Positions 1 through 36,755 of a stretch of DNA of 36,755 bases are shown here, one piece after another; position 1 is the first letter of the stretch, and each line of letters opens with the position of its first letter. The notes under the pieces are model-generated. The model did not search any database. It was not told where the DNA came from and saw only the letters and a list, made by a program, of their open reading frames with translations. This stretch comes from Oscillospiraceae bacterium (lineage in GTDB: Bacteria; Bacillota; Clostridia; Oscillospirales; Acutalibacteraceae). A program made the translations under genes and the position numbers. The stretch spans positions 1 to 36,755 of the forward strand of contig SVQE01000024.1 in NCBI GenBank assembly GCA_015065505.1, written 5' to 3'.

Positions 1-625
1 CGCGTCCCCAGTCGAGCCCTGCAAAATCCTGCTCGGGGTCAAGCTCGAAGGTTACGCCGTCGTATTCAATTCTGCCCGACGCGCGCATACAGTTTATTTT
101 CTGATTATAGTAAAATGCGGTTTCGTCATTATCCCACGGCGTTGCAATAACCATTGAATCCTCGGGCTCCTCACTGAGAGTTATATAGCATCTAATGCCC
201 TTTGAGCCGTTAAAAGAGGGATAATTCATTCTGAGTATTCTTTTTTTGCCGAAATGAAGAAATTCCATGCCGAGCTTATTATTTTTGAAAACAACATTTC
301 CTTCTTTTGAGGAAGGGGGCATTTTAGTTGAGCCCATCGGGAACGGAACAATAATTGAATCCGTTTTTTCCATTGCCGATTTCAAATCAACAAGGCTTAC
401 GCTGTGCATTCCGAGATATCCGAGGTCTGATACCGTAAGGCACAGGCAGAGCTTGTTTTTATTGCTCATAATATAGTAGTAATCCCATTCCTTGATTCGG
501 GTTTTACGCTTTTTGATATCATTTCTTGAATATTCCTGAATCAGCGTTCTGCTCCAGCCGGGTTCAATAAGCTTTCCGTTTTCATCAAGAAGCTTGTGGG
601 GATTTGTAACTTCGTGGTTTCGCAT
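1..625 (-). CDS. DUF2804 family protein, 3' part missing
   Basis: This gene runs off the left edge, so about 208 N-terminal codons are visible. The protein begins MRNHEVTNPHKLLDENGKL and the visible part ends in a Gly-Leu-Asp-Trp-Gly-Arg stretch. Both features match my memory of the DUF2804 family, whose members are about 330-350 residues and have no established biochemical role. There is no signal peptide or membrane segment, so it is probably cytoplasmic. The ATG is preceded by a strong GGAAAGGAG site that lies in the 24-nt gap after the M20 peptidase gene, so the two are probably co-transcribed. The family call rests on recalled motifs and is moderately sure; function is unknown. Confidence 0.72.
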   Translation of the reverse strand, partial: MRNHEVTNPHKLLDENGKLIEPGWSRTLIQEYSRNDIKKRKTRIKEWDYYYIMSNKNKLCLCLTVSDLGYLGMHSVSLVDLKSAMEKTDSIIVPFPMGSTKMPPSSKEGNVVFKNNKLGMEFLHFGKKRILRMNYPSFNGSKGIRCYITLSEEPEDSMVIATPWDNDETAFYYNQKINCMRASGRIEYDGVTFELDPEQDFAGLDWGR

Positions 626-649
626 AAATTTACTCCTTTCCTGATAGCA

Positions 650-1765
650 TCAGTTTTTATTCAGCATAAGCTCAAGCGCTAACTTCGCAGCCGTTTCAAG
701 CTCGCTAACGCTTGTGTATTCATCAACCGAATGGCAGTTATTCATTCCCGTTGCAACAACAAGTCCTTCAACGCCGTGCTCGGCAAAAACATTGTTATCC
801 GAACCGCCGAAGGTTGCAAAAAGCTCGCCCGAAAGACCGAGCTTTGAACAGCAATCCTTAAATCGAACTGCAACCTCGCTGCCGTTTTCAACATTGAATG
901 CCTTAACTGCAATTTCGTATTCTATTTCGCATTTTGCGCCGAATTCCTCTGCCGAGGCTTTGCATATTTCTTCAACCTCTTTGAAGGAATTCATAACCTT
1001 TGAATCATCAAAGCTTCTGATTTCGCCCTTGATTTCACATAAATCGGGAACAATATTTGTTGCCTTTCCGCCCTGAATAACGCCAACATTTGCAGTCATA
1101 CCCTCGGCAATAGCACCGCAGGGAATTTTTGAAACCGCAAGCGCCGCAGGTTTGATTGCGTGAATGCCCTCGGTTGCGGCAAATGCAGCGTGGGCGCTTT
1201 TGCCCGTAAATTTAGCAGTATATGAAAGAATTGTTGGCGCCTTTGAAGCCGCGCCGCCGATTTCGCCGTCCATATCAAAAACATATGCCTGCCTTGCTTT
1301 AAGACGCGAATAATCAAAGAACGCGCTTCCGCCGCAGTGGGTTTCCTCGCTTACAGTGAAAAGAAGCTCAATGGGTCTGTGGGAAAGGTTATTCTCTTTG
1401 ATAACCGTGAGCGCTTCAAGGATTGAAACAATGCCTGCAACATCGTCAGAGCCTAAAACAGTGTCGCCCTTTGAGGTTATTTTGCCGTCCTCGTGAATAA
1501 CGGCGCATTTGCCCTTTGCAGGCTCAACCGTATCCATATGAGCAGAGAAAACAAGGGGCTCAAGAGCGCTGTCGCCATCAATAAATGCATAAAGATTACC
1601 CGTTGTTCCGCCCGATTTTTCGCCTGCGTTATCCTCTGTTGCTTCAACACCAAGCTTTTTAAGATAATCCTTAACATACTCGCAGACAAGCCTTTCATCG
1701 TGAGAAGGACTGTCAAGCGAAACAATCGATTTGAAATTTTCAATTAATCTTTGAGTATTAACCAT
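650..1765 (-). CDS. M20 family metallopeptidase, PepT-like
   Basis: Probable cytoplasmic zinc aminopeptidase or dipeptidase of the M20/M25/M40 family, closest in layout to PepT-like proteins of about 370 residues. Metal-site motifs appear in order: SAHMDTV (His and Asp near 76-78), LGSDDVAG (bridging Asp near 107), SEETHCGG (catalytic and metal Glu near 140-141), FDMDG, and a C-terminal NCHSVDEYTS with the last His ligand. The central stretch is the usual dimerisation domain (GKSAHAAFAATEG). I chose the ATG of MVNTQRL because a GTG three codons upstream lies almost on top of the AAGG ribosome site. It follows the ECF S-component gene by about 44 nt, so it may be an operon member. The exact substrate cannot be read from sequence. 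Confidence 0.9.
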   Translation of the reverse strand: MVNTQRLIENFKSIVSLDSPSHDERLVCEYVKDYLKKLGVEATEDNAGEKSGGTTGNLYAFIDGDSALEPLVFSAHMDTVEPAKGKCAVIHEDGKITSKGDTVLGSDDVAGIVSILEALTVIKENNLSHRPIELLFTVSEETHCGGSAFFDYSRLKARQAYVFDMDGEIGGAASKAPTILSYTAKFTGKSAHAAFAATEGIHAIKPAALAVSKIPCGAIAEGMTANVGVIQGGKATNIVPDLCEIKGEIRSFDDSKVMNSFKEVEEICKASAEEFGAKCEIEYEIAVKAFNVENGSEVAVRFKDCCSKLGLSGELFATFGGSDNNVFAEHGVEGLVVATGMNNCHSVDEYTSVSELETAAKLALELMLNKN

Positions 1766-1809
1766 AATAACCACTGCCTTTGCTTTGATAATACTAATAT
1801 ATCACTAAT

Positions 1810-2511
1810 TTATTTTTCTTTCAATATGTTATACTTCGTGTTTATTCTCTGAATTATCTTTATGAAGCCCTCGCCGAAGAAAAACAGAAAAACAGCTGTT
1901 GCTATTCCGAAGGTGAGATTAAACGGCATTCCTGCTGCGTAGATTGAAAGCACGCCCGAAAGAGTTATGTTATCCCCGAGCGACATAAAAATTGTTGAAA
2001 TATCAACAATAAGTCCGTAAAGGAATGATGCCGATAAAAAACCGTAAAGCGCAAGCAGATATTTGTTTGTGCTTCGTTTGAAAATTATTCCTGCAATAAA
2101 GCCTACAAGCCCCATTGCCGCCATCTGAAACGGGGTCCATATTCCCTGCGAGAAGATGAAGTTTGAAACAAACATCGAAAACGCGCCGACAATATATCCC
2201 CTCTCAGCGCCAAGGCAAACGGCTGACGCGATAACAACTGCTGCTATCGGCTTAACCTCGGGTATCAGATAGAACGCCGCTCTTGAAACAACCGCAAGCG
2301 CAATCAGGCTTGCAACAAGCGTTATTTCCCTTGCCGAAATGCTTTTCAGCTCGAATGAAACAAAGAACGGAAGCATTGAAAGAACAAGTATGCCTGCCGA
2401 AGCTATGTAGAAATTAAGCTTTTCGCTGAAAAACAGCTGCCAAATAATAACGCCCGTAAGAATCAGAGCCATTATAACGAAGAGCAGCGCAGTTTTGAAT
2501 TTTTTATTCAT
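1810..2511 (-). CDS. ECF transporter substrate-binding S component
   Basis: A 233-residue integral membrane protein with about seven to eight hydrophobic segments: two at the N-terminus, then a typical S-component core (REITLVASLIALAVVSRAAF, then GIWTPFQMAAMGLVGFIAG). In ECF transporters the S component binds the vitamin or metal and docks on the T subunit and ATPases. Its ATG overlaps the TGA of the ATPase gene as ATGA, with AGGAG upstream, so I reject a GTG four codons earlier. Being encoded with its own ATPases and T subunit makes this a group I (dedicated) system. No riboswitch or neighbouring biosynthetic gene reveals the substrate; the adjacent peptidase is the only hint and is weak. 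Confidence 0.85.
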   Translation of the reverse strand: MNKKFKTALLFVIMALILTGVIIWQLFFSEKLNFYIASAGILVLSMLPFFVSFELKSISAREITLVASLIALAVVSRAAFYLIPEVKPIAAVVIASAVCLGAERGYIVGAFSMFVSNFIFSQGIWTPFQMAAMGLVGFIAGIIFKRSTNKYLLALYGFLSASFLYGLIVDISTIFMSLGDNITLSGVLSIYAAGMPFNLTFGIATAVFLFFFGEGFIKIIQRINTKYNILKEK

Positions 2512-3986
2512 ATTCCGCCGCACTCCTTAAGGTCATCAATGCTGACAATATCGCATTTTGTTATTTTTGCAACCGTGCTTGTATAAAGGCTGAGGGACGA
2601 AAAGAACTCTCTTCTCGGTTTTGTTGCAACAATTTTTCCCATTGATAAGAAGGACGCGCAGTCGCAGTATCTTGAAATAAATTCAATATCGTGCGAAACA
2701 ATCAGAATTGTTTTTCCCTGCTCGCAAAGCTGTTTAAGAAGCTGTGCAAGCTTATCTTTGAGCACGCAGTCAAGCCCGTTAGTTGGCTCATCGAGCAGAA
2801 TTATATCCGCATTCCTTTCAAGCACCTTTGCAAGCGCAAGTCTCTGCGCCTGACCGCCCGAAAGGTCGTAGGGGTGGCGCTCGGCAATATCCGATATTTC
2901 AAGGAAATCGCATAACTCGCCGAAGCTTACTTCATCGGCGCATTTTTCCTTTGTGAAAATATCAAAAACATTCTGCGAGAGCATTGAAATACTTGCTTTT
3001 GATTTGATTTTGCCCCTGTAAGGCTTATAAACGCCTGCAATAACCTTTAGAAGTGTTGTTTTTCCGCAGGCATTTGCGCCGAGAATTGCGTTGATTTTTC
3101 CTTCATAAACATCGAGCGAAAGATTTGAAAGAACATCCCTGCCCTTTTCATAGGCAAAGTATATGTTTTTAAGTTCAAGAATAGTTTTTAAATCCGCTTT
3201 TTGCGGTGAAATCGGATTTATATTCTTTGAAGCAAATATCTCGCTGCACTCTGCAACGGTTGAGGCGTTATCGTAGAGCCTCATCTGAATCGGAATTGCG
3301 CCGATTAGCGCGTTATTGTTTTCTTTAAGATATTCAACCGTGCTCTTCGGCTCGGCTTTTATAAGAAGGCTGCCGTTTTCAATAAGCATAATGCTGTTTG
3401 CGCTTTCAAAAAGAGCGTCAGCGTTCTGCTCGGCAATAATAATTGTTGTTGAAAAATCGCGGTGCATTTTCTTGATTATATCAACAAAACGCATTGCCGA
3501 AACGGGGTCGAGCCTTGAGGTTGGCTCATCGAGAATCAGTATATCGGGATTGTTTATCATAACAGCCGCAAGATTTAAAAGCTGTTTTTCACCGCCCGAA
3601 AGCTCTGAAACCTCGCTTTCAAGCTTGCTTTCAAGATTGAAATATGAAGCGCTCTGCGCCACAGCAAGCTCTATTTCCTGCTCGCTTTTTCCTTCGTTTG
3701 CAAGCGAAAACGCAAGCTCGGAGAAAACCTTGTTGCAAACAATGCTTTCTTCAACATTCTGCGCAACATAGCCGACTCTGCCGAAAGTGCTTATATCACC
3801 GCTTAATTTTCCATAGGGTGCAATCTCTTTTTTCAGCAGCTTTAAGAGTGTTGATTTGCCTGCTGCGGATTTGCCCATAACAACGCAGAGCTCGCCCTTT
3901 TCAACGGAAAACGAAACATTATTCAGCGCATTATATTCACTTTGGGGATATGCAAAGCTCAGCTTTTCGCATTTGATAGCTTCCAT
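2508..3986 (-). CDS. ECF transporter ATPase, two ABC domains fused (EcfA-EcfA')
   Basis: A 492-residue cytoplasmic ATPase with two complete ABC cassettes in one chain. Domain 1 has Walker A GKSAAGKST near 38-46, signature LSGGEKQ and Walker B ILILDEPTSRLD. Domain 2 starts near 265, with Walker A GANACGKTT, signature LSGGQAQ and Walker B IILLDEPTNGLD. Most ECF systems encode EcfA and EcfA' separately; the fused form occurs in some Clostridia. It powers the S component next door. The ATG of MEAIKC is chosen because GGAGG lies 7 nt before it; an in-frame ATG five codons upstream overlaps that site. The gene begins inside the 3' end of the T-subunit gene, so translation is probably coupled. Confidence 0.93.
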   Translation of the reverse strand: MEAIKCEKLSFAYPQSEYNALNNVSFSVEKGELCVVMGKSAAGKSTLLKLLKKEIAPYGKLSGDISTFGRVGYVAQNVEESIVCNKVFSELAFSLANEGKSEQEIELAVAQSASYFNLESKLESEVSELSGGEKQLLNLAAVMINNPDILILDEPTSRLDPVSAMRFVDIIKKMHRDFSTTIIIAEQNADALFESANSIMLIENGSLLIKAEPKSTVEYLKENNNALIGAIPIQMRLYDNASTVAECSEIFASKNINPISPQKADLKTILELKNIYFAYEKGRDVLSNLSLDVYEGKINAILGANACGKTTLLKVIAGVYKPYRGKIKSKASISMLSQNVFDIFTKEKCADEVSFGELCDFLEISDIAERHPYDLSGGQAQRLALAKVLERNADIILLDEPTNGLDCVLKDKLAQLLKQLCEQGKTILIVSHDIEFISRYCDCASFLSMGKIVATKPRREFFSSLSLYTSTVAKITKCDIVSIDDLKECGGI

Positions 3987-4825
3987 AGCATTTCCTCCCA
4001 TACTTCAACGATAAACGGAACTGTTTGAGATAAGCAAAAAACGATGAACACAGGCACATCAAAGCTTTTAATTATGATAACGGGGTCGAAAATAAAACTT
4101 ATATTCCCTGCCGCCTTTGAATAGAACACATAGGCAAAGGATAATATCAGAAATACTAAAATAATAACATCCTCTTTGCAGAGCTTAAATCTTCTGAAGC
4201 TCAGCGCGCCTGCTTTATATCCCCTTGCGCTCATAGAATCCGCTGTTATAATACTGCTCTCAAGCGAATAGCTGATAAGCGCCGAAAGATTGTTTACAGC
4301 TGAATTGAATTTAGCTTTTATTCCCTTTGGCTTTTCGCCGCCGTCAAGGGCAAGCCGGGCTTCATTTATTTCCTTCATCTTTTTATTGAATCGCGGAATG
4401 AAGCCGAGAATCATTGAAAACATAAGCGAAAGCTTAGGCGCAAAGGAAAAGAGATATAACACCCTGTCGCCGTCGGAATTAAAGCTCAGCGCGGTAAACC
4501 ACAGCAGAACGGACGCAAAAACCAAGCCCTGATTGAAGCCGTAGAACAGAGCCTGAAGCGTGAAATCGGTGTGGGATATTCTGAATAAAACATCCGCGCC
4601 GTAGTGTGCGAAAAGCATATTGAAAACACTTACAATCAAAACGATGAAAACAACTAATTTCAGGTTTTTAAGTATTCTGTTTTTGCATATAACCGCGGTA
4701 TATAAAAATGCGCCAATAAGCGAAGCAAAAGAAAAGAAGGGATTTGAAGCAATTAAAACAAATATCAGAGAAAACGCATAAAAAACGAGATGCGTTACAG
4801 GATGCAGCTTTGAAAATCTGTTCAT
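3959..4825 (-). CDS. ecfT: ECF transporter transmembrane T component (EcfT)
   Basis: A 288-residue polytopic membrane protein with about five to six hydrophobic helices. The cytoplasmic region between helices carries EINEARLALDGG and SMSARGYKAG, the two Ala-Arg-containing coupling motifs by which EcfT touches the ATPases. It links ATP hydrolysis to toppling of the S component. Its start has a strong AAAGGAGGGG site 6 nt upstream. Its 3' end overlaps the ATPase gene by 28 nt, and the order T, AA', S forms a compact operon. The 88-nt gap upstream holds a strong hairpin after mreB, so the operon may have its own promoter, though I see no clear one. Confidence 0.9.
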   Translation of the reverse strand: MNRFSKLHPVTHLVFYAFSLIFVLIASNPFFSFASLIGAFLYTAVICKNRILKNLKLVVFIVLIVSVFNMLFAHYGADVLFRISHTDFTLQALFYGFNQGLVFASVLLWFTALSFNSDGDRVLYLFSFAPKLSLMFSMILGFIPRFNKKMKEINEARLALDGGEKPKGIKAKFNSAVNNLSALISYSLESSIITADSMSARGYKAGALSFRRFKLCKEDVIILVFLILSFAYVFYSKAAGNISFIFDPVIIIKSFDVPVFIVFCLSQTVPFIVEVWEEMLWKLSNAKS

Positions 4826-4886
4826 TTCTTCCCCTCCTTTTTAAAAATCTGTGCGAAGCTGCTAAAAGCTCTTCACTCTTAATTTT

Positions 4887-4912
4887 AACAGGGCTGCAAA
4901 TGCAGCCCTGTT
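4887..4912 (-). terminator. Perfect 12-bp hairpin just after the mreB stop codon
   Basis: AACAGGGCTGCA and its exact complement TGCAGCCCTGTT are separated by only two bases, starting two bases after the mreB TGA. No good U-tract follows on the minus strand (TTAAAATTAAG), so it may be a weak terminator or an mRNA 3'-end stabiliser between mreB and the ECF operon. Next to it, plus-strand CTCTTCACTCTTAATT looks like a trace of the heptamer repeats seen elsewhere in the window. Confidence 0.5.
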
Positions 4913-4913
4913 A

Positions 4914-5942
4914 TCAGTTAATTCTAACATCTTCCTTTGTTTTAAACTGATAACCGTAGTTATCAAGAATGTGCATTTTATTAAGCGCAACCAAAGCGCC
5001 CTTTGAAACGCACAAACCGCCCTGCGGAACAACTCTAACATTGAGGTTGAGCGCATTTGAAAAGAGCTTATCAAGCCCGTAAAGCTCTGCAGAGCCGCCT
5101 GTTAAAAGCACCTCGCCCGAGGCGATATCCGCAACAAGCTGCGGCGAGCTTCTTTCAAACATAGCCTGAGCCGCCGTTGTTAATTCCTTTAAGAGAGGCT
5201 TTAAACAATGACAAATATCATTAGAGCTTACATCAACGGTTTTGGGCATTGAATCAAGAGCGCTTCTGCCTCTGACCGTCATTGTTACCTCTTCATCCCT
5301 TGCAACGGCACAGCCGATTGTTTTTTTAACTTCCTCTGCTGTTCGCAGTCCGATTAATATATCGTATTTTTCCTTTAAGAATTTTGCTATTTCGGCATCA
5401 AAGTCATCGCCTGCGATTTTAACCGTTTCGGTTTGATTCATTGAGCCCTGCGAAACAACCGCCATATCTGTGTTACCGCCGCCGATATCAATGATAAAAA
5501 CGCCGTTTGGCTGAAGGGGGTCAATGCCTGCGCCGAACGCAGCGCAAAGAGGCTCTTCAACAAGGCAAACAGACCTTGCGCCTGCGGAAATAATAACCGA
5601 AAGCACAGTTCTTTTTTCAACCTCGGTTGCAAGCGCAGGAACACTTGCAACAACCCTGGGTCTGAACACATTCTTTTTTATTACTCTGTTTATAAAAAAC
5701 TTAAGCATCTGCTGGGTTAGCGAATAATTGCTGATAACACCGTTAACAACGGGCTGAATAACAGCAACGCCCTTGGGCTCTCTGCCCTGAAGATAATATG
5801 CGCGTCGCCCTGCATAAAGTATTCTTTCAGTTTCAATGTCATAGGCAACATAGCTCGGCTCGTTCAAAACCACTCCCTTTGAGGGAACGGAAATAACAAC
5901 CGTGCTTGTTCCCAAATCCAAACCTAAATCGTATCCGAACAT
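4914..5942 (-). CDS. mreB: MreB-family rod shape-determining protein
   Basis: Bacterial actin of 342 residues, the usual MreB/Mbl length. The nucleotide-binding motifs are clear: phosphate 1 LGLDLGTSTVVI near 6-17, phosphate 2 FIIDIGGGNTDMAV near 150, and the adenosine motif EVLLTGGSAELYGL near 285. It would form membrane-bound filaments that direct lateral wall synthesis together with RodA, which lies elsewhere in the window. It is not next to mreC/mreD; instead it follows recD2 by 38 nt and precedes the ECF operon, so it may be one of several MreB paralogues (Mbl or MreBH type). The start has AGAGG 7 nt upstream. MreB family is sure; which paralogue is not. Confidence 0.93.
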   Translation of the reverse strand: MFGYDLGLDLGTSTVVISVPSKGVVLNEPSYVAYDIETERILYAGRRAYYLQGREPKGVAVIQPVVNGVISNYSLTQQMLKFFINRVIKKNVFRPRVVASVPALATEVEKRTVLSVIISAGARSVCLVEEPLCAAFGAGIDPLQPNGVFIIDIGGGNTDMAVVSQGSMNQTETVKIAGDDFDAEIAKFLKEKYDILIGLRTAEEVKKTIGCAVARDEEVTMTVRGRSALDSMPKTVDVSSNDICHCLKPLLKELTTAAQAMFERSSPQLVADIASGEVLLTGGSAELYGLDKLFSNALNLNVRVVPQGGLCVSKGALVALNKMHILDNYGYQFKTKEDVRIN

Positions 5943-5980
5943 AGCAATCCTCTGTTTGTTAGAAATATATAGTAATTATA

Positions 5981-8194
5981 TTATATATCCTCATTTGTTT
6001 CAATAAAAAATTTAAGAGCAGAAAACCTTTTTGCTTTTTTATCGTTTTCAACCATTGTTTTAATTCCCTGCTCGTTTCCTACAAGAACAAGAAGCTCCTT
6101 CGCCCTTGTTAATGCGGTGTAGAAAAGATTTCTGTAGGCAAGCTTCGGCGGTGTTGCAATAACGGGCATAACAACTGCATTAAATTCGCTGCCCTGGCTT
6201 TTGTGAACCGTCATTGCATATGCAAGCTCTATTTCCTTAACATTTTCCCTTGAATACATTGCCTCTTTATCATCGAATTTAACATTGATAATATCGTTTG
6301 CAAGGTCTATTTTTGTAAGTATTCCGATATCACCGTTAAAAACGCCCTGACCGTTATCGTTTGCCTTGAACCACGGAACATCGTAGTTATTCTTTATCTG
6401 CATAACGCGGTCGCCCTCTCTGAGCGTGTAGCCCTGATAGCGGATTTCCCTTTTTTCCTTTGACGGAGGATTGAGCCTTGATTGCAAAAGCGCATTGAGA
6501 TTCTGAGTTCCGCACTCACCCATTCTGCTCGGGCAAAGCACCTGAATATCGCTCATAGCGTCGTAGCCGTAGGATGCAGGAAGGCGTGAGGTTACAAGCT
6601 CAAGAATCTTTTTCGGCGCATTATATCGGCTGTCCTCTTTAAGAAGAAAGAAATCCGACTCATAGCTGTTATCAATAACGGGCATTTCGCCCTTAACAAC
6701 CCTGTGCGCGTTGGTAACAATTCTGCTTTCCATCGCCTGACGGAAAACCTTGTCAAGCGTTATAACATCAATTATATTGCTCTGTATTAAATCGTATAAA
6801 ACATTTCCTGCGCCGACGGGCGGAAGCTGGTCCTTATCGCCAACCATAATGAGCCTGCAATGAAGCGGCAGCGCGTCGAGCAGGGCTGCAAAAATAGTTA
6901 CATCAACCATTGAAAGCTCGTCAACTATAACCGCATCGAAATCAAGCGGATTTTTCAAGCCGTGAACAAAGCTCGGCTTTTCACTGTTCTCGCTGTATTC
7001 AACCTCAAGCAGACGGTGAATGGTTTTAGCCTCGTATCCGCAAAGTTCTTCCATTCGCTGCGCTGCTCTGCCCGTAGGCGCGGTTAAAGCAACTCGAAGT
7101 CCCCTGTTTTTCATCAGCGAAATAATTCCCCTGAGCGTTGTTGTTTTTCCCGTTCCGGGTCCGCCCGTTAAAACAAGAAGTCCCTTTTCAACGGCAATTT
7201 CAATGGCTTTTCGCTGTTTTTCATCAAAGCTGATATTGTGAGCTTCCTCAAATGCATAAATTTCCGAAGTGAATATTTCGTTTTCACGCGGCGGGAAATG
7301 CACCATAATATTTATTCTGTCTGCAATGGAGCGCTCTGCGTGGTATATATCGGGAATAAAAAGAAAATCCCTGCCGTCAATTTCTGCTTGAACAAGCATT
7401 TTATTTTCAATCGCATTATCAAGCGCGATATCAACATAATCCTCCTCGCAGCCGAGAAAGTCGCACGCAGGAGCAAAGATTTTATCCCTCGGAATGCAGG
7501 TGTGGCCGTTTTGCAGATTATGCGAAACAATGTGAACAACGGCTGCCTGAGCCCTGTAGTCATACGGAGGCTTAACATCAAGATTATCGGCAATCTCATC
7601 CGCCTTATCAAAATTAATTCCGAGCTGAGAGCCAATCATAGCATAGGGATTTGCCTTAATAAGCTCTATTGCATCGGATTTGAAAAGGCTGTATGCCTTA
7701 AGCGCCTGATGCTGGGTAAGCCCGAGAGCAGTAAGCTCAATTATTGCCTCGCGGGAAGCGAATTTGCTTTTGAAATCATCGCTTATCTGCCTTGCCTTTG
7801 TTATGCTGATGCCCTTAATCTGAGCCAGCCTTTCGGGCGAGTTTTCAATAATCTCAAAGGTTTCTGCACCAAAGCATTCAACAATTTTCTGCGCGGTTGC
7901 GCCCCTAATTCCCCTGATAATTCCCGAGGAAAGATATCTTAAAATGCCCGATGCATCCGCAGGAAGCGTCTGATGAACAACCTGAGCCTTGAACTGCCTG
8001 CCAAATGAGGGATGCATATCCCAGCTTCCCTCGCATTCAATCTCTGCGCCGACAGCAATTTCACCAACCGCACCGACAACGGTTATTCCCTCTCTTCCCG
8101 TATTAATGAGCGCAACACAAAAACCGGTATCCTCGTTATAAAAGGATACCTCCTCAACCGTTCCGATTAACTTTTCAAGCACTTCATTTTCCAT
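5981..8194 (-). CDS. recD2: RecD2-type ATP-dependent 5'-3' DNA helicase
   Basis: A 737-residue superfamily 1B helicase of the RecD2/YrrC type, which acts without RecBC in DNA repair and replication-fork upkeep. The N-terminus GTVEEVSFYNEDTGF matches the family start and is followed by an OB-like region and helix-hairpin-helix repeats (near 90-190). The motor starts near 320: Walker A LTGGPGTGKTTT near 343, Walker B VDELSMVD near 425, Q-rich GDKDQLPPVG, and the late motif YAMTVHKSQGSEF near 673. Length fits the family (about 715-745). The ATG has no Shine-Dalgarno sequence and lies just 6 nt after a strong TATAAT, so the mRNA is probably leaderless. Confidence 0.94.
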   Translation of the reverse strand: MENEVLEKLIGTVEEVSFYNEDTGFCVALINTGREGITVVGAVGEIAVGAEIECEGSWDMHPSFGRQFKAQVVHQTLPADASGILRYLSSGIIRGIRGATAQKIVECFGAETFEIIENSPERLAQIKGISITKARQISDDFKSKFASREAIIELTALGLTQHQALKAYSLFKSDAIELIKANPYAMIGSQLGINFDKADEIADNLDVKPPYDYRAQAAVVHIVSHNLQNGHTCIPRDKIFAPACDFLGCEEDYVDIALDNAIENKMLVQAEIDGRDFLFIPDIYHAERSIADRINIMVHFPPRENEIFTSEIYAFEEAHNISFDEKQRKAIEIAVEKGLLVLTGGPGTGKTTTLRGIISLMKNRGLRVALTAPTGRAAQRMEELCGYEAKTIHRLLEVEYSENSEKPSFVHGLKNPLDFDAVIVDELSMVDVTIFAALLDALPLHCRLIMVGDKDQLPPVGAGNVLYDLIQSNIIDVITLDKVFRQAMESRIVTNAHRVVKGEMPVIDNSYESDFFLLKEDSRYNAPKKILELVTSRLPASYGYDAMSDIQVLCPSRMGECGTQNLNALLQSRLNPPSKEKREIRYQGYTLREGDRVMQIKNNYDVPWFKANDNGQGVFNGDIGILTKIDLANDIINVKFDDKEAMYSRENVKEIELAYAMTVHKSQGSEFNAVVMPVIATPPKLAYRNLFYTALTRAKELLVLVGNEQGIKTMVENDKKAKRFSALKFFIETNEDI

Positions 8195-8200
8195 AGGTTT

Positions 8201-8228
8201 ATTATAGCATAAACCAATTAAAATTCAA
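8201..8228 (-). promoter_or_regulatory. recD2 promoter with extended -10, leaderless start
   Basis: Read on the minus strand: TTGAAT, 16 nt, then TGC-TATAAT (-10 at 8206-8201). The recD2 ATG begins 6 nt past the -10 box, where transcription itself should start. No AGGAG-like site lies between them. Confidence 0.7.
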
Positions 8229-8260
8229 CTTTTAAAAACTTTTTTATAAAAACCGAGCTT

Positions 8261-8273
8261 TTTATGCTATAAT
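8261..8273 (+). promoter_or_regulatory. fic promoter -10 region, mirror image of the recD2 promoter
   Basis: TTTATGCTATAAT holds an extended -10 (TG-C-TATAAT) 22 nt before the fic start codon. No good -35 is visible. The same 13 bases occur inverted at 8201-8213 as the recD2 -10 region, so the two divergent promoters are exact mirror images over that stretch. Confidence 0.6.
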
Positions 8274-8294
8274 ACTAAAAACGAGGTGATGGTA

Positions 8295-9068
8295 ATGTCC
8301 TACAATAAGGTTTTAAACTTTTGGAAAAATAAAAATATAAGAAGCTCCGATGAGCTTGCCGCTGTGCTTGAAAGCTATTCGGTTCACTTTGCATATAATT
8401 CAGGGAATATAGAAAACAGCGAGATAACATACCACGATACAAGAGAAATATTTGATAAAAACGGTGTAACATCATATACAGGCTCGACAAAAACACTCTT
8501 TGAAATTCAAAATTCAAAGGCAGCGTATGAAAAAATATTGTCATTATTTGACGATAAACCGCACATTGATGAAAGCATGCTTAAGGAATTTCACAAAATA
8601 CTGACCGTCGGAACATACAACGAAAGAAGATTTGCTTTAGGCGAATGCCCTGGTGAATATAAACACCGAGATTATGTAACAGGTAAAAAAGAAGCGGGTG
8701 CACTTGCCGAAGATGTGAGCGAAGAAATAGATGAGCTGCTTAATGAGCTATCGGATATTGACGATGAAAACGCACTTACCGCAGCTGCATATTTCCACGC
8801 AAAATTCGAAAACATCCATCCTTTTTCAGACGGCAACGGAAGAGTCGGAAGATTGCTTATGAACTATATTTTACTGATTCACAATCATCCGCCGGTAATA
8901 TTTTTCACTGAGGACAAAAAGGATTATTACAGTGCTCTTGAAGAGTTTGATGAAAAGCTTGATTTGAAACCGTTAATAGAATTCATCAAATTTCAGACAG
9001 AAAAGACATGGAAAAATCAAATCTCAAGAGAAAATACGGATTGTTCAATTACTGATTTTATTAAATAA
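8295..9068 (+). CDS. Fic family protein (predicted AMP transferase) with N-terminal inhibitory motif
   Basis: A 257-residue protein with the full Fic core motif HPFSDGNGRVGR at 174-185. This loop normally positions ATP so that an AMP group is moved onto Ser, Thr or Tyr of a target; the His is catalytic and the second Arg binds phosphate. At 36-41 it has S-G-N-I-E-N, which fits the class II inhibitory motif [S/T]xxxE[G/N], so it should be self-inhibited until the helix is displaced. No separate antitoxin gene is present. The ATG at MSYNKV is preceded by GAGGTG; an upstream GTG and ATG overlap that site. Codon use looks richer in ATA and AT-ending codons than in neighbours, and it is flanked by its own promoter and terminator, suggesting an acquired cassette. 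Target unknown. Confidence 0.92.
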   Translation: MSYNKVLNFWKNKNIRSSDELAAVLESYSVHFAYNSGNIENSEITYHDTREIFDKNGVTSYTGSTKTLFEIQNSKAAYEKILSLFDDKPHIDESMLKEFHKILTVGTYNERRFALGECPGEYKHRDYVTGKKEAGALAEDVSEEIDELLNELSDIDDENALTAAAYFHAKFENIHPFSDGNGRVGRLLMNYILLIHNHPPVIFFTEDKKDYYSALEEFDEKLDLKPLIEFIKFQTEKTWKNQISRENTDCSITDFIK

Positions 9069-9075
9069 CAACAAT

Positions 9076-9110
9076 AAAAAACAAGTGTCAATTATTGGCA
9101 CTTGTTTTTT
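9076..9110. terminator. Bidirectional terminator between fic and thiT
   Basis: An 11-bp stem (ACAAGTGTCAA with TTGGCACTTGT, one T-G pair) and a 3-base loop, with an A-run before and a T-run after, so it works for both convergent genes. A second hairpin at 9118-9140 (9 bp, ACAGAGGGC) overlaps the thiT stop codon. Confidence 0.9.
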
Positions 9111-9139
9111 ACAATAGACAGAGGGCGTGATGCCCTCTG

Positions 9140-9766
9140 TTATGCGTTTTCGTTTATGATGTATTTTTTCAGCGGTTTAACGGATATCAAAGCTACACAG
9201 ACAATGGTTGTTATAATTGTTTCGGGGAGCATATAGCTTCCGTTATATATAAATGAATAGCCAACCATGAGAGAGTAGCCCGAAAGTCCGCTGAGAAGCT
9301 TCGGTGCAAAGCCTGCATCAGCATAACTGCCCCAAACAATTACGCCCGAAACAAAATGCGCAATAAATCTTAAAAGGCAAACGCAAACCGTGCCGAGTGC
9401 TAAAGAAAGAGTGTTATTCTTGATTTTGTTTTTAAACATTCCCGAAAATCCGAGCGCTGTGAAAGCAACAAAGAAATCAAGAATCAGCACAAGGATAATC
9501 TGAACAACCATTTTTGCGCCGCTGCCCGGAACGGCAAACGCGCCCGATGCTGTTGCGCCGATAACAATCTGAATAAGGCTCAGCGCAATTCCCGAGAAAA
9601 AGCCCCATTTCATTCCGTATTTATAGCCCAGGATAATAATCGGTGCCATAGCGGCAATGGTTACTTCGCCGTCGTACGGAAGCGGAATTATCGGAAAGGC
9701 AAATAAAACCGCCGATATTGCAAGAAGCACTCCCGTTGTTGTTAGTCTTTTTGTTTTGAAACTCAT
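9140..9766 (-). CDS. thiT: Thiamine transporter ThiT (ECF S component)
   Basis: A 208-residue membrane protein with about six hydrophobic helices. The N-terminal pattern (PLPYDGEVTIAAMAPIIILG, then KYGMKWGFFSGIALSLIQ) is that of ThiT/YuaJ, the thiamine-binding S component that uses a shared ECF module encoded elsewhere. The call is strongly supported by the TPP riboswitch in its leader. The start is the ATG of MSFKTKR, preceded by AAGGAGG; longer reading into the leader would translate the riboswitch and is rejected. Single-gene transcription unit, with promoter, riboswitch and terminator all visible. It is repressed when thiamine pyrophosphate is plentiful. Confidence 0.93.
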   Translation of the reverse strand: MSFKTKRLTTTGVLLAISAVLFAFPIIPLPYDGEVTIAAMAPIIILGYKYGMKWGFFSGIALSLIQIVIGATASGAFAVPGSGAKMVVQIILVLILDFFVAFTALGFSGMFKNKIKNNTLSLALGTVCVCLLRFIAHFVSGVIVWGSYADAGFAPKLLSGLSGYSLMVGYSFIYNGSYMLPETIITTIVCVALISVKPLKKYIINENA

Positions 9767-9793
9767 AATTTTCTTCCTCCTTATTACCAAAAG

Positions 9794-9820
9794 AAAAACC
9801 CCGACATTATATCGGGGTTT
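9794..9820 (-). terminator. Riboswitch expression-platform terminator of thiT
   Basis: On the minus strand, AAACCCCGA, a 7-nt loop and TCGGGGTTT form a 9-bp stem followed by five T's. It lies between the TPP aptamer and the thiT ribosome site, so ligand binding probably ends transcription here. Confidence 0.9.
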
Positions 9821-9825
9821 AATGG

Positions 9826-9908
9826 TTATATCCGTCTTTGAAGTTCGCATTACCGAACTCCTTATGGGTATAATCTCAGCCACAGCTATGCCGCAGCACC
9901 CCTGACTT
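9826..9908 (-). promoter_or_regulatory. TPP riboswitch (THI box)
   Basis: Minus-strand RNA has the THI-box landmarks in order: AGGGGTGC, GGCTGAGAT, TACCC, and GGTAATGCGAAC in the pyrophosphate-sensor arm. GGGG and ACCC close the P2 stem. The helix-3 insert (TGCGGCATAGCTGTG) is short. The GAACCTGA segment is diverged to AAGGAGTT, so the match is good but not perfect. It sits between a strong promoter and a terminator ahead of thiT, as expected for an OFF switch. Confidence 0.93.
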
Positions 9909-9923
9909 ATTAAGTTCTTTGAT

Positions 9924-9952
9924 ATTATAGTATTCCGCTTCTTATTTGTCAA
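9924..9952 (-). promoter_or_regulatory. thiT promoter
   Basis: Consensus sigma-A promoter on the minus strand: TTGACA (9952-9947), 17 nt, TATAAT (9929-9924). Transcription would start near 9917, a few bases before the aptamer. Confidence 0.92.
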
Positions 9953-9957
9953 TACAA

Positions 9958-10010
9958 ATCGGAGCGAAGCGACCCAAAATTCGTAATTCGTAATTCGTAA
10001 TTCGTAATTA
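9958..10010. repeat. Heptamer repeat locus 1 (AATTCGT x4)
   Basis: A GGAGCGAAGCGACC core remnant is followed by four exact tandem copies of AATTCGT (9978-10005) and part of a fifth. The vanW stop codon falls in the last partial unit. This is a one-armed member of the window-wide heptamer family. Confidence 0.85.
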
Positions 10011-11714
10011 ATATGTTGAGTGTGCCGTATAGTTAACCTTGCCGTCAACCTTTCTCTTCAAGGTGAAGTGGTTACCGCTTCTTGTAACATTAAGGTCAAC
10101 CTTCTTTGGGGAAACATCATAGCAAACATAGTATGAGCAGGTGAGCGAACCGCCGCCGCAGCTCATTTTTATCTTTATGGGATAATTGCTTGTGTTTTTG
10201 AATCTGAAATTCTCGCTGCCCCAGAAGATTGCGGCATCCCTGCCGAGAGGACAGTAGGTTACTCTCTGTGCGTGCTGATGGCGTTCAACAATCTGGAAGT
10301 TTGCTTTAAGAGCAGCGTTGAACATTGTTGAAGCAACCTGGCAAACGCCGCCGCCAAGACCCATTGCGTGGCTGTTGGGACCTGTGAAAACATATGCTTC
10401 CTTATAACCCTTAGCCGATGTTCTCTGACCAACTGTTGCGTTAAACGAGAAGGTATCTCCGGGATAAACGATTGTGCCGTCTATTGCCTTGCAGGCAAGC
10501 TTTAAGTTTGTTGTTCTGTTTGGATTGTTAACATACTGGGTTGTGTAGGTTGCATAGAGCTTGCTGTAGTTTGAAGATATCTTATAGCTTTTCTTGCCGT
10601 AAATAGTGGTTTTATCCTTATTATATCGTCTGAAAGCGCGAACTCTTGCATAATAGGTTTTGTCGCTGCTTTTGATATTAACGGTTTTTGAGGTTTTGCT
10701 TTCGCCCTTTACGGTGAACTTCTTAACATCCTTTTTAAAGCTTTTATCTGTTGAATATTCAACCTCATATCCTGTGCAGCCAACCTTATCCCACTTTATT
10801 GTGAGTTTTTTCTTATCCTTTGATTTGGTAACAGAACGCAGTGAAACGGTGGCGGGCTTAACAACGGTTTTGAAAATCTTGCTTGATTCGCCCGAAATAA
10901 TTGAGCCATCCTTCTTTTTGATTGCTCTTACATAGAAATAGCAATATTCGCCTGCTTTTTTATCGGTTACATTGCAGGAATTCTTATCAACGGTTTTATA
11001 AAGCTTTGCATTTTCGCCCTTTTCGTTGCAGGTGTAAACCCTGTAGCCGTTAACACCAATATCGCTCTGTGATTTCCACTGGATTTCAACCGAGGAGGTT
11101 GTTCTGCTTTTTGTTGTAAAGCCCGTTACCTTTTTGGGATAAATATTGATTTTCTTCTCTTTACTGCCCGAATAGTTGCCCTTGCCCTCAACAACAAGAG
11201 TTGCGGTTTTTATTCCAACCTTATCGTTATTTTTAACAGAAACGGTGTAGTCAACGCCTTCGGTGAGTGCGGTTTCCTTGTATGCAACCTTGAAAGCGGG
11301 AATTTTATTCGGATATGCTTTCTGAATATCGGTAATCTTTATATCCGATGCCTTCATAGCGCACGGAATTATTGAATAATCTGCTGAAAGAATTCCCGTA
11401 TAGTTTCCGATGCCCGTTGCCGTAACAGTTGCAGTTCCCACATTAAGGTTATTCACAAATTCAAGTGTGAAATCCGTGTTTTCAACAAGAGTAACAGTTT
11501 CGTTCTCAAGGGTTTCGGGGTTTGTCTGCGTTATTTTAACGGTTACCTTCTTAGGTGTTCTTGCTTCGCCCGTATATTTAAACTCGTAGCCTGAAAGAGT
11601 TATCTCGCCCGATGAAATATCAACGGGTGCTTCGGCAAACGCCTCGGGTGCAAAGCCGAAGCAGGTGAGAAGCATAATTGCCGCGAGTAAAAGTGATGAT
11701 ATTTTTTTCTTCAT
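10008..11714 (-). CDS. Secreted VanW family protein with bacterial Ig-like and FN3 domains
   Basis: A 568-residue exported protein. Residues 1-27 form a signal peptide (MKKKISSLLLAAIMLLTCF, cleavage near AFA-EA). Two Ig-like repeats follow (28-110 and 115-193, each with GxGNYTG or GKGNYSG), then two fibronectin type III-like domains (195-290 and 290-382). The VanW domain spans about 386-520 with the hallmark GGGVCQVASTMFNAAL near 454. VanW was named from vancomycin-resistance clusters, but its activity is unproven and no vanHAX genes are near. It starts 9 nt after araD with its own AGGAGA site, so it may be read from the arabinose operon, which is odd for a wall protein. Resistance should not be inferred. 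Confidence 0.88.
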   Translation of the reverse strand: MKKKISSLLLAAIMLLTCFGFAPEAFAEAPVDISSGEITLSGYEFKYTGEARTPKKVTVKITQTNPETLENETVTLVENTDFTLEFVNNLNVGTATVTATGIGNYTGILSADYSIIPCAMKASDIKITDIQKAYPNKIPAFKVAYKETALTEGVDYTVSVKNNDKVGIKTATLVVEGKGNYSGSKEKKINIYPKKVTGFTTKSRTTSSVEIQWKSQSDIGVNGYRVYTCNEKGENAKLYKTVDKNSCNVTDKKAGEYCYFYVRAIKKKDGSIISGESSKIFKTVVKPATVSLRSVTKSKDKKKLTIKWDKVGCTGYEVEYSTDKSFKKDVKKFTVKGESKTSKTVNIKSSDKTYYARVRAFRRYNKDKTTIYGKKSYKISSNYSKLYATYTTQYVNNPNRTTNLKLACKAIDGTIVYPGDTFSFNATVGQRTSAKGYKEAYVFTGPNSHAMGLGGGVCQVASTMFNAALKANFQIVERHQHAQRVTYCPLGRDAAIFWGSENFRFKNTSNYPIKIKMSCGGGSLTCSYYVCYDVSPKKVDLNVTRSGNHFTLKRKVDGKVNYTAHSTY

Positions 11715-11723
11715 ACCGTTCTC

Positions 11724-12431
11724 CTATTTTTGTCCGTAGTAAGCGTTTTTGCCGTGTTTTCTCTGATAATGCTTATTCAGAAGATAATCCTCAATTCCGA
11801 TATTATACGATTTATCAAAGGATGCAATGAGCTCGGTCTGATGAGCCATCTTTGCAACCTCTTCAAGAATTAAAGCATTATCAACAGCCTTAAAAGCATC
11901 CTTGCCCCAGGTGAAGGGTCCGTGGCGGTGAATCAAAACGGCAGGGCATTCCTCGGGGGAAATGCCTCTTTTTGCAAAGTCTTCAATAATAACCTTGCCC
12001 GTGTTGAGCTCGTATTCGCCGTTAACCTCTTCCTCGGTGAGTCCCCTTGTGCAGGGAATATTTCCGTTTGCAAAATCCGCATGAGTTGTTCCGTATGCAG
12101 GAACATCCCTGCCTGCCTGAGCCCATGAGCAAGCCCACGGCGAATGAGTGTGAACAACGCCGCCAATTTCGGGAAAAGCGTTATAAAGCGCCATATGCGT
12201 CGGCGTATCGGATGAGGGATTAAGCCTTCCCTCAACCTTGTTGCCGTTTAAATCCATAACAACCATATCATCGGCTGTCATTGTTTCATAGGGTACGCCC
12301 GAAGGCTTTATAACGAAAAGTCCTTTTTCTCTGTCTATACCCGAAACATTGCCCCAGGTAAGAACAACCAAATTATAATCAACAAGCTTTAAATTAGCTT
12401 CAAAAACCTTTTGCTTTAATTCTTCTAACAT
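11724..12431 (-). CDS. araD: L-ribulose-5-phosphate 4-epimerase
   Basis: A 235-residue class II aldolase-fold enzyme that turns L-ribulose 5-phosphate into D-xylulose 5-phosphate, the last step of L-arabinose breakdown. Seen: [11 protein letters not shown] and [10 protein letters not shown] (phosphate and substrate binding), SSDTPTH (acidic and threonine residues), [16 protein letters not shown] with two zinc His, and [11 protein letters not shown] with the third His. Length matches the family (about 231). It follows araA by 28 nt on the same strand, so the pathway genes form one operon with the kinase upstream. Confidence 0.96.
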
Positions 12432-12459
12432 ATATGATTAATCTCCGAATATTATTCAA

Positions 12460-13929
12460 TTACATTCCGATTTTGTATGCAACATCATTAAAGAATAATT
12501 CTTTTCTGAATTCGTTTATTTCGGTGTCTTTATTGATGTGAACAAATTCAATGCCCATAATCTCGGCAAAATCGCGCATATGCTCTGCGGTGAGAGTATA
12601 TGAAAGCACGCTGTGATGTGCGCCGCCTGCATAAATCCACGCTTCAGCAGATGTCTGTAAGCACGGAAGGGGCTTCCACAAAACGCCTGCAACGGGAAGC
12701 TTGGGCATATCATTAACCTGCTCTTTGCATTCAACATCATTAACTATCATTCTGAGTCTGTCGCCCATATCAACAAGGGTTACAACAATGGCATCGCCTG
12801 TTTGCGCCTTGAAAACAAGACGGGCAGGGTCCTCTCTGTCGCCTATTCCGAGGTGGTGAACCTGAATCTTTGCTTTTTCTGCTGCGATTGTGGGGCAAAC
12901 CTCAAGCATATGCGAACCGAGAAGCATTTCGTTGCCCGGCTCGAAATGGTAGGTGTAGTCCTCCATAAATGCAGTTCCGCCGTCCATTCCCTCGCTCATA
13001 AGCTTCATAATTCTTGTCATTGCGGCAACCTTCCAGTCGCCCTCTGCGCCGAAGCCGTAGCCCTGACGCATTAAGTCCTGAGCAGCAAGACCGGGAAGCT
13101 GACGAAGCTCCTGCAAATCCTCAAAGTTTGTGTGGAATGCACCGAAGCCGCCTTTTTCAAGGAATTTCTTAAGTGCAACCTCTTCCCTTGCCTGATAGCG
13201 AACAGACTCGATATTATCTGTATCAATAACATAATTTGCTTCGTATTCAGCCATCTGAGCGTCGATTTCTTCCTCGGTTACGGCGTTAACGCACTTGATG
13301 ATATCGCCTACACCGTAGTGGTCTACCTGCCAGCCGAGCTTAATCTGAGCTTCAATCTTATCGCCGTCTGTTACTGCAACATTTCTCATATTATCCGAAA
13401 TACGAAGAACGCGAAGCTTTCTTGATTCCATAGCGCCTACGGCAGCTCTCATCCAGATGCCGATTTTATTCTGGAAGGCTTCATCCTTCCAGTAGCCTGC
13501 TGCAACCTTCTGCTTCATTCTCATTCTTGCGGTGATATAGCCGTGCTCTCTGTCGCCGTGAGCTGACTGATTGAGGTTCATAAAGTCCATATCAATATCG
13601 CCCCACGGAATATCGCGGTTATACTGCGTATTAACATGAAGGAAGGGCTTTTCAAGTGCGTTGAAGCCTGCAATCCACATCTTTGAAGGTGAGAAGGTGT
13701 GCATCCAGGTGATAACGCCTGCGCAGTTCGGATTTGTGTTTGCTGCCTGCATAACATCAAGGATTTCCTTTGAGGTTTTAACGCAGGGCTTTGCAACAAC
13801 CTTGCAGGGAAGCTTTGCGCTCCACTCTGCAGCCATCTCTGCTGAATGAGCATCTATTGTTTCAAAAATCTCTTCACCGTATAAAAACTGTGTTCCTACA
13901 ACAAACCAAAATTCATAATCTTTAATCAT
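12460..13929 (-). CDS. araA: L-arabinose isomerase
   Basis: A 489-residue cytoplasmic isomerase converting L-arabinose to L-ribulose with a Mn2+ site. The start EFWFVVGTQFLYGEE is the typical AraA N-terminus. The active-site region includes YGFGAEGDWKVAAM with a metal Glu, then EDYTYHF, and GSHMLEVCPTIA with a His ligand; AGGAHHSVLSY near the end carries the last His. Full length for the family (about 490-500). Ribosome site AAGGAG lies 7 nt before the ATG. A 124-bp inverted repeat element separates it from the kinase gene, but both genes look intact. Confidence 0.98.
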   Translation of the reverse strand: MIKDYEFWFVVGTQFLYGEEIFETIDAHSAEMAAEWSAKLPCKVVAKPCVKTSKEILDVMQAANTNPNCAGVITWMHTFSPSKMWIAGFNALEKPFLHVNTQYNRDIPWGDIDMDFMNLNQSAHGDREHGYITARMRMKQKVAAGYWKDEAFQNKIGIWMRAAVGAMESRKLRVLRISDNMRNVAVTDGDKIEAQIKLGWQVDHYGVGDIIKCVNAVTEEEIDAQMAEYEANYVIDTDNIESVRYQAREEVALKKFLEKGGFGAFHTNFEDLQELRQLPGLAAQDLMRQGYGFGAEGDWKVAAMTRIMKLMSEGMDGGTAFMEDYTYHFEPGNEMLLGSHMLEVCPTIAAEKAKIQVHHLGIGDREDPARLVFKAQTGDAIVVTLVDMGDRLRMIVNDVECKEQVNDMPKLPVAGVLWKPLPCLQTSAEAWIYAGGAHHSVLSYTLTAEHMRDFAEIMGIEFVHINKDTEINEFRKELFFNDVAYKIGM

Positions 13930-13962
13930 AATTATTCTCCTTTAGAATTTTAACCATTTCTT

Positions 13963-14086
13963 GCCTCCCTTTACCAAAGGGAGGTGGCGAGCTTGCGAGG
14001 CGGAGGGATTGAACTTCATAAATAGCATTCATAGCCGAATTAATCCCTCAGTCACTTCGTGACAGCTCCCTTTCGCAAAGGGAGCC
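13963..14086. repeat. Paired double-hairpin repeat element between araA and the kinase
   Basis: Two related modules lie in inverted orientation. Left: CCTCCCTTT-acc-AAAGGGAGG, then TGGCGAGCTTGCGAGGCGG and AGGGATT. Right, as reverse complement: GCTCCCTTT-gcg-AAAGGGAGC, then TGTCACGAAGTGACTG and AGGGATT. Each module is a 9-bp hairpin plus a second short hairpin. The stem sequences differ but pairing is kept. It resembles a MITE or BIME; a single related module occurs near 20435. Confidence 0.85.
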
Positions 14087-14109
14087 GAGAATAGGTTTTT
14101 CGCTTCGCT

Positions 14110-15684
14110 CTAAATATTCTTATATGCTGCTTTTTCTGCTTCAAGTGCAGCAACATATGTTTTCATATAATCTTCAAAGCCCTGAACATCCTTTGCATCG
14201 GGTTCAATAGTTGTGCTTTTGCAATCAGAAAAAACCTTATCGCTGAGGTATTCCTCAAGGGGCTTTTCGTTTTCTGTTGCATATTTCGCAAGAACTGCCA
14301 TACCCCAGGCACCGCCCTCGCTTGCGGTTTCCATAACCGAAACGGGTGCATTCATTGCGCCTGCCATAAGCTTCTGACCGACAACGGGGGTTTTGAAGAG
14401 TCCGCCGTGACCCATGAGTCTGTCTATCTTAACGCCCTCGTCCTCAAGGAATTTCATTCCGATTTTGAGGGTGCTCATTGTGCTGTATATCTGAGCTCTG
14501 AAGAAGTTTGCAAGATTGAATTTACTGCCCTGACTTCTTAAGAACATCGGTCTGCCGTCCTCGGTGTGTGAAACGGGCTCGCCCGAGAAATAGTTTATGT
14601 TAACAAGTCCGCCGCAATCTGCGTCGCCGCCGAGCGCTGCTTCATAAAGCAAATCGTAAATCTTGTATTTCGGCATATCGCTGCCCGCTGCCTTTGCAAA
14701 CTCTGCAAAAACATTAACCCAGTAGTCAAGGTCAGTGCAGCAGTTGTTGCAGTGAACCATTGCAACATCGCTGCCCGTCGGGGTTGTTACAATATCAATT
14801 TCCTCATAAACCTTTTCAAGCGGTTTTTCGAGAACAACCATTGAGAAAATAGAGGTGCCTGCGCTGACATTACCCGTTCTTTCGGTTATGCTGTTAGTTG
14901 CAACCATTCCCGTTCCTGCATCACCCTCGGGCGGACACATAAGTATTCCTGCCTTAAGTCTGCCGCTCTTATCAAGCAGAGCCGCGCCCTCTTCGGTGAG
15001 CGCGCCTGCGTTTTCACCTGCAACAAGCACCTTCGGAAGAATATCGCGTATATCCCAGCTGAGTCTTTCAACCTTTTCAAGCACTGCAAATTCGGAAAGC
15101 ATTTCAACATTATAGTCCTTTGTTTTGCAGTCAATCGGGAACATTCCCGAAGCCTCGCCGATTCCGAGAACCTTTTCTCCGCTGAGCTTCCAGTGAACAT
15201 AGCCTGCAAGAGTTGTTAAAAATGCAATATCGTTTACATGCTCTTCACCGTTTAAAATTGCCTGGTAAAGATGTGCAATGCTCCAGCGCTGAGGAATGTT
15301 GAATTTGAAAAGCTTTGTAAGCTCTTCGGCTGCCTCGGCTGTTATGGTGTTTCGCCAGGTTCTGAACTCGGCAAGCTGATTGCCGTCCTTATCAAAGGGA
15401 AGATAGCCGTGCATCATTGCGGAAAAGCCGATTGATGAAAGAGAGGTAATGTATTCACCCGTCTTTTTGAAAACATCCTCATTCAGCTCCTCATACGCCG
15501 TCTGCAAGCCTTCCCATACCTGGGACAAGGGATAGGTCCATATGCCGTCCTTGAAGCTGTTTTCCCACGTGTAGCCGCCAAAGGCAACGGGATTGCAGTT
15601 ATCGTCTATAAGAACTGCCTTAATTCTTGTTGAACCGAATTCTATACCAAGAGATTCGCGTCCGCTGAGCCTGAAATTATCCAA
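14110..15684 (-). CDS. FGGY-family carbohydrate kinase, probable L-ribulokinase
   Basis: A 524-residue sugar kinase with the two-domain FGGY/actin fold. GIEFGSTRIKAVLID near 14-28 is the phosphate-1 motif, VSAGTSIFSM near 279 is phosphate 2, and GHGGLFKTPVVG near 432 is the adenosine motif. Placement just upstream of araA and araD makes L-ribulokinase the likely job: ATP-dependent formation of L-ribulose 5-phosphate. The sequence does not read like enterobacterial AraB, so it is probably the alternative clostridial or Bacteroidetes kinase type. Translation starts at TTG, with GGAGGT 5-6 nt upstream and no nearby in-frame ATG. It is the first gene of the unit and has its own promoter. Confidence 0.88.
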   Translation of the reverse strand: MDNFRLSGRESLGIEFGSTRIKAVLIDDNCNPVAFGGYTWENSFKDGIWTYPLSQVWEGLQTAYEELNEDVFKKTGEYITSLSSIGFSAMMHGYLPFDKDGNQLAEFRTWRNTITAEAAEELTKLFKFNIPQRWSIAHLYQAILNGEEHVNDIAFLTTLAGYVHWKLSGEKVLGIGEASGMFPIDCKTKDYNVEMLSEFAVLEKVERLSWDIRDILPKVLVAGENAGALTEEGAALLDKSGRLKAGILMCPPEGDAGTGMVATNSITERTGNVSAGTSIFSMVVLEKPLEKVYEEIDIVTTPTGSDVAMVHCNNCCTDLDYWVNVFAEFAKAAGSDMPKYKIYDLLYEAALGGDADCGGLVNINYFSGEPVSHTEDGRPMFLRSQGSKFNLANFFRAQIYSTMSTLKIGMKFLEDEGVKIDRLMGHGGLFKTPVVGQKLMAGAMNAPVSVMETASEGGAWGMAVLAKYATENEKPLEEYLSDKVFSDCKSTTIEPDAKDVQGFEDYMKTYVAALEAEKAAYKNI

Positions 15685-15725
15685 GGCGCACCTCCAAATA
15701 TTATATATTACAAAAAGTCATTGTT

Positions 15726-15754
15726 ATTCTACACTATAATATATTAATTTGCAA
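15726..15754 (-). promoter_or_regulatory. Probable promoter of the arabinose operon
   Basis: Minus strand TTGCAA, 17 nt, TAGAAT, about 40 nt before the kinase TTG. An alternative is TTGTAT-N16-TATAGT slightly upstream. I see no convincing AraR operator or catabolite-response site. Confidence 0.5.
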
Positions 15755-15779
15755 ATACAATTTAATGACTAATTATTAC

Positions 15780-15810
15780 AAATTGAGATTTGTTGAGCAA
15801 ATCTCAATTT
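15780..15810. other. Perfect 13-bp hairpin upstream of the kinase promoter
   Basis: AAATTGAGATTTG, a 5-nt loop TTGAG, then the exact complement CAAATCTCAATTT. It lies between the kinase promoter and a heptamer repeat locus. It could be a regulator site or part of the repeat; there is no T-run on the minus strand. Confidence 0.5.
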
Positions 15811-15930
15811 AAGTTTCAAGTGCCAAGCCCCGAGCTCCGAGTTATCGGGTCGCTTCGCTCCGATTAAAGCTAATTGTCCGAGCGCAGCGAGTAACCTTAA
15901 CTCGGAACTTGCAGCTCGAAACTCGCAACA
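15811..15930. repeat. Heptamer repeat locus 2 (two-armed)
   Basis: Left arm: diverged GAGTT-type units (AAGTTTCAAGTGCC, CGAGCTCCGAGTTATCGG). Core: CGCTTCGCTCC and, inverted, TTGTCCGAGCGCAGCGAGTA. Right arm: AACTCGG, AACTTGC, AGCTCGA, AACTCGC units. The right arm ends at the terminator of the subtilase gene. Confidence 0.8.
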
Positions 15931-15968
15931 AAAAATTCAAGAAGGGATTGCCGAGCAATCCCTTCTTA
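15930..15968 (-). terminator. Terminator of the S8 peptidase gene
   Basis: A 13-bp stem (AAGAAGGGATTGC with GCAATCCCTTCTT, 3-nt loop) begins one base after the stop codon. On the minus strand it is followed by GAATTTTTTG. Confidence 0.9.
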
Positions 15969-18900
15969 TTAAACCTTAACGGCTGCGCTCCATGCTCCGT
16001 AGTATGTTTTGCCGTTATATTTTGATGTGGCTCTTACTCTGAATTTCTTGCCTGCTTTTGATTTGGAAACAGTGCATTTCAGCGTATTGCCCGAGGTTAC
16101 GGTTTTAACGGTTACCCATTTTCCGTTTTTATAGGTCTGAACCTGATAGCCCTGAGCTCTTTCGGGCTTCTTCCAGCTTACCGTGTAGCTCTTTGAGGTT
16201 TTCTTTACCTTAACACCGGTTACCTTATTCGGTGCAACCTTCTTGGTTTTTGCAGTAATTGAAACATTAGCATTTTTGAAAATAATAGATGCTTTTGTTG
16301 AATTATCGCTGAGCTTAACGCCGTTTGCACTTATCGATGTGATAACGTATCCGCTTTCGGGTGCAACATTGAAGGTCAGCTTATCACCGTACGCATAATA
16401 CGGCTCGTAAGCGCTTGAAATATATGCGTGAGTCATAGCGCTTTCGTCAAGCTTTGCATAGCTGTTTGTAATGCTGTAGCAATAGCCCGCAAGAAAATCC
16501 TCTTCGCTTTCTTCACCGCCGACATAATTTGAGCCCGCTGTTCCGACTTCCTCTGCATCCTCTATCGGATAGCCAATAAAGCAGCCGGGCAGAGTTGTTG
16601 CAATAAGCTTGCCCCTGCCGATTTCATTCGAGAAGGAATATTTTGAAGCGGTTAATTTATCCGTTGAAGCATTGTAGTTATATGTATCGCCGTAGCCATA
16701 GATATATGCGCCGTTAAGATAGAGTCCGCTGCCGCTGTAGCCGAGATTACCGTAGTAAACATTGATTTCGTTATCGAAATAATAAGTGTCATAATCGTCG
16801 CTTGCAATATTCAGAGCGGAGGTGCTCCACTTGCTGCCGTCGAAGGTTATGAATTTCGGAAGCTCGCCCGTTTCGTTTGCGCCGTATGCGCCGATAAGTT
16901 TGCCCTCGAACTGAATGAAGCTTGTGAAAGCTCTGCCTTCGGGAAGTGAATAAGCGGTTTTTGAAAAGCTCTTCTTTGAGGTGTTGTATTTATAAACATC
17001 CTTTGAGAAGGTGTTGCTTTCCCAATCGTATCCGCCTATGAGATAAAGCTCGCCGTTATAAACCGCAAGCGTTTCGCCGAGCGCCGTTGCATCGGGTATT
17101 TCGCAGAGCTTAACGGTTTTTCCGCTGTTTAAATCATAATATCCGAAAACGCCCTCATATCCGATAACAACATCCATATAGCTTGAGAAAACCTCATTGA
17201 GCGCGGTGAAATATATCTTTGAATCAAGATAAGCGGCTGTTTTGAAGCTTACCGCCTTCGGCTCCTTGAAGAGCTTTGAGGAATCAAGCTGAGGGAATAC
17301 ATCCTCATAGATATAGCCCTCTTCCATTTCGTCGTAATAAACCGAGCCGATTTCGCCCGTTTCGCCTACGAAATACGACTTTGTTCCTGCAGGAATACTG
17401 ATGGCGCCCATCGGCATATAATAACCCATTCCGAGCGGCATCATCGGCGAGCCGATAAGCTTTTTGCTCTTTTTGGGTGTGGGCTTCTTTGAAAGAAGCA
17501 CGCTGATGCTGTCTGCACCGAAGGCGTTTTCTGCGGTGATTTCAACCTTTTTGGTGTTGTATGAAGTATCCGCAAAAACTGCCTTGCCCGAGGTTATTTC
17601 CTTAGGCGTTACAGCGCTGCCGTTAATGCTGAACGAGGTATCGTTTTTAAACGAGCCCTTAACCTCAACATCGCCTGCTTCGTTATATTTTGCAGATGTT
17701 ATCATTGAAGGTGTGTTCTCGGAATTATCAAGGGAAAGCACCCTTGAATTTTCGGTTTTGCCTTCAAGTGATGATGAAATTCTTCCCGTGTTTTTAACAA
17801 TATTTATAATCTCTGCAGCATCCGCATCGGGATATGCGTTGCTGACAAGCGCAACCGCACCCGAAACATAGGGCGCTGCCATTGATGTTCCGTTATAGAA
17901 ATCATACTTTCCGAAGCTGTCCGCAGAAGCAGACTGATTGCTTACTGCGAGGTCATCAAGCTGAAAATATGTGTCTGTTTTATATGATTCAACAACGAAA
18001 ACAAGCTTTCTTTCCTTGCCCTTATACTTCTTTGGATAGCCCTTTTCAGACTGATTAACATCAATATATTGGTGCTTCCAGTAACCGCCGTCAGAGCTGC
18101 CCCAGAGATAGTCGTCAAAGGCAGCATCCTCGATATTCTTTGCAATATCGAAATCTGCAGGGAAATCGCCGACAACGCCGAAAAGGTCGTTATCAGCCTT
18201 AACCATAAAGCTTATCGAATATGGTTTGGTTTCATCGTCGAGAGTGAACGGAATTTCAAAAGCATAAACGCTGTAGTTTTCATAATCGCCGTCGCTGTTT
18301 TCATTAACAACAATATCCTTGAGATTGATTCTCATTGCTTTTGAATCAAACCCGAAGCCGTCGCTGCTCTGAGTAACCTCTTTGCTTACGCCTAAGTGTT
18401 CATAAAGCTCGCTGCCTTCATTTGCAACAGGGAAAAAGCTCGGATAGCCGAAATCACCTGAAGTGTATGCGCCGTCAAAATTCTGAAAGTTTTTGCAAAG
18501 CTCCGACTGCTGCTCTGCCGAATAAATGCTCGGATTGAAGCAGTTATATGAAACAGATGATAAAATATCGCAACCCGGAGCTGCAATATCAACAAAATCG
18601 GTGCTGTAGTTAGAGAAATCGGCAAGCTCATCCTTCTCGTTGGTTGCGGCAACGGTAAGGCAGTATTCACTCAGAGAGCTTGCAGGGGTGGTTCTGTAGT
18701 TTTCGCCGTACCAGAAAACCATTTCTTCATCATCGTATTCCGATAAATCGGTGCTCTCATTACCTGCCGAAACAACGGAAATTGCGCCCTTTTCACCGAA
18801 GGCATCAAAAATCTCATCAAAAAGCTCCTGCTCGGCAAGGTCGCCGACACCGCCCCAGGAATTGTTTATTGCAACAACATTTGTTCCGAGGTCGATTGCC

Positions 18901-19721
18901 CTTGAAATATATTCAAATGCGGCAAGCGCTGCATCAGTTGAGCCGAAGCCGTCTTCATCAAGGAATTTGCACGCCATAATTTTTGTGTTTGCTTTGTTAA
19001 TACCGCTTATTCCCTTTTCGTTATCGGCACTCGCAGCTATAATACCTGCACAATGTGTTCCGTGACCGTTGTCATCAAGAGGCGAGCCGTCTTTTATTGT
19101 TCCTGTGAAATCATAGCCGTATTTACCGACAAGCTTTGAGCCGTGCGGATTTTCCCAGAGAACATCCTTCAAATCCTCGTGGTTATAATCAATACCCGTA
19201 TCAACGATTGCAACAACACGCTCTTTTTCGGAAGCGGACGCCTTATCCCAGAGTGAATCTGCATTGGTGTCGAGCCCGGAAGCTCCGCCGTTGATGCCCT
19301 TATTATCAAGCGCCCACTGATAATTGCTGTATGTATCATTTGTAATCGCGCTCGCCTTAACAACATAGTTCGGGAACGCATATTTAACCTGCTCGTTCTT
19401 TTTCAGCTCTTTAATAATATCGGCAGTTTTTCTGTTATCGGATTTAAGAACAAGCGCTCTGATTTTGCCGTTTTTCTTATTATATGAAAAACTGCTGTTA
19501 ACCTTGAGCCCTTTGCCGTAATTCGATACAGCCCTGCCTGCCATTAAATAGCTTTTCGGTGCGGTTTCTTTTAAAACAACAATAACCTCACCCTCGATAT
19601 ACTCTGCTTTTTTGCCCGACTGTTCAGGCTTTTCGTACGCCATTGCAGGCGTTGCAACAGCGCAAACAGCCATTAAAACAGAAAGAAAAGCAGCTAAAAC
19701 CTTCTTTGTGAATTTCTTCAC
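15969..19721 (-). CDS. Secreted subtilisin-like serine peptidase (S8), multidomain
   Basis: A 1250-residue exported protease. Signal peptide 1-28 (ends ATPAMA), then a propeptide-like region 40-125 (EGEVIVVLKE, and EQVKYAFPNYVV just before the mature domain). The catalytic triad is complete: Asp174 in VVAIVDTGID, His220 in NGHGTHCAG, Ser613 in NGTSMAAPYVSG, with oxyanion Asn287 in NNSWGG. Residues 390-600 are a large insertion ahead of the Ser, resembling a jelly-roll binding module. After 660 come Ig-like segments, a kelch-like propeller region (about 830-1080), a repeat with VITSISANGVKL, and a C-terminal FN3-like domain. There is no sortase or S-layer anchor. It starts with GTG, AAGGAG 8 nt upstream. 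Monocistronic. Substrate unknown. Confidence 0.93.
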   Translation of the reverse strand: MKKFTKKVLAAFLSVLMAVCAVATPAMAYEKPEQSGKKAEYIEGEVIVVLKETAPKSYLMAGRAVSNYGKGLKVNSSFSYNKKNGKIRALVLKSDNRKTADIIKELKKNEQVKYAFPNYVVKASAITNDTYSNYQWALDNKGINGGASGLDTNADSLWDKASASEKERVVAIVDTGIDYNHEDLKDVLWENPHGSKLVGKYGYDFTGTIKDGSPLDDNGHGTHCAGIIAASADNEKGISGINKANTKIMACKFLDEDGFGSTDAALAAFEYISRAIDLGTNVVAINNSWGGVGDLAEQELFDEIFDAFGEKGAISVVSAGNESTDLSEYDDEEMVFWYGENYRTTPASSLSEYCLTVAATNEKDELADFSNYSTDFVDIAAPGCDILSSVSYNCFNPSIYSAEQQSELCKNFQNFDGAYTSGDFGYPSFFPVANEGSELYEHLGVSKEVTQSSDGFGFDSKAMRINLKDIVVNENSDGDYENYSVYAFEIPFTLDDETKPYSISFMVKADNDLFGVVGDFPADFDIAKNIEDAAFDDYLWGSSDGGYWKHQYIDVNQSEKGYPKKYKGKERKLVFVVESYKTDTYFQLDDLAVSNQSASADSFGKYDFYNGTSMAAPYVSGAVALVSNAYPDADAAEIINIVKNTGRISSSLEGKTENSRVLSLDNSENTPSMITSAKYNEAGDVEVKGSFKNDTSFSINGSAVTPKEITSGKAVFADTSYNTKKVEITAENAFGADSISVLLSKKPTPKKSKKLIGSPMMPLGMGYYMPMGAISIPAGTKSYFVGETGEIGSVYYDEMEEGYIYEDVFPQLDSSKLFKEPKAVSFKTAAYLDSKIYFTALNEVFSSYMDVVIGYEGVFGYYDLNSGKTVKLCEIPDATALGETLAVYNGELYLIGGYDWESNTFSKDVYKYNTSKKSFSKTAYSLPEGRAFTSFIQFEGKLIGAYGANETGELPKFITFDGSKWSTSALNIASDDYDTYYFDNEINVYYGNLGYSGSGLYLNGAYIYGYGDTYNYNASTDKLTASKYSFSNEIGRGKLIATTLPGCFIGYPIEDAEEVGTAGSNYVGGEESEEDFLAGYCYSITNSYAKLDESAMTHAYISSAYEPYYAYGDKLTFNVAPESGYVITSISANGVKLSDNSTKASIIFKNANVSITAKTKKVAPNKVTGVKVKKTSKSYTVSWKKPERAQGYQVQTYKNGKWVTVKTVTSGNTLKCTVSKSKAGKKFRVRATSKYNGKTYYGAWSAAVKV

Positions 19722-19753
19722 TCATACCACTCCTTTTTATTGTTTTCAAATAA

Positions 19754-19782
19754 ATCATAACACTATGTTTTTCGCTTTTCAA
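19754..19782 (-). promoter_or_regulatory. Promoter of the S8 peptidase gene
   Basis: Minus strand TTGAAA (19782-19777), 17 nt, TATGAT (19759-19754), about 33 nt upstream of the GTG start. Confidence 0.75.
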
Positions 19783-19845
19783 TAGGTAAAATATAAACAC
19801 TTTGTTATATTATTAATGATGTTAATTATTATTGTGTTTGAGAGT

Positions 19846-19880
19846 TAAAAAGAACGGAAGATTTTACATCGTCCGTTCTC
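19846..19880 (-). terminator. Terminator of the small membrane protein gene
   Basis: Stem AGAACGGA/TCCGTTCT extended by GAT/ATC across one mismatch. It has five T's after it on the minus strand and a shorter T-run on the plus strand. It starts 4-5 nt after the stop codon. Confidence 0.85.
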
Positions 19881-19884
19881 TTTT

Positions 19885-20412
19885 TCATTTCATCAGCTTT
19901 TCAATTCTGCTTTTGTATTTCAGATTATACAGCTTTATAACCGCACCGAGCATAAACTCATAGAAAATGAAAACAAGGTTTGCAAGGGCAATCAGAATTG
20001 CAATTCCCCACCTGCCCCACGGGTTATCAAGCGGAACGCCGAAGGCGTATATTAACAAAAGCTGTGATGAAATAATGCCGATATTATAGATTAAAAGCTT
20101 AATCAAAAAGCTCAATACTTTCGGCTTGATTATTTCAAGCTTATCCTTGATGATTACATAGTATCCAAAGAAAAACGCAAAGGTGAGCGCACATTCCTTA
20201 TCGGGAAGAAATGCCGTGCATATAATTGAAACCGCCGCGTATGTTATAAATGCGTGCTTTTTATCGGTTATATCGCAGATAATCATCATAATAAGCGAGC
20301 TTAAAAGCGGCGCAATATAGGCAAAAATCCAGATAACCGAGCCGAGAAACATTACGGTTATTATCAGCGCCGCAAGCACTCCGCAAAATGCAATTTGTTT
20401 CGATTTTTTCAT
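19885..20412 (-). CDS. Integral membrane protein of unknown function, S-component-like
   Basis: A 175-residue, very hydrophobic protein with about five or six membrane helices. The N-terminus (MKKSKQIAFCGVLAALIITV, then FAYIAPLLSSLIMMIICD) is of the kind found in ECF transporter S components and related small membrane proteins, but I cannot name a family. A basic C-terminal tail (KYKSRIEKLMK) is probably cytoplasmic. It has a weak GGTGAT ribosome site 4-5 nt before the ATG, and its own terminator. It stands alone between the secreted protease and a divergent lipoprotein gene, so context gives no function. Confidence 0.75.
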   Translation of the reverse strand: MKKSKQIAFCGVLAALIITVMFLGSVIWIFAYIAPLLSSLIMMIICDITDKKHAFITYAAVSIICTAFLPDKECALTFAFFFGYYVIIKDKLEIIKPKVLSFLIKLLIYNIGIISSQLLLIYAFGVPLDNPWGRWGIAILIALANLVFIFYEFMLGAVIKLYNLKYKSRIEKLMK

Positions 20413-20434
20413 ATATAATCACCAAACCTATTAT

Positions 20435-20483
20435 CCTTCCCCCTCGGGGGGAAGGTGGCTGCCAACGGCAGACGGATGAGGGG
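20435..20483. repeat. Single double-hairpin repeat module
   Basis: CCTTCCCCC-tcg-GGGGGAAGG is followed by TGGC, a second hairpin TGCC-aac-GGCA, and GACGGATGAGGGG. Same layout as the modules at 13963-14086 but with different stem sequences. It lies in the 267-nt divergent gap upstream of the membrane protein and lipoprotein genes; the rest of that gap is AT-rich with a small hairpin (CATAGT...ACTATG) and no clear promoter. Confidence 0.75.
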
Positions 20484-20679
20484 AATTACCTAAGCAGCAT
20501 AGTTTTATTCACTATGCACTAATTTTAATCTTGGTTTAATTTTACTATAGTAAATCCAAATTGTAAAGAATATGAATTATTCGTAAAAAAATTGTTCAAA
20601 TAATGTAAAACTATTTACTTTTTAAATGGTTAAATATATAATTGAACACAATAAAACAATTCTCAGAGAGGTGTTACTT

Positions 20680-21693
20680 TTGAAAAAGATAATTGCAGTT
20701 CTTCTTTGCTTAACTTTTGTCTGTACGGCATTTGCGGCTTGTAAGGGCGAAGAAAAAACGGACGACGGCGGACTTGAAGCTGCCAATGAATACGGCTTTG
20801 AGGATGTTGAAGTAACCGATGAAAACGGAAAAACCGTAACCGAAAAAAACGGCGATAAGGTTACTACCCAGGTTGCTGTAGTTTACGAAAAGAATAAGGA
20901 CGGCAAAACCGTTGCAAAGGTTCTTGATGAAAACGGTGATGTTTTAAAGGATAAGGACGGAAAAGAAGTAACCGTTAAAACCGATTATGAAATAGACGAT
21001 TCTGCGGATGTTACACAAAGCACCAAAAAGGGCGATAAAACAACGGAAGAAAAAATCCCGACAACAAAAGAGCAGAAAACAACAAAGTCGACAACAAAGA
21101 AAAAGGAATCGGGCGAAGCAACCACTCAAAGCGAAATAACAACCATCGATTATAAAAAGGACAAGGTTCCAACCATTTCCGAGGCTCGCAAATCAACAAG
21201 CAAAAAGGCTGTTACCTTTGATTCATACGACCAGCAGATAGTTAAAAGTATGCTTGAGGTTCCCTATCTTTACACCCACAGCTATGAAAATAAGGACGGC
21301 GTTCCGATTGAGCTTGCAACACACGCAGCGCTCTGGATGGCTGAAAGAGAGGATTTAAACACTTCAACATTCGCTTCGGGAACAATAGTTCTTGACTTAT
21401 TCAAATTCTTCGGACAGACAGTTGTTAACTTCAAATCAAAGTGCAACGATGAAGGTAATAATGATAAGATTAAATATAATAAGAAAAACGATACCTTCAC
21501 AATAACCGATTTTGAAAACCCGACACACACCGTAACCCTCAAGAAGATTGAATACATCGGCAACAACAACTATTATCTTGTTACCGCAAATGTTGAGGGC
21601 GCGGATAAGAAAACAAAGGTTTACGCAATCATTCAGAAAAACAAGCTTGATATCGGACTTGGATTCAGTATCAAAGCACTTAAATGGGAATAA
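20680..21693 (+). CDS. Predicted lipoprotein of unknown function
   Basis: A 337-residue exported protein. With the TTG start the N-terminus is LKKIIAVLLCLTFVCTAFAAC, a typical lipoprotein signal ending in a FAAC lipobox, so Cys21 would be lipidated and the protein held on the outer face of the membrane. I chose TTG because AGAGAGG lies 8 nt upstream; an in-frame ATG 18 codons earlier would spoil the signal peptide. Residues 40-105 are rich in charged K, D and E with short DENGK repeats. About 105-155 is a Thr/Lys-rich linker (TTKEQKTTKSTTKK type) that acts as a flexible stalk. The C-terminal 170 residues form a globular domain I do not recognise. It has its own terminator. Confidence 0.8.
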   Translation: MKKIIAVLLCLTFVCTAFAACKGEEKTDDGGLEAANEYGFEDVEVTDENGKTVTEKNGDKVTTQVAVVYEKNKDGKTVAKVLDENGDVLKDKDGKEVTVKTDYEIDDSADVTQSTKKGDKTTEEKIPTTKEQKTTKSTTKKKESGEATTQSEITTIDYKKDKVPTISEARKSTSKKAVTFDSYDQQIVKSMLEVPYLYTHSYENKDGVPIELATHAALWMAEREDLNTSTFASGTIVLDLFKFFGQTVVNFKSKCNDEGNNDKIKYNKKNDTFTITDFENPTHTVTLKKIEYIGNNNYYLVTANVEGADKKTKVYAIIQKNKLDIGLGFSIKALKWE

Positions 21694-21726
21694 AAAAATC
21701 CTCTCACAAGTTGAGAGGATTTTTTA
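21692..21726 (+). terminator. Lipoprotein gene terminator
   Basis: ATCCTCTCA and TGAGAGGAT form a 9-bp stem with a 5-nt loop, extended by an A-run and T-run on either side. Confidence 0.92.
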
Positions 21727-21780
21727 GTTGCGAGTTTCAAGTTGCAAGTTGCGAGTTCTCGGTTACTCGCTTTGCACATT
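21726..21780. repeat. Heptamer repeat locus 3 (one-armed)
   Basis: Units AGTTGCG, AGTTTCA, AGTTGCA, AGTTGCG and AGTTCTC, then GGTTACTCGCTTTGCAC, which is the inverted form of the conserved GCAAAGCGAGTAACC core. It begins at the last base of the preceding terminator. Confidence 0.85.
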
Positions 21781-21839
21781 CGATGATGTACAAAAAAATT
21801 ACAATTTTAAAATAGGGGTTTCCATTCCAGTAACCCTTA

Positions 21840-21868
21840 TTGACTTTACTGATTTTAACAATTATAAT
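21840..21868 (+). promoter_or_regulatory. Promoter of the secreted 531-residue protein gene
   Basis: TTGACT, 17 nt, TATAAT. It leaves a 5' leader of about 140 nt (to 22016) with short inverted repeats but no riboswitch class that I recognise. Confidence 0.8.
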
Positions 21869-22016
21869 ATACAATGGTATAAAAATTTGTTTGATATTTA
21901 GCACTTCCCATTGCAAAATATGCGGTCAGCAAGCAAATACCAGCAAACTGAAGCGTTGAGAGCTAAAAACCTCACGCACAAAATAAAATAATTATTTATG
22001 AAAGGATATAATTAAT

Positions 22017-23612
22017 ATGAAAACAATTAAAAAAGCCATTGCGGTTATCTTAACTGTTTTAATGGCGATTGGGGTGATGCCGTTCACGGCTCTTGCTGAC
22101 GATGTATCTTTCACAAAGGTAACGAGTGTGGGTGACATCACGACTGAAAACATCGGCACATGCACAGCTGAAGACGCGAAGGCATGGGCGCTTGCAAACT
22201 GGGATGTTGCACACGACTACGCTTATGATACACATCTCGCTTTCTATTCAAACACCGGCGAATTGAATGTTGTGCTGGTGGACTACGGTATGAATGAACA
22301 TAGTTTTTCGAAAAATTTCGATTATTGTATTAATACAAGTTATTCAATCGTTCACTTAAAAACATGGTATGCTGATGGTGAAGCTATTTGCATTTGCACA
22401 GCGGCAGCTCCGGCACCGGAAGAGCCTGCAGAGGGCGCTGCAGAGGACGGCCCGTTGGTAGGTACTGTTATCAAGATTGGCGACACACTCACACTTGACG
22501 GTGACTATTTTGAGTACGCTCCGGGTCTAAAAACTTCGACAACAGCGGACCTTGAACTCTATCAAATAAGTTACAATGAAGATTTCAATGCTTGGTTATT
22601 TGCTTTTACGCCAAACGGTGTATTTTTGGTCGAGGGCGACGAAACACCTAAACCCGACGGCTTCTATGTTTCCGGCGGTAACGGTACAGAGAGCCATCCT
22701 TATACCTTTGCGCTCCACTACGGTCCTGCTCCTGCAGAGCCGAACAACGGCGCAAGCATAACAGTTGCGGAAACCATCAGCGAGAATTTCTATCTTGATG
22801 ATGATTTCTACGGTGAAACAGCATATGTTTCATTCACATATAACCATAACAGTGATACAAGCGAAACTGCTGATATTTCAACCGATGTTAAGGCTATGTC
22901 ATCTCTTGACGATGCAACAGACGGAAGAAAAGTATTCTCTGTAACCCAGGCTCCTGCTCAGGCAACAGAGCCTATCACAATTAATGTTTACGCAAATGCT
23001 GACGACGCTCAGGCAGGAACAAACGCAATTGATACAATTGATTACAGCGTATACACCTACTGCCGTGATATTATCGAAAACTACGACGGCGAAAAGGCAG
23101 ACGAAATGAAAGCCCTTGCAAAGTCAACTCTTGACTATGCAGCAGCCGCTCAGACATATTTCGGCTACAATACTGATAATATGGCAACAAAGGACGCAAC
23201 AGGCGATTTCTACAACGATGTTGCAAATGCTGATTTAAGCAATGTTGTAGGCGTAAGCGCAGCACCGAGCTGCATTAAGAGCGTTTCACTCGTTGTTAAA
23301 TCGGACCTTGAAATCAATCTTCTTTCAACCGAGCCGATTAGCGTAACAAACGCAAGCATTGATGCAACAAAGGGAACTGAAAGATTTGCTGTTTCAACAA
23401 AACAGAACGGTGATTACTATGTTGTTCATATCGCAGGAATAGAGCCTGCAAATATGGGCAAGGAAATAACAATCAACACCGATAGGGGCAATATTGTTAT
23501 GACTGCAAATTCAGTTGTTAAGATGTTTGCAAACAGCAATAATGCAAATCTTTCAACACTTGCAAAAGCATTGTTTGAATACGGCAATGCAGCAAACGCA
23601 TATTTCGGTTAA
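22017..23612 (+). CDS. Secreted multidomain cell-surface protein of unknown function
   Basis: A 531-residue exported protein. Signal peptide 1-27 (MKTIKKAIAVILTVLMAIG, cleavage near ALA-DD). Residues 30-130 form a domain rich in Cys and aromatic residues. A Pro/Glu/Ala linker is at 131-145. Residues 146-240 form a second module ending VSGGNGTESHPYTFAL, a phrase common in clostridial surface proteins. The C-terminal half (250-531) has a beta-rich part, then two helical YG-type stretches (STLDYAAAAQTYFGY near 367, and AKALFEYGNAANAYFG at the very end) around a beta region, which I have seen in many gut Firmicute surface proteins without a known role. There is no LPXTG or transmembrane anchor. 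A small peptide gene follows 13 nt later. Confidence 0.8.
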   Translation: MKTIKKAIAVILTVLMAIGVMPFTALADDVSFTKVTSVGDITTENIGTCTAEDAKAWALANWDVAHDYAYDTHLAFYSNTGELNVVLVDYGMNEHSFSKNFDYCINTSYSIVHLKTWYADGEAICICTAAAPAPEEPAEGAAEDGPLVGTVIKIGDTLTLDGDYFEYAPGLKTSTTADLELYQISYNEDFNAWLFAFTPNGVFLVEGDETPKPDGFYVSGGNGTESHPYTFALHYGPAPAEPNNGASITVAETISENFYLDDDFYGETAYVSFTYNHNSDTSETADISTDVKAMSSLDDATDGRKVFSVTQAPAQATEPITINVYANADDAQAGTNAIDTIDYSVYTYCRDIIENYDGEKADEMKALAKSTLDYAAAAQTYFGYNTDNMATKDATGDFYNDVANADLSNVVGVSAAPSCIKSVSLVVKSDLEINLLSTEPISVTNASIDATKGTERFAVSTKQNGDYYVVHIAGIEPANMGKEITINTDRGNIVMTANSVVKMFANSNNANLSTLAKALFEYGNAANAYFG

Positions 23613-23625
23613 GGAGGGATAACAA

Positions 23626-23766
23626 ATGACAAAGTTTTATAATGAGCCTGAATTCAAGGTAGTAATAACAAACTCTGAAGATGTTATCACCACCTCGGGC
23701 GAAACAACCTACGAACCCGACAGTTTTGAAACGGAAAACATTCCGTTCCCACAGTTGGGAGTATAA
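23626..23766 (+). CDS. 46-residue peptide of unknown function, co-transcribed with the secreted protein
   Basis: A short gene with a near-perfect ribosome site (AAGGAGG, 8 nt before ATG) directly after the secreted protein and directly before a strong terminator, so it is very likely translated. The peptide begins MTKFYNEPEFKVV, continues ITNSEDVITTSGE, and ends in an acidic, Pro-containing tail (NIPFPQLGV). It has no signal peptide, Cys or membrane segment. I recall similar short peptides with a Y-x-x-P-E-F/M...E-D-V/I-I-T-T-S-G pattern beside clostridial surface proteins, but know no name or role. A RiPP-type precursor or a small regulator is conceivable; no modification enzyme is nearby. 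Confidence 0.8.
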   Translation: MTKFYNEPEFKVVITNSEDVITTSGETTYEPDSFETENIPFPQLGV

Positions 23767-23796
23767 AAAAGAGCGAAGCTTCGGCTTCGCTTTTTT
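23764..23796 (+). terminator. Terminator of the secreted protein-peptide operon
   Basis: 8-bp stem AGCGAAGC/GCTTCGCT closed by a stable TTCG tetraloop and followed by a run of T's; the A-run on the left overlaps the peptide stop codon. Confidence 0.95.
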
Positions 23797-23800
23797 AATT

Positions 23801-24051
23801 AAGAGTTAAGAGTGAAGAGTTGTGGGGCGCGGAAATGCGCCGAAGGTTTAGTATTCATATCATTTAACGAATTTGTAGGGCGCGACGCCCTCGACGCGCC
23901 GTTGCAATAACGCATTTGTTACAATAGCGGATGAATGAAATGAACTCTTCTCTGCGGTGCGTCCGGGGGTCGCACCCTACGAATTGATTAATTGACCGAG
24001 CGCAGCGAGAAACCACAATTCGTAATTCGTAATTCGTAATTTGTAATTTTT
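23801..24051. repeat. Heptamer repeat locus 4, with a nested inverted-repeat element
   Basis: Left arm AAGAGTT, AAGAGTG, AAGAGTT (23801-23821). Right arm AATTCGT x3 plus AATTTGT and AATTTTT (24017-24051), reaching the rpiB stop codon. The core motif ACCGAGCGCAGCGAGAAACC precedes the right arm. The two arms carry different heptamers, so this may be a hybrid of two copies. Unlike the other loci, the middle holds a GTAGGG-ended element. Confidence 0.85.
23825..23985. repeat. GTAGGG-ended inverted-repeat element with an adjoining module
   Basis: AATTTGTAGGGCGCGAC (23870-23886) and GTCGCACCCTACGAATT (23969-23985) are 15/17 complementary and bracket about 116 bp, like a tiny MITE. The first 33 bp from 23875 recur exactly, inverted, at 36723-36755. 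The preceding module (GGGGCGCGGAAATGCGCC through ATTTAACGA) recurs inverted, with a few changes, at about 36590-36646. Confidence 0.88.
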
Positions 24052-24499
24052 AATAAACCTTTTCTCCGTTTTCAATCGCTGTTATCTGGTCCACTCTCGT
24101 CTGATGGCGTCCGCCCTCAAATTCGGTGTAGATAAAGGTGTCAACAAGCTCAAATGCAAGTCCGCAGCCGATAACTCTTGAGCCGAGGCAAAGGCAGTTT
24201 GCATCGTTGTGAAGCCTTGTATACTTTGCGCTGAAATAATCGCTGCACGCAGCGGCTCTTATTCCCTTCACCTTGTTTGCAGCCATTGAAATGCCGATAC
24301 CCGTTCCGCAGCAGAGAATTGCTTTTTTTGCTTCCCCGCTGATAACCATATCGCAAGCCTTCTGGGCTGCGATGGCATAATCGTATCTTTCGGGAGAATA
24401 ACAGCCGACATCAACAAATTCAATTCCGTTATCCTCAAGATGCTTTTTAATTTCTTCCTTAAGCGGAAATCCTGCGTGGTCCGAACCTAAAACTATCAT
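24050..24499 (-). CDS. rpiB: Ribose-5-phosphate isomerase B
   Basis: A 149-residue RpiB/LacAB-family isomerase, exactly the usual length. It interconverts ribose 5-phosphate and ribulose 5-phosphate in the cytoplasm. Seen: LGSDHAGFPLKEEI at the N-terminus (substrate Asp and His), ILCCGTGIGISMAANK with the catalytic Cys and anion loop, and RLHNDANCLCLGSRVIG with the catalytic His. The ATG of MIVLGS is chosen for its AAGGAG site 8 nt upstream; in-frame codons before it come from the neighbouring repeat element. The stop codon lies at the edge of a heptamer arm. With the arabinose genes it feeds the pentose phosphate pool. Confidence 0.96.
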   Translation of the reverse strand: MIVLGSDHAGFPLKEEIKKHLEDNGIEFVDVGCYSPERYDYAIAAQKACDMVISGEAKKAILCCGTGIGISMAANKVKGIRAAACSDYFSAKYTRLHNDANCLCLGSRVIGCGLAFELVDTFIYTEFEGGRHQTRVDQITAIENGEKVY

Positions 24500-24525
24500 A
24501 CTGTTTTCTCCTTTTTCTTTAACAG

Positions 24526-24800
24526 AAGCATCGTAAAGCGAATCCAAACACGGTTTAAAATGGCTGATTCGCCTTATCTCTGTGTTAAATATACTCGGAA
24601 TACGAAAGTATTCCTGTGTTATTTGCCTTGACCTAAGCCAAATCAGCTCATTTTAAACTGCTTCGCACCTAAAATGCTTGGAGTTAAGATGAAATTTGGA
24701 TTTTGAGGTCGCAGCTTTGCCGGCGCAAAGCAAGAGTGAAAAATACGAATTTCGCTTAAAAACTGCATTTTAGGCGGTTTGGATTCACTTTGCGATGCTT
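24526..24800. mobile_element. 275-bp MITE-like element with 24-bp terminal inverted repeats
   Basis: Ends AAGCATCGTAAAGCGAATCC... and its inverted partner ...GGATTCACTTTGCGATGCTT match at 22 of 24 positions (24526-24549, 24777-24800). Inner inverted repeats include TTTAAAATGGCTGATT with AATCAGCTCATTTTAAA, GGAATAC-gaaa-GTATTCC (GNRA loop), and CCTAAAATGC with GCATTTTAGG. There is no transposase. The right end runs into tsaB and encodes its last 17 or so codons. Confidence 0.85.
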
Positions 24801-25451
24801 TAGTTCCCTTTCAGCCTGCGATTGCCTGAGATATACGGGCAAAAGCTCTGAAGCGGGAATTTTTTCTTTATTCTCAGCCGCCCTCGCAACCGAAACGGCA
24901 TTTTGATACATCTTTTCTTCATTGGCAAGCACTGCGTTTTCGAGGTTTAGATTTTCAAAGCACAGTCTTGCACCGTCGCCTGCAATAACAACCCTATCAA
25001 ACGCTCTGAGTTCTTCTCTTAGGTCGTCGATTGGAACTGCCCTGTCCTCGCAGAGTCTTATGCACTGTCCGTTTTTTAACTCAAACAGCGCGTTATAAAA
25101 CTGCATTCTTCTTGCGTCCATAACCGCGCAGACTATGCAGTTTTCACCGATAAAGTTATATGCAATAGCTTCAAGAGTTGAAATGCTTATGCAGGGGATA
25201 TTATTCTTGAAGGCAAGTCCCTTTGCGCTTGCAACGCCAATTCTGACCCCTGTAAACGAGCCGGGGCCTGCGGTTATTGCGATTGCGTCAAGGGATGCAA
25301 AATCATTGCCCTGCATAACTCTTTTTATCATCGGCATAAGAGTTTCGCTGTGGGTTAAGCCTGCATTAACAAATTCACTTTTAATAACCCTGTTTCCGTC
25401 GGTAAGCGCCGCAGATGCGGTAACCGCGGAAGAGTCAATAGAAAGAATCAT
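24756..25451 (-). CDS. tsaB: tRNA t6A threonylcarbamoyl biosynthesis protein TsaB
   Basis: A 231-residue non-catalytic partner of TsaD in making N6-threonylcarbamoyladenosine at A37 of ANN-decoding tRNAs. The N-terminal SIDSSAVTASAAL and the family motif ITAGPGSFTGVRIG near 61-74 are clear. The start ATG overlaps the tsaE stop (TGATG), with GGAGG upstream; the GTG one codon earlier is less likely. The body ends at the expected AERELK, but the last residues (HRKVNPNRLKCSF) are encoded by the inverted repeat of a MITE-like element, so the native C-terminus has been replaced. This is unlikely to hurt function. No tsaD or rimI follows. Confidence 0.94.
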   Translation of the reverse strand: MILSIDSSAVTASAALTDGNRVIKSEFVNAGLTHSETLMPMIKRVMQGNDFASLDAIAITAGPGSFTGVRIGVASAKGLAFKNNIPCISISTLEAIAYNFIGENCIVCAVMDARRMQFYNALFELKNGQCIRLCEDRAVPIDDLREELRAFDRVVIAGDGARLCFENLNLENAVLANEEKMYQNAVSVARAAENKEKIPASELLPVYLRQSQAERELKHRKVNPNRLKCSF

Positions 25452-25888
25452 CACATCTCCTCCGCTTCAGCTTTATTCATAACCGTGAAACGCCTTTCGT
25501 TTTCACCGAGCTTATCTATTCTTATAATAATCGAATCATCGGGCAGCGCGCCGAAAACATTTTCGCTCCATTCAACGAGAATGTATGCTCCGCTGTCAAC
25601 GCTGTCGAAAAAGCCCGTTGAATATAAATCGTCCCAGCTTTCAATTCTGTACATATCATAGTGCAAAACACGGCTGTTTTCGCCTATGTAATCGTTGCAG
25701 ATTGCAAAGGTCGGCGAGCTTACATCAGCATCAATGCCGAGTCCTTTAACAAAACCGCTTGTGAACGCCGTTTTGCCTGCGCCGAGGTCGCCGAGAAAGC
25801 CGATAACGCAACCTTTATTCAGTGATTTTGCAAGCTCGGCGGCTTTTTGGGTTGTTTCTTCAACGCTTTTTGTAATAAATTCCTGCAT
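25451..25888 (-). CDS. tsaE: tRNA t6A biosynthesis ATPase TsaE
   Basis: A 145-residue P-loop ATPase that drives cycling of the TsaB-TsaD complex. Seen: Walker A FLGDLGAGKTAFTSG near 32-46, VSSPTFAICNDY (switch region), HYDMYRIESWDDL, and LVEWSENV, all typical TsaE blocks. Length is normal (about 140-155). The start ATG overlaps the fhs stop as TGATG, and its own stop overlaps the tsaB ATG, so fhs-tsaE-tsaB are translationally coupled. Confidence 0.96.
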   Translation of the reverse strand: MQEFITKSVEETTQKAAELAKSLNKGCVIGFLGDLGAGKTAFTSGFVKGLGIDADVSSPTFAICNDYIGENSRVLHYDMYRIESWDDLYSTGFFDSVDSGAYILVEWSENVFGALPDDSIIIRIDKLGENERRFTVMNKAEAEEM

Positions 25889-27555
25889 CAGAAAAGCCCC
25901 ACGGTGTTTCCGTTTTCATCAATATCAATATTATATGCCGCAGGTGATTTTGAAAGACCGGGCATTGTCATAACTCCGCCTGCAAGGCAAACAAGGAAGC
26001 CTGCGCCGTTTGAAAGGTTTGCATCTGTTATAGTAATCTTTATTCCCTCAGGTCTTCCGAGCTCTGAAGGACGGTCAATCAGACTGTACTGCGTTTTTGC
26101 AATGCAAACAGGAATTTTGTCCGCACCGAGTTTAACGAATGCGTCAATTTTCTCTCTGGTTGCTTTGGGGAAGTGAACGCCTGCTGCGCCGTAAACCTCT
26201 TTTGCGATAGTTCTGATTTTATCATAAACATCCATATCAAGAGGATAGAGCTGATGGAAATTGTTTTCCATTTCGCAAGCCTTTGCAACCTTCTCGGCAA
26301 GCTCGATTCCGCCTGCTCCGCCCTCTGCAAAGGACTTTGCAACGGCACACTGAACGCCCTTTTTCTCGCAAACGCTCTTAACAAATTCAATTTCAGCCTC
26401 TGTGTCTGCATAGAAATGGTTGATTGCAACAACAACATTAACGCCGAAGTTTTTGAGGTTATCGATATGCGCTTCAAGGTTAACGCTTCCCTTTTCAAGA
26501 GCTTCAAGGTTTTCCTTTGCAAGCTCATCCTTCGGAACACCGCCGTTATACTTCATTGAACGAACGGTTGCAACAAGAACAACGCAATCGGGCTTAAGAT
26601 TTGCAAAACGGCATTTGATATCCATAAATTTCTCTGCACCGAGGTCTGAGCCGAAGCCTGCTTCAGTTATTGCATAATCGCCGAGCTTGAGGGCAATCTT
26701 TGTTGCACGAACCGAGTTACAGCCGTGAGCAATATTTGCAAACGGACCGCCGTGAATAAGAACGGGTGTATTTTCAAGTGTCTGAACGAGGTTAGGCTTG
26801 ATTGCATCCTTAAGAAGAACAGCCATTGCGCCGTTTGCCTTAATATCGCGGCAGTATACGGGTGAGCCGTCGTATCTGTATGCAACAAGGATGTTGCCGA
26901 GTCTTTCCTTTAAATCAAATATATCGCTTGCAAGGCAGAGAATTGCCATAACCTCGCTTGCAACGGTTATGCAGAAATGGTCCTCACGAGGAATACCGTT
27001 AAGCTTTCCGCCGAGCGAGCACACAATATTTCTAAGCGCTCTGTCGTTCATATCAAGACAGCGCTTAACAAGAATCTGACGCTGGTCGATATTCTGCTCG
27101 TTGCCCTGCTGAATATGGTTATCAAGCATTGCGCACATAAGGTTGTTTGCAGAGGTTATTGCGTGCATATCGCCTGTGAAATGAAGGTTGATATCCTCCA
27201 TCGGAACAACCTGCGAATATCCGCCGCCTGCTGCACCGCCCTTAATTCCGAAAACAGGACCTAAGGAGGGCTCGCGAAGAGCAATAACAGCGTTCTTGCC
27301 GATTTTGTTCATTGCCTGACCCAAGCCGATTGAAATAGTTGTTTTTCCTTCACCTGCAGGGGTTGGATTGACTGCAGTTACAAGAATCAGCTTGCCGTCC
27401 TTTTTATCCCTGAGCTTATCAAAAACGCTTTCCGAAAGCTTTGCTTTATAGTGACCGTAGGGCTCTATATCCTCTTCTGATATTCCGATTTCCCTTGCGA
27501 TTTCAGTTATTCTCTTCATTTTTGCCTGCTGAGCAATTTCTATATCAGTTAACAT
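25888..27555 (-). CDS. fhs: Formate-tetrahydrofolate ligase
   Basis: A 555-residue enzyme that uses ATP to join formate to tetrahydrofolate, giving 10-formyl-THF for purines and one-carbon metabolism; in acetogens it also serves the Wood-Ljungdahl methyl branch. The P-loop [19 protein letters not shown] near 66-84 and the following [22 protein letters not shown] are diagnostic. Length matches the family (about 556). AAGGAG lies 8 nt before the ATG, and a good promoter lies about 45 nt upstream. It leads the fhs-tsaE-tsaB unit. No other Wood-Ljungdahl genes are in view, so a general one-carbon role is the safer reading. Confidence 0.98.
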
Positions 27556-27596
27556 AATATTGGCTCCTTGAAGGTTTCTGTCATTTTTCGGGAAAT

Positions 27597-27625
27597 ATTA
27601 TAACACAAAAGAACTAATATTCCAA
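27597..27625 (-). promoter_or_regulatory. fhs operon promoter
   Basis: Minus strand TTGGAA (27625-27620), 17 nt, TATAAT (27602-27597). It ends 15 nt from a MITE-like element. Confidence 0.85.
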
Positions 27626-27639
27626 CAGTTAATTATAAT

Positions 27640-27888
27640 AAATTGTGATTTGTCGCTGAGTTGCCGGAACTGAAGTAAAGAGGTCGCGTCTATTCGTTCG
27701 CCATGGGGACGCACCTCCGAACGCGCAACAAATAAGAACGGTTCGGTGGAGGAACGTCCCCGTGTGCTGTGGCGGAAACGCCCAATTTGTTCGCCGATAG
27801 AATTGCGTCTCCAATGACACAGGGGGACATTCCTTCGCAGACGGTGTGTCCCCCTGCGTCATTCAGACTGCTCGACAAATCATAATTT
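27640..27888. mobile_element. 249-bp MITE-like element with 16-bp terminal inverted repeats
   Basis: Ends AAATTGTGATTTGTCG and CGACAAATCATAATTT match 15/16 when inverted. Inside are two long imperfect hairpins: GGGGACG...CCTCC...GAAC with its partner (27705-27761), and AATGACACAGGGGGACA with TGTCCCCCTGCGTCATT (27813-27863, 16/17). It is more GC-rich than its surroundings, has no credible gene, and lies between the divergent fhs and rodA promoters. Confidence 0.88.
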
Positions 27889-27910
27889 GTATATTTCTTT
27901 TAAATATTTG

Positions 27911-27939
27911 TTGAAAATCGGTTAGATTGATAATATAAT
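27911..27939 (+). promoter_or_regulatory. rodA promoter
   Basis: TTGAAA, 17 nt, TATAAT, 28 nt upstream of the rodA ATG. Confidence 0.87.
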
Positions 27940-27967
27940 AAATACACTAACGCAGAAAGGAGAAGAA

Positions 27968-29137
27968 ATGAAAAACTCAATAACTAAAGATAAGTCGCTT
28001 TCTCATTTTCTGAAGGGCACTGATTTCATCACTCTCTTTTCCGCGATAATTGCCTCGGCTTACGGTCTTGCGCTTGTATACAGCGCAACATATAAAAACC
28101 TGAGCGCAGGCAAGCTTATCACCTCGGATGTCAGGGCAATGATTGTTTCGGTTACAATGGGCTTGATTATTGCAATAGTCGTTTCAAATATAGACTATGA
28201 AATTATTTCAAAGCTGTGGCCGATAATTGCCGCAGGATGCGTGGGACTTATGATTTTCACCCTGTTTTTCGGCGTTGCGCCGTCTGCAAGGCAGGATGCA
28301 AAATCGTGGCTGGATTTAAAAATCTTTTACTTTCAGCCTTCCGAGCTTCTTAAGGTTGGTTTTATTACCTCGTTCAGCTACCATCTTGATTTGGTCAGGG
28401 ATAAAATCAACAAGCTCAAAACAATTATTCCCCTCGTTATTCACGGTGCAATCCCCGTTGGACTGGTTATTCTCACGGGTGACGCAGGAAGCGCGCTGAT
28501 TTTCCTTGTTATGTTTATCGGAATGCTTTTCTTTGCAAGAGTTCATATCGGATACTTTATTGCAGGAATCTGCGCGATGGTTGTAGGCTTTGCGGTTGCC
28601 TGGAGAACGGGCATAATCAGCGGTATTCAGAGGCAGCGAATTGTTGCGCTGTTCTACCCCGAGCAATATGAGGATGTTATGTATCAGCAAACTCAGGGAA
28701 AGATTGCAATAGGCTCGGGCGGTCTTTTCGGTCAGGGCTATCTTCACGGTGATATGACTCAGGCAAAGGTTGGCGGAGTTCCCGAAAACCAAAACGATAT
28801 GATTTTATCGGTTGCAGGCGAGGAGCTTGGATTTATAGGTGCAATAGCAGTTATTCTGGTGCTCGGATTTTTAATTATCAGAATGCTGAAAACCGCAACG
28901 GGCGCAAGGGATAATGTTGGTTATCTGATGTGCAGCGGAATTTCGGTTATGCTTTTTGCCCAGGTGCTTGTTAATGTCGGAATGGAGCTTTCGCTTCTTC
29001 CCTGTATCGGAATAACCCTTCCCCTGTTTTCATCGGGCGGTTCATCGTCGCTTTGCATATATCTTGCAATCGGAATAGAGCTGTCGGTTTACCGATATTC
29101 GCAAACATCAAAGGAAACGCTTTTCTATACGAAATAA
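27968..29137 (+). CDS. rodA: RodA/FtsW/SpoVE family peptidoglycan glycosyltransferase, probably RodA
   Basis: A 389-residue SEDS-family membrane protein with about ten helices. It polymerises lipid II into glycan strands and works with a class B PBP; in the elongasome it is guided by MreB. Landmarks: KIFYFQPSELLKVGFI, ILTGDAGSALIF, the extracellular loop VPENQNDMILSVAGEELGFIG, and LPLFSSGGSSSLCIYLAIGI near the end. The central region GIQRQRIVALFYPEQY is typical of RodA. AAAGGAG lies 6 nt before the ATG. It stands alone with its own promoter and terminator; RodA rather than FtsW is inferred from sequence feel, as no division genes are near. Confidence 0.92.
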   Translation: MKNSITKDKSLSHFLKGTDFITLFSAIIASAYGLALVYSATYKNLSAGKLITSDVRAMIVSVTMGLIIAIVVSNIDYEIISKLWPIIAAGCVGLMIFTLFFGVAPSARQDAKSWLDLKIFYFQPSELLKVGFITSFSYHLDLVRDKINKLKTIIPLVIHGAIPVGLVILTGDAGSALIFLVMFIGMLFFARVHIGYFIAGICAMVVGFAVAWRTGIISGIQRQRIVALFYPEQYEDVMYQQTQGKIAIGSGGLFGQGYLHGDMTQAKVGGVPENQNDMILSVAGEELGFIGAIAVILVLGFLIIRMLKTATGARDNVGYLMCSGISVMLFAQVLVNVGMELSLLPCIGITLPLFSSGGSSSLCIYLAIGIELSVYRYSQTSKETLFYTK

Positions 29138-29168
29138 AAGCTGTGCAGTTTTTTTGCACAGCTTTTTA
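29136..29168 (+). terminator. rodA terminator
   Basis: AAAAGCTGTGC, a 9-nt loop and GCACAGCTTTT form an 11-bp stem ending in a T-run, overlapping the rodA stop codon. Confidence 0.92.
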
Positions 29169-29372
29169 AGTTGCGAGTTTCGAGCTTCGAGTTCCGAGTT
29201 CTCGGGGCTGCGCCGCAATTATATTAAGGGTTGAGGGTGGAAGGTGTGAGATTTTAAAATAATATCATCAAAAAAGAGCTGCAACAGCAGCTCTTTAATA
29301 CTCTTAACTTATTGTCCGAGCGAAGCGAGTATCCGAATACTCGGAACTCGGAACTCGGAACTCGAAGCTTAG
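29168..29372. repeat. Heptamer repeat locus 5 (two-armed)
   Basis: Left arm AAGTTGCGAGTTTCGAGCTT, CGAGTTCCGAGTTCTCGGGG with GCTGCGCCGC. Right arm TTGTCCGAGCGAAGCGAGTA, TCCGAATACTCGG and then AACTCGG x3. The left arm starts at the rodA terminator and the right arm ends 4 nt from the permease stop codon, so the element fills the whole convergent gap. Confidence 0.88.
29269..29296 (-). terminator. Terminator of the ABC permease gene, inside the repeat locus
   Basis: AAAGAGCTGC/GCAGCTCTTT, a 10-bp stem with a 4-nt loop, followed on the minus strand by six T's. Confidence 0.78.
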
Positions 29373-29375
29373 TAA

Positions 29376-30236
29376 TTATAAGTGATAAATAAGGTCGTCG
29401 CTCTTCCAGTTGAAAATAATCATACCAACTGCAAGCGTTCCGATTGAAACGGCGCTTCCGTAGAGAAGAAGCTTCCAGCTCAGAGGCATTCCGTATAAAA
29501 CGCTCTGGCGGAACAGCTCAATCATTGAATAAAGCGGATTGATTTTTATAACCATAACAATCCAGTCGCGGTCGCCGTCTTTATTGATATTCTGCATCGG
29601 ATAAAGAATCGGAACCATATAGAAAACAAGTCTTATAACAACATCCCAGATATATTCAATATCTCTGAAATAAACGCATAAAACCGAAAGAATCAAGCCA
29701 ACACCGGTTGAGAAAATAAGAATAAGAATCATCGGAACAAAGAACAAAAGCGCATGCCAGTCAATAGTTAAATTGGCGCCGCCGCTTATTCCCGTAAGCT
29801 TAAAGAATATCCAAACCGTTATATAACACAGAATCGAAATCGAAAAGGTTACAAAGCTTGAAAAAATTGATGAAAGCGGATACATATATTTAGGCACATA
29901 AACCTTTTTTATGATTGCCGCGTTTCTTCTGAAGGAAGTCATTGCCTGCTTTGTTGATGTGCTGAAGAAATCATAAAGCAGTCTTCCTGTGAATAAGAAC
30001 ACAGGATAACAGATTATATATTCGCTGTGCTTTCCGAACAGTCCGCCAAACACAACAGAAAGAACTATCATATTTAACAGGGGCTGCAAAAAGCTCCAGA
30101 ATATACCGAGCCAGGAATTTCTGTATTTAAGCCTTACATTCTTTCTTGTCAGCTCTTCAAGAAGGTATTTATACTTCTTAAACATACTGACATTATGCTT
30201 AACCAGAGTTCCTTCCTCATATGTTTTACTACTCAT
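29376..30236 (-). CDS. ABC-2 type polysaccharide/teichoic acid export permease
   Basis: A 286-residue membrane protein with six hydrophobic helices, of the TagG/RfbA/Wzm class that forms the channel of glycan exporters. Seen: the N-terminal amphipathic RKNVRLKYRNSWLGIFWSF and the family landmark VYFRDIEYIWDVVIRLVFYMVPILYP. The ATG of MSSKTYEE has AGAGG 7 nt upstream; a start five codons earlier overlaps it. It has its own promoter. The TagH/Wzt-like ATPase that such a permease needs, and any glycosyltransferases, are absent here, so either the partner lies elsewhere or this is a relic of a larger cluster. Confidence 0.88.
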   Translation of the reverse strand: MSSKTYEEGTLVKHNVSMFKKYKYLLEELTRKNVRLKYRNSWLGIFWSFLQPLLNMIVLSVVFGGLFGKHSEYIICYPVFLFTGRLLYDFFSTSTKQAMTSFRRNAAIIKKVYVPKYMYPLSSIFSSFVTFSISILCYITVWIFFKLTGISGGANLTIDWHALLFFVPMILILIFSTGVGLILSVLCVYFRDIEYIWDVVIRLVFYMVPILYPMQNINKDGDRDWIVMVIKINPLYSMIELFRQSVLYGMPLSWKLLLYGSAVSIGTLAVGMIIFNWKSDDLIYHL

Positions 30237-30290
30237 TAAAACACCTCTCAAAAGGTAAAAAACTTATTAGGTACATTTCAAATATACGAC

Positions 30291-30319
30291 ATTATATCAC
30301 ATATGGTAATTTTTTTCAA
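30291..30319 (-). promoter_or_regulatory. ABC permease promoter
   Basis: Minus strand TTGAAA, 17 nt, TGTGA-TATAAT (-10 at 30296-30291), about 55 nt before the ATG and just downstream of the aroK stop. Confidence 0.87.
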
Positions 30320-30339
30320 CATTTTTTAATTCATAGCAC

Positions 30340-30831
30340 TTATCTGAAGGTTTCAGCGATATCAAGCGCAGCTTTTCTTGCGGATAAATCGCCGTCTATA
30401 ACATAGTCTGCAGCGGCAAGATATTTATCTTTTCTTTCGTTATAAAGCTGCTCGGCTTTTTCCCTGTCCTCAAAAAGAGGTCGGTTGTGATTTGTGCCTA
30501 TTCTGTCGCAGATAACCTCAAACGAAGCATCAAGAAAAACAATCTTTCCGCCCTCTTTGAGCACCTTTGCGTTTCTTTCAAAGGTAAGCGCACCGCCGCC
30601 CGTTGAAATAACGCAGTTTTTCATTTTTGAAACCTTTTTGCAAGCCTCGTATTCAAGCTCTCTGAAATAGTCTTCCCCGCGAGACGCAAAAATTGCTTTA
30701 ATAGCAATTCCCTGTTCTTTTTCTATCAATTCATCGGTGTCGATAAATTTTCTTCCCATTATTTTCGCAAGCTCTTTACCGACAACGGTTTTACCGCAGC
30801 CCATAAAGCCGCATAATATGATGTTATTCAT
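30340..30831 (-). CDS. aroK: Shikimate kinase
   Basis: A 163-residue cytoplasmic kinase that phosphorylates shikimate at O3 in the chorismate pathway. Seen: Walker A GFMGCGKTVVGKELA near 8-22, FIDTDELIE (substrate Asp), FRELEYEAC (substrate Arg), ISTGGGALT (glycine triad), and the LID region TNHNRPLFE. Length is typical. AGGAGG lies 5 nt upstream of the ATG. aroE lies upstream on the same strand, separated by a heptamer repeat locus, so the two were probably once, and may still be, an operon. Confidence 0.95.
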   Translation of the reverse strand: MNNIILCGFMGCGKTVVGKELAKIMGRKFIDTDELIEKEQGIAIKAIFASRGEDYFRELEYEACKKVSKMKNCVISTGGGALTFERNAKVLKEGGKIVFLDASFEVICDRIGTNHNRPLFEDREKAEQLYNERKDKYLAAADYVIDGDLSARKAALDIAETFR

Positions 30832-30858
30832 ACATTCCTCCTTGTAGGTGGATCATTG

Positions 30859-30984
30859 CTAAGTTTCAAGTTGCGAGCTACAAGCTGCGAGTTCTCGGGT
30901 GCTGCGCACTGCTATTAATAATTATTGTTCGAGCAAAGCGAGTAACCGACAACTCGGAACTAGAAACTCGCAACTCGCAACTTA
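30859..30984. repeat. Heptamer repeat locus 6 (two-armed), overlapping aroE
   Basis: Left arm AAGTTTCAAGTTGCGAGCTA, CAAGCTGCGAGTTCTCGGG with GCTGCGCAC. Right arm TTGTTCGAGCAAAGCGAGTA, ACCGACAACTCGGAACTAG, AAACTCGCAACTCGCAACTT. The right arm is read as the final codons of aroE. Confidence 0.88.
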
Positions 30985-31793
30985 TCTATGATACTCTCAA
31001 TCTCTTCCTTCTCAAACCTGACGCCGTTCCAAATCTCCTGCGCTGCTGCGGCTTGCCAGACAAGCATTGAAAGCCCGTTCTGATATTTAATTCCCGCTTC
31101 TCTTGCATATCTGAGCAAAATGGTTTCATATGGATTATAAATGGAATCAAAAACGGCTTTGGCACTTTCAACCGTTTTTCTGTCGAGTGGACAGCCGTCA
31201 ACATTCGGAAACATTCCGAGCGGCGTTCCGTTTATAATAAGATTATAGCCGCTGCCTGCGTCGCTTAGTAAAACGATACTGCACTCAGCGCCGAGCTTTT
31301 CTTTAAGCTCGTTTTGAAGAACTCTGCATTTTTCAAGGCTTTTTTCCCTTACTGCAAGTGTTACCTCACAGCCTGCAAGCGCGCTTTCAAACGCAAACAT
31401 TCTTGAAACGCCGCCGCAGCCGCAGATAAGAACTCTGCCTTCAAGCGCAATATCGGCTGAATCAAGCGCATTTAAAAAGCCCGTGCAATCGGTGTTGTGC
31501 CCCGTTAATATTCCGTCTTTAACTTCAACTGTGTTCACCGCACCGAAAAGCGCTGCTTTTTCGGAAAGCTTATCAAGATAAGGAATAATCGCTGATTTAT
31601 GCGGAATGGTAACATTGAAGCCGCTGAGCTTTTTAAGCATTTCTATTTTATCGCAGAGGCTTTCGGGCTCGATTTCCAAAAGCTCATAAATCCCCTGCGT
31701 TTTTGAAATTTCAAACAGCTCTTTATGAATAATCGGGGAAAGCGAATGCCCCAGAGGGTAGCCTGTTAATGCATATCTTTTTTCACAACTCAT
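30960..31793 (-). CDS. aroE: Shikimate dehydrogenase
   Basis: A 277-residue NADPH-dependent enzyme reducing 3-dehydroshikimate to shikimate. Seen: LTGYPLGHSLSP (substrate-binding Ser pair), FNVTIPHKSAI (catalytic Lys), GHNTDCTGF (catalytic Asp), the dinucleotide loop LICGCGGVSRMFAF, and the late GLSMLVWQAAAAQEIW. The ATG of MSCEKRYAL is taken as start because it fits the family, though its GGTGAT site is weak; an ATG 12 codons upstream would overlap the divergent acpP promoter. The last eight residues, DKLRVASF, are translated from the heptamer repeat arm, which also supplies the TAG stop. Confidence 0.94.
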   Translation of the reverse strand: MSCEKRYALTGYPLGHSLSPIIHKELFEISKTQGIYELLEIEPESLCDKIEMLKKLSGFNVTIPHKSAIIPYLDKLSEKAALFGAVNTVEVKDGILTGHNTDCTGFLNALDSADIALEGRVLICGCGGVSRMFAFESALAGCEVTLAVREKSLEKCRVLQNELKEKLGAECSIVLLSDAGSGYNLIINGTPLGMFPNVDGCPLDRKTVESAKAVFDSIYNPYETILLRYAREAGIKYQNGLSMLVWQAAAAQEIWNGVRFEKEEIESIIDKLRVASF

Positions 31794-31812
31794 ATAATCA
31801 CCAAAAAAATCA

Positions 31813-31839
31813 TTGACAAAACAAATCAAAGTTTATAAT
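31813..31839 (+). promoter_or_regulatory. acpP promoter
   Basis: TTGACA, a short 15-nt spacer, TATAAT. Both boxes are perfect but the spacer is 2 nt below optimum, which would weaken or condition the promoter. It lies in the 99-nt gap divergent from aroE. Confidence 0.7.
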
Positions 31840-31892
31840 ATGATAACATAGAAATAAATCATACACAACAAATTTTTACGGGAGTGTTATTT

Positions 31893-32123
31893 ATGATATT
31901 CGAAGAAGTTAAGGAAATACTTGTTGACCAGCTTGATATCAATGCAGACGATATTGAAATGACATCAAATCTTGCTGACGACCTCGGCGCAGATTCGCTT
32001 GATGTTATTGATATTGTTATGACGATTGAGGAGCAGTATTCCATCGAGGTTCCCGATGAAATTATCAAGTCGATGAAAACCGTTGAAGATGTTGTTTCCT
32101 TCATTGAAAGTAATATTGACTGA
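31893..32123 (+). CDS. acpP: Acyl carrier protein
   Basis: A 76-residue acidic four-helix protein that carries acyl chains on a phosphopantetheine arm in fatty acid synthesis. The arm attaches to the Ser of DLGADSLDVIDIVM at residue 37. Length and the IEVPDEIIKSMKTVEDVV helix are standard. The ATG has GGGAG 8 nt upstream; a GTG three codons earlier is rejected. It is encoded alone rather than in a fab cluster, behind its own promoter, so it could be the main ACP or a second copy dedicated to another pathway. An AT-only inverted repeat at 32138-32160 is its only possible terminator. Confidence 0.96.
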   Translation: MIFEEVKEILVDQLDINADDIEMTSNLADDLGADSLDVIDIVMTIEEQYSIEVPDEIIKSMKTVEDVVSFIESNID

Positions 32124-32209
32124 TTGAAAAATTAGTAAAAATTAAGATTTAATTAATTTTTATGTAATTTTTTACAAATCTGACTGTTAATTTTCGTTAC
32201 TTTGGTTTG

Positions 32210-32238
32210 TTGACACTATAATATTTAAAGAGTAAAAT
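32210..32238 (+). promoter_or_regulatory. glpK promoter region
   Basis: TTGACA (32210-32215), 17 nt, TAAAAT (32233-32238). An alternative -10, TATAAT at 32217-32222, would start transcription earlier and place the whole following hairpin in the leader. Confidence 0.65.
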
Positions 32239-32276
32239 AAAGATTAGGAGTTTTCCTGATCTTTATATTTTTTTAT
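32239..32276 (+). terminator. Terminator hairpin in the glpK leader
   Basis: AAAGATTAGGA, a 4-nt loop and TCCTGATCTTT form an 11-bp stem (one T-G pair), then ATATTTTTTT, ending 33 nt before the glpK ATG. It lies downstream of the promoter elements, so it is either an antitermination-controlled attenuator, as known for GlpP-regulated glp genes in Bacillus, or the terminator of acpP. Confidence 0.75.
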
Positions 32277-32309
32277 TTTGGAAGAAATAAAACAGAAAGA
32301 GGAATGTTT

Positions 32310-33809
32310 ATGGAAAAATATATTATGTCGCTTGACCAAGGAACAACAAGCTCACGCGCAATTATTTTTAACAAGCAGGGCGAAATTGTTGCAAAAAGGC
32401 AGAACGAATTCACCCAATACTATCCTAAAAACGGATGGGTTGAGCACGACCCCAATGAAATTCTTTTTTCAATGGTAAGCGCTATGATGGGCTGTATCAG
32501 AACAACCGATATCAAGCCCAGCCAGATTGCAGGAATTGGTATAACAAACCAGAGAGAAACAACCATTATCTGGGATAAGGAAACCGGAAACCCGATTTAT
32601 AACGCAATCGTTTGGCAGTGCAGAAGAACTGCTGATTACTGCGAGGAGCTTAAGGCTGACGGACTTTCGGACTATATCAAAAACACAACAGGTCTTTTGA
32701 TAGACGCATATTTCAGCGCAACAAAAATCAAATGGATTCTTGATAATGTTGATGGCGCAAGAGAAAAAGCAGAAAAGGGCGAGCTTCTTTTCGGAACAAT
32801 CGATACCTGGCTTATCTGGAATTTAACAGGCGGCAAGGTTCATGTAACCGATTATTCAAATGCCTGCAGAACAATGCTTTTCGATATTGATAAGCTCTGC
32901 TGGGACGAATATCTCTGCAAGAAGCTCGATATTCCGATGAACATTCTTCCCGAGGTTAAGCCCTCAAGCTGTGTTTACGGCGAGGTTGGACATATTACGG
33001 GAATTGAAGAGCTTGCAGGTATTCCTATCGCAGGCGCTATCGGCGACCAGCCCGGTGCTCTTTTCGGTCAGGCTTGCTTTGAAAAGGGCCAGGCTAAAAA
33101 CACATACGGAACAGGCTGCTTCCTTCTTATGAACACGGGCGAAGAAAGAATTGCAAGCAAATCAAATCTTCTTTCGGGTATTGCCTGGGGTCTTGACGGA
33201 AAAATTACCTACGACCTTGAAGGCTCTGCATTCAACGCAGGCTCGGTTATCAAATGGCTCAGAGATGAGCTTGAGCTTATTTCTACGGCAAAGGAATGCG
33301 ACGACCTTGCAGAAGAGGTTGAGGATACAAACGGCTTATATCTTGTTCCTGCATTCACAGGTCTCGGCGCACCCTATTGGGATATGTATGCAAGAGGAAT
33401 TATGATTGGTATCACCCGTTCAATCAACAAGCGCCACGTCTGCCGCGCAGTTCTTGAAAGCATAACCTATCAGATGACCGACCTTCTTGAAGCTATGATG
33501 AGCGACAGCGAAATTATGCTTAAGGACCTTCGCGTTGACGGCGGCGCATCAATTTCAGATATTATGATGCAGATGCAGGCTGATATGACGGGCTGCAATG
33601 TAAACCGTCCCGTAAACCGCGAGGCAACCGCGCTCGGCGCAGCATATCTTGCAGGTCTTGCAACAGGCGTTTGGAAGAACACCGATGAAATCGAAGAAAA
33701 CCGCAAGGTTGACAAGATTTTCGTTCCCTCAATGCCTTCGGATGTCAGAAATAAGAAGTATGCCGACTGGAAACGCGCTGTTGAGCGTTCAAGAAACTGG
33801 GAAAGATAA
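32310..33809 (+). CDS. glpK: Glycerol kinase
   Basis: A 499-residue FGGY kinase that makes sn-glycerol 3-phosphate from glycerol and ATP. Seen: [19 protein letters not shown] at the N-terminus, [54 protein letters not shown], and [16 protein letters not shown] near 410. All are classical GlpK blocks, and length is normal. The second ATG is used because AGAGG is 7 nt before it and only 1 nt before the first ATG. No glpF or glpD is adjacent. Expression is probably controlled through the leader hairpin. Confidence 0.98.
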
Positions 33810-33838
33810 AAAATTATTAAAGAGTTTTTAATTAGTTC

Positions 33839-33866
33839 TTGATATTATAAATCACTGTGATATAAT
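33839..33866 (+). promoter_or_regulatory. Promoter of the Ldh2-family gene
   Basis: TTGATA, 16 nt, TGTGA-TATAAT, 31 nt before the ATG. Confidence 0.82.
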
Positions 33867-33897
33867 AAAGCGAATTTAATTTAAGGAGTATAAAACT

Positions 33898-35061
33898 ATG
33901 GCAAAAATGGTATGCCCTTGGGGATTAATCACTGATTTTGTAACCGACGCTTTTGTTGGCTACGGCATTCCCGAGGAAGAAGCAAAAATGTGCACAGACG
34001 TTCTTCTTGAATCAGATAAAAGAGGAATTGAAAGCCACGGCTGTAACAGATTCAAGCCCATTTATTTAGACAGAATCAAGGCAGGAATCCAGTCACCCAC
34101 AACCAACTTTGAGATTCTCAAGGAAACCGAAACAACTGCAGTTGTTGACGGTCACAACGGAATGGGTCAGGTTATCGGCACAAAGGCTATGCAGATGGCT
34201 ATTGATAAGGCTAAGAAATACGGTATGGGTATGGTTGTTGTTCGTAATTCCTGCCACTACGGTATTGCAGGCTACTACACCTCAATGGCAACAGAAAACG
34301 GCTGCATCGGTATGACGGGAACAAATGCGCGTCCCTCAGTTGCACCCACCTTCGGAACAGAGGGTATGTTCGGAACAAACCCGTTCACACTCGGCGTTCC
34401 CTCGGACGAGGCATTCGACTTTAACTTTGACTGCGCAACCTCAATCACCCAGAACGGTAAGATTGAATACTATGCAAGAATTGATGAGCCCGTTCATCCC
34501 GGAACAATCATCAATATCGACGGAACACCCGTTGAAGGCGACGCAGGCGTTGCACTCGGCAAAATCAGAAACGGCACAGCTGCTTTAACAACTCTCGGCG
34601 GTATCGGCGAGGCTCTCGGCGGCTATAAGGGCTACGGCTTTGCTATGTTCGTTGAGTTCTTATCCTCAGTTCTTCAGGACGGCGAATACGGAAAGGCACT
34701 TGACGGTAAGGACGAGGAAGGCAATATCAGACCTTATCACCTCGGCCACTTCTTCATCGCAATCGACACAAACCACTTCCTCGGCGAAGAGCTTTGCAGA
34801 AAAAAGACAGGCGATATTATCAGAACTGTTCGCGCTTCAAGAAAAGCACCCGGCGAAGAGAAGATTTATATCGCAGGCGAAAAGGAATACAACATCTGGA
34901 AAGAGCGCGAGCCCAGCGGTGTTCCGATTAATGAAAGCGTTCAGGGCGAGCTTAACGCAGTTAGGGACGAGCTTGGTCTTGACTACACATTCCCGTGGGA
35001 AGAGGGATATAACGGCTACGAAAGCGATTATGTTCCTTCAGCACATATAGAAAGAAAGTAA
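33898..35061 (+). CDS. Ldh2/MDH2 family malate/L-lactate-type dehydrogenase
   Basis: A 387-residue NAD(P)-dependent oxidoreductase of the LDH2/MDH2 family (Pfam Ldh_2), unrelated in fold to classical lactate or malate dehydrogenases. Seen: KRGIESHGCNRFKPIY (substrate Ser-His-Gly block), VVVRNSCHYGIAGYY with the likely catalytic His, TNARPSVAPTFGTEGMFGTNPF, and LGGYKGYGFAMFVEFLSS. AAGGAG lies 9 nt before the ATG. Family members act on malate, lactate, sulfolactate, ureidoglycolate or 2,3-diketogulonate. A malic enzyme next door favours malate and oxaloacetate, but that is inference. Confidence 0.92.
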   Translation: MAKMVCPWGLITDFVTDAFVGYGIPEEEAKMCTDVLLESDKRGIESHGCNRFKPIYLDRIKAGIQSPTTNFEILKETETTAVVDGHNGMGQVIGTKAMQMAIDKAKKYGMGMVVVRNSCHYGIAGYYTSMATENGCIGMTGTNARPSVAPTFGTEGMFGTNPFTLGVPSDEAFDFNFDCATSITQNGKIEYYARIDEPVHPGTIINIDGTPVEGDAGVALGKIRNGTAALTTLGGIGEALGGYKGYGFAMFVEFLSSVLQDGEYGKALDGKDEEGNIRPYHLGHFFIAIDTNHFLGEELCRKKTGDIIRTVRASRKAPGEEKIYIAGEKEYNIWKEREPSGVPINESVQGELNAVRDELGLDYTFPWEEGYNGYESDYVPSAHIERK

Positions 35062-35062
35062 T

Positions 35063-35178
35063 TAGTGAAGAGTGAAGAATGAAAAGTGAAGAGTTTCGGG
35101 ACCTGCGGTCGGCTATTATAATCGGGCGCGGGCAGAGCCCGCCATCAACTCTTAACTCTTAATTCTACACTCTTAACT
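35063..35178. repeat. Heptamer repeat locus 7 (two-armed, AACTCTT type)
   Basis: Left arm AGTGAAG, AGTGAAG, AATGAAA, AGTGAAG, AGTTTCG. Right arm AACTCTT, AACTCTT, AATTCTA, CACTCTT, AACT. The arms are roughly complementary when inverted. The short core holds a GGGCGCGGGCAGAGCCCGCC hairpin. The left arm begins 2 nt after the upstream stop codon. The right arm runs into TATAAT (35178-35183), which could serve as a -10 for the malic enzyme gene. Confidence 0.85.
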
Positions 35179-35204
35179 ATAATAAAACGAAAGGTTTATT
35201 ATTT

Positions 35205-36383
35205 ATGGATTATCGTAAGGAATCACTCAGACTTCACGGCGAATGGAAGGGCAAGGTTGAGGTTGTTGCCAGAGCTAAGGTTGGCGACAGAGATGCTCTT
35301 TCACTTGCATACACCCCCGGCGTTGCAGAGCCCTGCCTTGCAATCGAAGAGGATTACTCAAAGAGCTGGGAGCTCACACGCCGTTGGAATATGGTTGCCG
35401 TTATTACAGACGGCACCGCAGTATTAGGTCTCGGCGACATCGGTCCCGAGGCAGGAATGCCTGTTATGGAGGGCAAATGTGTTCTTTTCAAGGAGTTCGG
35501 CGATGTTGACGCATTCCCTCTCTGCGTAAGAACAAAGGATGTTGATGAAATCGTTGAAACTATTTACAATATCAGCGGTTCATTCGGCGGAATCAACCTT
35601 GAGGATATTGCCGCACCGAGATGCTTCGAGATTGAAGAGAAGCTCAAGGAGCGCTGCGACATTCCGATTTTCCACGACGACCAGCACGGAACTGCAGTTG
35701 TTGTTTCTGCTGCACTTATCAACGCAACAAAGCTTATCGGCAAGCCTATTTCACGCTGCAAGGCTGTTATCAACGGCTCGGGCGCTGCAGGCGTTGCAAT
35801 CGCTAAGCTTCTTATGACACTCGGTCTTAAGGATGTTATTCTTTGCGACAGAACAGGCGCTATCTATGAAGGCAGAGAAAACCTCAATCCTTCAAAAGAG
35901 GCTATTGCAAGGGTTACCAACAGAGGAATGACAAAGGGCGGTCTTGAAGAGGCAATCAAGGGCACTGATATTTTCATCGGTGTTTCCGCACCCGGTGTTC
36001 TCACACAGGAAATGATTAAAACAATGAATCCCGACCCGATTGTTCTTGCCATGGCTAACCCCACACCCGAAATTATGCCCGACCTTGCTAAGAAGGCAGG
36101 TGCTAAAATCGTCGGAACAGGCCGTTCGGACTTCCCGAATCAGATTAACAACGTTGTTGCCTTCCCCGGCATTTTCAGAGGTGCGCTCGATGTTCGCGCA
36201 AGCGCTATTACAGAGAATATGAAAATCGCTGCCGCTTATGCTATCGCATCACTTGTTGATGAAGACAGACTTGAGCCCGATTACATTCTCCCCTACGCTT
36301 TCGACCCGAGAATTAAAGACACCGTTGCAAAGGCAGTTGCAGAAGCTGCAATCAAGGACGGCGTTGCAAGAATAAAGAAATAA
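35205..36383 (+). CDS. Malic enzyme (NAD(P)-dependent, decarboxylating)
   Basis: A 392-residue short bacterial malic enzyme that converts malate to pyruvate and CO2. Seen: LAYTPGVAEPCLAI near 38 (catalytic Tyr), VITDGTAVLGLGDIGPEAGM, PIFHDDQHGTAVVVSAAL (metal-binding Asp pair), the dinucleotide loop VINGSGAAGVAIAKLL near 190, and LAMANPTPEIMP. Length fits the single-domain group without the phosphotransacetylase tail. The ribosome site is a modest AAAGG 10 nt upstream. A strong terminator follows. Cofactor choice cannot be told by eye. With the Ldh2-type enzyme before it, it suggests a malate node between pyruvate and oxaloacetate. Confidence 0.96.
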   Translation: MDYRKESLRLHGEWKGKVEVVARAKVGDRDALSLAYTPGVAEPCLAIEEDYSKSWELTRRWNMVAVITDGTAVLGLGDIGPEAGMPVMEGKCVLFKEFGDVDAFPLCVRTKDVDEIVETIYNISGSFGGINLEDIAAPRCFEIEEKLKERCDIPIFHDDQHGTAVVVSAALINATKLIGKPISRCKAVINGSGAAGVAIAKLLMTLGLKDVILCDRTGAIYEGRENLNPSKEAIARVTNRGMTKGGLEEAIKGTDIFIGVSAPGVLTQEMIKTMNPDPIVLAMANPTPEIMPDLAKKAGAKIVGTGRSDFPNQINNVVAFPGIFRGALDVRASAITENMKIAAAYAIASLVDEDRLEPDYILPYAFDPRIKDTVAKAVAEAAIKDGVARIKK

Positions 36384-36387
36384 GTTA

Positions 36388-36421
36388 AAAAGCCCGCAGG
36401 AAAAATCCTGCGGGGTTTTTA
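36388..36421 (+). terminator. Malic enzyme gene terminator
   Basis: CCCGCAGGA, loop AAAA, TCCTGCGGG: a 9-bp GC-rich stem followed by G and a run of T's. Confidence 0.95.
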
Positions 36422-36451
36422 TTATTCCGGTTTTTCATATTATTTAAAAAA

Positions 36452-36546
36452 GCGATATATTGCGCGAGACGCAATGCGATATTTTGAACCTTGTTCAAAG
36501 CGATATTGTTTGCAAAGCAAACAGCGATATTTTTTGCAAGCAAAAA
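36452..36546. repeat. GCGATAT-hairpin array, exact 24-nt period
   Basis: GCGATAT occurs at 36452, 36476, 36500 and 36524. After each comes a 16- or 17-nt perfect hairpin of different sequence: ATTGCG-cgaga-CGCAAT, TTTGAAC-ctt-GTTCAAA, TGTTTGC-aaa-GCAAACA, TTTTTGC-aa-GCAAAAA. It lies downstream of a terminator in a non-coding stretch. Confidence 0.93.
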
Positions 36547-36576
36547 GTTAATATACCAACAACCGCAAGGGTATAA

Positions 36577-36755
36577 TTGTAGGCGCGGCGCCCTACAAAT
36601 CGTTAAATAATATGAATACTAAACCTTTGGCGCATTATCGCGCCCCGAGAACGCGCAACTCGAAACGCGCAACGCGCAACTATGTATACAGGGGTCAGAC
36701 CCCTGTATACGCTAAGGCGTTGTTGCAACGGCGCGTCGAGGGCGTCGCGCCCTAC
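36577..36755. repeat. Mosaic repeat tract: GTAGGG module, heptamer locus 8, 13-bp palindrome, GTAGGG module
   Basis: TTGTAGGCGC/GGCGCCCTACAA is a collapsed inverted-repeat pair (36577-36598). About 36590-36646 matches, inverted, the module at 23825-23880. Heptamers ACGCGCA, ACTCGAA, ACGCGCA, ACGCGCA follow at 36651-36678. GTATACAGGGGTC-a-GACCCCTGTATAC is a perfect palindrome at 36684-36710. The last 33 bp are an exact inverted copy of 23875-23907, cut by the window edge. No gene is visible here. Confidence 0.88.

What the first reader, a model, noticed from the sequence alone, without database searches (positions are those of the whole stretch)
9958..36680. A dispersed family of 7-bp tandem-repeat elements with changing heptamers but a constant core
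Eight loci (9958, 15811, 21726, 23801, 29168, 30859, 35063, 36651) carry tandem 7-mers. Most have one or two arms around a core close to TTGTCCGAGCGAAGCGAGTA followed by ACCG. The 7-mer differs between loci (AATTCGT, AACTCGG, AACTCGC, AACTCTT, ACGCGCA) yet keeps an AAnTCnn-like frame. In two-armed copies the arms are inverted, so the whole can fold into one long imperfect stem. Unit length stays at 7 while its sequence is homogenised within an arm, which suggests copying or slippage with a selected period. Cyanobacterial STRR heptamers are the nearest thing I know; I know no name for this clostridial family.
Basis: partly seen in the sequence, partly recalled or inferred. Interest (0 to 1): 0.85.

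Follow-up and report, generated by a model that had tools for sequence, protein, structure and literature searches.

The report
Heptamer-armed dispersed repeat elements
Scattered between the genes of this bacterium are scores of small DNA elements that end in a seven-letter word repeated about four and a half times, a pattern whose word changes between related species more than its form does, which suggests a small mobile element with a still unknown partner enzyme.

Summary
All eight window loci carry period-7 arms. In fetched loci of this genome 58 of 89 arms hold exactly five ARYT frames (32 bp), 26 fewer, 5 more; a frame-free measure puts 34 of 67 at 29-35 bp, 27 shorter, 6 longer. Of 72 sites chosen only by the hairpin "core", 67 are followed by such an arm (random 170 of 7,200); in four other species of the genus 16 of 21 are, mostly with other heptamers, length there less fixed. 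The long-stem reading fails: arms of one element match no better than arms of different elements (22.79 v 22.82 of 32, p=0.52). Elements are intergenic, enriched near terminators, filled or empty at one orthologous spot between species, and sometimes bracket gene cargo. RAYT genes exist but carry other palindromes; no RVT_1 match in 8 of 9 carriers; no target duplication. Best reading: a REPIN-like non-autonomous mobile element made of hairpin-plus-arm halves, mobiliser unknown. Closest kin: cyanobacterial heptamer/SDR elements (recalled) and Xanthomonas GGGAATC pairs. New variant of a known kind.

The parts
9959..9973 (+). cap hairpin, type TCGGAGCGAAGCGACCC
9978..10009 (+). 32-bp arm, AATTCGT x4 + AATT; overlaps the stop codon of the VanW-domain gene 10008-11714 (-)
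15812..15843 (-). left arm, 32 bp (AACTCGG type)
15849..15863 (-). cap hairpin, TCGGAGCGAAGCGAC
15877..15891 (+). cap hairpin, TCCGAGCGCAGCGAG
15899..15930 (+). right arm, last tetramer degenerate (AACA)
21726..21757 (-). 32-bp arm directly after the T-run of a terminator-like hairpin; its cap (about 21760-21776) is decayed; left boundary of a 2.3-kb stretch absent from G006 and G038
23797..23821 (-). arm, AATTAAG/AGAGTTA type (25 bp), directly after the T-run of a terminator-like hairpin
23826..23841 (-). cap hairpin GGCGCGGAAATGCGCC
   Evidence: read by eye
23995..24009 (+). cap hairpin ACCGAGCGCAGCGAG
24017..24048 (+). 32-bp arm, AATTCGT; right boundary of the stretch absent from G006 and G038
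29169..29200 (-). 32-bp arm one base after the T-run of a terminator-like hairpin
29207..29215 (-). cap hairpin (GGC-GCA-GCC on the outward strand)
29315..29329 (+). cap hairpin TCCGAGCGAAGCGAG
29338..29369 (+). 32-bp arm, AACTCGG, first tetramer TACT
30862..30893 (-). 32-bp left arm
30899..30909 (-). cap hairpin (GTGC-GCA-GCAC on the outward strand)
30928..30942 (+). cap hairpin TTCGAGCAAAGCGAG
30951..30982 (+). 32-bp right arm; the stop codon of the ORF 30960-31829 (-) lies inside it
35064..35095 (-). 32-bp left arm, AGTGAAG
35100..35110 (-). cap hairpin (GACC-GCA-GGTC on the outward strand)
   Evidence: read by eye
35128..35142 (+). cap hairpin GCGGGC-AGA-GCCCGC
35147..35178 (+). 32-bp right arm, AACTCTT; whole element 1 substitution in 117 columns from its G006 counterpart
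36629..36644 (+). cap hairpin GGCGC-ATTATC-GCGCC
   Evidence: read by eye
36650..36681 (+). 32-bp arm, AACGCGC

Best explanation
It is a small non-autonomous mobile element built like a REPIN but of other parts. The unit is a half-element read outward from an AT-rich centre: a small hairpin ('cap', often a GNA triloop such as GCGNAGC, GTGC-GCA-GCAC, GACC-GCA-GGTC), then about CCGA, then an arm of heptamers, usually four plus four bases (32 bp). Two halves back to back make the full element; single halves also occur. I infer that the arm is the end recognised by an enzyme acting in trans, seven bases per subunit or step, and that the cap marks the strand as a fold in single-stranded DNA (or RNA). 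Copies lie in intergenic DNA, more often than chance beside terminators, without a target duplication, and two halves can bracket gene cargo. Shown: architecture, dispersal, presence/absence between species, intergenic bias, clustering of arm length. Inferred: mobility in trans, the role of the arm, the single-stranded step. The enzyme was not found.
For: Cap-selected sites carry the arm in 67 of 72 cases in this genome (random windows 170 of 7,200) and 16 of 21 in four other species (69 of 2,000); lag-7 match 0.68 against 0.17-0.25 at other lags in this genome (0.18-0.26 in the others); the averaged signal spans 32 bp and stops. Five frames in 58 of 89 arms, more in 5 of 89; the reversed-sequence control gives no run of five or more. 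Similar elements lie in unrelated flanks (by eye). Orthologous spots: the site at 35061 is filled in G000 and G006, differently filled in G038 and G035, without element in G015 and G019; at 29140-29370 and 30831-31000 G000 and G038 carry different arms. Arms are 14% covered by ORFs of 100 aa or more against 84% of the same loci (98 arms). Terminator-like hairpin outward within 28 nt in 17 of 71 arms against 151 of 2,200 random non-coding positions, p=8e-6. GNA triloops on the outward strand in 69 of 85 caps, 4 on the other strand, 9.0 expected (biased by site choice); in 26 distinct caps without GCGNAGC 10 against 2.2 expected, 4 on the other strand.
Against: No transposase or recombinase tied to the elements was found. 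No target duplication: best flank match 1.58 bases on average against 1.94 for permuted pairs, p=0.91, n=19. No empty site in a near-identical strain, so no insertion was seen to the base. Arm length is not strictly fixed: frame-free, 27 of 67 shorter than 29 and 6 longer than 35 in this genome, 2 and 5 of 16 in other species (the measure stops early at mismatches). The element at 35062-35178 is nearly identical in G006 (1 substitution in 117 columns) while flanks differ (36 substitutions in 286 columns), which a neutral old insertion does not explain. Caps are not all GNA hairpins (16 of 85 without one). Single-strand folding of three half-elements is mixed: z -2.09, +0.78, -2.88; in two the cap pairs with the arm rather than with itself.
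Confidence: 0.52

Rival explanations
1. Replication slippage with a preferred step of seven bases makes and erases the arrays; the caps are repeats that happen to sit beside them, and no transposition is needed.
For: A survey cited in PMC4679880 found heptanucleotides the most abundant class in most repeat-rich genomes and proposed a polymerase footprint; PMC4692102 repeats the idea (passages). Elsewhere AATTCGT arrays run from the query minimum of 32 to 629 bp (132 arrays in 115 loci). Units are more alike within an arm than between arms. Arms of about 25 and 39 bp occur beside the same cap in other species.
Against: Arm length clusters at 32 bp in this genome (58 of 89); cap and arm are tied at a short, nearly constant distance (67 of 72); the same imperfect arms recur at several loci.
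Confidence: 0.2
2. A structured RNA: the elements work in transcripts, as 3'-end protectors or processing sites after terminators or upstream of ribosome sites.
For: They lie at gene ends and before ribosome-site-like sequence (by eye; intergenic); near-identity of one element between species could be constraint.
Against: Arms of one element do not covary: 22.79 v 22.82 of 32 identities, wobble pairs 25.2 v 25.4. The two caps have their GNA form on opposite strands. At the 29137 spot 5 of 7 other genus loci read (L090-L093, L096) have no element. No Rfam match at gathering score in the window.
Confidence: 0.14
3. REPs/REPINs moved by a RAYT (REP-associated tyrosine transposase).
For: Back-to-back hairpins in extragenic DNA as in REPINs (PMC3116915, passages). 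Long Y1_Tnp genes, picked by hand, co-occur with the cap: 7 of 9 such genomes against 8 of 51 others, p=0.00045; with any Y1_Tnp p=0.24 (chosen after the fact and not corrected for kinship). Heptad arrays lie within about 1 kb of 5 of 20 RAYT-like genes, one of them in this genome (L237).
Against: The four full-length RAYT-like genes of this genome are flanked directly by other palindromes such as GTATACAGGGGTCAGACCCCTGTATAC. Heptad arrays are no denser near the 20 RAYT-like genes than in the rest of those loci (5 in 44,956 bp v 5 in 39,239 bp). Carriers G028 and G033 have no PF01797 match and G057 one weak one.
Confidence: 0.05
4. A reverse transcriptase of the telomerase-like (DRT10/UG) kind writes the arms from a short A-B-A' template that lies beside a stem-loop.
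For: Arms have the form (A-B)n-A with A=4, B=3, n usually 4, directly beside a hairpin; [quoted passage not shown] Heptamers change wholesale while the form stays.
Against: RVT_1 (PF00078) has no match in this genome and in only 1 of 9 genomes with three or more caps, against 15 of 51 others. Genomic insertion of DRT10 products is not mentioned in the passages read.
Confidence: 0.05

Closest known systems
Cyanobacterial tandem heptamers (STRR) and small dispersed repeats (SDR; Elhai et al. 2008): recalled, paper not held
   Same: As recalled: tandem heptamers with small hairpin repeats of differing sequence and shared structure next to or inside them. Tested here: the heptamer AATTCGT is shared with many Nostocales records.
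   Different: As recalled, SDRs are inserted within heptamer runs; here the hairpin is joined to one end of an arm at a nearly constant distance, two such halves back to back.
Xanthomonas GGGAATC repeats (Rehm et al. 2015, PMC4692102: passages and section 10)
   Same: Heptamers, mostly four units, intergenic (89% and 93%), often as inverted pairs (70 cases in Xcc, 75 in Xac), differing between sister species at the same genes.
   Different: One G-rich heptamer proposed to form G-quadruplexes; 2 to 26 units; no hairpin cap described in that section.
TAACTGA repeats of Beggiatoaceae (MacGregor 2015, PMC4679880: abstract and passages)
   Same: TAACTGA read as AACTGAT fits ARYT-NNN; shared with cyanobacteria and Bacteroidetes; [quoted passage not shown]
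   Different: Mostly just upstream of start codons; no inverted pairs with hairpin caps in the passages read.
REPIN/RAYT (Bertels and Rainey 2011, PMC3116915: passages; author names recalled)
   Same: Two inverted hairpin units around a variable spacer, extragenic, dispersed.
   Different: No heptamer arms in the passages read; here the RAYT-flanking palindromes are others.
DRT10 telomerase-like reverse transcription (PMC12632851, preprint: passages)
   Same: Tandem product of (A-B)n-A form, stem-loop beside the template, free template sequence.
   Different: 9-nt repeats in cDNA of the system described; no RVT_1 match in 8 of 9 carriers here.

Membership tests
REPIN/RAYT | Two inverted extragenic hairpin units around a spacer | tested here: met
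REPIN/RAYT | Same palindrome flanks a RAYT gene in the genome | tested here: not met
   the four full-length RAYT-like genes of G000 carry other palindromes; no excess of heptads nearby
REPIN/RAYT | RAYT present in carrier genomes | tested here: inconclusive
   no PF01797 match in G028 and G033; present in others
MITE | Terminal inverted repeats | tested here: met
   outward arms; but the two arms often are of different heptamer types
MITE | Target-site duplication | tested here: not met
   19 two-armed elements, mean best flank match 1.58 v 1.94 permuted, p=0.91 (offsets 0-2, exact, up to 10 bases)
MITE | Parent transposon with the same ends | not tested
Cyanobacterial SDR/STRR | Tandem heptamers in intergenic DNA | tested here: met
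Cyanobacterial SDR/STRR | Small hairpins of differing sequence with compensatory changes | tested here: inconclusive
   10 of 26 distinct non-GCGNAGC caps have a GNA triloop v 2.2 shuffled (max 6); mean longest stem 3.77 v 3.04
Cyanobacterial SDR/STRR | Hairpin unit inserted inside a heptamer run | tested here: not met
   caps lie beside arms; what is seen nested in an arm is another repeat (L216)
Slippage microsatellite | Open-ended copy number | tested here: inconclusive
   58 of 89 at 5 frames, 5 of 89 above; 5 of 16 above 35 bp in other species
Telomerase-like (UG/DRT10) product | Reverse transcriptase in carriers | tested here: not met
   RVT_1 in 1 of 9 carriers with three or more caps; sensitivity of RVT_1 to UG RTs not checked

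The most novel reading that the evidence does not exclude
The arm is written or read by a machine that works in steps of seven and usually counts to four: each half-element is a hairpin plus an end of (A-B)4-A, A=4 and B=3 bases, whose letters are free. This would be a new class of miniature mobile DNA whose ends are defined by period and length and not by sequence, possibly made from an 11-base template beside a stem-loop as in telomerase-like reverse transcription, and the same machine could underlie heptamer arrays (AATTCGT, AACTCGC) in many phyla.
Probability: 0.1. Interest if true: 0.92.

Novelty: new variant of a known kind. Interest (0 to 1): 0.6.

Why it matters
Heptamers were reported as the most abundant class in most repeat-rich bacterial genomes of a survey cited in PMC4679880, and the papers read offer no settled origin. 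Here they are a defined part of a dispersed element with a hairpin partner, in a genus where the letters change between species more than the form does. That turns an old oddity into a testable question: what recognises or makes about 32 bases of period seven? It also adds a further lineage to cases in cyanobacteria, Xanthomonas and Beggiatoaceae.

Tried and rejected
Long-stem folding of the whole element: rejected. RAYT as mobiliser: weakened on flanking palindromes and on density. Reverse transcriptase: no RVT_1 match in this genome and in 7 of the 8 other carriers with three or more caps. Target duplication: none. Cap 14-mer as a marker outside the genus: 45 of 295 genomes of the order hold it, but of the 20 loci fetched the 19 from other genomes had no heptad arm within 50 nt, best 14 of 25 lag-7 matches, so the cap alone is not specific there. 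Viral contigs: no match for CCGAGCGMAGCGAGTAACC. Plasmids: with one element as query, 2 records, both heptamer matches (Pseudoalteromonas, Roseibium). The gene inside the 21.7-24.0 kb stretch (531 aa, signal-like start by eye) has no Pfam or NCBIfam match and one weak PHROG match of unknown function (E 0.005). AATTCGT arrays: 2 of 295 genomes of the order including this one; the shorter 18-mer in 6 of 60 of the genus, all six among the 15 cap carriers (Fisher p=1e-4).

Biases to know: most own-genome loci were chosen by GAGCGNAGCGA, so cap counts are inflated; 8 of 93 distinct halves could not be oriented and were dropped there; sites with N or too near a contig end were dropped and only two cap patterns were used, so none of the G033 loci gave a site. 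By my own reading of the 21 sites in other species, 10 arms are 32 bp, 3 about 39, 3 about 25, 1 is interrupted and 4 have none. and the loci are samples. The 19 elements were hand-picked as two-armed without a nested insert. The genus sample is 60 genomes (41), the order sample 295, drawn by the tool. On checking, the arm length in other species proved less fixed than I had first written; I therefore lowered the best explanation from 0.55 to 0.52, the RNA reading from 0.15 to 0.14, the novel case from 0.12 to 0.10 and the interest from 0.62 to 0.60, and raised slippage from 0.15 to 0.20. Paper searches were those; one search found no paper with the letters of the AATTCGT array in that library.
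Full report
What is there. The window (contig C9 of an unnamed 2.31-Mb, 95-contig, 89%-complete assembly) holds period-7 arrays at all eight places named. Oriented outward from the element's centre each half reads: AT-rich centre, small hairpin ('cap'), about CCGA, then an arm. In fetched loci of the same genome 98 arms score at least 18 of 20 in an ARYT-NNN frame. With a looser segmentation 58 of 89 arms hold exactly five ARYT frames, i.e. 32 bp, 26 of 89 fewer and 5 of 89 more; the reversed-sequence control gives 13 runs, none of five or more. A measure that ignores the frame and stops at mismatches puts 34 of 67 arms at 29-35 bp, 27 shorter and 6 longer.

Independent test. Sites were chosen by the cap alone and the bases after it were examined. 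In this genome 67 of 72 distinct sites carry a heptad arm starting within 8 nt, against 170 of 7,200 random windows; the match at lag 7 is 0.68 and at other lags 0.17-0.25, and the averaged signal stops after 32 bp. In loci from five other species 21 sites qualified, all from four of them (G028, G049, G051, G057); 16 of 21 carry an arm (random 69 of 2,000), mostly with other heptamers, such as AATTCCG (G028), AACGCGA (G049, G051), CATTTAT and CACTGTC (G057), besides AATTCGT (G049, G051). There 9 of 16 arms are 29-35 bp, 2 shorter, 5 longer; by eye 10 are 32 bp, three about 39, three about 25. Arms without that cap are seen in G005 (TTAGGTG), G006 (CATTTTG) and G038 (AATTTTC), 32 bp or near it by eye. 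So the letters change between and within species and the form largely stays.

What fails. The arms were thought to pair into one long stem. For 19 two-armed elements the identity of one arm with the reverse complement of its partner is 22.79 of 32, and with arms of other elements 22.82 (p=0.52); allowing G-U pairs changes nothing (25.2 v 25.4). One element can carry two heptamer types. Units within an arm are more alike than units of different arms (5.37 v 4.62 of 7), but imperfect arms such as AATTCGTAATTCGTAACTCGTAATTCGTAATT recur at several loci, so many arms are copied with the element rather than made afresh at each place.

The caps. Read outward, many are mini-hairpins with a GNA triloop: GCGNAGC with all four N, GTGCGCAGCAC, ACGAAGT, GGCGCAGCC, GTTGCAAAC, GACCGCAGGTC, GTCTGCAAGAC. 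On the outward strand 69 of 85 caps have one, 4 of 85 on the other strand, 9.0 expected by shuffling; site choice inflates this. Among 26 distinct caps without GCGNAGC it is 10, 4 and 2.2, and with a stem of three or more 4, 1 and 0.45. Other caps are longer hairpins with other loops. That d(GCGNAGC) is an unusually stable DNA hairpin is recalled (one search showed a listing only). Predicted single-strand folds of three half-elements are mixed, and in two of them the cap pairs with the arm.

Where they lie. Arms are 14% covered by ORFs of 100 aa or more against 84% for the same loci; 11 of 98 lie wholly inside such an ORF. A terminator-like hairpin lies within about 28 nt outward in 17 of 71 oriented arms, against 151 of 2,200 random non-coding positions (p=8e-6). 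At 21726, 23797 and 29169 the arm follows the T-run within a base. At 10008 and 30960 an ORF's stop codon lies at or in an arm. No target duplication: mean best flank match 1.58 against 1.94 permuted, p=0.91, n=19.

Comparison between species. Best matches in the sample come from G006 and G038; their matching segments are 68-91% identical. Between the Ldh_2 and malic-enzyme genes (35061-35205; domains) G006 has the same element, G038 a different nested one, G035 another repeat, G015 and G019 none. The G000 and G006 copies differ by 1 substitution in 117 columns, the flanks by 36 substitutions and 10 gap columns in 286; recent arrival in both or constraint could explain this, and I cannot tell which. 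The stretch 21726-24048, bounded by inverted arms and holding a 531-aa gene, is missing in G006 and G038; G006 has a lone CATTTTG-type arm at that place. In G038 the spot at 29137-29370 holds about 3.2 kb with genes between inverted arms, where G000 has 137 bp between its arms.

Distribution. CCGAGCGMAGCGAG is in 15 of 60 genus genomes (this one 34 copies, G057 20, G049 13, G051 12, G006 and G033 11, G028 and G038 9, G015 3, six others 1-2), with no hit for the reversed pattern in any. AATTCGTAATTCGTAATT is in 6 of 60, all six among those 15. Across the order the cap word is in 45 of 295 genomes, but 19 of 19 fetched loci from other genomes lack an arm, and the AATTCGT array is in 2 of 295. 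Of 132 such arrays 65 are 32-34 bp and one is 629 bp; shorter ones were excluded by the query. AACTCGC arrays are in one Pseudoalteromonas and one Roseibium plasmid.

Candidate machines. PF01797 (Y1_Tnp) is in 31 of 60 genus genomes and five times here. The four full-length RAYT-like genes of this genome are flanked by palindromes of the GGGGTCAGACCCC or GGGGACGTACCCC kind, so those, not the heptamer elements, look like their REPs. Of 20 RAYT-like loci fetched, five have a heptad array within about 1 kb (L237 of this genome, L241, L243, L247, L254), which is no denser than the rest of those loci (5 in 44,956 bp v 5 in 39,239 bp). Long Y1_Tnp genes do co-occur with the cap (7 of 9 v 8 of 51, p=0.00045; any Y1_Tnp p=0.24), a comparison chosen after the fact. 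PF00078 (RVT_1) has no match here, and one among the nine genomes with three or more caps, against 15 of 51 others. Other transposase families were not searched.

Reading. The best fit is a non-autonomous mobile element with REPIN-like geometry: outward half-elements, each a hairpin plus a heptad end of usually 32 bp. Dispersal and species differences are shown; the enzyme, the single-stranded step and the part played by the arm are inferred. Clustering of length in this genome argues against slippage alone; the looser lengths in other species leave it some room. A bolder reading is that the form (A-B)4-A beside a hairpin is the product of a templated repeat writer like DRT10 (PMC12632851, passages); absence of RVT_1 from most carriers counts against it.

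Known relatives. Rehm et al. (PMC4692102, passages and section 10) describe Xanthomonas GGGAATC heptamers, mostly four units, 89% and 93% intergenic, 70 and 75 inverted pairs, differing between sister species. MacGregor (PMC4679880, abstract and passages) describes TAACTGA repeats shared with cyanobacteria and Bacteroidetes, with no mechanism evident. Elhai et al. 2008 on cyanobacterial SDRs within heptamers is recalled and could not be opened. The present elements share traits with these but add the hairpin joined at a nearly constant distance, the clustering at 32 bp, and the change of heptamer under a largely constant form; hence 'new variant of a known kind'.

Noticed in passing
window 36684-36710: GTATACAGGGGTCAGACCCCTGTATAC palindrome right after a heptamer arm; the same palindrome flanks a RAYT-like gene in this genome (L237), so it is a likely RAYT-cognate REP.
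   Followed up: partly
L236, L237, L238, L239: Four RAYT-like genes (241-251 aa) in one genome, each flanked by its own palindrome (GGGGTCAGACCCC/GGGGTCTGACCCC or GGGGACGTACCCC cores with different outer bases).
   Followed up: partly
window 13945-14105: Another dispersed-type repeat (CTCCCTTT..AAAGGGAG with a CACTTCGTGA hairpin) lies between two genes and is absent at that spot in G006, G038, G033, G015 and G019.
   Followed up: partly
window 21726-24048: A 2.3-kb stretch bounded by inverted arms with a 531-aa gene with a signal-like start (no Pfam match) is missing in G006 and G038; possible cargo.
   Followed up: partly
window 35062-35178: The element differs by 1 of 117 columns from G006 while flanking DNA differs by 36 substitutions in 286 columns.
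   Followed up: partly
L216: In G038 a separate repeat (GTTCGTTTGTGAGCGCTGCC..GTTGGTCG) is nested inside an AATTACG arm; similar sequence neighbours several arms in this genome (by eye).
   Followed up: no
window 10008-11714: A VanW/fn3-domain gene whose stop codon abuts a heptamer arm is missing at the syntenic place in G006 and G038 but present in G033.
   Followed up: no
window 23875-23913 and 36717-36755: GGGCGCGACGCCCTCGACGCGCCGTTGCAA is a further repeat, seen twice in the window in opposite orientation (by eye).
   Followed up: no
L291, L286: In G051 and G049 cap-plus-arm halves occur as head-to-tail tandems (spacing about 65-90 bp).
   Followed up: no
L256: In a same-family genome the cap word is part of another palindrome-like repeat (GTCATTCCGAGCGAAGCGAGGAATC..) without heptamers.
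   Followed up: no
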